Assembly (NCBI GenBank): GCA_964007475.1
Contig: OZ023275.1
Span: 3,534,001-3,598,000 of the forward strand
Length of the DNA stretch: 64,000 bases
DNA from: Hybos culiciformis
Lineage: Eukaryota > Arthropoda > Insecta > Diptera > Hybotidae
Direction of reading: 5' to 3'
The notes under the pieces are model-generated. The model was given only the letters and a program-made list of their open reading frames with translations. It was not told the origin of the DNA and made no database searches. How positions within the stretch are numbered: position 1 is the first letter of the stretch; the number at the start of each line of letters is the position of its first letter. Position numbers and translations under genes: made by a program. Below, in pieces: positions 1 through 64,000 of the stretch.

Positions 1-2
1 AA

Positions 3-146
3 AATTCTTTATTTGAAGGTCCGATGGCACATCTGTTTCATCGAGTTCATGAGAATTCTTATGTTGCACATGTGATAAGCTTTGCATTAAGAATAGGACA
101 ATTTAGAGACTCAAGTATTGTTGAAGAATTAGCAGATTTATTCTAG
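3..146 (+). CDS. Alkaline phosphatase, C-terminal end (partial, last exon)
   Basis: The open frame runs in from the left edge and stops at TAG 144-146, giving 47 residues. It contains GPMAHLFHRVHE followed by SYVAHVISFALRIG. This matches the end of metazoan alkaline phosphatases, where a GP-AHL-H-V-E segment and an AHVM-A helix follow the last zinc-binding histidine region. The enzyme is a secreted or membrane-bound zinc/magnesium phosphomonoesterase. No splice acceptor is visible before the frame, so the exon continues beyond the window. After the conserved helix there are only about 16 mostly polar residues (QFRDSSIVEELADLF). The hydrophobic tail needed for GPI attachment is absent, so this form may be soluble, or another 3' end may exist. 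The gene faces the minus-strand gene that ends at 1570. Family assignment is firm; the paralogue cannot be named. Confidence 0.85.
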   Translation, partial: NSLFEGPMAHLFHRVHENSYVAHVISFALRIGQFRDSSIVEELADLF

Positions 147-1569
147 TAATTTTAAATAATTATTACATTTCTTTTCCTATTTTTTTCTTTGTTTGGTTGG
201 AAAACGGAGATAGTGTTAGTATATTTTTATAGATGAACTTTATAAAAAGTTAGGTACACCTGATATTAGTTTTGAACGTAAGAAGTAGAACTAGTTATTT
301 ATAAACGCAATACCTGTACTACCAAGTAAATTGTACTTAATAATTTTAGTTAAATGGTATTATTGTTAGTTTTAAGTTCTAATAAAAATAAAATCTCGCA
401 CAAATAAAGGCTGTTGGTTACATAAAGAAACAAGTTTTTGTATTTTCTCAGTCTATATTTTGCAGTTTTAACGTATCTTGGACATTGGCGTTAAGTTTAA
501 TTGGCAAATTTCAAGAAATTGAATACGACAAAATCATTCACATGATTTCATTCAGATTAAAATCAAAATTCATAATGTTTTCTTAATACTAGGTATTTTA
601 TTTATTATCGCATCTTAAAAGAAACCAAGAGTTATATTTTTAAAAGAAATAAGTAACACAATAATGTTTTTTTTTTCACTTTATTTATACATAATACATA
701 AAAATATTTTTTGATTATATAATAAGGTATGTATTTGTATACAAATATAGTAATAAGTTTTATTTTTATGCATTATTACTGGATATTTCATTATAATTTT
801 ATATTATTTACAAAAGATAAAAAGGAAAAATATTCAATATTTTTATCAACTATACTACATGTCTGGAGTTTGTTTTGTTACACAGTTGAATTAACAGCGC
901 CTCTAACAGTGAAACCTTACGTGTATAAAAATAAATAAATTATGTTTTTTTCAGGCTTAAATACAAAATATTCTCTTCTTTTTAACTAGCAGAGTAAATA
1001 AGTTGGTAAGAGATTAATCAAAAGAAATTTATTGCTATACAACAAACATAGTAATGATACTGGGCTTTACATATTTTATTTCCGAAGTTACATATTCATA
1101 AATGATTTCTTTCCAGTTATTAAGAATTGTTTTCGAAAAAAAATAATTTGAGCACAAAATAATTTGGAAAATTATAGAAGCGTTTAATAAAGTCGCGCAG
1201 CAAGCTAGAATTATATCAACCTAAAGCAACGAAATTTGGTTAAAATTTTAATAAAAATTTAATTGGAAATTGAAATGTGGAAATGTAAAAAGAAATTTTT
1301 AATTTTACAAAATTTGTATCTACTCGTATGTACGTGATACACACATACGGAAATGTTGGCCTCAAAATCTCTCCAAATATTAAAATGTCAAAAATATCAT
1401 TTCAGTTTGCCCTAATAATAAATGTAGATTTCATAGCCGAACAAGGAATATTATACGTCTCTAACTCTCTTATATTCTAATAAAAATATAAAAATAAATA
1501 TGATTTTAAAATTGATATTGTTATGATAATAGAGAAAAAAATATTTATAAAACAATTTAAATAATATTA
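147..1569. other. Intergenic region between convergent genes
   Basis: AT-rich spacer between two tail-to-tail genes. It should hold the 3' UTRs of both. A 69-codon open frame at 729-938 (+) is mostly F/Y/I/L from AT-rich codons and looks random. No RNA gene, transposon end or tandem repeat was recognised. Confidence 0.6.
381..408 (+). promoter_or_regulatory. Polyadenylation signals for the alkaline phosphatase gene
   Basis: Three AATAAA hexamers lie at 381-386, 387-392 and 403-408, about 240-260 bases after the stop codon. In AT-rich DNA such hexamers are common, so the cluster and its position are the only support. Confidence 0.45.
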
Positions 1570-1756
1570 TTAGGCATTTTGTTGAATGAGACTTTCAAAT
1601 TTAGCGATTAATTGATGCGATGATATAGCTTCTTCATTTGGATCATCTATTAACGATGCTAGAGATACAGCCGGGCGTATACCACCTGATGCTCCAGAAT
1701 AACTGTGGATATTATGGATTGGACTACGATTTCGTTCATATGGTGATGGTGTCGTC
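1570..1756 (-). CDS. AKAP2/MISP-like gene, last coding exon
   Basis: Read on the minus strand, the exon follows acceptor TTTTAG (intron 1872-1757, 116 bp), starts with one base of a split codon, and gives 61 residues to TAA at 1572-1570. It begins TTPSPYERNRSPIHN and ends LIAKFESLIQQNA. The ending is a short amphipathic helix after an acidic linker (SLIDDPNEEA). The split codon AG|G joins it in frame to the exon at 1995-1873. The first half is rich in Ser, Pro and Arg and is probably disordered. The exon is certain from frame and splice sites; its function is not known. Confidence 0.8.
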
Positions 1757-1872
1757 CTAAAATTAAATATAATTATCTTTTTTGATGATTTAATTTATTT
1801 CTGTTATTGAACTAAATATTTTTTTTTTCTAAATTACGAACAGAAAAAGTGTAAAATGTAATGTAAGCTTAC

Positions 1873-1995
1873 CTAGGTGAAATACTATTTGAATTTGTTG
1901 TATCACATAATTCGCTAATTGATTTAGATGATCTCAATTTCCCGGGAGAGAAGCAATGTTCAACATCTGAACCATCATCATCAGATTCCAGATTT
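1873..1995 (-). CDS. AKAP2/MISP-like gene, penultimate coding exon
   Basis: This is a 123-bp exon between acceptor TTTAG and donor CCTAG|GTAAGC on the minus strand. One base completes the split codon GA|A, 40 codons follow, and two bases are carried to the next exon. It encodes NLESDDDGSDVEHC, an acidic patch, then SPGKLRSSKSISELC, a basic and serine-rich stretch that looks like a phosphorylation target. Both flanking introns are short (83 and 116 bp), as in insects. No catalytic motif is seen. Confidence 0.8.
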
Positions 1996-2078
1996 CTAAA
2001 TTATAAATAAAATACATTTTTTTTATTCAGTAAATTAAATAAATATACATAATTATTATAAAACGTTATTAAACTTAC

Positions 2079-2833
2079 TCATTCTCAATAGAGTCCAACA
2101 AATCTGGTTGTGACTGTCTTATTTTTCGCAATCGTTTTAATTCACTTTCACGACATTTCAAATCTTTCAATTCTCTTTGAATTTTTTCCTCAACTGGAAT
2201 AAAGCCACGTCTCAATGGTTTACCGTCGACATCACGTTCTATGATAGGTGGGGTATTTGGAATGCCAATAAATTGCCTTGGATACTCAGGGTTATCATTT
2301 GGTGAATTTGGTCCATTACTAATTTTACCCCTAGATGCGATAAACCTTTGCATCAAACCTTTTTGCGCGGGCCCAACATGAATACGCCGCGGTGGTCCCG
2401 GTTGTTGATAAATTTGTGGAGTAGACATTGCACGTGTTAGTACTTTCTGTGTGTGTGGAATGGATGTGGCAATCACATTATAGGTATTTGGTCGAATATA
2501 TTTCGTTTCAATTGACTTTTTTACATTCGGAATATCGTTTATGGGACTTGAAGATGCCGATATGCCAGAATCATCTGAATGATGACCATCTAAACTTTCT
2601 TTGCTATTAACACTTGATGCTAATGAAGGCGTATCTTCTTGGGAATGTGATGGATGTGATGGTGTAGGTGAGTTACTAGTGGTACTATCAATTTCATCCA
2701 ATAACGAACCAATATTGCTAGTGTTACCTCCATCACGTTCATTTTGGAGACGTTGCATTTTTTCTCGTAGCTCACGTTCACGACGTGCAACCTCATTTAT
2801 TTCCTCTTGGATTCGTTTCAGAGGATCGTCTTT
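2079..2833 (-). CDS. AKAP2/MISP-like gene, main coding exon
   Basis: The exon is 755 bp on the minus strand. It starts in phase 0 after acceptor CATTACAG with KDDPLKRIQEEINEVARRER and ends at donor GAATGA|GTAAGT. An internal ATG at 2758 is probably not the start, because the frame and the charged helix continue upstream of it to the acceptor. Numbered from the 361-aa model, residues 8-40 form a charged coiled helix. Residues 45-110 are Ser/Pro/Asp-rich, with DDSGISASSS resembling a phosphodegron. Residues about 217-246 (PVEEKIQRELKDLK, then CRESELKRLRK) form a second helix that resembles the PIE-EI...REEELRR pattern of the AKAP2/MISP C-terminal region. By analogy it may be an actin- or cortex-associated adaptor, but the family call is tentative. 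A simple coiled-coil adaptor is the alternative. Confidence 0.8.
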
Positions 2834-3009
2834 CTGTAATGAAAAACAAAATATATACTTTAGAAATTATTATTTTAATATAAATTTTCAAATAGTTGTC
2901 GTTTTTTCCTATATCATAAGAATATTAAATTCAACTTATTTTGCTCATAGTATGTATATTATACATTTTTTATTTTCGTAATCAGATAGAGATAAAAATA
3001 TTTAAATTT

Positions 3010-3165
3010 AAAAGATAGGACTTAAGTTTAAAAATTGATTATACAGGCCAGAATATACCAATATTCAATAATATTATATGTATCTTAAAAGATTGGACTA
3101 AAGTTTAAAAATTGATTGAAGTTAAAAATTGATTGCACAGCCAGAATATTCCAATTTAATAATAA
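3010..3165 (+). repeat. Diverged direct duplication (about 65-75 bp unit)
   Basis: Two similar units start at 3010 and 3087. Each begins AAAAGAT-GGACT-AAGTTTAAAA and each ends CAGAATAT-CCAAT followed by ATAAT. The second unit has an extra internal copy of AAAAATTGATTG. It is a local, partly decayed tandem duplication. Confidence 0.65.
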
Positions 3166-6100
3166 TTCCAATTCAGTTTTTTCCAAAATTATACAAATAA
3201 AATCTCTTTATCTTTATTACAGGAAGTTAGTTAAACATAGTAGTGCGAATAAAAGCAATAAAGAAAATTGTTAAACTGATTTATAGGTCAAAGTTAATGA
3301 ATTTGTAACAGTATATGTATATTTGTTTACTTTTAGGCTTATTTACGGTCTTTGTAGAGGTCTTCTTTATGAATTTATTTAAAAAAAATATTTTTTAAAA
3401 ATATGTTGCAGTAAGATATATGTATATAAAAAAAATTATGAAGTTTTAAATTACTTTCTGTTCAGTCAGGAGTGAAATCAGATAGACATGATGGCAGCAT
3501 AAGGTAAATTTATAAAATTATGAAATTGATAAATTCTAAACTCAAAGGTATTAAGTTTCAGAATCAGGCATATAAATATAATTGTTTTTGAGTTTATGCC
3601 AATGACAATATACTATATTACTAAGAATATAAAATCTATTCAGTTAGTACTGCAGTCAAATTAATAATAATAATTAAATTTAAAATTCATTTGACAATTT
3701 GATTATTTGAACAATATTTCAAAAAAAGGGTGTTTAAAAAAAATTACCATCAGATATACAATATTTTATAACACAGATCTGTTATCTAAACTTTAAAGCC
3801 AACAACTATAAAATTTGTTGTGGGAAATTTCGAACCAAGAAACATTTTTACTTATATCTTTATCAATCATACTCTTAGATGATAGTAACTACCAGTACAT
3901 AAGTGACAGTATGTTTTGTAGTATAGTAAAATCTATTCTAAAATATTAAATAATTAAAATTTTAATTAAAAAAAATTATAATTTAAAATTTTATCTTATT
4001 AAACTTAAATTATAAATTAATTTCGCACATTTTAAGTTTTCTATTTAACTTAATTTTATTTTGGTAACATATTTCAAACTGCTTTTATTAACTCTGCTAT
4101 ACGTTAGCATCATACATTAACTCTTAGTATATTAACTTAAAAAAAAAAAACATAAAATTATGTAAACATTATAACAAGCAATTTATTTATTTTAATCACC
4201 TTATTTGTTCAAAATAAAATTTAATTTCATTTGAATTGTGTAATAAAATTTTTTTTTTCTTTTTTAAATTTATTATTTTGGGACCATAGAAAAATTGGTC
4301 CATCATCAATTCTTCAAAAAAAATATCTTAATATTTTTTTTTACGTGGATTTCTTAAGAATTTATATGTAATGTTGTTCTTTAAATTATTTCTAATACAA
4401 CAAAGTACAAACCATCATATTCATATAAAATTATATAAATTGTCTTATTTTTTCGAAATTATTTTAAAATCTAAATTCAAAGTATTTTAATGTAATTCAC
4501 AGTTCTTTGATTTAACGCATAATTACTTCATTTAACAGTCTTAAGCTTTAAGAAAACTGAAAGTTTTTATAATGCCTTAATGTATATGTATGTATATTTG
4601 AAATATGGGACCCTTATAATTTTTTCAGATTATTTAAAATTATAATTTTTATAAAAAGAAAACAATATTATTATTTATTTTACCAAACCTCATTTGAATT
4701 TCCGACCAAACAAAAATTAGAAGGCATAACAAATTTATCATTTCACTTTTTCGTGGCAGAATAGTTTTCTAGTTAATAATAATAATAATAATAAAAATAA
4801 AAATAATAATATAATTGAATTTTCTTTAACTCTTAGTTAGTGTTTAAAAATTTTCATAAATTTAAATATATAAAATTTTGTTTTGACCTGTTTCTTAGAA
4901 AAAAATAAAAAATAATAAAACATTGACATGTAATTAACCTAAATTACTGGGTTGGTTTGTTGTTGAAAATATGAAAATAACAATCAAACAATGAAATTAC
5001 CTTTATAGATTGCAAGTTTTCATTAGTGTCAGCAAAAAAAAAAAAAAAACTAATGCTTTTTTAACTTTTATTTTTATTATTGAGTAAGCGTTTTAAAAAT
5101 TATTAGATATACACCTAAAAGAAATAAAATAAAGCATTATTCGTTAATCTTCTAAAAAATAATTTTGTTGACAAGTTGGATTAAAAATTATTATTCAAGA
5201 GCTCTGTTTTGTTTTGATTTATTTATTTTTATTTTTTTTGATAGAAACAACAAAAATTTTATAAGCAGCATAATTGTTTTGATTCTATGAAAAGAAACTT
5301 CATGAACTCCAGAAGGCTACTTTTGAGATATTTTATTTTTAATAATTAATAAAACATCAAAAATTAATTTAAGTAATTTTCCCGCTAAACTTTTAAACGA
5401 ATAGTCATCATAGGAACTTAAAAAAAAAATTATAGGATTAGTATTATTTCACGATATTTAACTAAATTTGGGCAAAACTGAGCTTACGGATTTCAAGCGA
5501 TTGTTTTATTAATTTTCCGAAGATTACATTGCCTCAAATTTATTTAAAATGTTCAAGTGAACTTCAGGGATTTTTATATTCCTCTCATCATCATGTAATG
5601 TTGTCATTGGAAGCATAATTAAATGTTTGTGCAAATGACTCTCCATATTAGCAAAAAAAAATGTAACTCTATTATACTGAATATCGAATATGTATCTTGT
5701 ATCTAAGAGATAAGGCGCATTGAACTATGTTATATTGTAAATTATAATTATAATTTTTTATTAAAAAAATAATGTGCCTAAAATTTTTTTAATTTGCTAA
5801 AAGCTTGTGAAGCTTTTTTATGTATTTTCTTGGAATATTGTCTTTTAATGTGTTTTAAGGTAATTCTTTTTTTTTTTATACAAATTATTTTAAAGATTGC
5901 CTCAAATTGATAATTCTTTTTTTTAATGCTTCAAAAAAAAAAAAAATTGTAAAACAATAAAATAAACTAAGAAAGATAGCATCTTCTTAATTTTGCATTC
6001 GTCAAATTTTCTATGAAGTGGAAAATTTACATCTTGTGTATAATTAGGAAATAACAAACTCGAGATTAGATGATCGCTAATTTGGGAAGTAATTCCTATA

Positions 6101-9100
6101 CAACTTAATTACACATCTAGTACTTTACAATAGTTTCATATCCAAATATAAGTCAGTATTTGTCAGCTCGGACGAGAAAAAAATGACACGGACATCATAC
6201 ACAAGTGTTCATATATTTTGAAGTAATAAAATCAAACAAAAATCGAAATCAAATTTTCTTTATCTGTGAATTAGCATAAGCAATTTCATTAAAGTAAAAG
6301 CTGCTGCCAAAGTATAAAATTATATACTTATGTAAAATAACTAGATTTTATTCATTTAGTTTTTTGTTTATGTACCTACATAGAATTTGCATTTTTTGCT
6401 CATATTTTCCCAAACAGATAATTTTTTTTATTTTTTTTTTAAAGTGAACTTTAATTTAATTGTAAAAAACTATTCAAAAACCAAAAGAAAATATGTAAGC
6501 GATTCAAGATTAGATACAATTAAATTAATTAAGCATATTTTTCTCAAAATAAGAAAGTTCAAATTTCAAGGGATATATTTTTTTTTTTTAATTTACGGTT
6601 TACATTTTTTTTTTTGTAACAAAACGAAATAGTTATAAAGATCATGGGAAAATGAAAATGGAAAATATATTTATTTTATTTTTTTTAAATAAGTATATTA
6701 TTGAATTTAAAGATTTTAACTTTTCTATGCAATTAAAAATATGTAGAAAGTTAATTAGGTGCACTTTTTTCTTTGAAAGAATTTTTAAATTATAATAAAA
6801 AAACGAAAACGAAAGTTATGTTAAATCACTGATTCAAATGTTTATCATCTTTTATAATGTTATCAAAAAAAATTAGAAAAAAAAATCCCACAATGTAAGG
6901 TTTTATTTCTTATGATTTTATAGAGAATATATTTTTGGTACTATATATAAAGTTATTTAAATGTACTTAAAGACTTGTCATATGATTGTTTGTACAGTCA
7001 CAAAATTATCTCTCGATATGTAGTAAACTATCTCTTCATAATATAAGTATGTGAAAAAAACTACTTGTCTATTGGATTGCGTTATGGAAAGAAACATTCC
7101 AATTACACATCGCGTTAGGTTAATTTTCCTTGTAAACTAAGAAAAAAAATAAAAAGAAAGAAGATAAATACAAGAAAAATTATAATAATTATTTTCTTTC
7201 TGAACATATTTCATAAATTTTTATTTAATTGGTTAAATTATTGCTTTTAGAAAAATAATAATTATAAGTTATGTAGGAATATTGAATGGCAGAGGTGAAA
7301 AACCTATTTTGTTTTTATATTTTTATTGAACTTCTTTTCGTTATCTTAAAAGTATGTTTTAAAGTTATTCCTAAAAGACTTTAAATCTTAAGGCACAAGA
7401 ATTTTTATTCTATTTGATTATTGCAAAATTAACTTTCATTAAAAGAAAATAACGATTTGAAATTGGGCTTAACGTTTATAAGTGACAAGATTAAACAAAT
7501 TATGTTAAAAATATTACAGTCATACAGAAACCTATTTATATATTTATTTACACTAATTTATCAATTTAGCTATAATAAATTTTATTTTTAAGTATTTCAA
7601 AAATTTCTGAGAACATTATAATGAAGAATATATAAATGTTTGAAGAAAGTTTATTGTAAAAGAAAAAATAATTTGAAAAGTTTCTGTCTTAAGTTTTTTG
7701 TTTTCGTGAATCGTGACGGATATTATTGTAAAATTCTTTTGAAATATTAAATATTTTATTATAGTTTATGTATTTTTGTCCCAAAAAAAAAAAAATTATA
7801 TTTCCCAAAAATTGTATTTTTTTTTATAATGAGCCCTAAAAAATTTTATAAATATATTTTATAAGTCGTGTTTTAATATTTTCCCGTAGAGAAAGTTGAT
7901 GAGCAAAAAAAAAATGTTGTAATCTTTTAACAAGAGTATTTAAACGTCACGTAAGATTTCAGTTAATATCTATAAAGTTTTAGATGATTTTCATTAATAT
8001 TATATTTAATTGGAATAGTTTAAATGTTATTTTAAATTGGATGAGAAAGAATTTGATATATACTTGGTTTAAAAAATAAATTTTTACAAGGTGTGGTAAC
8101 CAAGTCATTTGGTTTTCTTTTTTAATCAAATTAATTGTTTTAGGTAATAAATAAAATTAATTTATTTCAATTTCATTTTTCAGAATATAAATTATAGAAT
8201 CGATATTTTATTTCTTAAAGTTTTCATAATTAATTTTATATTTCTAAGTTTTTATCTTTTCTTATCCTTAAATTTATTCTATCTTATAAATTGATCAAAA
8301 CCGCATAATCAAAACCATTTAAAAAATTCCATTGATGTGAACTTATTTTATGCAAAAATTTATTATAATTTTATTTTTTTATTATCTTATTAAAAAATGA
8401 TAGCATACTTTTCAGAACACATTTCTAATAGCATCTCATGTGTATATAATATATTTATAATTGGTTCAAATAATTATACATGTCAATGATTAACTATGCT
8501 GGGTATAAGAATTCAAAAAAAAAAAAGAAATACATTATTTCTTTTTTACATCTAGGCAAATAATAATAACTATAATTTTATTGATTTCTTAAGGTTGCCA
8601 AAAAATTATTATATATAAATCATAACCTTAAAAGATTTTAATGATGATTTATATTTTTCCAAACTATCATAAGCTATATTAAAATTATTTTGAAATATTT
8701 TAAAATATTTTAAAATACCACACATTATACGCAGATGAAATCTGAAATGCATCATAAATTTATTATAAATTGCTTTAAAAAAATTAATTAAATCATTTTA
8801 ATATATAAGGTTATTTTTAATTCTAACTCTATGATATCAATAAAATTATAAAAAAAAAAACAAACAGAAGCTACACACATAGGGGTTATTTTATTATGGT
8901 TTTATTAATTTTTATGGTTTTATTTATTTTCATGAGCATTGAAAAAGTAGTTAATTTTTAAGAAAAGGTGTTAAAATACAGCATTCATCATACGTAAATG
9001 TTTAATTTTTTTGAAATATTTTACAACAATCAGTAGTAGTTATTTGAATATTAAAGTTTACATAATATTCGTTTTTTTTTACATATTTTTGGTTGGATTT

Positions 9101-12100
9101 TGTTTATTTGGCTCATGAATATTATAAATTAATTTAAAAACTACATATACATATGCTATTTGCCCAAATTATTTTTGCCAAATATGGATTGAAAAAAATA
9201 TATTAATTTTTTGGTAATTGAAATTTTGAAATATTAGGTATTATGTACAATAGACAAATTTAAGATAAAAGATAAAAAAAATTTGATCTTTTATTATGAT
9301 GGTAACTTTTCCCTACAAAACTTATTGAATCGTTATTTTACTGTATTTCTCCATTATTTTATTCCGATAGCTTCTCATTACAAACCATCGGCTAGTTAAA
9401 GATTGTCGACTAAGTTAAAGATTGTATACAGAACGATTTGAGATCTTTAATGTGCTTTACCGAAGCTGAAGGTTTTTTATCTACCAGTATAAAAATCACA
9501 TTCTTTTAGTTTCTTTATAATATAAAACCTAAATGAGGCAAGAAAATGTCAAAATTTACGAAATAATACAAGTTATATGTTATATTTTCGTCAACAAAAA
9601 AAACTAAATCAAAAATTATGATCACTTATATCCAACATAATTTTTTTTTTGTCTTAATCCGTCCTTGGAGTAAAAATAATACATATTGCATATGATTAAA
9701 AAAAAAAAAAATTATATTATTATGATGAATTTAAACGTAATTCTTTAAAGTTATACGTATATACATATTTAGTAATATAAAAAGAGATATAATTATTTAT
9801 TACAACTTTTTTTTTGTTATTATCATATGCGTGCATCGAATAACTACCACTTTTAAGGTTCATTTTTCCACAAAACATGAAATAAAAAATAAAAAAAAAC
9901 AATATTATGCTACATTGTGTAATGAAAAAAAAATAAAAAATAAAATGAGATAATCATGCGCTGAATTAATTTATAAAAAAAAAAAAATTGTACAATATAA
10001 AAATGATGGTTCACATATAAAGAAAAGATAATAATAAGCCCAAGTTAAGTTAACATTGAATTAAAATAAAAATGTACTATTTTTATTTACGTATTTATAC
10101 CTTATTTTCATTTTGTTCTAGTTTTACGCATTTATTAAAATTTTATTATAATATAAAATTTTCTGTATAAGAATTTTTCATCTTTTTGATTTTTTAGCAC
10201 ACCTCTTGAAGGCGGAAAATTCTTGCATGCTAATTTTGCATTATATAGGTATACTTGTCATTGAATTTTCTTCGCTTTAAAAATATAATTATATTAGTCA
10301 CTGCACTCAAGGGAAAATTTTATTTCCTTATGCGAAATTGTACAGAATGAAAGTTCATTCTATTACCGCCAAATTACCTAAGTCATATTTATAACACAAA
10401 AGATTTTTTCTTAATTATAAGAAGTTATAAATAAAAATCATAATCATAATTATGATATTGTGAAAAACTGTTTTCTAAATAAAGGCTGTAGAGCTCTGAA
10501 AAGACTTAAAAGTCTTCAGGATGAAAGACTTGATCATCAATATTATTTTACTATTAGTTTTTTTGCACGCGATATTGAGTTATTGCGCTTAGATTCGAAA
10601 CTCCTATAATTATCGTATACGTTTTTATTTTTTTAACTAAAAAATTTTATTTTCTTTATATTATTGAATACAAATATGACCTGATATTTTATAAAATTCT
10701 GTTGTACTAAATGTGGTAAATAAGCTTATCTTGCGCGTAAATATTAAAACAGATGTATAAATATATTAAGAAAAAAAAAATTTAAAATTGATCAGTATTT
10801 TTGTGCTATTAATTTAAATTAATTTTAATTTTTAATCAATTTTTATTTTACTATATAATTTAATATTGGATAACTTATTTATTTCAATCGGTTACATTAC
10901 AACATAAAAAGTTAAATATAATGGCGTTTAGCATTAACTCTAATAAGACTTCCATTTACTTGTATGTGCTTGGCAAAGACCTAAAATAAACAAAAATTTA
11001 GCAATTGAACTTAAACTTTTTTTTTTAGGATTAGGTTTTTGCTAAACCAAGACTTCATTTTTTGTCACGTTAATATGGTAGGTTCTAAATTAAATACGAT
11101 GAAAACTGGCCAACTTCAGAAATTGTTAAGACTTCGGATATATACAAAACCAAATTATTTTTTATCAATTTACTTGTCTTATTGAATAAATAAAAATAAA
11201 ATCGATTATATTGTGAAATTCTATATAATCTAAAACTCATTATAAGGGTATTTAAAAAAATATTTCCGGTTGAATCGGGTTTTTATTTTAATCTTTAATA
11301 TATAAAAAAAAAAAAAAGTTCATGGTAATGTAATTTTAAACTTTTGTAAAATAACAGTAAGAGAGCTCCTATGGTATAACATTTCATAATAATGTATTCT
11401 TTAATTGTTTGCTTTTCTTCAAACAGCATTAAAAAAAACAAAAACAAAAATAGTAATCTAAAACCAATTCTATACTAACAGAAGAAAATGTTAATTTTTA
11501 TATTTTCTAACCGCATTAAATTTCATTACCATTTTCTGATATCATTATAAATATATTCTTTTTTTTTATATATAAATTCTATCAAAAATATATTAGGTAA
11601 AATATAGATGAAGAAAAAAAAAATCCATTAACAAAACTTGACCTATTCCCTGTTTTATAACTTCCTCAAAAAAAAAAAATAATAAAAATTACAAAGAGAA
11701 TGAAAAAAACAAACACAAGAAATAAGAAACACTTTAAGTAAATTAAGAAGTTGGAAATATAATATTATTAGAAGAAATTTTAACTGTACATAAATTTTCT
11801 TTGAATTTCATCTTCTTATAAGATTTTAATCATTGTATATATATAAAATCATCACATTTAGTGCGAGTTAAAAGAATATACTGTGTGTACTGTGTATTAT
11901 ATAGTTTCTTTGAAAAATATATACATGTATTATGTTGTTAAAAATTGTCTTTTCCCAATATTCCACTGCTTTCACAGTCTTTATTACATATTAAAAAAAT
12001 TGAGAGCTTACATAGATTTAATTTTTATTATTTTAAAGCCCAAGCTTCGCAAACTTAAGGAATATAGTATAATTAAATTTTTTCTTCTCCACATCATATG

Positions 12101-15100
12101 ATGAGAATTTTATGAGATATGTTTAGATCTTAATTCTTGACGGGTAAATTCTTCTTTCGAATATTCCGAATAAATTTTTCACTTCTTCTACGAACATTTA
12201 TTATGCATTTACTTTTTTTTTAGTTGATATAACTTTTTGTCATGTAGTGTTGTTCAAAAAAAAATTGACTATAATCTAGCTCAAGTGTCCAATTAAATTA
12301 AGTGAAATGGTCAGGTCAAAAAGGACTTATTAAGTGAAATAGTTAGTAAAGATATGACTTTTTGTCAGCTTCTTCTAAATTCAAATAATCTTTAACATAT
12401 TTATTTAATGCAAATTATAAATTATAATTAAAATTATTTTAAAAACCCAAACCCTAATATATCAAATTAAAGTATTCAATCATTTAAATAACATTTCCAT
12501 GTAAAAATTTTGATTGGCTTTTTCATTAAATTTATCATCAGAAAGTCTCACTTAAAAAATTAAAACACTTTGTGTTAAAAAAATAAAATAAAAATTATGC
12601 ATTATTTTTAAGAATTGTATGTATAAGTATAAGTTCGACATTTCGACTTTCAAAGAATCATTTTAGCTGAGAATTAAGAAGTTATGTTGAAATAAAAGTA
12701 TTTAAACCTAAAAAAAAGACACAAAATAGAAATCAAATGGAAAGCGGAACAAGAAACTTGAATTTAAGTTAAGGTTTTTTTTTAAAACGATAATTATGAA
12801 TTAAAATAGAATGCGGATAATTTCAGTTTCACTGATTATATATTTATAACATACTACTAATTTCAAAATTAAGGAAATGAAATTAAATTATTTTTATTTT
12901 TTTAAATTACAATTCGTTTATTAAAATTACAACAATTGATTAGTAAATTAAATTTAAATATAAGTTTACTATAAAAAAAAACATGAAACATTTTATTAAG
13001 TTTATTAAGTTATTATTAAGTTTTTTCTAAACTTAAATTTTTGGTATTACTTTTTGTAAACCTTCATAATAATGTTTATTGTTTGATTCTTTAATATCAC
13101 CATTGATATAAATTAAGAAAATTATTGAATAAAAGCCATATTCAAATTTTGTTTAGACTTCTATAAAGTTACAAAGTTGGTTGTAATCTGCGATCTTTCT
13201 CTATTTTTTAAGAATGGAGGTAGGTGGGTAGTTTTATTTTCTAAACTTTATCGAGATTTGACTTATAATTTATAGCCTTTATAAAATTCACAAAATAACG
13301 TTGTACTCTCGTCAAAAAATGTTAAATTTTTAATTTCTTTCCATAAAAAATTTTTTTTTCGATTGTAAAAGTATTCAAATAGTATACCTTCATTAATGTT
13401 TTTGGTTAAATATTAATGTTTCAACAAAAAAAAATCCACACATATCAATGTCAAAATACCTAAACAAAAACATTGTTTGAATGAGTTGCAGAATCAGCTT
13501 TAATATCGCAAAATCCTTTGAAATTGAATTTTTATTATTTATAAAGACGTACAATAACGTGATAACATTAATAATTTATTTTTATACATTTCTTAAAAAA
13601 AATATCATTTAAATTTATCTTTTTTTATTTGAAAACCTCATACTTTTAAGGTAAATAATTTGTTTATTTTCATAATTCATTCAAAATATAATAATTTATG
13701 AAAAAAAAAAATAGTAAAAGATTATGAATGGAAATTATTTTTCTCACATTAATTTGATTTTGTAAATTTTTTGAAATTTATGTTTTCATAAGATATTTAT
13801 ATATGTTGTACATAATTTCATTGTTTAGGAAAGAAGATGCGTTTACATATAAGATTTTCTTCGTCAAATATTTGTCTTTTTATAATATCATTGCATTATT
13901 TTGAAAATAATATTCATAGAAAGAGGTTATTCACTTATCTTAAGGTTTCAATTATGTGGTTTTTAATAAATTGATTTATAGAAACTTTTTTGTGGCGGCT
14001 GAGTTTGTACTTTGATCTTATTGATATATTCCATTAATATTTAACTAAAATGTCAACTCAATTGATATGTATAAGATGTAGGTAGTTTAAAAAAAAAATT
14101 AATTACACATTTTATAATATTATTTTATCCAAAATTCCAAATAGAATTTTGTTTTTATAAAATTTTCTATTTGCTGATTAGGTCTTCTGACATAGTAAAA
14201 TATTAATTAATATATGCACAAAAAAAAATAAAAATATAACTTACCCTTAATTTTATCACAAATACTATTATAATTATCCAAATATATATAATAGCTATAA
14301 TTTTGGGTTAGTTGAAAGTTTTATAGCTTAAAAAAACCTCTTTTTAGAATTTCTCAAAATATTTATTTTCTTTAAATTCAAAATAATTCTTTTAGAGTGA
14401 AACTATTTTTTTTCTTTTTAGAACAATATTATTTCATTAACATTTTTCGAATGTCTAAATATTATGTGGATTATCTGTGGATAATCTTAAATAAAAATAT
14501 TTGCTATTTTGGATTATAAAAATTCTTTTATTTTACAAATACATTTCGCGTAAACGAATAAAATCATAGTAAAAAAAAAAAAAAAACTTCATAAAAAATG
14601 TTTCACTGAAAAAAATAAAATAAAAATTCGCTTTAATGAACAAAAATTATTAATTAGAATTTAAGTTTTATTACTTAATTGGTGTAATAAATTCAAAGAA
14701 AAGAATAAATTTATAACAATTAATCTTTTATTGAAAAAATATATACGTTGAAATCGTTTAATGGTTAATGTTTAATTGAAATTGAATTCAGAGGTACACA
14801 AGCGTAAAAGATTTAATTTTCTTGATTTATAAATTTTTTTTAAACTATATATCAATTTTTTCCAGTGTTTTTATTATTATTAGATTATCAATTTTTTTTT
14901 TTTTACATTATCAATACCTGTCATTAAAAATACGTTTTATTATAGTATCTTTAAGTATACTATAAATAACCGTATATATCTTTTATTGATAACAACACTA
15001 TTAATTAATTTAATGACTTTTATTATTATTATTTTTTTTTTATTATTAGAAAAAAAGAAAATAGCAAAAGAAATTGCAAACAATTTTTTTTTTATATATA

Positions 15101-15414
15101 TTTAATCGAAAACAAATCAGGTTAACGTTAATGTGTTATGCTTTTTGTCTGTGCCAAATGAAGTTTATTTCAAGACTGAATATATATTTAGTTTTTCGTT
15201 AACTTTTTTATTTTGCATCAGTATTTAGGTTGAATAAAAATAAAATTGAACATTTTGTTAATTGGATTAAAAAAAATAAAAAAAAAAATTCCAACATTAA
15301 AGATCAAAAACAATATTATTTAAAGATGTTAAAATTTTACTTTCATTATCAATATCATGTCGATAATTTAATTTTTTTGTAAACAATTAAACTTTAAAAT
15401 CTTAAGAAGGAAAA
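3166..15414. other. AT-rich intronic DNA, no gene seen
   Basis: Long A/T runs, an (AAT)n stretch near 4776-4810 and many short AT palindromes. Stretches near 5460-5640, 6000-6230 and 9360-9500 are a little richer in G and C and in sequence complexity, as expected for conserved non-coding DNA or old transposon debris, but show no frame or terminal repeat. Open frames here (6387-6632, 9720-9902, 11883-12101) have only AT-driven residue content. Confidence 0.5.
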
Positions 15415-15930
15415 TTGTTTTCTGGGATCAGGGTTACGTTTTGTTATGTTATAGAGATAAAGATAGCTTCATTGCCATCTCCATTTTTATACCCAAAATT
15501 TAAAGGAATGTTTGAATTAAAATGTTTTTTCGCTTCGCATAAATTTACCATTATTATTATCATTTCAAAGTCATTTGAAAGCACTTTGATTTTTGTCTCT
15601 GCAAAGAAAAAAGTGTTAGAAAATTTATTGAAAATGCAAAAATAAATTGCTACTGACGGCAATTTTAATTTTTTTTTTTGCAATTTCAATAATTTTTATT
15701 TTGCAACGACAAAATCAAAGTGCTAAAATTATGGCAATATATTAAATTGTCTTTAAAATGATAATGTACTCTTGCGAATAAAAAGATGTATTCCACCACA
15801 CGAACACGACGAAAAGGAAAATACAAAACTTGCCATAACTTTACAAATTTTGGTCAAAAATATGATAACAGCAGCTGTTTCCTTCATTTATATATGTACC
15901 TTTGGGTCGGGACGCGAAACGTCGAGAGTT
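15415..15930. repeat. Diverged snap-back (palindromic) repeat, likely an old MITE
   Basis: AGCACTTTGATTTTTGTC at 15581 is mirrored by GACAAAATCAAAGTGCT ending at 15726. The similarity continues inward (TTATTGAAAATGCAAAAATA versus the complement of the stretch before 15700) to a centre near 15653. It continues outward: TTATCATTTCAAAG mirrors CTTTAAAATGATAA, and CCAAAATTTAAAG mirrors CTTTACAAATTTTGG. The whole is a large, mutated hairpin. It explains why open frames appear on both strands here. Confidence 0.6.
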
Positions 15931-16871
15931 CTTGAAGCCTCCAAAATTCGGTTAATGTCTTTATTTTTACGGTATTAACTTAGAAATAAAAATTGAAATT
16001 TTTCGACAAATTTGGAATTTCTGTTAATAAAAAGTTGGCAATGTGATCGATTGTTAATAATTATGATAATAAATAAATAAATACCAAAATTCCTAAAATT
16101 CCTAATTAAACTATTAATTAGCAGATGTCATAGCTAATGTACATATTTATTCATGCGATGGAAAATTCTTGGTTTAAATTAAATTAACTTAAATATTTTT
16201 AATTAGCAAATCATGAGTATTCAATTAGTATAATGTTTATATTGAAACTGAGGTTCATTAAAATTTTTATAATTTATTATTTGGCAAACGATTAAAAATT
16301 CTTATTGATTAAAAATATTTGATATTTCATTTGTATAATTGAATATGTTCGGTCGTAGTGCACTAAATACTTTAATTTTTCGATAAACCTGAGTTTCAGA
16401 TATATGGTTAGCAAAACAAAATCGAGTTTAAGTTAAGCAAAACTTGTTATATCAATTTTCCAATATTTCAATTATTAAGTCTAAGGTTTGAAGAAAATGT
16501 CGAAATTCAATTCTTTGGATGTAAAATGTGGATAATTAATTGAGTAATTAAAGTCTGAAAATAGCTTTTGGTACAAACATCAGTTCATAATGAAAATAAA
16601 ATAATCATATGAGTTACAAAATAGTATCAGTTCAAAATAGTATCGCGGTCGAAAAGAAACTGATTTTATTTATACACTAAATATGTTGCAGTCAAAAAAT
16701 TCTTTAATAATAACATTACACTTTTCTGTGTGATTATTTATAGAGCTAATGTACAATATACAATAATAAATTAAAATTATAATTAAAATTAAATATCTGC
16801 TAAAATTTATTAAAATATTTTAGAAATTTTTGAATTGATATATTTTATAATTTTCAATAACTAATTAAGAG

Positions 16872-16986
16872 GTAACCGGCCGATTCCACTAGACACAGGT
16901 CTATTTCATTCACAATTTCACTTAACATAAATTCACAAGGTTGCAATTCCACTTGCTGAATTCCACTTGGTATAATTTCACTACAA
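16872..16986 (+). repeat. Short degenerate array of AATTYCACTT motifs
   Basis: A C/A-rich island in AT-rich DNA with repeated motifs: CAATTTCACTTAAC, CAATTCCACTTGCTG, GAATTCCACTTGGTA and TAATTTCACTAC. Spacing is about 18-30 bases. No terminal inverted repeat or target duplication was found. Its style resembles the short-motif arms of the foldback element at 59967-61317. Confidence 0.5.
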
Positions 16987-19900
16987 AATATTTTATTCAA
17001 AATTATTTAAATTTACATTCAGTGTCAATTCTTTTATAATATTTTAATCAGAAAATAAATATTATCCAGAATAGATTACAAAATAATGAAAACTAAAAAA
17101 GGAAAAGAACAAATACAAAGATATTTCAGAACATATAACTTTAATAATTAATGATCGATTGGAATACATGAAGACTATTTTTAATTTTTATATATTTAAA
17201 AAAAAATGTTTGTTTCATTAATTTTATATTTATTTGTATCCATTAACTTTATTTAAGTAATTCTGTTTCGTTTCTAATATGATTTAATTAACTAACTCTT
17301 TAGTTTCTTTGAGAAAATTTTGTAATTTAATGAATAAAATATTAATCTTTATTTTAATTTATCTAACGCATTAAGAGTTAAAAATCAATTAATATTATGT
17401 ATATATATTTAATTATAGAATTATTTTATTAGAAAAATTTTTTTTTTAAATTAATTTTGAAATAAATTTTTATAACATTTCGCAAATTTTTTGATACATT
17501 TTTTTCCATTAATTATTTTATTATTTTATCAGAAAGTAAACTGAGCTCTTTTGTGAAACTACAATTTTATTTATTCTAAATTTAACTATACGTTATCGAT
17601 CGATAATTTAAATCTTTTAAAAGGTGAGGGATTATTATTAAAAAAAACTCAACTGAATAAACAACTTCCTAATTTTCATTTAACATTTTTATCGATTTTC
17701 AGATTAAAATTAGAACATAAATTAAGCTTTAGTCATCATATTTTGTCGGAAATATCACCTTCAAAAAATTAAGTACTTATATTTTTTTTTGCTAAAATTT
17801 GACACTTTAATTTTTGCTTTATTTTACGAAATTTTTATTATTATGATTTTGTATGTATACAGAAAGATAAGAAAATTATAATTAAATTGATAACCTGCCG
17901 AGCTTATCAAGATAGTGAAATAATCAAAAATTGTGCTTTTATTTTTTGCACAATAAATTTATCTATGTAAACAAAGAAACTAATAAAAATTTATTTTCAA
18001 CACTTGAAACCAAACAGAGTATCTTTGATTAAAGCGGCTATAATTATGAATCATCTACGTAGCAAAGTGAAAAAAATTTCCCCGATATTATTATAGAAAC
18101 TTTATTACGGGCAGAGCTGTTAAATTAAAAATATTTATAATATATATAGTTCCAAAAATAATTAACTTCTGTCAACTGGAGTTTTAAAACAGTTTTAAGG
18201 ATAAAATATAAATTTTTATGATTTTATCATTTTCTCTTTAAATTTTATGCCTATTGCAATGTTCAATGATAGTAATGATTTCATATGTTTGTGCTAATTG
18301 AACAAAAGCGATTGTTAAATTATTACAAAAAAAATGCAGCAAGCCCACCAAAATAATAACAAAATCATTGAGTCATGTAAAAATTAATTTTTATGTTTAA
18401 AACTACTTTCTAATCAGCATAAAAAGCATACATATATATGCTTAAATATAAAATAATTGAAAATATTCTATCATGTTTTTTCTTACAACAAAAAAAATAT
18501 TTCTTTATTTCTCTACAATTTTTTTTTTTATATTAATTTTTTTTAAAAAAATTGCTTTGTTATTAATCTGATCTAAAACATTTTTAATTTTATTATAAAA
18601 GTTTACAGTGTCAATTTAAAAAATGGCATAATAAATCTTTTTCTTGATGTAAAATATATGTTAATAAAACTTGCTACAGGTTGTATCTAATTTTATGTTT
18701 TATGTGAAAAGAAATTTCACTAAGCTATACTGAAAGTGAATCATTTTTTTTTCTTAACAGAATCATAATAATAGTCAGTGATTTTCATTATATGGTTTTT
18801 ATTTCAGTTTCTTTTGATCTCAATTTAATAATAATAGGTATAACATGAATCTATGTAGAAGAAACATTAGATATTTATGTCATGAATTCAGTTAGAAAAA
18901 GAAAATAATTTTACGTAAAATAAGAACAGAACGTAAAATATTATTCCACAGTTTTTTTTATTTTATATTTTTAATTACTTTTTACAAGAAATTTTCTATA
19001 AAATAATTCAAATGACGTTGAGTCTCATCTTGAACTTTGGAATTCAAGACGAAATAAAATTAATATAAAAATGCAATTTGCACACATTAAAGTTTAACAA
19101 CATAAAACATTATATATTAAATTAATTATAATTTTTAATTAAATATTTCATCATACATATTAGTATTGAGAAGGAATAATAAATGTATGTACTAAGAGCT
19201 GTACTCGTAGTCAAACAATATTAACCAAAAACTAACAAAATACTTATATAATTCAAACAACGTGTTTCTTGTGTAAGTGCTACACATGTAAAAACATTAA
19301 CTTTTCTTTTTATTGATTAATTTGAGTTTTATGACGCAATCAGTTATGATGAAATTAAATTATAGATAAAATTATTATCATTTAATCAATCGATATGTTA
19401 TCAAATTATTACAAAAATACTTAATGTAAGTAAGCAACTCATAAAAATGTTCCCTAGCTCTTTCTTTTATTTTTATCGTAAATTTCATTAAACTTTTATA
19501 GTTTACTGTTTATTTCTTAAAAACAAAAATTTGTGCATATTTCTGTATTATCTTTCGTTTGAATAAATTTATTCACTGATATTGCAATTTCTGAAGATAT
19601 ATTTTAAGTATACAGTTTAATTATGTGAAAATAAATCTGATTCAATATAATTTATTTATAATAATACATTTTTTACATAATAATATTGTTAATATTGATA
19701 TATCTTAATAATTCTTTTGAAATTTTATTACAAAAAAAAAACACATGTTTGTAATGCTTCAAACAAATAATTAACTTATAAATTGAAACAAAAAACAACA
19801 ATATATCGATTTCATATTCAACAACAAAAACTATATTAGTAGTCAATATAATAAAATAATATTAATGAACTATTAATTTGAATATTAAAAGATAATCTAT

Positions 19901-22900
19901 AATGTTGGAATAAAAAATATATATAAATATACTTTTATTATATTAATATAATAGAATTAATAATCGATTTTTATTTAAATAATATCCATCAAAAAATTTT
20001 CTATAAGAAATTGTCTTATCTTTGAAATAATGGTATCTATAACAAATAATTATTTTTTTTGACACCAAAATAGAATTTGATTGTGGACAAATTTGGGGCA
20101 GATAAATTAAAAAAAAAACTCAAATTTTGTTCAAATTTTATTTATTAAAATTATACAATGTATATTCGTAACTTAATATTAAGTATATTTTAATAAAAAA
20201 TTACATAATTAAAATAATATTTTCTCAACTTATTTTTAATATTTTTATAAATATATATATTTTTTTATTATTACAAAATATATAAAAAAAAACTAACTAA
20301 CTAATAATAATATCAAATTGCCATTTATTTGTTTTTGAAATATATAATTGAAAAAAATTATTTCAATGAAACTAATAAAGATATCAAAAAGATTTGCGTG
20401 GATTATTTTTGTTAAAGTCAAAAAAATAATAAAATTGTCTTTTATTTTAAAATTTTCGAACAATAAACTATTAATTAATATGTTGAAATTATGACAATTG
20501 AAAGTGATAAATGGCATTTGGACAGATTAATTTTTTTTTCTATTTCTGGTTTTTGAATGCTTAATTTTATTTTTCTTTATGCAGTACAAGTACATACTAT
20601 ATAACTTATATATATTACGTACATATTTCTATTATTTTTAACTATATTGTGACTCATTGTTTTATATAGGAGTATCAAAAGATCAAATTTTTGTTCAAGC
20701 TGTTCAAATATTTTTATAAAAATATGAATTTAAAAAAAAAAATGGAAATACAAACTTTTAAGATAACAAAATGTTTTAATTTATTACATTTTCCTACAAA
20801 TTATTAAAATATAAGAAACTTCAATTAATCATTTATATATATTCGGAATGAAAATGCATTAAATGAAAACTTTAATAACTATATAGAAAAACTTTTTCAA
20901 AAAAATAATCTAAATAAAATAAGTTTTAATCTATTGTGTCTTTAAGTGCAAAATTTTTTCTACAATTTTTTTTTTATATTCTACATAGGTTTGTTCAACT
21001 TTTGATAATTATTATGATGATAATAAAACAAAAAAAAAATAAATAAAGTAGAGTTCGGCATGCTTTTCTTTTTAACTAAATTAAAATAAAAAATAATTAA
21101 ATTTAATTGGTAGCATAATAAAAATTTCACTAAAGTGAGATCAAAGAGCAAAAATCATAACTCTATTTTAATTATTATTAAATATAATTATCTTCTTTTT
21201 TTTTTTTGTTAAGTAAAATTATAATAAAAAACAACATCATAATGTTAAATTATTGTTTTGCACCTTGCAGCTGTTTGATGAAGATGAAATGTTTTAAAGA
21301 AGAAAAAAAAAGTTTAAATGATGAAAACACAAAATAATAAATTTTAAGCTATTATAAAATATGTAGGTACTTCTTTCTGTAGATTAATAATAATTGCTTC
21401 GAATTGCATATACATAGTGTTAAATGAAAACCAATATACTGATATTTAAAAAAAAAAAAGTATATAGTTTAAGAAGAAATTGTAATAGTTGTTAAATGAA
21501 AGTTTATAGACTGAGGTTTTCCCATTGTTTAAAAAAATAATGAGAATTTATTATACCTCATCGAACTGGAATTTTGTTTTGAATTAATCCTTTAATCAAT
21601 TAAATTAAGCGTTTTGTTTTATTTTCCACCTAGTTTTTTTTTTGTTTTTTAATAATATTACAGATAAAAATGGCCCAAGAGGATAATAAAAATATAATAA
21701 TCAGAAGAGAATACCATAACACACTTTATCCCTATATCTATTGAATATAATGCCAATAGCATAATTTAAGACGGTTAAGAAGTATTTTATATTTCAAAAA
21801 AAAATTAATTTACATGCATCAGATAAAAAAAAATTATTAAAAAATTTATATTTATAATTTGTCAGTAAAATAAAATTTATTTCCATAAACAATTATTCAA
21901 TATAAAATAATTGAAAAAATGGGTACTTACCTTAATACAAAAAAAAATAACTCAAAGTGGTAAATTCGTTCGGCATCAATGATTTTTGGCGCCAAATAGA
22001 TTTTTTTTTAATATTATCGTTTTAATTTATGTGTGTAGCAAAAGATTTTAAAATATATTTCCTAACTTCATTTTCAAGAACTTTTTTGTTTTTAATAAAG
22101 TAATTATTACAATATAACATCTATCTTAGTTCTATAATGTAGGTACCATAACAATAATGTATTATAAGTATCCACGTTATTTCTTCTGTTTTATCAAAAC
22201 ATGAGAATTTTCACATACAGAAAAAAAAAATGATAATGTTCAAGGAAAAAAGTTATAATAAAAAACTTAAATTTTCTGATAGTGTAGTATTAGAATCTAA
22301 AGAACTAAAAAAAAATTAAAAAAAATAAAGATTTATGACGACATTAGAAAATAGTTGCGATAAATTAAAAATTATTATGCATTCATTTATTGAAATTTTA
22401 AAACACGGAAACGAATAAAAATTCAATTAGAAGAAAATTTAATTTAAGAATTTTTGATAAAAATTAGACACATGAAAGTTATTGGTGGATTTTGATTATT
22501 TATGTTGGAAGCTAATATAATACTGAATTAATAGAAACCTAACTTATGCCTTAACGAAATGAGATTTTAATTGTTTATTGAAAAATTTCCTCAAACAAAT
22601 TGATTTTTAATTACTTACATAATGTATACATTATAATTAAAAAAAATAAAGTATACGACAAGACAGATGTTAAAACATCTAATTTTTTTATTCAAATTTC
22701 TTTCTATATTGATTATTTTCTAATGAAAATTGAAGAAAAAGAATTTCTCTTCTAATAATATATGAAAACGCCAATGAATGATCTACAAAAAAATTATTTG
22801 AATACCCCATTTCATGGTAATTACCGAAGTATTTATTCGATCATAAAATTTCTTCTAATAAAAGTTTTTTTTTTTTATCTTTATTACGAAATACCATTTG

Positions 22901-23978
22901 AGGTTTTAGAGAAAAAAAAAAACCAACATTTCTTTTATAAATTTAATATAGGTATTATAATATTAAGTATTCGATTACCACACTTAAGTTAAATAGGAAA
23001 AAATAAAATTTACCCACAATAACATTGAGAGCTATAATGAAATCTTATTTTATATTATCTATTCTAATTTCCTATACAATAAATTGCTTTTTGAAATTAG
23101 ATAACTATTATTTTATTTGATATTTTATTTGATTTAATTTAAAAAAAAAAACTATTAAAATAAGTAATAAAAAAAATTTTTTAATTACACAATTTTTTCC
23201 ATGAAATTCTGTTATTGTGATTTGTAAGTATGTATTTGGTTCTTTAAAAATATGGGAATTTTTTTTATTGAAATACTTAATTGACACTACCACTATATGA
23301 ATAGGTAATTACTAATTAGATAAATATAAAAATAATTCCATATAGTGTACCATTATATTAGAGACATACTTATTTATATCAGAATCAATAACGAAGGCAT
23401 TACTATATAATAGAAATTGATTACAAAGAGACAACATAATAATATTCGCTTTATTTATTTTTGTTAAAGTTGTGGTTTTTTACTTGTTATTTTTAGTAGA
23501 TAAACTATTTGTCTATGGAATGTTTGTTCATGTTTCAATAATATCCATAACTAAACAATATTTTTGTAATTACAAATTAATTGAGTTGTTAACCTAAGTG
23601 CTCTAAAAAAATCCAACTGACAAATTTCCTATTTTAAGTTGAGACTATATAAAAAAACTGTTTTCATGATTCGGAATAATTTTTCAAATAAATTTATAGG
23701 TACATTTTAGAATATTTTTGTTGATTCATTGTTTCCTTCAACTCAGCACTAACTTTTAATTCAATTGAAATCATAAAGTTTTTAATTTTTAATATATGAA
23801 AAAAAAATTTATTTTTGAAATTGACAAATAGTGATATTATAATTAATTAATTAATAAAGAAAGTGAAGAACTAGACTTTCGAAATTAATATTTCTGATAA
23901 CAAATCAACTCGTCATCATTTATATCTTATCAAAATGCTAAAAATATAAATTAGATAAATTATTAAAAAAAAAACATT
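16987..23978. other. AT-rich intronic DNA, no gene seen
   Basis: Low-complexity A/T sequence. A minus-strand donor-like GTAAGT at 21930-21925 follows a short ATG frame (from 21976), but that frame reaches TAA just before the donor, so it is not a coding first exon. Nothing else stands out. Confidence 0.5.
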
Positions 23979-26900
23979 AAGGCATAAAAATTTGTTCACA
24001 GTTTAAGTTTGGGGAATCACTCAAATGAACTCGGCTTATCTCGACTGCCCAATGTTCTTTTATATGCTTAATTTGTTTTAACGTAATTAAATCCGTTTTT
24101 TAATTTTAACTATTAATATTTCTTTTGGTTATATTTATATCTTTATAAGACCTCTCATGGTACTGATAATCTATTGGGAATCATATGCAAAAATTTTATG
24201 TAAGTAAATGAAGTTTGTGAACATCACACCACCAACGAAATAATTGACCAAATATATAATTTTCATTGTTGAACTTATTTTATATTTATACTTTTTGCCT
24301 TAAGCGCAAAACAGCTTTAATATTATATAAACATACAAGCTTAATATTTTTTTGTATTACATAAATCTTAATAGTGTTATATTATTTTTCATTAAATTTA
24401 ATTTCCATAACTAAACCGTAAAATTTTATTCAGAAAATTTTAATACATTTTCAATTAATTCCGAGACATAAAAAGTGTAAAAGTATTTTATTTTTTTTTT
24501 TTTTTAACATCGACGATTAAACTTTACAGATTTTGCATTCACAAAATTATATTTTATAATCTTTTTAGTTTTGTAAGGAAACTTTATATGAAACGGGATT
24601 AAGAATTAGTTTTGAAGCAAGAAAAAAAAATTAGAGCGTAAAGAAGATGAAATTATGATAAATTGAATTTAAGAGAAAAAAACTCCAACATTGAATAAAA
24701 TGGTTAGTTGATTGTAAGATTGAAAAAAAATTTCTTTTCTATAAGATTTTATAACATAATTTTTTTTTATTCAATACCAAATCTTTTTTATGGCAAACTT
24801 TCTAATATTTAGTTATTATTCTATACCTTAATTTTGTGTGCCATCATCACCATAGGGACAGCTAAGTAATAAAAAAAAACTGAAAGATTGAATGATTGAA
24901 TATGATTTTTGTTTAATGACTATAAATTACTACAAATTTTTTTCTTTCTATTTCGAACATTTGGCTACTATATTGCAGAAATGTGATGATTGTCTTGTTG
25001 TAAACACGATATCAGTATTAAAATTATTTTCTCTTTTAATCTTTTTTCGTCAATCTTATTTTTAGCGATTATTGACAAATACAGTCAAGAAAAATATTAT
25101 TTCAGCTCTCTTTAGGTTTCTATTTAACCTTGTGATTATATCTAATGAAGTAAGCTGTACTGGAATATAATATTTGTAGATTTAAATATTGTTTTTGTGG
25201 TAATCTTATCCCACAGTTGAACATTCCCTTCATAAAATTATAATTAAGGCAATGTTCTTTTATATCTATTTTGGTCAGTATATAAAAAGTAATAATACTA
25301 TCTCATGCAAATCATACAAAGTTCCAAAGTATATAGTAATTTTTTTTTTAACTATTATACCTACATATGAGTGCGTTAAAAAAAGTTTGGACCCTTTTAA
25401 TATTGTAAAAAAAAATAATAATAAGAAAAAGAAAAAAAGAAAACCTCTTGAACTTAAAATTTATTTAATGAAAAGAATTTATTTATTAGAGCGAAAAAAA
25501 AAAACTATTTTGAATAATAAATAGAAGTTAAAAAGTTTGCATAATTTGTGCTGAACAAATTTTAAGGTCAAGTCTGTAGAAAAATCTTATTTTTTTTTTT
25601 AAATTTAAATTTAAATTTACATTCATTGACCATATGGTTATTTTTAAAATTATTTTTTATTTGTTTAGCTCTCGGGTGAAATCACTCAATCAATTTTAAT
25701 AACTTTTTTTTTAACAAATAAACTTTTTCCTAAAAAGATTGGATATACTGTGTCTGATATTTGAGAATTAGATACTAACTAAGTTATAGCTGGTGTTTGT
25801 CGCAAAACTTTAAAATTATAACATACTTTATACTTTTGAAAGAAACTTTCATTAGAAAATTACAGAATATTAATATTGAAATATATAAATTTTCACCAAC
25901 ATCAAATTTTATCACCATTGTGAATTAAATTGGTAACGCGATTAAGTTAAACAATTGTTGGATTTTTGATTTTTTTTTTGTAAATAGAATTTAAAATTGA
26001 ATATTCATTATTTATAAACTTGGTAAAATAAAAAAAAAAATTTCTTATAAATAATTAGGCAATGAGAATTAAAAATCAAAGCTTAGCATTTAAATTTAGA
26101 ACATACAGATTTTTTTTCTTTTAAAGTATTTTATAGGTGAAGCTAATTTGAAATGTAAATAATTTGAACTCTATTGACTGTGAAGAAAGTTTATTTAATT
26201 TCGCAAAAATAATTTCGAAAAAAATTAAAAAAAAAAAAAGGCTCCAATAGTGCAAGGTATGTACATATCTGTACGTTAATATCAAGAAGACACGAATTTT
26301 AATAAAAAAAAAATATATATATATATATATATATTATATTTTTTAAAAAGAAAATCAAAATTCATGCTGATTTAAGTTTTCGATAATTAAAGATGTTGTT
26401 GTAGGTATACCTTTCTTTTTTATTCTCTTTTTATATTAACTTATATTCATTCACAATGAAAAAAAAAGCTTTCCGTGATTAAGACATAAAATTAACATAA
26501 TTTTTTTTTTTTTTTTTATTAACTGAGAAAATATAATGTAATTTTTTTTTTCAGCATTTTTTAACAATAATAAAAGAAATGGTTCGATGAACAAATTGAT
26601 TTTTATTCAAAAAAAAAAAAAAATAAAAATTGTTTTTATCTATAAAAAAAGTTGTATTTTATATGCAAATAAATAATAATAATAAAAAAAACGTATTATA
26701 ACAATTAGTGTTTTTTTAATTTATATTAAATAACGGTTAAATAAAACATTAACGATTTAATTATAACAGTTTTGTTAGCAAGAAAAAAAAAACAGAATTA
26801 ATAAATAATAAAATGCAAAAATATAAAGAAGTCAATGAATGAAAATATATGAAAACTCACGCGTAAACAAAATTATTTTGAGTACAATTTGAATTATATA

Positions 26901-28133
26901 CTTTATTGAAAGTAAAATGATAGTACAAATGTGTTGGCTGGAAATTAAGGTCAATTTTATTCTTTAATCCTTAAAAAATCAATATACTTGCTTGAGAATA
27001 TGTACGAGCGCGAGGTACGCAAATGTGCGAGAATATTGAGTCTAGCTGCTGTCTAATTAAATTTTTAAATATATTTTTTTTGCTAAAGAAATTGTAACTT
27101 GAAGTACATAGAGATTTAAAAAGCCCAAAATCTCGACAACTACATAATTTCAAAATCAATGTTGAACAGAAATGATTGAAATAATCTTCAAACATAAGAA
27201 AGTTCATATGTTTATTATATGAACATATTTTTTTTACAAATCAACAATTATAACTAAGTTCCACTTTTGACATTACGAAAAAAAAAACAGAATAAGTAAA
27301 ACAATTTGAATAAAACTTTTCAAATAATCGACGTTAAAATATTTTCCATTACTACTTACTGATCTCATTTTCTTATAAATAAATAAGTAAAGAAGTTTTT
27401 GGGGTCAAATTCTTTATGATGAACTTTAAATTTTCCCTTGACCAAGTATACTTGGTTGGCGTTTTATATTTTTCGTATTTTTTTTTATTTTTAACACCAG
27501 CATTGTAATAAAAAAAAGACACATTTACTTCTTTTTTGCGTATATATATTGTATATAGAAGATATAAAAATATTTGAAATTCTTTTGACGCGCGCAAAGA
27601 AGAAAAACAACTTAAGACGCAATGACATAAATTTAAAAATAAAAACTAAAGTATAAAATTTCACTATCAACAATATGGAAACAATATTTTTTTTTTTAAT
27701 CTGCTGGAACACAGTAAATTAAATAATATTGTTGACGTTGTGGTATAGGATATTTGGTTGTTAGAATTTCTGCGAATTGTTCAGAAATGATAAATTTGGA
27801 ACTTTTATTTGACATCATCAAAAAACTAATAGCATACTTTAAAACCGATATAAGTCACGATTATTATTCTATGATATGATTAAGCTTAACTGCTACATAT
27901 TGATTCATCAAAAGGATTCTTCTAACAGTCATGCAGTTTTAAATAAAAATATCTTGATAATTTAAAGTTATTTTTTCTTTTAATAATTATTTGAATTATT
28001 TCACAACACTCTTATTTTAACAAAAATTATTAGATTTTGTACCGAAGTGATCTTTTAATATATTTCGATTATGGTAAGATCATTGGAATTTTTTTCACTT
28101 ACTAAGTCAACCGTAGTGTTAGGGAAAATTCAC
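23979..28133 (+). repeat. Tandem segmental duplication, copy 1 (4,155 bp)
   Basis: Begins AAGGCATAAAAATTTG and ends GGGAAAATTCAC. It matches the copy at 28146-32300 at a constant offset of 4,167 bases, including homopolymers and a 20-base TA run. I saw no difference at any point compared. The unit has no terminal inverted repeat and no recognisable gene. Small open frames inside occur twice for this reason. Confidence 0.95.
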
Positions 28134-28145
28134 GGCATAAAAATC
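28134..28145 (+). repeat. 12-bp insert at the duplication junction
   Basis: GGCATAAAAATC sits between the copies. Its first 11 bases equal the start of the unit (AAGGCATAAAAAT without the first two A), so the joint reads as a short false start of copy 2. Confidence 0.85.
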
Positions 28146-31100
28146 AAGGCATAAAAATTTGTTCACAGTTTAAGTTTGGGGAATCACTCAAATGAACTCG
28201 GCTTATCTCGACTGCCCAATGTTCTTTTATATGCTTAATTTGTTTTAACGTAATTAAATCCGTTTTTTAATTTTAACTATTAATATTTCTTTTGGTTATA
28301 TTTATATCTTTATAAGACCTCTCATGGTACTGATAATCTATTGGGAATCATATGCAAAAATTTTATGTAAGTAAATGAAGTTTGTGAACATCACACCACC
28401 AACGAAATAATTGACCAAATATATAATTTTCATTGTTGAACTTATTTTATATTTATACTTTTTGCCTTAAGCGCAAAACAGCTTTAATATTATATAAACA
28501 TACAAGCTTAATATTTTTTTGTATTACATAAATCTTAATAGTGTTATATTATTTTTCATTAAATTTAATTTCCATAACTAAACCGTAAAATTTTATTCAG
28601 AAAATTTTAATACATTTTCAATTAATTCCGAGACATAAAAAGTGTAAAAGTATTTTATTTTTTTTTTTTTTTAACATCGACGATTAAACTTTACAGATTT
28701 TGCATTCACAAAATTATATTTTATAATCTTTTTAGTTTTGTAAGGAAACTTTATATGAAACGGGATTAAGAATTAGTTTTGAAGCAAGAAAAAAAAATTA
28801 GAGCGTAAAGAAGATGAAATTATGATAAATTGAATTTAAGAGAAAAAAACTCCAACATTGAATAAAATGGTTAGTTGATTGTAAGATTGAAAAAAAATTT
28901 CTTTTCTATAAGATTTTATAACATAATTTTTTTTTATTCAATACCAAATCTTTTTTATGGCAAACTTTCTAATATTTAGTTATTATTCTATACCTTAATT
29001 TTGTGTGCCATCATCACCATAGGGACAGCTAAGTAATAAAAAAAAACTGAAAGATTGAATGATTGAATATGATTTTTGTTTAATGACTATAAATTACTAC
29101 AAATTTTTTTCTTTCTATTTCGAACATTTGGCTACTATATTGCAGAAATGTGATGATTGTCTTGTTGTAAACACGATATCAGTATTAAAATTATTTTCTC
29201 TTTTAATCTTTTTTCGTCAATCTTATTTTTAGCGATTATTGACAAATACAGTCAAGAAAAATATTATTTCAGCTCTCTTTAGGTTTCTATTTAACCTTGT
29301 GATTATATCTAATGAAGTAAGCTGTACTGGAATATAATATTTGTAGATTTAAATATTGTTTTTGTGGTAATCTTATCCCACAGTTGAACATTCCCTTCAT
29401 AAAATTATAATTAAGGCAATGTTCTTTTATATCTATTTTGGTCAGTATATAAAAAGTAATAATACTATCTCATGCAAATCATACAAAGTTCCAAAGTATA
29501 TAGTAATTTTTTTTTTAACTATTATACCTACATATGAGTGCGTTAAAAAAAGTTTGGACCCTTTTAATATTGTAAAAAAAAATAATAATAAGAAAAAGAA
29601 AAAAAGAAAACCTCTTGAACTTAAAATTTATTTAATGAAAAGAATTTATTTATTAGAGCGAAAAAAAAAAACTATTTTGAATAATAAATAGAAGTTAAAA
29701 AGTTTGCATAATTTGTGCTGAACAAATTTTAAGGTCAAGTCTGTAGAAAAATCTTATTTTTTTTTTTAAATTTAAATTTAAATTTACATTCATTGACCAT
29801 ATGGTTATTTTTAAAATTATTTTTTATTTGTTTAGCTCTCGGGTGAAATCACTCAATCAATTTTAATAACTTTTTTTTTAACAAATAAACTTTTTCCTAA
29901 AAAGATTGGATATACTGTGTCTGATATTTGAGAATTAGATACTAACTAAGTTATAGCTGGTGTTTGTCGCAAAACTTTAAAATTATAACATACTTTATAC
30001 TTTTGAAAGAAACTTTCATTAGAAAATTACAGAATATTAATATTGAAATATATAAATTTTCACCAACATCAAATTTTATCACCATTGTGAATTAAATTGG
30101 TAACGCGATTAAGTTAAACAATTGTTGGATTTTTGATTTTTTTTTTGTAAATAGAATTTAAAATTGAATATTCATTATTTATAAACTTGGTAAAATAAAA
30201 AAAAAAATTTCTTATAAATAATTAGGCAATGAGAATTAAAAATCAAAGCTTAGCATTTAAATTTAGAACATACAGATTTTTTTTCTTTTAAAGTATTTTA
30301 TAGGTGAAGCTAATTTGAAATGTAAATAATTTGAACTCTATTGACTGTGAAGAAAGTTTATTTAATTTCGCAAAAATAATTTCGAAAAAAATTAAAAAAA
30401 AAAAAAGGCTCCAATAGTGCAAGGTATGTACATATCTGTACGTTAATATCAAGAAGACACGAATTTTAATAAAAAAAAAATATATATATATATATATATA
30501 TTATATTTTTTAAAAAGAAAATCAAAATTCATGCTGATTTAAGTTTTCGATAATTAAAGATGTTGTTGTAGGTATACCTTTCTTTTTTATTCTCTTTTTA
30601 TATTAACTTATATTCATTCACAATGAAAAAAAAAGCTTTCCGTGATTAAGACATAAAATTAACATAATTTTTTTTTTTTTTTTTATTAACTGAGAAAATA
30701 TAATGTAATTTTTTTTTTCAGCATTTTTTAACAATAATAAAAGAAATGGTTCGATGAACAAATTGATTTTTATTCAAAAAAAAAAAAAAATAAAAATTGT
30801 TTTTATCTATAAAAAAAGTTGTATTTTATATGCAAATAAATAATAATAATAAAAAAAACGTATTATAACAATTAGTGTTTTTTTAATTTATATTAAATAA
30901 CGGTTAAATAAAACATTAACGATTTAATTATAACAGTTTTGTTAGCAAGAAAAAAAAAACAGAATTAATAAATAATAAAATGCAAAAATATAAAGAAGTC
31001 AATGAATGAAAATATATGAAAACTCACGCGTAAACAAAATTATTTTGAGTACAATTTGAATTATATACTTTATTGAAAGTAAAATGATAGTACAAATGTG

Positions 31101-32300
31101 TTGGCTGGAAATTAAGGTCAATTTTATTCTTTAATCCTTAAAAAATCAATATACTTGCTTGAGAATATGTACGAGCGCGAGGTACGCAAATGTGCGAGAA
31201 TATTGAGTCTAGCTGCTGTCTAATTAAATTTTTAAATATATTTTTTTTGCTAAAGAAATTGTAACTTGAAGTACATAGAGATTTAAAAAGCCCAAAATCT
31301 CGACAACTACATAATTTCAAAATCAATGTTGAACAGAAATGATTGAAATAATCTTCAAACATAAGAAAGTTCATATGTTTATTATATGAACATATTTTTT
31401 TTACAAATCAACAATTATAACTAAGTTCCACTTTTGACATTACGAAAAAAAAAACAGAATAAGTAAAACAATTTGAATAAAACTTTTCAAATAATCGACG
31501 TTAAAATATTTTCCATTACTACTTACTGATCTCATTTTCTTATAAATAAATAAGTAAAGAAGTTTTTGGGGTCAAATTCTTTATGATGAACTTTAAATTT
31601 TCCCTTGACCAAGTATACTTGGTTGGCGTTTTATATTTTTCGTATTTTTTTTTATTTTTAACACCAGCATTGTAATAAAAAAAAGACACATTTACTTCTT
31701 TTTTGCGTATATATATTGTATATAGAAGATATAAAAATATTTGAAATTCTTTTGACGCGCGCAAAGAAGAAAAACAACTTAAGACGCAATGACATAAATT
31801 TAAAAATAAAAACTAAAGTATAAAATTTCACTATCAACAATATGGAAACAATATTTTTTTTTTTAATCTGCTGGAACACAGTAAATTAAATAATATTGTT
31901 GACGTTGTGGTATAGGATATTTGGTTGTTAGAATTTCTGCGAATTGTTCAGAAATGATAAATTTGGAACTTTTATTTGACATCATCAAAAAACTAATAGC
32001 ATACTTTAAAACCGATATAAGTCACGATTATTATTCTATGATATGATTAAGCTTAACTGCTACATATTGATTCATCAAAAGGATTCTTCTAACAGTCATG
32101 CAGTTTTAAATAAAAATATCTTGATAATTTAAAGTTATTTTTTCTTTTAATAATTATTTGAATTATTTCACAACACTCTTATTTTAACAAAAATTATTAG
32201 ATTTTGTACCGAAGTGATCTTTTAATATATTTCGATTATGGTAAGATCATTGGAATTTTTTTCACTTACTAAGTCAACCGTAGTGTTAGGGAAAATTCAC
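28146..32300 (+). repeat. Tandem segmental duplication, copy 2 (4,155 bp)
   Basis: Same unit as 23979-28133, in the same direction, ending GGGAAAATTCAC before unrelated sequence TTTTAGTAAAATTA. The absence of visible divergence means a very young duplication, or two haplotypes joined head-to-tail during assembly. Confidence 0.95.
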
Positions 32301-35300
32301 TTTTAGTAAAATTATATGATTATTATTATTATTATTTATATAGGTATGCATAATAGTTTTTTGTCTGGGAAGAAGATATTATTATTGTGGTTTACCACAT
32401 CGGAGAAATACTAACTAATAATCAAGGTTTTAAATATTTTTTATTATTATATTCTTTATTACTTGTACGTTGTACCTAGTAATTTATTTTAAGATACAAA
32501 TTTATTAGCGAAAAATTTTTTTCTTAACTCATTGCTTTTCATTTTTTTTTTTATATTTTTATTTATTATGACGAAAAACCGGTTAACTAATTTTCTATAC
32601 TCAGTCCACAAGTAAAAATTACAGAAACTTTGTTTTTTGTTTTTTTTCATATTAGAAGTTACAAAAACTTAGGTTCAAATAAATTCAAATCAATTGGTTT
32701 TTTATTTTCATTCGATTTAAAATTCTAATTGTATCTTGATGTGGTGCTATTTTTTAGTGTCGCTTTACGAGTTAGGTTTACAATAGATGAGAAAATATGT
32801 ATCGAATATACTGAATTTCCTAACAAAAGGAAGATAGTTACTGCAAGGGTCTAATTACGTTAAAGAAAAAATAAATTAGAAAGAAAGCTCCAGACCAACG
32901 AATCTTACTTGATTTTAGAATTAGAATAATACATTTTTCTTTCTCATTATGTGAAAAATCAGGCAAATTCATATTATTCCTTTTCAATTTTTTGATATAA
33001 AAATTTCGCATATTTGAATGATATAAATTTGAAATTCAATTTGAAATTCAAGTTTATAAAAAAATTAAAATTTTGATTTTTTGTCAAACAAGTTTAAAAA
33101 TTTAAAATTTTATTTTAATAAAATTGACAGTAGAATAGGTAGTTGGATCACTCTCAATTCCATTTGTAATATATAAGTGAGAATTATTTTCACTTGAAAT
33201 CATAACGTTTATTTAATATTTTCATTTTAAAAATAAAATAAAATTTATTTCTTTTTTTAAATTAAACCGGATTATTGTAATTTTATCGGTGGCTGATAGG
33301 ATATACAATGTTAATATTTTATGAAAAAAATAAAATAAAATAAAAATAAATAAATAATGTCACTTTCTTTAAAAATTGTCGCGATTTGATAACAAGCAAT
33401 TAAATTGTTTAATTTAAATATTGATAACTTCTAAATTACGTATGTATATGAATTTGTACTATTGTAACATACAATGTATTTAATTTTTTAAGCTATGAAA
33501 TATATTTTAAATTCGTAGACATAAAAATCATAACAAATATATGAAAATTCCTATACAGAAAATTTAAAGAATTAAAAACAAAAAATAATTATTAAATTTA
33601 ATTTATTATATAATTTAATTTATTATACAATATATATTCGAAAAAATCAACTGCATTGAATAAAGATTTGCTTTTAACTCTTTTTTCAAATCAATTTTCA
33701 ATTACTCAGTAAATTTTTTTTTTCATACGAATTCTTTTTGTAATGATTCTCATCCCTACGATGTTTTTTTTTTACATAATAGGGCTTAAAATTTATGTCG
33801 GTAGAGAGTCTATTCATTTTTCGATTTCTGTAAACAGTTTTATAATATTAAAAAATCCTAATATTAAATAGTTGATCCTATAGTTAGTTTCCTGTATTCT
33901 TGTGCGAATAAATTTTATATTAAAACATCAATATGTTAATCTGAATTCAGAGTATAGCATTAATGTTATCATTATGAATCCAAATCACATACATTTGGTA
34001 TTCTTGACAAACAAAACAGCCTGCGGTATAAGAATAATTTTTTCAAGCTTGAAGTTTGAAAAAGGCCCAAAACTATCTCTTAAGATATATTTTTGAGTTA
34101 AAACTTTAATTTTTCGGTAAAAAAAATGAGTAAAATATATCAGAGATTTGTTAGTAGAGATTTGTTAAGTTAAGTCTACTCGCTTTCCTCTTTAATATTT
34201 CTAGATTCATTCAAATTAATTCTGCATGGTTTTTTTTCCAATTTTAAAGTCTAAAAAATCATCCTTATCTAAAAATGATGAAAAAATATCAATTTTTTCT
34301 AGTTTTTTTTTTTCTTCGTATATAAAATAAATGAAACGAATGAAGTAAAGAGATTCACAATATATTTAAGAAAAGTATAAAAAAAATAAAAATAATTGAA
34401 ATGAAATGGAAAGACTAGAAAATATTTTTCCAAATCGGTGTCAGTAAGTTAAAATTGGACACAAATAAAACGAGATTTTTGTTCAAGAAATATCATAATA
34501 GGTGTAATTTAACAAAAAATAAAAATTACAAGTTGTAGAAATAAAAGCAACAGTTTTTAAAAACTTTTTTTTTCCTATATATTTTACTATTTAAACCGTA
34601 AATTATGCAGTAAAAAATAAAAATAAAAAATAAAAAGTTATGATAAGGAAAATCGGGAAAAGTTTTATTGAAAGTCAAAAAAAAACCATTTAAAATTATT
34701 ATAATATAATAATTATTTTTTTAACTTTGGAAAATATAAAATGGTAATTAATTTTGAGAAATTTTGCAAATTTTATTCTATGTATAATATAATCTACTAA
34801 AAGCGATACTAAATTAATATTGAAAAATTTCCTCTGAATGAATCTATACTATTAAAAAATAATAATCATAAAAATCATTTATCATTATTTGCAGGTGGTT
34901 TTCTTTTCGTGCGTCACAAAAATGCGTTGAACTTTAGCTGCAAATTAATTCAAATTCTTTGAATGCCAAAAAATGCGAAAACTTGTTCAGTTTCATCTCT
35001 GTTTTGGGTGTTAAAGGATCTGAACCAGACCATGAAAATTGTTATACTTGTTATGGTATATGTATTTAGCTAAATGTGATGAGTACCTATATGATATTTA
35101 AGGAACCTCAAAAATATATTTTGGTCCCTTGTTGGGATCAATCTGAAAGTTGAAAATGGGGTCCATATACTTCATTAATGACAAACACAATATGTTAGTT
35201 ATATAAAGTCACTTATACATGCATTTGTTAAAAATTCCAGTCCGTAAACGAAATTTAGGTAAAAAGTGATGATATAATATACTAAAGGAATATTGTACAT

Positions 35301-35828
35301 AATATAATAAAGAAATATGATAATTTCTTTAGTTTACTAAAATAATTTCCATTTATTTCTAAATAAATGTTCAATAGTTTTTTTTGTATGCAACATAATG
35401 TAACACAGTTAACAAGACAATTTGTTTTAGATATTTACCTAATAATTTTTATTATAACATAAGAACATAAGTACACATAAATAGTTATGTTGTTATACGT
35501 ATATATTTGTAATATATTTATGTAAACATTTTTTATGCTATTCATATTCATGCATTCATTGCAAATCTTAATCAAGATCAGACTTATTTTTTAAAAAATA
35601 TTCCGCTTTACATTGAACTCAAAATACAAAAGCGTGAACATTTTCTTGTATTATAGACTTAAGAAATTTGCAAAAAAAAAAAAAGAATAAAAATTAACTC
35701 CCACTCCCACTATCAAGAAAATTATAAGATTTATTTTTATTAATAAACTATATAGTTATTGTTATTATTAATAACAAAGCGTTTTATGAATATTTCCTCT
35801 TTATTATCCGCATATACATAAATATATT
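32301..35828. other. AT-rich DNA with one more complex island
   Basis: Mostly A/T-rich, with an (ATT)n run at about 32321-32337. The stretch 34890-35200 is of higher complexity (for example CTGAACCAGACCATG, GGTCCCTTGTTGGGATC) and may be a transposon relic, but I could not find its ends or a frame. A 64-codon frame at 33902-34096 is unrecognised and doubtful. Confidence 0.45.
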
Positions 35829-35855
35829 CAGAGTTGTAACATTTCAAATAATTCC

Positions 35856-36113
35856 CAGTACCAAATACAAAGTAATTGTATTTGAAAAGTACTGAATTCT
35901 TTTTTAAAAAAGTAATTGGATTTGATAAAGTACTGAATACAAAGTAATTGTATTTGAAAAGTACTGAATACTTTTTTCTAAAAGTAATTGGATTTGAAAA
36001 AGTACTGAATAAAAAGTAATTGTATTTGAAAAGTACTGAATACTTTTTTCTGAAAGTAATTGGATTTGAAAAAGTACTGAATAAAAAGTAATTGTATTTG
36101 AAAAGTACTGAAA
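35856..36113 (+). repeat. Left subterminal array of the hAT element
   Basis: About 72-bp units alternate AGTAATTGTATTTGAAAAG-TACTGAATAC and AGTAATTGGATTTGAAAAAG-TACTGAATA. Roughly three and a half units, each with two AGTACT palindromes. Such arrays often bind transposase in hAT elements; that role is inference. Confidence 0.85.
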
Positions 36114-36201
36114 TATCAGTAGTATTATTTATAATTATTTTTTCTTATCACTGCTGTTAAATTCGGTAGAAAAATAGCTAAAATAAAAAAATCTTCTATA
36201 T

Positions 36202-36910
36202 CAGGGGTGTCAACTGAATTTTTTACAAGATCTACTTCGCGCAGTAAAAATCCTCTGCGAACTATTTTTTCTAAAAGCAGGAGTAAGAGGAGAAGGCAAT
36301 ATTTAGGGATCCAAATTCTAAGTATTCGTGTGTTAAATTAGTTCGGTATTTCGACTTTATTATTTTCATTTGTGAAAATGCTGATTCGGAAAAATAATGT
36401 CGAACCAAAATAAACGTATACATTTTCAGCACATTTTTTTTAGATATTTATCTTCTGCTAAATATTTCCAGAATTTATCTTCGGAAGCTCTTGCTTTTAT
36501 ATAAATATCATTTTGCAAAGTAATAATTTCTGCTTCAAGTGTAATGTTATCAATATCAAACTACTTGAAAGATTTTTCGCAATTGTTTCTGCATTAATAT
36601 TGCCATTAAATAGAAAACTCATAAATAAAACTACATTATCAAGTTTTTGAATCTTCGAAACGGTTACCAAATTTTTCAATAAAATTCTTAGTTTCTTTGA
36701 TATATTTATTTTCATCATAATTAGTACAAAATAGAAGCCGAACTTTTTAATTGCGCCAACATGTTTGGAAAATTGGATAATTTTAAAGATTCCTGAAATT
36801 GAAAATGGCAATTTGAAAGAAAATAAATATCTGAAATATGAATATTTATTGGCGATCGACCTAAAATCATTTCGCGATCGACCGGTAGATCGACGTTATT
36901 GACACCTCAG
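36202..36910. mobile_element. Nested 709-bp decayed hAT element
   Basis: Left end CAGGGGTGTCAACTG, right end complement CTGAGGTGTCAATAACG, flanked by an exact 8-bp duplication TTCTATAT (36194-36201 and 36911-36918). GATCGACCGGTAGATCGACG near the right end is typical of the GTF2IRD2/ZBED-type hAT lineage, as I recall. It contains the transposase remnant at 36330-36811. Confidence 0.88.
36330..36811 (-). pseudogene. hAT transposase C-terminal remnant
   Basis: Read on the minus strand from 36811, an open frame of 104 codons is followed, in shifted frames, by pieces like LQNDIYIKARASEDKFWKYL and AEDKY, then YFGST and MK-IIKSKYRT. These fit the order seen in the dimerisation (hATC) end of hAT transposases. 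Frameshifts and stops break it between these pieces, so it cannot make transposase. The N-terminal and catalytic parts are missing. Confidence 0.65.
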
Positions 36911-38123
36911 TTCTATATGGTTAAAGAATACTAGCTACAATTATGACTCAATTGAATAAAATTACAAAATTTAGAAAAAGTGAGGATGCGAATTATGAGG
37001 GTCCCGAAACAATTTATACAGACATAATTTATACGAAAAAACATTATTCTACCATACAAATGAGTAATTTCGCTTTCAGAGACGTCATAATTTATATATG
37101 AATAAAGTTGTTTTTTTTGTATAAATAATATCGCTTTTAAAGTGACATTATTTATCATATGATCTATGTCGTTTTTTTTTTGTATAAATAATGTCGTTTA
37201 GAACGACACTATTTTTGGAACAATAAAATCGTTTTTTGATCGTATGAATAATGTCATTTAAGGGTTAGGGTTTTAACTTTCGAAAGATCGTGTTTTTTTT
37301 TTTTCTCTTATCTTATTGTTTAACATTTCAAGAATATGTCCTTAAAATTTTAGGTCGATAGAAGTAATATTCTCAAAGTTATTGTCTTATTAGTCTCCTG
37401 TCCTTTAACTCTCTGACTCTAGTTCATAAACTTTAGACGCGCTTTTTTCAAAACTACTTTTTTAAAGTCCGTGTTCACTGTCATTTCAAAACTACTTGAC
37501 CGATTCATTTCAAACTTTGTACAGATTTTTGACATATAAAATACCGCCCCCAACGTTTAGTAAAAAAATTTTTTTTTTCATTAAGGGTGTTTTCCACCCA
37601 CAAAAAGGCGGAATTTTTAGTGGAAAATAACAGTTTACACTTTAGATGGCCGCCAAAAATTTTTAAATGCAAAAAAAGAATATCAGAGAACGTTGGGGGG
37701 AAGATTTGATTATAATTTGACAAATTTTTCTTGGTTTTTTAATTTCAGATAATTTCCGGCCGAGTTATAGTGAACACCGCAAATTGTTTTTTTCTCAAGA
37801 CGTCCTGGGGGAAGCACTGTTACCGGGGGGTCCCGAAATAATTTATACGGACATAATTTATACGAAAAAACGACATTATTCATACCATACAAATGAATTA
37901 TGTCGCTTTCAGGCACGTCATAATTTATATATGAATAAAGTCGTTTTTTTTTCGTATAAATAATGTCGCTTCTAAACGACATTATTTCTACATGAATAAA
38001 GTCGTTTTTTGATCGTATGAATAATGTCATTTTTAAAACGACACTATTTATCGTATGTGAGTAAAAACGAATGTTGGCCGTACAAAATGTAGGTGAACTG
38101 ACATAACCGCGAATATTGTGTTC

Positions 38124-38274
38124 TAAGCAAAAGGGGAAGGGGAGGGGGCAGCAGGGCGGCGGGCGGGCGGTTGGTCAGTGGGATTTGCGGCTGGCGCCAG
38201 CCGCAAATCCCACTGACCAACCGCCCGCCCGCCGCCCTACTGCCCTGCTGCCCCCCCCCTTCCCCTTTTGCTTA
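38124..38274. repeat. GC-rich hairpin 1 of copy B
   Basis: A near-perfect palindrome centred on GGCGCC at about 38195. Arms run TAAGCAAAAGGGG ... GGGCAGCAGGGCGGC ... GTTGGTCAGTGGGATT ... TGCGGCTGGC and back. It is extremely GC-rich in a very AT-rich region. Open frames read through it on both strands are palindrome artefacts. Confidence 0.92.
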
Positions 38275-38300
38275 CCACACAACATTTTATCGGAGATATT

Positions 38301-38442
38301 GTGAGGTACACACCGGAAGGGGGGGCAGCAGGTCGGCGGGCGGGCGGTTGGTCAGTGGGATTTGCGGCGCCAGCCGCAAATTTTACTGACCAACCGCCCG
38401 CCCGCCTCCCTGCTGCCCCCCCTTCTCGTGTATCTACCTCAC
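38301..38442. repeat. GC-rich hairpin 2 of copy B
   Basis: Same core as hairpin 1 (GGTCAGTGGGATTTGCGGCG), but the outer arms are GTGAGGTACACACCGG and its imperfect complement ending ACCTCAC. Thus the same core is framed by a different outer stem. Confidence 0.9.
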
Positions 38443-39188
38443 AAATATTTTTTTTTTTACTCGCATACGATAAATAGTGTCGTTTTAAAAATGACATTAT
38501 TCATACGATAAAAAAACGACATTGTTCATACGATAAATAATGTCGTTTTAAAAGCGACATTATTTATACAAAAAAAAAACGACATTATTTATCGTATGAA
38601 TAATGTCGTTTTGTTTTTTGTATAAATAATGTCGCTTTCAAACGACATTATTTATCGTATGAACAATGTCGTTTTTCTCGTATAAATTATGTCCGTATAA
38701 ATTATTTCGTAGTGCCTGTTACCGGCTTATGCCTCAATATTTCAGCATGAAAAAATTACCCTATATTGTCAAAAGTATGCTCAATAATGTAGAAAAGGTC
38801 TGAATAAAATTACTCAATCCATATTTGAGAAATAAATTCCCAAAAAAAGTATTTTTTTTTACCTTGAAACCCTAACCCCCCCCTTAAACTGACACTATTT
38901 ATCGGGCACTCCGAAATAATTTATACGGACATAATTTATACGAGAAAAACGACATTGTTCATACTATAAATAATGTCGTTTGCAAGCGGCATTATTTATA
39001 CAAAAAAAAACGGCATTATTCATACGATAAATAATGTCGTTTTTTTTTTGTATAAATAATGTCGCTTTTAAAAACACATTATTTATCGTATGAACAATAT
39101 CGTTTTTTTATCGTATGAATAATGCCATTTTTAAAACGACACTATTTATCGTATGTGAGTAAAAAAGATAAAATATTTGTGTTGTAGG

Positions 39189-39287
39189 CACACGGGAAGG
39201 GGGGCAGCAGGACGGCGGGCGGGCGGTTGGTCAATGGGAACGGCCGCCCGCCGCTCTGCTGCCCCGCTTCCCGTGTGTACCTCACAA
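39189..39287. repeat. GC-rich hairpin, shortened, copy C
   Basis: Outer stem CACACGGGAAGGGG with its complement CTTCCCGTGTG. The core is truncated near GTTGGTCAATGGGAACGGCC, so the CCGCAAATCC part is lost. Confidence 0.85.
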
Positions 39288-39304
39288 TATCTCCGATAAA
39301 ATTT

Positions 39305-39403
39305 TGTGCTCTAAGCAAAAGGGGAAGGGGGGCAGCAGGGCGGCAGGCGGGCTGTTGGTCAGTGGGATTTGCGGCTGGTGCCCCCTTTTTGCTTAGAACA
39401 CAA
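39305..39403. repeat. GC-rich half-hairpin, copy C
   Basis: Left arm is complete from CTAAGCAAAAGGGGAAGG to GGATTTGCGGCTGG. The right arm jumps from TGCCCCC to TTTTTGCTTAG, so most of the return arm is deleted while the outer stem is kept. Confidence 0.85.
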
Positions 39404-39693
39404 TATTCGTGGTTATGTCAGTTCACCTACATTTTGTACGGCCAACATTCGTTTTTACTCACATACGATAAATAGTGTCGTTTTAAAAATGACATTATTC
39501 ATACGAAAAAAAAACGACTTTATTCATATGATAAATAATGTCGTTTTAAAAGCGACATTATTTATACGAAAAAAACCGACTTAATTCATATATAAATTAT
39601 GACGTGCCTGAAAGCGACATAATTCATTTGTATGGTAGGAATAATGTCGTTTTTTCGTATAAATTATGTCCGTATAAATTATTTCGTAGTGCC

Positions 39694-40317
39694 ATTATTT
39701 ATCGTATGAATAATGTTGTTTTTTCCGTATAAATAAAATCGCTTTTAAAACGACGTTATTTATCGTATGAATAATGGAGTTTTTTCCGTATAAATAAAAT
39801 CGCTTTTAAAACGACATTATTTATCGTATGAATAATGTCGTTTTTCCGTATAAATAAAATCGCTTTTAAAACGACATTATTTATCCTATGAATAATGCCG
39901 TTTTTCCGTATAAATAAAATCGATTTTAAAACGACATTATTTATCTTATGAACAATGTCGTTTTTCTCGTATAAATTATGTCCGTATAAATTATTTCGTA
40001 GTGCCATTATTTATCGTATGAATAATGCCGTTTTTTCCGTATAAGTAAAATCGCTTTTAAAACGACGTTATTTATCCTATTAATAATGTCGTTTTTTTCG
40101 TATAAATAAAATCGCTTTTAAAACGACATTATTTATCGTATGAATAATGTCGTTTTTCCGTATAAATAAAATCGCTTTTAAAACGACATTATTTATCGTA
40201 TGAATAATGCCGTTTTTCCGTATAAATAAAATCGCTTTTAAAACAACATTATTTATCGTATGAATAATGTCGTTTTTCTTGTATAAATGATGTCTGTATA
40301 AATTGTTTCGTAGTGCC
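39694..40317. repeat. Higher-order tandem repeat: two 312-bp units of 60-bp subunits
   Basis: Each 312-bp unit starts ATTATTTATCGTATGAATAA and ends with the terminal sequence TTATTTCGTAGTGCC or a close variant. Inside are about four 60-bp subunits (ATTTATCGTATGAATAATG, then CCGTATAAATAAAATCGC, then TTTTAAAACGACAT). Because 60 is divisible by three, minus-strand frames read as 20-residue repeats; these are not genes. The arrangement suggests amplification of the element's right end. Confidence 0.9.
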
Positions 40318-40680
40318 AAATTATGGGGCAAAAAATTAATAAATATAAATGTGCTATTTGATTACCCAATCCTTTACAATGTGAATTTTTTTTTTTCTTT
40401 TTCTGCATATATGTATATAATATAATATTATATTTTAGTAATAATATTATAACATATAACTGTAGTTAAAATTAAAATATAAAAAGGCTACTATAGACAT
40501 CTTTGTTATTATCATATTGGTGTGTATTATACATTTTTTAAATGCTTTTATTAGTTAATTTAAATGTTTATAAGAATTTGTTTAAGATTTTTTTTTTTTA
40601 GATGAAAAAAAAAAACATATTTTGAAATACTTAACACCTCTTCTCGTAGTTTTATTTTAACACCCGTTTATATATGTATA

Positions 40681-40957
40681 TTTCAGTACTTTTCAAATAC
40701 AATTACTTTTTATTCAGTACTTTTTCAAATCCAATTACTTTTAGGAAAAATATTCAGTACTTTTCAAATACAATTACTTTTTATTCAGTACTTTATCAAA
40801 TCCAATTACTTTTGGAAAAAAGTATTCAGTACTTTTCAAATACAATTACTTTGTATTCAGTACTTTTTCAAATCCAATTATTTTTCGAAAAAAGAATTCA
40901 GTACTTTTCAAATACAATTACTTTGTATTCAGTACTAGTATTCAGTACCAAAGTATT
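40681..40957 (-). repeat. Right subterminal array of the hAT element
   Basis: Inverted counterpart of the array at 35856-36113: CAGTACTTTTCAAATACAAT and CAGTACTTTTTCAAATCCAA alternate. A 100-codon open frame across it is only a translation of the repeat. Confidence 0.88.
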
Positions 40958-40983
40958 TGAATATTCACAACTCTGAATATATT

Positions 40984-43898
40984 AACGGTTCGGGGACATT
41001 ATTTATACCAATTTAAAAACAGCTTTTTGAACTGTATTTATAGTGAAAATATTTAATAAATAAAATGAGTTAAATTTAATTAGAAATACAAATTTTCCAA
41101 TGGGTGTTCCAAATATAAGATAATTTTTTTTTTTTTTTAATTTATAATTCTTTCTGTATAAAATATAAAATTTAAACTTTTTCTTTCAATTCAAATCAAA
41201 TTAGTTAGAACTGATAAAATTGGCTTTAGAAATTGATTTTAATATGTATATAATATACTGCTATTGATTAATAAAGACTTGTTAATCGAAATTGACATGA
41301 TTTTTTATGTGTTTCGCTTCGATTTTTAATTAACATAGATACATTCTAATTATTAAAAATTATATTAAATTAATTCCATGTGATTTTTCCTGATTAAAAC
41401 CAGAAAAATAAACCCTACCGATAGTTTTCATTAACAAGTGCAGTTTCTATTATAAATTACATCAAAATTTTAAATTTATACAAACAACCTATATACGTAG
41501 ACTTATCTTCTAGATGGGCATAAGGAAACTTTCTTTATAAATAGAAAATAACGTTAAACCCTTGTATACCATTTATGATTGTGATCCATATTTGGCTTGA
41601 ACTTAGAACATTTTGAATAATTTTTTTTTTATAAGAAATTATACTAAAAAAATATAAATATAAAAACACATATATATTATTCATTATTGGGTTAAGAAAA
41701 CCTATTGCTATTACATTATGTTGATGTCTAGTCATTTATCTTAAATTTATCTCGTTTTTTTTTTTTTGTACTTTTAAAATTTAAATAAAATTATACGTTC
41801 CACAATCATGTATATTTACTTAAGTAAATGTATTTACTTATGAAACTATCAACTATACAATGCTGGCATATTTGAGATGTTTTAAATATTTATTATACGT
41901 TCATATTTATATAAAAGCATTTATACATATATTATGCATTAAAGATATTTGCACGCCGACTTTAAAGTAACATTACATATTTTTAAAATAAAATAACCAC
42001 GGAGAAAAAAAACACAAACTTATTGCACCAATCTCTTATTTGTAAGAAATAAAATCAAAAAGAAATATATCTTTAGAAAGAAAAAGAAAACCTATATAGG
42101 TATTTATAATTTGAACATTTGCAAATCCAGTTTTTGACTCATAAACAAAAAAAAAAATTACTACAAATTTATAAAACGTTTCATACGTAAAATATTTTAT
42201 GCTAAGCTTAAGGCTACCAACGCGCGTTTTATAAAATTAAAATAAAAAAATAAAAAACTCTTTTCCTACCGGCTTCAAAAGTGCGGTACATATCTAATTA
42301 AGTAAATTCCATAAAAAAAAAATTATTTGAAAATAAACTAACAAAAATGTTTTTAATAATAGTATTATTGTGACACGAAATCTGTCGCATAAATTTTCAA
42401 TAAATTAAGTTATTACCTAAACCGCATCGTTTGTTTTAACATTTCAAGGTTTCAGATGAGATAAATTTATATTATAAATGGAGCATATTAGTCTTTTGTA
42501 ATACATAATATCTTTGAGTATTATATAGATTAAATCTAAATTTTAATTTTGACATTTACAAAAAAAATAAAAATAAAGAATATAAAATTTCATTTTGGTT
42601 TACACATTTCACTGACTTTACAAAATATATGTTATAATTTTCTTGATATTTGATATTTTATTATAAAAGATAAAAATCTAATTAAGTAATATTTAAATTA
42701 TCAGAAACTTCCGGTTCTACTATTTAACTTAATGTTGATTAGGTATAAACAAAAAGGCATAAATAATCACTTAAATATATTTCTGTAATTTTTAAGAGAG
42801 CAGTTTAAATAGTTTAAATTAAAAAAAAAATACAAGTTGTAAAAATAGATTAGTCTTATTATGTTTAATTACTACAACAATCTAGAAGCGTAAAAGTTTG
42901 TGAAAAAGCATTATATCATATGACGAAGTATCTGGCATCATATAATAAAATAATTTTATTCGTATAATTTCTTTATGACAGACAAACTTTCTGATTGATT
43001 TAAATAAGAATGAATGTAGAGAAATTTATTTATAACTTTCTATTAATGAGTCCTGTCAAACTTTTATTCTGAATTTTTTGGATTGGATTGATTGCACCAA
43101 AGATCTCATATTCTATTTAATGCATTATTTTATAGTTCAAATCATGTATGTTCACAATAAACATCAAATAATTCAGCTTTCCGCTTTATATAAATTAATA
43201 CAAAAAAATTTATTCATTCGTTTTAGTATTTTTCCGGGCATTGGCCAAATTTAATATTTTTATAAATATATATATAATATATGTATACCCTATTAGAGTT
43301 TTTATATAGAGCAATAACAAAAATTAACGCCTATTTATATTTTGTTTCCCAAATGGTAAAATAAAGTCTTTTATTTTTTTTTTTTTAAAGAATATTATTA
43401 TGGTTGGTAATTAATATTTATGTTTTTTTTTTATTGTTTTGAAATTTTAATTAACATTAAATAAATGTTCAACAAAAAAAAATCAATTCTTTTATGTTTT
43501 GTTAAAATATTATATATTTAAATTCCTAGAGGTCATACACATATGTATTTATATTGAGGATGTAATTTTAATGTTTTTTAGTTAGATTTTAGAATTTTTT
43601 GCTGACGACCTTGATGTATTTTTTGTTTATATTCTTTATTTCAGCTGAAAATTAAACTGCATAAGCTTTACAAATTCATGTGAAATTAAAATGTTATAAA
43701 ACTATAATATTGTATAATAATGATTTGATTATATTTTATTTGAATTAAACCTTTATTTTAATTATGTCATAAAAATTAAAAATGCAACCATAGATAAAAT
43801 AGAAAATAAAATTGAATTTATTGTTGCGATAAGATAATAAAGTTGAATAGAAGTAATATTGTATTAGGTACATATAGTCCACAACATAATACTCATTT
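40984..43898. other. AT-rich intronic DNA, no gene seen
   Basis: A/T-rich sequence with local palindromes such as TTTACTTAAGTAAA near 41816. One richer patch lies at about 42210-42290 (CTACCAACGCGCG, CCTACCGGCTTC). No frame, RNA gene or element end recognised. Confidence 0.5.
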
Positions 43899-43906
43899 TA
43901 AACACT

Positions 43907-45385
43907 CAGGGCCGTGTCTGAGTTCATGGCCGCCTGCGTGCAAGTCGGTAAAGCCGCCTCTAAACCATATGTGCAAAATATAGTTCTTTTTAATTAGAAA
44001 AAGTTTTTTGGTAGGTGTTAGAGACGGTCCCTAAAATTTTAAATCCGGGACAGTTTTTGCGGAAAAGCCCCCATTCCCGAGTTATAGCCCTTAAAAATTT
44101 TCATACTTTACTTCATACGTTTTTTAAACAGAACTTTGATGAGAAATTAATTTTTTAAAAATCGGAAAAGAGCGGGGCGGCGGACCGCATTTTATGAAAC
44201 AAATTCACATTTACTTCCGCCTATTCTGAATGGCGATTTCAATACCAATTTTGCTGAAGAAAAATAGCAACCACTTGTGCAATTTTTGTTTGAAAAATTT
44301 AGCTTAACCATAAATAATAATCCGAGGCAAACTACTACTAAATATGGTACTACAATTGACAATTACTTTATTCTTAAACAATCTGTCTCTGAAACATTAT
44401 ACATGGAAAGTTTGTTCGGAAAATATTTGTTCTGAACTAAAGATACAAATTTTAACATAATAAATTTTTTTCGGAAAGGAGAATTCTAGCAACTTAGAAA
44501 AATTTTTTAAGCATTCGTATTCAGTCAATTTAATTTGAACTTTTTAATAAATTCTTATTTAATTATATTTACGAAATTTAATTGATAATAAATTCGATAT
44601 TTACTGATTTCTCATTAATTTATTGACAATTTATTTACTTAATTCGATTAATATTATTCCGTTGCGTGAATTTAAAAAAACGGAAGTCCAAAAACTAAAT
44701 TTATTGATATTGAAAATACAATGGGATACTATCTAGTTATAAATATTATATTACATACTTTGGACTTGTGTTATATGTAGTTATATAGTTTAGTATAGTA
44801 AATATGTAGTTATAAACTGTGTAAAGTCTATTGCGAAAATTAGAGATAAAAAATTGTGAATTTTCCAGATATGTCAACAAACATTTGTCTCTTATTTTAG
44901 CTACCACAAACCAATTATTTCCATGATAGAATATGATGACTAGGATAGTAAATTTATTATTCAAATTTTAAAAATTATACTTTTACGCGTAAGAAACTTC
45001 GAGTGTCCCATGCATGACACCTCATGTGTTTTTTTTATTATCTGTTTTCTTTATACTGCACAATCTCAGCAAATATGTTCAAGTTTTTCATAGGCGAATT
45101 GAATCTTAAGTCGAAAAAATTATTAAAATGAAGATTATAATGGAAAAAAAATAAATTTTTAAAATTAAGTAAATGCATCAATAATTAGGTTTCGTTTACC
45201 TTTTGTAAAAACATTGATAATTATTTTTTCCGTTTTTGTTAAATACGACAAAATATAAAGATTGATAACATAATAACAACTCAACACGATTTCGAATACG
45301 AAGTTAATTTAATTTCTTTCGCGGCCTTGGAAACTGGCCGCCTGCGGGCGGCGCCCGCAATGAACTATTTACAGGCACGGCCCTG
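43907..45385. mobile_element. hAT-superfamily element, 1,479 bp, decayed
   Basis: Left end CAGGGCCGTGTCTGAGTTCA, right-end complement CAGGGCCGTGCCTGTAAAT, both followed by GGCCGCCTGC-type sequence. Flanks TAAACACT and TTAACACT form an 8-bp target duplication with one mismatch, implying some age. On the plus strand about 53 codons stay open at 44268-44430 (QPLVQFLFEKFS and on), next to another open stretch broken by TAG. This may be degraded transposase, but I cannot place it in the protein. Confidence 0.85.
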
Positions 45386-45906
45386 TTAACACTCCTTTTT
45401 CAACAAACACGTCACAAAAAAATATGGTTGTTTTTTATTTTTAAAATGTCAATCATGTCAAAAGACCAATAAAAAAAGGCATCAGGACCAGGTAAATTTA
45501 TATATGAAGAGATCGAACAGCGTTTTTTGTTTTTTCTTTCCATGAAAAAGAAGTGAAAAAAGCTATCATAAAAAAGGAATATTGAAAATAGTCTACTACT
45601 ATTGTTATAATTATATGTATTAATGTTATAATTATATGCCAATAATATTTCGTCACAAATTTATTGAAATGTGATCATTTAAATTACTCGAATTGTACCC
45701 ATATTTTTTTTGAACGAACTATTTGACGTAACAAAATAAGTCTTGATAATAAAGACGTCATGTAAATCCTATGAAGCTTATTTATATGTTTTTTTTGATT
45801 TGTAGTTACCTGCAGGCTAATGACTCTTTATCTAATTAGGTTATTATAGTTATTTGTTAAAAATATTAATTCTAAAACCATTATTGACGTCAATATTAAA
45901 GCTTAC

Positions 45907-45927
45907 CTCAATTCCGATTTGTCTCAT
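45907..45927 (-). CDS. Candidate first coding exon (7 codons, MRQIGIE)
   Basis: On the minus strand, ATG at 45927 opens seven codons (MRQIGIE) that end exactly at a consensus donor, GAG|GTAAGC. The exon ends in phase 0, and the main coding exon at 2833 begins in phase 0, so the two would join as MRQIGIE-KDDPLKR. The bases before ATG are AAAA, a good insect start context. This would make the protein 361 aa and the intron about 43 kb. The region just upstream is A-rich with no pyrimidine tract, so it looks like a 5' UTR rather than an acceptor. A match of phase alone has a one-in-three chance, so transcript evidence is needed. Confidence 0.4.
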
Positions 45928-48113
45928 TTTTGTATTTCTGTTTTTTTGTTGTTTTGTTTTTATTTTTTTGTAATTATTATTTTGGCAATAATTTTAATAA
46001 AATTTCGTTTATTTGAAAAATAAAATAAAATTTCACTCTTTTTAGTTTAGTTTTTTATAACTTTTTTTTTGTTTTTCCTCTAGGTATATACGTATATTTT
46101 TTTTTTCTTAATTTTAATTCAAATTATAACAGAAATTCATCAATGCAGAAAATTATATTCAAAAAAATATTTATTTGATTTTTTTTGAATTATTTTTTTT
46201 GAATTATTTTTTTTAAATGAAGTTTTTTTTTTTGAAAAAATTTTGAACTATAAAAATATAATTTTTGTTTTTTATTCAATAATTTTTTTTTTTTAATTTA
46301 TATTTTTGTGTTAATTACAATTTATTTGTTTGACAATTCTTTTCTTTTTTTTTTTATTTTTTTTTTTTTTTTGCGAAAAAAAATCGAAAATTTGTTAAAC
46401 TTTATTGTTTGTTATTGTTCAACATCCATGAAAAAAGACAAAAATAAAATAAAATTTAATAATAATTCTTTTATTTATTTTGTTTTGTTTGTAGCAAAAA
46501 AATTTTACTTTTTTTTAATTAAGTCCACAGCACTAAATTTGACAGAGTAATGGAACTTAATGAGAGAAATTTAAATGGAATTTTGAAAATAGCTTAGATC
46601 TAATCTATGTACTTTAGGGTATATATTTTCTGAAGTGTTTTGAAGGAGGGCTCAAGTTATATATGAAAGAAAAATGTTTAACTTTAAAAAAAAAAATGTT
46701 TGATTGATAAAAGCTTAATTTAATTATATCTTAAAAATCAACTATAGAGTCAAGTTTTCTAAATCAAAGGGTAGGTTGAAATAACTTTTTAAAGGTAAAT
46801 ATGACAATTATAAGTTTTAACATATATTATAAAAATGATTTCTATTTTGTTTTTTAACATTGCACAAAAATTTAAAATAAAATTATGCCTTCAAAATACA
46901 ATTTTTGCAATTCACTATTTAATTTTCTGACAGACAATAATTATAAAAAATAGAACATGCCAAAATTTGCATCAATAATATAAGAATAATATATGCATCA
47001 ATAATATATGTATATGTTGAACTGTACTGTGAAAATTCATTGACCGTACAAGCTGTGATGAATAAAATAAAATTTTCAAACCTTTTTTTTTTTTTTTAAT
47101 TTTTTTTATATAAATTTTATTTTTTAATTCAAATAAAAGGAAAAAAAAAATTGTATATTTTTATTACGAATTTAAAAAAAAAACACATCCGAACTACTGA
47201 ATTATTCAACATCAACTGAACTTGAAAAGTGAAATATAAAAATTCAACAATAATAATATCAGAAAAAAAAAAAAACTTTTTTTTTTCCGTGGTAAAAAAT
47301 AAATTGTAAATTAAAGAATGAATGAAGCACCAAACCATCATCGTTGTGTAGAGTAGAAGAAAAATTATATATAGTATTGTATAGTTTAAAAACCTCTCAC
47401 AGAAATTTAATTTTTTTTTTAATTTTTGTGGTGAAAATAAAAAGTTAAATTTTTTGTTGATCTAACAACGAGCTTAATACACAAAAAAAAAATATTTTAA
47501 TAAAAGAGTTAAAAGAGAATTAATTCTAGCTTCATTTAATTTCTACCAGATACCGGCTTGCGAGAGAATTGAGCAGTTTTATTTATTGCTTTTGTTAAAA
47601 AAAAAATTTTTTTAAAAGATATCACCGCTCAAAAATAATTATTTACTCAGGTGATTAATTAAAAAAAAAAAAAAAAAAATTATTTTCTTCTGTTGCTTAC
47701 TTTGAGAGAAAAAATAAATATAAAATTTGTTGTATATTCGCTCCTATTCGTAAATATTAAGAAGTTCATTTATTTTTTATCAGTAGAAAATTATATTAAA
47801 ATGGGTACATTATTAAAAAAAAAGAAAAAAAAAGATATTTGTATCTAATTTTTTATTTTCTTATTTAAAGAAGAGACTGCGGGAATTTTGGCGTTATTGT
47901 AAAGTAAAAAGATGAAGTAATGGAATTAATGTAAATATTTACTTTTTCTTACTTTAATTAAAAAAAAAGAAATTTTTTTTAGTTAGTCAACAAAAGAATA
48001 TTTAATACAAAAAATACGTTAAGTACACAGTAGCCGTCAATTGAAAGTAAATGTCGTATGAAAAACAGACTATAAACGGTCTCATTGAATGGTTGTCCTT
48101 CACTAAAATGCTT
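45928..48113. other. T-rich (plus strand) region upstream of the candidate first exon
   Basis: Long T runs on the plus strand at 46040-46380 and 47080-47480, so A-rich on the minus strand, including tandem TTTTTTTTGAATTA near 46176-46215. It could hold the 5' UTR and promoter of the minus-strand gene. A GC-richer patch at 47545-47580 (AGATACCGGCTTGCGAGAGA) is a possible core promoter, without a clear initiator. Frames of 70-80 codons here are homopolymer products. Confidence 0.4.
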
Positions 48114-48116
48114 TTA

Positions 48117-48410
48117 ACTAATGAATTGCTTGAACGATTCTTTATGTGCCAAAAAATCCGAAATCTTACTTTCAGCTCGCCTAAAGGATGCGATTCTATA
48201 AGGTTTCCGAGTTTTTAGAAGAGTCTGGTAGACTCCGATTTTTTCCAGGGATTCGGCGAGAATTTTAATAAAAATTATTGTTATATTTGTGTAAATGATT
48301 AAATAATGTTGGTATAAGGTACTGAAGGAGTCTGGAGAAGCACCTGGTTGTGACCAAGGTATCTTGGAAGTATAAAGTAACTCAAACCGATAAAAAAATG
48401 TACTCCATAT
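48117..48410 (-). other. 98-codon open frame without ATG, unrecognised
   Basis: Minus strand, open from after TAA at 48413 to TAA at 48116-48114. The downstream half has mixed, protein-like composition: SLEKIGVYQTLLKTRKPYRI then ASFRRAESKISDFLAHKES. The upstream half includes an AT-rich stretch (LIIYTNITIIF) that looks intron-like but lacks splice sites. It belongs to a block of higher complexity that extends to about 48850. It may be a transposon protein relic, an exon, or chance. Confidence 0.3.
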
Positions 48411-51400
48411 TTAATTTATGTGTATTTTATTTTTTTTTAATTTAAGGTAAATTTTGCAAAAAAAAGTTAGATATTTTTGAAAATCTAAAGTTTCAGTTTT
48501 TTAAATCGCCGCATTTATGCCATTTGAAAGGGAATAGGATGACAAAATTTCTACGTTAAATTGACCTTTCAAAAGTCTTTATTATGGAATAAAACTATTC
48601 AAAGGCTGAAATTTTGGATTTTTTGAAAAATTATGGTAAATTTCTTCTTGAATACAGATTTTGTCTTTCCGCCCACAGAAATGTACTATAGGTATTATCT
48701 TTTTTGAATATTATGTTCACAAATAAATTTTTAATTATTGATAAAACGGATCAGTTTCAAATCCAATTTTTTGTCAAAGAAGAACTTACAGCTTGTTCGA
48801 AGAGGATAATTTTCAATTTTCATTTTCATGCCCACCTAGAACATTCTATTTACTTCTATATTCCGTAAATACTTAATAAATTACTGTACAAAAAAATTTA
48901 TACGCTTATAAATTCATTCATAAAAAAAAAAAAAAAAATTAACGTTAATAATTATTATTTTTATGCATTTGATTAACAATGGGATATGGTATTATAATAA
49001 AGGAATTAATGCACTTTTAAAGAACGGCTTCATTGTTATTTAAAAATATAAAGAGTAGATACCAAAAAAAAATTAATATTGTATTGTGGTGTGCTTTCAC
49101 CCGCAACAGAATTCTTTTTTTTTTCATTTATAATATCATGTAGGTACGCCGATTTTTGTCTCGTAATATTATTTATTATATACATCGTCGTAATATTTAT
49201 TTAATTAAAACCGCCATAATAACAAATAATATAACGTATATAAAACTTATATGATATTGATCAATTTAAGTAATTTTTGTAATGTGATATATTCTCAAAG
49301 CTATCATGTAACTCATATAAAATTCAATAAAAATTTTGTTCACGAAAAAAAAATTTTTATTTTTATAATTCGTTATAATGAAAATATTATTAATTTAATG
49401 TAAAATTTATTTTAGATTTAAATATTTAAATATATTTAAAATCATATAATTTGCTAAGTATATTATATCTATTATGGTTTGATGTCTTACAAAAAGAGCT
49501 TAAAAAAGATCAAACTTAAAGATCAAATGAAGCGCAAACTGAGATAATCTTCTTATAAAAGTAATTACTTTTTTAACCTACATGAATTTGCGCCAAGTGT
49601 GTATAGTATTAGCGTATTATGTACAAGAAAACACAATCTTATAAGTTAAAATAAAAATTCGGCAAAATAATTAAACTGCTGCTAAATTGCAAAAAAAAAC
49701 AAAATCAAATTGCTTCCCAAAACAAAGCATATAGCCCGTTTAATTTTTTTTTTTATTGAATAATTATTTTTAATTTAAAATATTAAGGTTTGTTATAATT
49801 TATTTTTTTAACTTATTTTTTTTTTTAATTATAATCTAAAACTTAGGGACTATTAAAGATTTTTCGCTGTGTCAAGTTGGTGGTAACCGGAAGTAATTTT
49901 AATGTTTTTTTTTTTTTGTTTTTTGAATCGAGAAAAAAAAGGGGAAAAATATTCATAATTGCCTTTATACATTTTTCACTTTCAACTTTTTTGAATTTCC
50001 ATTTGACCTGCATTTATTAACATAAATATATTGGTATTTAATGCATATATACATAAATGAAATTCAAATTTATCTATTCACCATGTCCGAAACAAAAAAA
50101 AAAAAAAACGATTTTTGCAAAAATGCGTAAGAAAAAAAAAACACCCTACATACAATATAATTGTACGGGGGAAAGATAAAATTAAAAATCATGATAAATT
50201 TTCGGTCATTACACTATTATAACTTTAATATATTTAAACAGGGTTAAAAAAAAAAATGAAAATTTATAGTTACGATTGTTTGAAAGTTTTCTGGAAATTT
50301 ATATTATTTTGAATTTGAAATTGAATGTAAACTTATGAGAGCTTCCAATCAAACTTGATTTTAATAAACGAACTAACGAAGTAAGGTTGAAATGAAAATT
50401 AATTAATTTTTTTTAGTCTTAAGTTTTCGAAATCAATTTAATTTAATCCTGAAAAAAAATTTTTTTTTCTACGGTTAATTCCCAAAAAACTTTTTGAATT
50501 ATTAAAATCAAAACAGATTTCTTTTTTGTAGGTCTTATAAGTTAGTTATCATTAAATGAACAAAATATTATTACTTTTAATTTTTTTTTTCATTATGGGA
50601 AATTCGTAAATGTTATCATAATAGTCAGTTATAAATACATAAAGTATAATGAACATAAAAAAAATGAACAAACAAGATAGTAAATTTAATAACACTACAT
50701 AAATACACCCACACTATGTATAGTTTTAAGTAAGCGGACATAATTTTTATGTAATCAAATTTTCACTAGAAACAAAAATCCAAGTTTATTGGACTTTAAT
50801 AATTAAAATATATTGTATATATAGAAATTCATTCATAGTAATAGTTAAAAACAAAAAAAAAAAAACAAAAAAAAAAGAATAACAAAATTTTGGTAAGTCA
50901 TCAAATCAATTTATTAATAACAATGTACCTACCAAAAAAAAATAAATAGTATTAAGAAAAGTGAAAAAGTATATTATATACAGAAAAAGATAGTAAAAGT
51001 TTTTGTATGTCATGTCAACGCCCTATTAAATTTCCAAAGGAAAACCTTTTTTTTTTGCTTACAAATTTTTTTTTTTTTTTGTTTTTGAATATTTTCGTTT
51101 TCTAAACTTATGAATTTTTTCAAGAATACAGAGAGACACTTAAAAACTTAAATAAAATTAGCTTTCACAAATCATTCATCAAACACTTCTAAAATTTCTG
51201 TTTCTAAAGAAATATTTTTATTTGGTAAGTCACTTCTGGCTCTAAATTTAATAAATAATTTCCTTCTAAAATCCTTGATTCAAAAATAGCATATCGATTT
51301 ATATTAAAACAATTAAGTTACAAATTTTTGAAAAGCCGAATTATTAATTGTAACAATTATTACATAAGCATTTTACTTTCATTTATTCAGCACCTACTTT

Positions 51401-54400
51401 TGAAAACGGATTTAAAATAAAATTTTATCCCAAAAAAAAATAAATAAATTGATATGAACGAAAGTAATAAAATCATGCGTATCCATTTTTCACACAATTT
51501 TTCTACACATTACAGGTTTTACAGAATTGTACCATTGACTTCTTTTAAATATAGCAGGAAATCTTAATTTTCTTTTCTTTCAATGTTTTACATTTTTATG
51601 TTGAACCAATCAAATCAATTAAAAAATTATATTAATACTTAAAGTGTATTTTATTATTAAATGGAAAATGTAAACAAAACATATAATAAAAAAATCTTGT
51701 AAATTTGATGTGAAAAATTATTATTTTTTAATTAATTACAAAATTATAGGTATATATTTTATAATATGATTAATGTTGGAAGAAAAATTATTTAGTTTCA
51801 CTTGAATTAAATAAAGACATTAAGAAAAAAAATCAATCCAATTTAAAACAATATTCAATTAATTAAATGCTTGTTATTTTATGATTTCAAACTTGACAAT
51901 GTTTTCACATATTGTAAATTACATTATTTGAAAATTTCTTGAATTTCTTTTTTTAGCTTATTATAAGCATATTTCAATCTTTTCAGTATGTAATCGAATT
52001 TTATTTTTTTTTTGCCTGGAATAAAAAGTTCATTATTACTAATATAGGTAAATGATACTTTTTTTAAATTTGAGAATTTTGGTCTTGATTTTCTTGATTC
52101 AATATAATTTTCAATTTTCATGTTATACCAAATTGCAAATGATAATTGCTTTAAAATATTTTATTGTTTTTATAAGGAATTTATTAAGGATATCATTATC
52201 AAATTTATCAAAAAACTATGATAATTTATGCCTAAAAGCTTAATTTAATTTTATAATATGCCAATATAATAACTAATTAATATTTTTAATCCCTTAATTA
52301 AACCTTAACTTGAACAAAATAATCATAAATTGAAAGAGTATAATAGTGTTAAACTAAATTTAAAACCATTATTAGATTATTACTAATATAGGTGTTAACT
52401 TACTTTGAAACCGTTATTGTTATGAAAAAAGGTTCGCCAATCAGTTCTGACATCATATGTTTATAATATAAACTTGGGTTTGTAGAAACATATTAATTAT
52501 TTTTACAAGGGCAACTTATATATAGTGAATAATTTGAAATTTTTGACGATTAATTTCATTAATTAATTCGTTCTTGAATCTTATAAATTAAAAAAAAAAA
52601 CAACATTACATACCTACTTTCTTTTGGAACGAATATAATTTTATTGCTTAACTATCAATTTTACCAATTAATGTGCATGACTATTAAAAAATTTGATAAC
52701 TTTTTTAATTACATAGAGAGATGATCGGTTGTATGTTTTAACAACACACAAATTTAATTACAAAACGTGATGTATGTAAATATTTTAGTAATCATGTACC
52801 TATGTCAAATCCATTCTAACTATTAAATATTAAGATTACTGAATTAAATTATACAGTAGGTGCATCCATATTATATACATATTTGTAGAAATTTGACTTA
52901 AGTTAAATATAATTTTCTTGCGAATTGAAAATAAAACCTTTCACATTTTTAATAAAATGTAGTTAAAAAAAATTATATATTTAGATCCTAAATATTTATT
53001 TTTAAATTCCGAAAAAAAAACAATATAAATATATAATAAAGTTATGCATATTTTTTTTTAATTATTATTCTATAGAATGTGCAAAAAAAAACAAAATTTA
53101 ACATATTTTTAAGCTATCCCATCCATTCATCATGTAATAAACGGCATGGGAGTATTATTACATCAAAATTATATTGTTTACTCATGCTCATGAATTTGAA
53201 TAATATAATTTCAATTTTCACAAACTATTCGAAATTTCTCTTTCATTTATGTGAAAATATATATTATTTGTTTTAATAATTGCAATTTTAAATGAAAGTG
53301 CACAATGTATAGTGTTGTGTATATTATAATTTCGCTTTTATGTAGAAAGGAATTTCTATATATATAAATACAAAATAAGTGTAAAGTTCAAATGCAATGG
53401 TAAGTGTATATTGGTATTTTTCTTTTTTTTAATTTAAATTTAAAATTGAATTAGAGTATTTTATAATATAGTTGTAATGCTACCGATGGTCCATGTATTA
53501 TTATAACATTCATGTGAAAGGCCAACTTGTAGAACAAAATTGTTACTGTATTACAACCATTTTATCGACTTAACATTTAATAGTCTCTGATCAATTCATT
53601 ACGTTTTCATAAAATATACCGAATAGAAAGAAATTTTGAGATAGTTCAGTTCAGTTAGACTGTACTAAAAAAAACACAAAATTAGGGACTCATAAAATTT
53701 GTTAATACGATTTTTTAGTTATATTTCGAAGTCTGTATTATTATTGTATAGGTTTCAATTTTATATTTGTTGCACTTTATTTATTTTCATTTTTATCATT
53801 TCGATAACCACAATAATAATATAAAATTTATTTTCAATTTTTTAATGAAATAGAAAATAAAAATTGATATTTTTTTTTTTATTAAGTACTATATAAGTAA
53901 AATGGTTTGTTATCTGATATTAGAAATAAAGTGAAATGTGTGAAAATAAAGAGTTTTTTATTTTCCAGATCATATAATTCTTTGTTATTATTAGCTATTA
54001 TAATAATAAAAAAATAATAGGTTTTTATATTGTATTTAAGTATATTTATCAAACTGTGAAATGTGTTTATCAAAAAAAAAAATACAGTATTTTTCATTAT
54101 CTATAAATGATAAAGTCCATTCAATAAAAAAAAGGAATATTGTTGTCAAGGCAAATATGTACTTGTTTTGATATTTCTTTTTGAGTCGAACTCTCTTTCC
54201 AGAATCAAACATTTAATGAAGTTTTCAATATTTCACTAGAAGAATGAAATATAATAATTAAATTATTAGTATTTATGCATACTTACTTAATTATCAGTCT
54301 AGCTCAGCTTCTTCCAGTTTTTTTTTTAATTTATTTTATTTTATTTAATTAAATAATCTGATTCCCGCTCGCTAAGAAATTTTATGCGTAAATTTTTTTT

Positions 54401-56551
54401 TCCGAACTTTGCTTGGATACCAACCGACTCTAGTTTGAAATAAATGAATATTTTAAAACCTTCCCTTAAACACGATCTATTCAGCGGTGAAAACGAAAAT
54501 GAAAAATTTATTTTATTTTATCATATTTTATATTATAGATATACACTTTGAGTATATGCATTATTTTTTTATATCTAAAGTTTATTAACGTAATTTATAC
54601 TAAAATCTTAAAAACTTTACTGATAACAATTTTATATTGATTTCCGAAGTACACATATGTAAAAACAATGTTAAAGCCATGCAATCATTATTATTTTAAT
54701 TAAAAATATATTTGTTTTAACATTATTATTACGGGTAAAATTTCAAATTTACAAAGAAAGTAAAATTGAAATAAAATAATAATTATACAAAAATATTGCT
54801 TATTGAAAAAATAGCAAAGATTTTTATGTAGGTATATGGGAAGAGTATTTTATATTCATTAAAATGAAAATGACAAAAATAAAACAATAAAATGTACAAA
54901 ATTGTAAAAATAAAAAATTGCATAATAAAATGTAAAATTTTTTATAAGAAATCATGAAAAACAATTTTTTCTTTCAAATTATGTACGGAATAGAAAATTA
55001 TATTTAATGCGAACTTCCTTGAGCCGCAGAATTATCCACCTAATTGCTTATTATTTAATTTTTCAACTCTAGTCAATATAAAAAAAAGTATTCATTTCAA
55101 AAGAATAAAATCTCCTTTCTTTATTGAATTGAAGTGAATTTCTCACTCATATGTATATTCTTTTAAATCTATTTATTAAAAGAGTAGAAAGCTTAATAAT
55201 TAAGTACACAAAAATACTAGCGGCTATAGATAACTTAATACTTTAGGAAAATTAAATGTTTATAAAATTTTTCAAACTAGCCCCGAAACCAAATATCTAA
55301 AGAAAACTGTATATTATCTCTGTACCTCTTCCATTAATTAGTTGGACAAATCCCCACAATTATAGCAATCTTATAATTCAAAAATCTTGGTCTGAGTTCA
55401 CGTACTGAGATATTATATTCTGTTGACCATTGCATTCATAAAAAATAACTCATAAAATAAGTTTCTACGATTCATAAGTTGATATAACGTTGATAAAATA
55501 ATGTGGAAACATAAAAATCAAGATTATGTCCCTGCATTAAATTAAATAACTTTTTATCTTAATAATTTTTATTTAATTTTATACCTAAGTAATTTCATTT
55601 TTATGATTATTGAAAATTTATAATTTTTCGATTAATTTGATTTAAAAAAACAAAAAATTATAAGAAATAATTTATATTGCATAATACTTTCATTTAATAT
55701 GAATATTAAAAGAGCTTACGCATAATTAGCTATTATAAAATTTATATAAATATTAAACTGAATAAAATTGCTATAAAATAATGGACAAAAATTATAAAAA
55801 TTATTACATTAAAATTTCTTTAAAGACTATCACTTAATAACTTGAATTCCTTTCGATTTTATTTTAAAAATTATTATGTATATTTTATTAAAATGACAAA
55901 CATTTATTATAAAAACAAAAAGTAACTAAATTAACAACGAAAAAATAATTACTGATTCATAAATTCAATTTTTTTTCCAGAATTATTGAACCTGTTTACA
56001 CAATATTGACAACAAAATCTTTGAAATGCTAAAGTTATAATCTTAATAATATTTATAAAATTTTTAAAAATTGTAACAACAAGAGAAATTTCATGAAAAT
56101 TGGAAAATTAAGTTAAAGCGCATTAAAGGAAATTTTTATGCCATGATGAGGTCATGGTCTGCTTTGTATGGTTTGATTATAATTATAATTATTGTCGTTA
56201 TAATTTCGAATTAAAATTTCTATTATATTTTGGGGCTTAAAATTTCAGCATTAATATACAATAAATTTTCAATCAAATCAAATTACATTTAAAATGGTTA
56301 TAAAACTTTAAAAAAAGATTATTAAAGAATTATTAAACATTAAAATTAATATAAATTAATTCTTAATTCGATAAGGCGATAATGTGATAATGTAATTTAA
56401 ATAAAAATAATGTTGTTGTTATGTCTAACGTCAAAAAAAAAATTTATTGGTCAATATACTTTATGAAAAATGTATTTAAAAATAATGTGCTAATAGCCGT
56501 AACAAAAAGAAGGAAATGGTTTAATAATTTCTCTTTTATTTTATTACTGTA
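48411..56551. other. AT-rich DNA upstream of the gene, no gene seen
   Basis: The first part (48411-48850) is of higher complexity (CATTTGAAAGGGAATAGGATG, TTTCCGCCCACAG) and may belong with the open frame before it. The rest is A/T-rich with many homopolymers. A patch at 54290-54500 (CAGTCTAGCTCAGCTTCTTCC) is richer but has no long frame. Confidence 0.45.
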
Positions 56552-56554
56552 TTA

Positions 56555-57025
56555 TACCGTATCTACACTTGGACCTTAAAACTGACCTTAGAGCGGAACT
56601 GACCTGAAAACTGACCTGTGAACAGGCCTTTCTCATACAAAAAAAAGGAAAAAAAATAACTAACCTTTGCGTAAAAGGCCAGTTTGCAGACAAAAAAAGT
56701 TAGTTTGCAGACAAAAAAGGTCAGTTTGCAGACATTATAGTTGCCAACTTTTCTGCTTTTTCCTTGATTTTTTCTGCCTTTTTTCTATTTTTAAAAGGTT
56801 GGCAATACAAATTTAAAAATAAACAAGTAAACAACAAACAGAAATTCAAAATTTTTAAATAATAAAATTTGAATAATTTGGAAATTGGAAATTTTTAAAT
56901 AATAAAATTTAAAAGTAAAAAAATAAAAAATGAATTCCAGCAAAAAAAAAAAAAAATCAAGTGTGTACGGGTTTCGTTAAGGCGACCTTACGAACTGACC
57001 TTTGCAGACAAGTGCAGATACGGTA
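56555..57025. mobile_element. 471-bp TIR element with TTA target duplication
   Basis: Left end TACCGTATCTACACTTGG, right-end complement TACCGTATCTGCACTTGTC, flanked by TTA on both sides (56552-56554 and 57026-57028). Inside are repeated motifs AACTGACCT and CAGTTTGCAGACAAAAAA. No protein is encoded. A 3-bp TTA duplication suggests a PIF/Harbinger-like MITE, but the ends lack the usual GG start, so the superfamily is open. Confidence 0.7.
56741..56805. repeat. Hairpin inside the 471-bp element
   Basis: TTGCCAACTTTT at 56741 pairs with AAAAGGTTGGCAA at 56793-56805, with a pyrimidine-rich loop. It could be a tiny nested element or a structural part of the host element. Confidence 0.6.
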
Positions 57026-57028
57026 TTA

Positions 57029-59474
57029 GATATAAAATATTAATCCGCAGTGAATGATAATTAACAAAAAAAAAAAAAAAGAAGAAATTATGACATAATA
57101 ATGAATGAAAATAATTCAGGCGATCATTTTGAAAGTTATCAAAATATTATTTTTATATTTTGAAAAGCTTTAAAATATCTTAAATTTTCTTCATTAAGTA
57201 TATTATCTCAGTTGACTGGATTAATTGATAAATCTTTATCAGAGACTAGAAAAAAATATAGCATCAATATAATTTAGAAACAAAAAAATTAATAATTCAA
57301 GATTTCAGATACAAAAAACAGAATTAATAAGAAAATAAATTATATTCAAACAAAAAAAAACAAAAATTGATTTTGAAGATATTGCAAGCAGGTGTTCTCA
57401 TATCATAATTATTTCACAAAGTAAAAGTTAGGAAATTGTTTTGAAAGTTTTAATTCGGTTAATAAATATTTCAATTCATGATATCATGACAAAAAAAAAT
57501 TGATGTTAAGAATCAAATCGTGTAATGATTTCTCTAAACATATAAGTACATATACATTTTTTTTTTTTTCAGAATCATTTTACTTTTTTTATATTAAATT
57601 TTTAATGGAATATTAACGAAATCATAATTATTATCTCTAAAAATTTTGAATTTGATAAATATAAAGTTAGTGACTGTTAGCGATAAGTGTCCAACAAAAT
57701 AGTAAAAATAATCATAATTCCAGGTTTGCAACTTAAGTCTTTCGTTTTTCGTTTTAATTAATACATAGTTTTAGTTTGCATTTAAAAAATAGCTTTATAA
57801 GTTTTTTTTTCAGAATTATTCGAACAACAAATTTTTGTTGAATTGGTTTAGAAGTAATTTAAAACAGCTTACGAGTTTACAATTTTATTTTAACACAAGA
57901 AGAATATACCATTATTCTTGCCAATTTTCTTATTTCTTTCAATTTCTAGTCAGAGAAATATTACAAATTTTTTTTTTTTTTCATTATTTTCTAATTTTAC
58001 ACTTTGATCTTTGATTTAAATATTTTGATTTGTGTATTATATATTTTAATAATATTTAAATTAAGGAACTTTTTTAGATTACGCAGCATACACTTAAAAG
58101 TTAAAATTATATAACGGAAAAAGAAGAAAAAGAAATATTAAACTGTAATTAATGTAAATATTCAATTATAAAATTATTATACAGTTTCAGCAACTGTGAG
58201 TGATATTTTACAGAACGTTGTCTGTTATTAAAATTAATGGTTTAAAAAAAATTCATTATTTCCTTCTTTATTATAATAAAATTCTGTAATCGTATAAAAA
58301 AATTGGATAAAATTGATCAAAGAACTATATAATCTTCAGTTAGGAAATATACGATATTAATTATCTATTAATTTATAATAATTGTTAAATTTTAGAACTG
58401 ATACTGATCTTAATAATAACGAGCTAATAATATCAAAATTTGTACTTCATTTATAAAGTTATCAGTTTTTTTAATTTCAATTACTTTTCTGTTGAACAAT
58501 TCACAAAAAAAAAAGAAATTGTGTCTAACGTACGATTGAAAAATATAAGTACGAGTTATTATGGATTACTTACCCAAATTCTATCTAGATGTTGGTCTCT
58601 GTAAACTCAATTAGCTTAAAATTTTAAATCATAAATCTTTAAACTCTGTAAGGAGTTTTCATCTTCTATTAGTGTAATTGTATATATGAATTAAAATTAC
58701 ATTAATACAAGATGAAATTGACAAACATATTGCACATAAAAAAATGTTCAATGGAAACTTGTATTTTGTGTAACTTCAATTCGAATATTAAATACTCATA
58801 ATTATAACACAAGAAGAAGTAAATAAGCTCTCGAATAGGTTTTTCAAACATTTCCAGAGTTGTGAGAGTTTTCGTTTTATTTGTAGGTCTCGTTAGATCG
58901 AATTAAAAATACCAGAAATATTATGTATTTAAAAATGTTTTTAAAAACCACCATATCGGACTATCTATAATGCAGCAAAGAATATCGATTAGTTATTTGA
59001 AATTGTGTACTATCACTTAGTTTTTCCTTCTCTGGTTAAAGTTAAAACAAAATACACGCTATTTTTTTTTGAAATTTTATTATCATAAAGCCAGATTTAC
59101 CATAAAATAATACTTAAAATTAAAAGCAAAATAATTCTTATTAAAAAAATCGATATATAGAACTAATATCGTTATCTCTATTTGTGATAATAAAAAAAGA
59201 CCGTAATTGAACATTTTTGTTGTAAATTATTAGCTTTTTTAATATGTTTTCCAATTTCACTTGATAATAATTAAAAACAATATAAACATTCATAATTATT
59301 TACACCACATGTTTATTTTAACAAAAGTTATTAATTTATTAATTTTGATAAAAAAAAAATTTTATAAATTATTTAGGTTTGTATTGCAAAATATGGATGA
59401 AAATAAAATAAAAAGATATATATTTTTATTACAACGTTTTTATCATTACAACGTTTTTATCAACTCACATTCTT
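57029..59474. other. AT-rich DNA, no gene seen
   Basis: A/T-rich, with long homopolymers. The only notable item is a possible 25-base exon on the minus strand at 58598-58574 bounded by acceptor TTTACAG and donor GTAAGT, described under findings. An 84-codon frame at 59261-59515 runs into the repeat that follows and is not recognised. Confidence 0.45.
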
Positions 59475-59966
59475 GTCTGTTTGTCTGTCCACGAAATTTT
59501 GTAATGAAATTTTAGACCACTTTCCGACAAGTTACAGCTCCGAAATTTTGAATATAGCTCTGAACCCGATGACAATACAATATTCTACCACTTTAATCAT
59601 GATTTGAAAAGTTTCTCGTCTGTTTGTCTGCCCGCGAAATTTTGCAATCAAAATTTCACAACCAAAAGTTTGTCCGATTTCATTCAAATTTAGTACATAA
59701 AAAGAACAAATGATTGAACACACGAATTTCGTAACAAAAAATTTATTGGCCTCCTACCCAGCGACGTCTTATCGGGAGGACTTCAAAAGTTCGTCCGATT
59801 TCTTTCAAATTTGGTACATAAAAAAAGGACATATTAAACACACAAATTTCGTAAAAAACATTTATTGGCCTCCTACCCAGCGACGTCCTATCGGGAGGAC
59901 TTCAAAAGTACGATTTTATTCAAATTCGGTACATAAAAAGAAGAAATGATTTAGCACACAAATTTT
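59475..59966 (+). repeat. Repeat region with ~120-bp units, left part
   Basis: GTCTGTTTGTCTG-CC-CGAAATTTTG occurs at about 59475 and 59618. Then ~120-bp units follow: ACACACGAATTTCGTAAC, TTTATTGGCCTCCTACCCAG, GGGAGGACTTCAAAAGT, TTTCAAATTTGGTACATAAA. Units start near 59717, 59837 and 59955; the third is broken at 59966 by the foldback element. A 79-codon frame at 59710-59949 just translates the units. Confidence 0.85.
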
Positions 59967-59974
59967 GGGATGCA

Positions 59975-60310
59975 TGTCAGTTGTACAATTACCAGTTGTA
60001 CAATTTTTTTGTACCAGTTGTACAATCCAAAATACCACTTGTACAATTTAAAATTTAATTGTACATCTGGTTTTTTTGGATTGTACAAGTGGTAAAAAGA
60101 TTCCACTTGTACAATTGACCACTTGTACAGAGAAGAACCATTTGTACAGACTAGTGCCAGTTGTACAATCCAGTTGTACATTTTAGACCAATTGTACAAT
60201 CTCGATTTTTTCGAATTAACCACTTGTACAATTTTTGACCAGTTGTACAATCTTTTTTTTTTTTGTAATTTACCACTTGTACAATTTTTGACCACTTGTA
60301 CAATCTATAT
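59975..60310 (+). repeat. Left TTGTACAA array of the foldback element
   Basis: More than a dozen TTGTACAA palindromes, mostly preceded by ACCA-C or ACCA-G, spaced irregularly by about 15-35 bases. The open frame on the minus strand here is only a translation of the array. Confidence 0.92.
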
Positions 60311-60487
60311 TTTATAGAATTAACGGCTACATGACATAACCACGAATGTAATAATTAAACCGCGAATGTCATAAACAAAAATCCTCGCGGCCTTATTTTA
60401 TTTTTAAAAGTGAAATAAGACCGTGACCAAAAAAAAAGTTTATCGGAGGTCTAATTTCATTTTTATAAATGAAATAAGGCCGCGTAA

Positions 60488-60570
60488 TCTTGTAAGGTGA
60501 GCACAAAGGGCAGGGGCAGCAGGGCGGCGGGCCTTGCTGTCCCGTGCCCTGTGTGCTCACCTCACAAGAT
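60488..60570. repeat. GC-rich hairpin, short form
   Basis: Stem AAGGTGAGCACAAAGGGCAG pairs with the stretch CTGTGTGCTCACCTCACAAG. The inside is GCAGGGCGGCGGGCCTTGCTG; the CCGCAAATCCCACTGACC core is missing. Confidence 0.85.
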
Positions 60571-60613
60571 CGGAGGTCTAATTTCATTTTTATAAATGAA
60601 ATAAGGCCGTGTA

Positions 60614-60757
60614 ATCTTGTGTGGAAAACACACAGGGCAGGGGCCAGCAGGGCGGCGAGCGGACAGTTAGTCAGTGGGATTTGCGGCTGGCGCCGCAAAT
60701 CCCACTGACCAACCGCCCGCCCTCCGCCTGCTGCCCTGTGTGCTCACCTCACAAGAT
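60614..60757. repeat. GC-rich hairpin with the shared core
   Basis: Outer stem ATCTTGTGTGGAAAACACAC and its partial complement. The core is CAGTGGGATTTGCGGCTGGC, the centre GGCGCC, and the return arm CCGCAAATCCCACTGACC. This is the same as copy B hairpin 1, apart from four missing bases at the centre. Confidence 0.92.
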
Positions 60758-60991
60758 TTTTTATTAAAGTCTTATTTCATTTTGAAACATGAAATTACTA
60801 CGCGGCCTTATTTCATTTATAAAAATGGAATTAGCCCTCCGAAATTTTATTTTTTTTTCAAAGTGAAATAAGGTCGCTAGGACTTTTTTTTTTGCGGCGA
60901 AGCGAATGGGATGCGGTAGCGGCACCCATTATGCACAACAGCTTTTCCATACATTTTGCTTATTTTTTCACGGTTATAACTTTAACATAGT

Positions 60992-61310
60992 GATTGTACA
61001 ACTGGTCAAAAATTGTACAAGTGGTTAATTTTATAAAAATAAATATTGAACACCTGGTCCAAAATTGTACAAGTGGTTAATTTGAGAAAAAAAGGATTGT
61101 ACAACTGGTCTAAAATGTACAAGTGGTGAAAACTGAATTGTACAAGTGGTACAATTGGATAAATCGATTGTACAACTGGTAAATTGTACAACTGGTCAAT
61201 TGTGCAACTGGATTATTTTTTACCAGTTGTACAGAGAAAAAATACCAGTTGTACAATTTTTTTCTCCATACAAATTGAAAAATTGTACAACTGGTAATTG
61301 TACAAGTGGC
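60992..61310 (-). repeat. Right TTGTACAA array of the foldback element
   Basis: Inverted counterpart of the left array (GATTGTACAACTGGTC, AATTGTACAAGTGGT). Two internal units near 61220-61260 (ACCAGTTGTACA) are in the opposite direction, so the array has been rearranged. Confidence 0.9.
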
Positions 61311-61317
61311 ACTCACC

Positions 61318-61440
61318 CAAATTTTGTAACAAAAAATTTATTGGCCTCCTCTACCTTCCTTGGAGAGGACTTCAAAACTTCGTCCGATTTTATTCAAATT
61401 TTGTACCTACAAAGAGGACATAATTAAACACACAAATTTC
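61318..61440 (+). repeat. ~120-bp repeat unit, part to the right of the insertion
   Basis: Continues the unit interrupted at 59966: CAAATTTTGTAAC, ATTTATTGGCCTCCTC, GGAGAGGACTTCAAAAC, and ends ACACACAAATTTCGTAA. It shows a local change (CTACCTTCCTTGGAGAGG in place of CCCAGCGACGTC). Confidence 0.85.
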
Positions 61441-63073
61441 GTAATTTTGACAATCAAATTTTATAAGAAAAATTCTGCTTTGTTTCAGCTTCAAAACTAA
61501 AAAGTAGAAAATTAATATTAAATCATAAAAAATACATTTTATAAAAAACAATGTTTTTCTTGCGCACTAAAAAGTATAAAATAATTTTACTATGAGTTTC
61601 ATTTTGGTAACAGACTTTATAACTTTTCTCCGGCCCATTCAGAGGATTGTGGACACACATACTTGAAACTGATTACAACAGTCTATAACTAGAAACGTGG
61701 GGCACATTTTTACAACACATTTACAGTATTACCTATTTACAGTATTACAGTATTACACATTTATTATTATTATTAGTATTACCTATTTACAGTATTACAC
61801 ATTTACAGTATTACAGTATTACCACATTTACATGTGTGCTCATGTTAATAAATTATTTTTTATTAAACAGAATGTTAATAAAAACCTATGTAGATATAGG
61901 TACATAGGTTTTTATATATAAAATTTTCCTAACTGGAACTAATTTTAATTTTGATGGTAAATTTCTGCCTAAAGGTGAATAATATTTTATTTTTGGCAAT
62001 AAATTAAACAAATTAGAATTGATGAAATTAAATTTGAAGTATTTTCGAATCATTTACACTTTCATTATAAATTTTAATGTTGCACGAAAATTTTTATATA
62101 GATTTTATTATAAAAAAGTTTAATTAGCTAATTACCTATTAAAGAAAAATATATATAAAAAGATTCATTTAATTTTGGAATTATTATTATATTTTGTCTA
62201 TAATAAAAGAACATTGATTTTTTTTTTTTTTTTTTGTGAAAGTGAAAAGTACATTTATCGAACTTTATTATGTACAAATTGTATGTATTTACCATAATCC
62301 CACAAAGGCAAAAAAAAGTGATTGTGGTTATTATGATAAAGTTAATAACTTATAGTTTTTATTTTTTTTCACGCTTCATACGTATTTTATATCCATGGAT
62401 AAAACATTAAATATACGAATAAAGATAATTGTATAAAATTTTCAGCTTCTTTTAATTTACCTCGACTTTAAAATAAAATAAAATCAATTTACATATAATT
62501 ATTAAATAAAAATAAAATCGAAACTTTTTTAAACAAGTTTATTTTGTAGGTTGGATTTTTTTTTATTGATATTTCAGAAATGTTAAAATTATAGAAAATC
62601 ATTAATCGTTGCTGCTAAAGTACTAAACGCGAAGTTAATTTAATAAGTTAAAAATATTTTATAGTTTTATATGTACTAAGTAATAAAAACCGTAAAGAAA
62701 TTTATTTTAAAACATATAAAAATAAATTATGATTCAAAAATTCAGCTACTTGATAAATAAAGTTAGCAATTATTTATTATTTTAATGTACGATTCATAAA
62801 ATGCTTATTAATAAAATATTTTTAATTTTCCTATGAGTTATAATAAAAATAAAAAATATTAAAGTTTTTGAATATTAACTTCTTCACGAATAAATCTTTG
62901 CACATTAATCATTCAGGCATTTAGGTAGATTTACCTAAGTTTATAATTCGAAAATCTGTTTAAGATAAAAAATAGGTTCTAAAACTATTATAGTTCTAAA
63001 AAGTCAAATAACTTGTTCCTTTATTTATATTTACAAAAAACTTAATACTTTTATATTGGTTTGTCAGATAATA
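61441..63073. other. AT-rich DNA, no gene seen
   Basis: The first 250 bases (for example CTCCGGCCCATTCAGAGG) may still belong to the interspersed repeat that precedes. The rest is A/T-rich without recognisable frames or ends. Confidence 0.45.
61719..61830 (+). repeat. Minisatellite-like TTTACAGTATTAC array
   Basis: Irregular repeats of ATTTACAGTATTAC and CAGTATTAC, with a (TTA)n stretch inside. A 74-codon frame across it is a repeat translation. Confidence 0.85.
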
Positions 63074-63081
63074 AATTCGAC

Positions 63082-63593
63082 TAGGGTTTTTGGATCGAGC
63101 CGGTTCGATCCAAAATGCTCGAGCTCGTCTGTTTTTGCTTGAATGAAGATCGAGTTTTTATCTGCTAGTGGCTCAAGCTCAGAATTTTTAATGTTTTACA
63201 TTTTACTTTTGTTTTTTTTTTATTTTATTGAACAGAAAAGTGTATATAAGAAAATATTTCAATTCAATCTTATAAGTCACAGTCAATTTTAACTTATAAT
63301 TTATAATTTTTAATTTATAATGTTTTGTTTTTATATTTTATAATGTTTTGTGACTTTAATAATTAATAATTTTGAAATATTTATTGTTATTTTTTAATTT
63401 GTAATGGGTTAATAATGATTAAATTAGAAGAGTAAAGTTGAATTTTATGCTCTGAAATTGGTTTTTTATGCCTTGTTTTTTCATATGTATTTTATTTTTA
63501 AGAAGGCTCGGGTGGCTTGAGCTACCCGATCCTCCTTATACAAAAAGCTTGAAGGCTCAAGCTCACGAAAATGGTCGAGTTTCAAAAACCCTA
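63082..63593. mobile_element. hAT-type MITE, 512 bp
   Basis: Left end TAGGGTTTTTGGATCGAG, right-end complement TAGGGTTTTTGAAACTCGA, flanked by an exact 8-bp duplication AATTCGAC (63074-63081 and 63594-63601). Subterminal GCTCGAGCTC and GAGCTTGAGCC repeats lie near both ends. No transposase. GGATCGAGCCGGTTCGATCC at the left is a small hairpin, not a tRNA B box. Confidence 0.9.
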
Positions 63594-63601
63594 AATTCGA
63601 C

Positions 63602-64000
63602 CCATCCAAGGAATATGTTGATAACTCGACTTATTACGGGTGTGTTGTAAGCTTTAAAATTTTCCTATCCAAAACAAAAACCGGTTTTTTGTAACGAAAA
63701 CTATTGCTGAGTCAAAAACAACATAATGCATTGTTAGTTTAACTCTGAAATCTACCTGTATAAAGTTGATAAAAGCAGTTATCAACTTTTTACATTACAA
63801 AATAATTTTCAAACAATTATTATATAGATTTATCAATTTAATGCACGAACTTTTTTTAATTCTTTCGGTTGTATCTAGAGTTGTAAATATGTAGTGACCC
63901 AGTTCACTAACAGGTTTGTCATCCCTGAAAATAAATTAAATAAAATACAACGATCGTATGATTTATATTAATCATACGATGTTCTAAAATTTTCATTGAA
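63602..64000. other. AT-rich right edge, no gene seen
   Basis: A/T-rich. GATAAAAGCAGTTATC near 63769 and ATCGTATGATTT-ATTAATCATACGAT at 63952-63980 are small inverted repeats. Nothing else recognised. Confidence 0.45.

What the first reader, a model, noticed from the sequence alone, without database searches (positions are those of the whole stretch)
38124..60757. GC-rich hairpin cassette shared by two unrelated foldback elements
The palindrome core (CAGTGGGATTTGCGGCTGGC, centre GGCGCC, return CCGCAAATCCCACTGACC then AACCGCCCGCCC) occurs in copy B (38124-38274, 38301-38442), shortened in copy C, and again at 60614-60757. The hosts differ in ends, arm repeats and target duplication (9 bp versus 8 bp). 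The core is almost identical at 22 kb distance, whereas AT-rich arms share nothing. Outer stems also vary (TAAGCAAAAGGGG; GTGAGGTACACAC; GGTGAGCACA). A second shared piece, GACATAACC-CGAAT, lies outside the hairpins in both. This suggests a hairpin module that is exchanged between, or inserts into, foldback elements. Structure is seen; the mobility of the module is inference.
Basis: partly seen in the sequence, partly recalled or inferred. Interest (0 to 1): 0.85.

Follow-up and report, generated by a model that had tools for sequence, protein, structure and literature searches.

The report
GC hairpin shared by foldback transposons
A GC-rich palindrome repeated many times in what is probably a fly genome sits inside several otherwise unlike foldback transposons, and at least part of its spread came from elements landing inside one another and being copied together rather than from the palindrome jumping alone.

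Summary
GC-rich hairpins at 38116-38282, 38299-38444 and 60617-60754 (plus three shortened ones) share their core; the AT-rich arms of the two host elements do not match. The genome has 342 Mb and is probably a fly's. The core 19-mer occurs 2,179 times in it (reversed control 0). Of 143 exact core halves in the loci held, 142 have arm units of one of five foldback families (F1-F5) within 1 kb.

How it moved: in 13 of 16 F2-hosted copies read, a whole F4 element with the hairpin abuts near-identical octamers on both sides, while the outer F2 duplications differ. That junction occurs 121 times. F1 carries an F3 end beside its hairpins; that junction occurs 199 times. So the hairpin travelled inside nested elements; I saw no sign of it moving alone.

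Unresolved: the majority core is identical in all five outer-stem classes although the stems differ. Exchange between hairpins or constraint could explain this. Two copies show a join inside a hairpin. In one contiguous stretch, 64 of 79 core places could not be assigned by consensus stems.

The parts
37827..38716 (+). F1 foldback element ('copy B'), ends GGGGTCC|CGAAATAATTT and GGCACTA|CGAAATAATTT, 9-bp target duplication TGTTACCGG on both sides
   Evidence: the surrounding unit recurs at three other loci
38905..39693 (.). second F1-like element ('copy C'), both ends of the GGCACT type, two shortened hairpins inside; no target duplication found by the scan
38092..38114 (+). relic of an F3 end (GGTGAACTGACATAACCGCGAAT) beside hairpin 1; junction with F1 found 199 times genome-wide
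38116..38282 (.). GC hairpin 1 with F1a-type foot (TTGTGTTCTAAGCAAAAGG)
38299..38444 (.). GC hairpin 2 with F1b-type foot (TTGTGAGGTACACACCGG)
39177..39287 (.). GC hairpin 3, shortened core
39304..39403 (.). GC hairpin 4, half core; joined to hairpin 1 in loci L209 and L210
59968..61318 (.). F2 foldback element, ends GGATGCA|TGTCAGTTGTACAA and GGGTGAG|TGCCACTTGTACAA, 8-bp target duplication AAATTTTG
60325..60347 (+). relic of the other F3 end (GGCTACATGACATAACCACGAAT) inside F2
60377..60887 (.). F4-derived block (GCGGCCTTATTTC arm units) carrying hairpins 5 and 6 inside F2; no readable F4 ends
   Evidence: (F2_W versus F4_L183 and F4_L169)
60490..60567 (.). GC hairpin 5, core deleted
60617..60754 (.). 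GC hairpin 6, full core, F4-type foot on the right side

Best explanation
The GC-rich hairpin is the central palindrome of a group of abundant non-coding foldback transposons, probably moved by MULE (Mutator-like) transposases. SHOWN: family F4 (about 754 bp when full) has a near-perfect 146-bp GC hairpin at or near its centre and has inserted at many sites. A whole F4 sits in F2 elements with the same octamers on both sides, and the outer F2 duplications differ, so most simply one F2-with-F4 composite multiplied. F1 carries an end of F3 beside its hairpins, F3 carries an F4-like arm unit on both sides of its hairpins, and the one F5 copy carries an F1 arm piece. INFERRED: F1, F3 and F5 got their hairpins by the same kind of nesting followed by internal deletion, and each composite then spread as one unit. 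INFERRED, less sure: hairpins of different families keep exchanging their inner ~90 bp, with the G/C runs as edges, by template switching, crossing over or conversion, so that the core stays the same while outer stems and arms drift apart. The hairpin is thus cargo of, and a recombination site between, foldback elements, not a transposon itself.
For: F4: both ends found in 27 of 30 loci fetched by one arm end; 22 of 27 have an exact 8-9 bp target duplication, all 22 different; full 740-754 bp forms hold the hairpin at or near the centre, shorter ones look like internal deletions. Nesting: 13 of 16 F2-hosted loci hold F4 abutting GCCCTAGC-type octamers on both sides with 0 bp between (4 exact pairs, 8 with one and 1 with two mismatches); outer F2 duplications found in 12 of the 13, all different; the junction occurs 121 times. 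F1|F3-end junction 199 times; 7 of 10 F1 copies with both ends in reach carry an F3 relic. F4-like arm unit in F3, F1 array piece in F5. In loci fetched by arm ends, F4-F1 core distance is 0.022 and 0.005 against foot distance 0.30 and 0.13. Within F4, core and foot change alike (8/1204 vs 2/784, p = 0.33). L209 and L210 join window 37815-38198 to 39300 onward inside an 87-nt hairpin overlap.
Against: The donors of F1, F3 and F5 are inferred from relics; no inner target duplication was found for them, and the F4-like block in F3 has no F4 ends. In window B and L166 the F4-derived block has no readable ends or GCCCTAGC copies. Core identity between families could be selection on active lineages instead of exchange; equal core and foot change inside F4 says little about its active ancestors, and 12 of 40 F4 half-arms were skipped there for deleted cores. 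One search kept only arms with at least 41 of 43 core positions (27 of 38, 7 of 12, 4 of 6), which favours intact cores. The 40 copies behind one search are the best-scoring of 1,085 candidates, hence biased. In a contiguous 22.6-Mb stretch 64 of 79 core places were not assigned to a consensus foot. L209 and L210 carry the same join and may be one event.
Confidence: 0.66

Rival explanations
1. Common descent with constraint: all families derive from one hairpin-bearing foldback; arms, ends and outer stems were replaced or diverged, while the inner core was kept because it does something (bound by a transposase or host factor, or transcribed into a hairpin RNA).
For: One end layout in all five families (seven mostly unlike end bases, then tandem-repeat arms, 8-9 bp duplications). 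Feet are homologous across families. Majority core the same in all foot classes.
Against: F4 in F2 is a nested insertion with its own duplication; other families' end or arm relics lie beside the hairpin in F1, F3, F5. Inside F4 the core does not change more slowly than the foot. 7 of the 22 F4 copies with exact duplications hold no exact core half, though the loss may have followed insertion.
Confidence: 0.22
2. Independent mobile hairpin: the GC palindrome inserts by itself into foldback elements, like the GC clusters of fungal mitochondrial DNA.
For: Edge of identity at the G-run; two hairpins side by side in F1 and F3; many core places not read.
Against: 142 of 143 core halves held have F1-F5 arm units within 1 kb and the last lies in a stretch fetched by an F1 end; flanks beside the hairpin in F1, F3 and F5 are other families' arm or end pieces; no duplication around a hairpin alone was seen, though no separate scan was run.
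Confidence: 0.08
3. Assembly artefact or contaminant: the GC-rich blocks are foreign or mis-joined.
For: GC 59-68% in hairpins of a window that is mostly 17-30% GC.
Against: 2,179 exact cores in the genome, with hairpin copies on the three large and on small contigs; 22 different target duplications for the hairpin-bearing family F4; 128 prokaryote and viral matches to a core 16-mer extend to at most 21 bases, as chance would give; no plasmid match for 60487-60757.
Confidence: 0.02

Closest known systems
Tm1, Mutator/Foldback family of root-knot nematodes (PMC3169594; abstract, sections 6 and 9 and part 1 of section 11 read)
   Same: Asymmetric 7-bp end motifs outside the inverted repeat, arms of tandem short repeats, 9-bp target duplications, many small non-autonomous forms, some members with a hairpin motif inside.
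   Different: Tm1 is one family with a known MULE (Phantom) transposase and a 24-nt histone-type hairpin; here five families share one ~146-bp GC palindrome, and no transposase is tied to them.
Galileo of Drosophila mojavensis (PMC3573991; passages and section 8 read)
   Same: One central region was found with terminal repeats of three subfamilies (D, E, X); exchange between copies is proposed there. This is the nearest precedent found for a shared centre.
   Different: Galileo subfamilies are recognisably related (77% in the repeat ends for one comparison), belong to the P superfamily, and are bounded by 7-bp duplications; here arms share no detectable similarity, and one transfer is a nested insertion with its own duplication.
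Tetris of Drosophila virilis (PMC4079207; abstract start and passages read)
   Same: Non-autonomous dipteran foldback with tandem-repeat arms and 8-10 bp duplications, assigned to Mutator by its authors.
   Different: No GC hairpin and no sharing of a centre across families in the passages seen.
GC clusters of yeast mitochondrial DNA, GC42 (PMC4478555; abstract, start of the introduction and section 17 read)
   Same: GC-rich palindromes repeated in AT-rich DNA; merger and shuffling of palindromes reported.
   Different: Those propagate on their own in mitochondria with a putative target duplication; here the hairpins read lie inside nuclear foldback elements.

Membership tests
MULE-type foldback elements (Tm1/Phantom-like) | 8-9 bp target site duplication | tested here: met
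   F4 22 of 27 loci with both ends (21 of 9 bp, 1 of 8 bp), which required GG ends, found one in 31 of 37 loci over F1-F5; F1 9 bp in 5 of 10 copies fetched by their end; F5 one copy only
MULE-type foldback elements (Tm1/Phantom-like) | Seven unlike end bases outside the inverted repeat | tested here: met
   Read by eye from both ends of all five families, mostly unlike apart from the leading GG; the rule itself from PMC3169594
MULE-type foldback elements (Tm1/Phantom-like) | Arms of tandem short repeats in inverted orientation | tested here: met
   for F1 and F2; read by eye for F3-F5
MULE-type foldback elements (Tm1/Phantom-like) | Family member encoding a MULE transposase | tested here: inconclusive
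   145 MULE (PF10551) matches, 150 of 167 candidates scored, several open frames of 464-499 aa; the sequence past one 471-aa frame has tandem-repeat arms, but what was read does not show F1-F5 ends, and no F1-F5 element with a transposase was found
Galileo / P superfamily foldbacks | 7-bp target duplication (7 or 8 in D. willistoni) | tested here: not met
   9 bp in 21 of 22 F4 copies and 5 of 5 F1 copies; F2 8 bp in 11 of 12
Independently mobile GC palindromes (GC clusters) | Solo copies outside other elements, with their own target duplication | tested here: inconclusive
   None noticed among 143 half-arms held, but 64 of 79 places in a contiguous stretch were not assigned
hAT elements | 8-bp duplication and CAG-type ends (recalled) | tested here: not met
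   9-bp duplications in F1 and F4; the ends fixed by those duplications begin GG

The most novel reading that the evidence does not exclude
The inner ~90 bp of the GC hairpin is an exchange cassette: its G and C runs mark the edges of tracts that are swapped between hairpins of non-homologous foldback families, so that ends, arms, outer stem and core of each element have different histories, and the hairpin is a recombination hot spot that makes new chimeric families.
Probability: 0.33. Interest if true: 0.72.

Novelty: new variant of a known kind. Interest (0 to 1): 0.5.

Why it matters
Foldback elements are known to shuffle their parts, but how one centre can come to sit between unlike arms is rarely readable. 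Here one step is readable with its target duplication and a later spread (121 matches of the junction), and another by its junction (199 matches). The genome also offers about two thousand core halves in which tract edges of hairpin exchange could be counted. If core exchange is confirmed, long palindromes would be a source of new transposon families, and would complicate any family tree drawn from a part of such elements.

Tried and rejected
The 16-mer was too short a choice and spent the one genome-contig scan. Rfam at gathering threshold and tRNA searches found nothing in the window. A first duplication scan without requiring GG ends gave many hits inside the arrays; the second was used. 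hAT and P membership were considered and dropped on duplication length and ends. Assigning MULE transposases to F1-F5 failed: the one flank read does not show their ends. Literature: I found no report of this sharing in searches of an open-licence library, judged mostly from titles and abstract starts; (five of six terms) gave 0 papers and one search gave 10, of which I read passages of PMC3630058 and earlier of PMC4079207. Miscounts in my notebook: 23 of 27 duplications (right: 22 of 27) and 7 exact octamer pairs (right: 4). One search's host labels always named some family, even at zero motif count; one search repeats that step with a minimum of two motifs and is used instead. The consensus half-arms aligned were typed by eye; one search computed the majority core per foot class and agrees, and the computed F3a foot differs from my typed one at one base.
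Full report
WHAT IS THERE. The window is C3:3534001-3598000 of a 342-Mb genome in 509 contigs. The one gene piece I looked at (2075-2758, minus, Pfam AKAP2_C) has its best named relative in a hoverfly (Eupeodes corollae, 54%); of the eight named relatives listed, seven are flies, midges or mosquitoes and one a beetle. The host is therefore probably a fly; the species is not known to me. In AT-rich DNA (17-33% GC in the 1-kb bins outside the two sites) lie GC-rich hairpins. The two sites match each other only in the GC-rich pieces.

HOST ELEMENTS. A scan for 8-9 bp direct repeats around ends that were required to begin GG, in the window and in 37 loci (17 from the hairpin search, 20), shows five families: F1 GGGGTCC|CGAAATAATTT / GGCACTA|CGAAATAATTT; F2 GGGTGAG|TGCCACTTGTACAA / GGATGCA|TGTCAGTTGTACAA; F3 GGCTACA|TGACATAACC / GGTGAAC|TGACATAACC; F4 GGCGCAG|TGAAATAAGG / GGGGGAT|GGAAATAAGG; F5 GGGGCAC|TGAATTATGACC / GGCTCCA|TGAATTTTGACC (one copy, L152). 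In all five the first seven bases mostly differ between the two ends and the rest is an inverted repeat built of tandem units, the layout reported for the nematode Mutator/Foldback family Tm1 (PMC3169594). A duplication was found in 31 of 37 loci; none in L129, L134, L138, L149, L172, L178. One of the 31 is a run of T (L155), and L131-L133 share the window's duplication, so they are not independent. Copy C of the window gave none.

F4 IS AN ABUNDANT HAIRPIN CARRIER. A search with its end gave 1,200 first-look candidates, of which 40 were scored; these 40 match at 100%. In 30 loci both ends were found in 27; 22 of 27 have exact duplications, all different. Full forms of 740-754 bp have a 146-bp hairpin at or near the centre, with 69-71 of 73 positions paired in L180, L183, L184, L186 and L160; their outer arms match at 247-259 of 314-317 columns. 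Short forms of 187-449 bp lack all or most of the core and seem, by eye, to rejoin at short repeats such as GGCCTTATTTC.

NESTING. In 13 of 16 F2-hosted loci examined, a whole F4 abuts GCCCTAGC or a near copy on each side with no base between (4 exact pairs, 8 with one mismatch, 1 with two); outer F2 duplications were found in 12 of those 13 and all differ. Most simply, F4 entered F2 once and the composite multiplied. The junction has 121 matches genome-wide with up to 2 mismatches, reversed control 0. The window's own F2 copy and L166 are a second subtype with an F3 end relic and no such octamers; in L165 the left end was not found. In F1 the F3 end GGTGAACTGACATAACC lies beside hairpin 1; this junction has 199 matches, control 0. 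Of 12 F1 copies fetched by their end, 10 have a second end in reach; 7 of 10 carry an F3 relic, 8 of 10 at least one exact core half, 5 of 10 an exact 9-bp duplication. L215 is a 406-bp F1 that keeps only a hairpin foot. F3 holds an F4-like arm unit on both sides of two hairpins, without F4 ends. F5 holds a piece of F1 arm beside its hairpins.

CORE AGAINST FOOT. Anchored on the foot and not on the core, the majority 43-nt half core (CAGCAGG...GCGGC) is the same in five foot classes, and that exact core is present in 55 of 78 F4, 10 of 26 F1a, 4 of 14 F1b, 12 of 15 F3a and 13 of 17 F3b half-arms (4, 3, 2, 2 and 1 feet without a CAGCAGG start dropped). To avoid choosing copies by the hairpin, I used loci fetched by arm ends only: F4-F1 core distance 0.022 and 0.005 against foot distance 0.304 and 0.128 for the two F1 hairpins; within F1a 0.031 and 0.062 (arms with under 41 of 43 core positions dropped: 11 of 38, 5 of 12, 2 of 6). 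Within F4 the core is not slower than the foot (8/1204 against 2/784, p = 0.33; 28 half-arms, 12 skipped) or clearly slower than the arm (14/1288, not tested). I read this as recent sharing of cores after the feet had parted, but constraint acting on active lineages only would look alike. One search gave the same picture but was conditioned on an exact 19-mer and is not relied on.

RECOMBINATION THROUGH HAIRPINS. L209 and L210 match window 37815-38198 and then 39300-40014/40016 at 98.8-99.5%, the two stretches overlapping by 87 nt within hairpins 1 and 4. I infer that one state arose from the other by a join inside the hairpin; the two loci may be copies of one event. L131-L133 match the window over about 2,960 bp at 99.8-99.9%, so the composite between 36.8 and 39.8 kb is itself repeated.

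CENSUS. Whole-genome counts: core 19-mer 2,179 exact; F4 foot 909, F3 foot 372, F1a foot 369 (each up to 2 mismatches); reversed controls all 0. In the 81 stretches examined, 65 have an exact core half with arm motifs nearby (F1 14, F2 16, F3 12, F4 23, F5 1; one counted twice) and L216 has one without; 142 of 143 half-arms have at least two arm motifs of one family within 1 kb. On C1 up to 22.61 Mb the 100 listed cores form 79 places, 21 of them full hairpins; 15 of 79 have a listed zero-mismatch foot (F4 11, F3 3, F1a 1) and 64 do not. At least four of the 64 look like F1 or F4 copies by other lists (19331934 is L220; 12778229 is near an F4 end; 15027410 is near the F1|F3 junction; 18933352 is near the F2|F4 junction). 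The rest were not read: further host families and solo hairpins are not excluded.

TRANSPOSASE. 145 MULE domain matches exist, with open frames such as 471, 464, 483 and 498 aa. The 1,051 bp past one 471-aa frame show a tandem-repeat array of ~15-16 bp units and what looks like another foldback inside it. This supports MULE elements with such arms in this genome, but F1-F5 ends were not seen there, so the mover of F1-F5 is inferred from layout and duplication length.

JUDGEMENT. Galileo in Drosophila mojavensis already gives a case of one centre with repeats of three subfamilies (PMC3573991). What is added here is a shared GC palindrome across five families without detected arm similarity between the two in the window, one transfer marked by its duplication, and an edge of identity at the G-run. 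I rate it a new variant of a known kind.

Noticed in passing
window 23972-28133 and 28139-32300: Tandem duplication of 4,162 bp at 99.95% identity: very recent duplication or assembly artefact.
   Followed up: no
window 35821-36116 and 40678-40983: Inverted arrays of a 72-bp unit flank site A; outer ends CAGAGTTGT.. with AATATATT on both sides hint at a larger foldback of about 5.1 kb enclosing the F1 elements; the octamer is its own reverse complement, so it is not firm evidence of a duplication.
   Followed up: partly
window 59663-59965 and 61314-61444: The F2 element lies next to a 119-bp tandem array, with related pieces on its other side.
   Followed up: no
window 39693-40318: Array of F1 arm units (60-bp period, 312-bp higher period), a satellite-like expansion next to the element.
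   Followed up: no
L221: Past a 471-aa MULE frame: tandem-repeat arm with what looks like another foldback (GTGCCTTAAAG...CTTTAAGGCAC) nested in it.
   Followed up: partly
L215, about 590-910: A small F3-type element (GGCTACATGACATAACC...GTCAGTTCACC) without the GC hairpin lies next to an F1 copy; may be a deletion derivative or a hairpin-free form.
   Followed up: no
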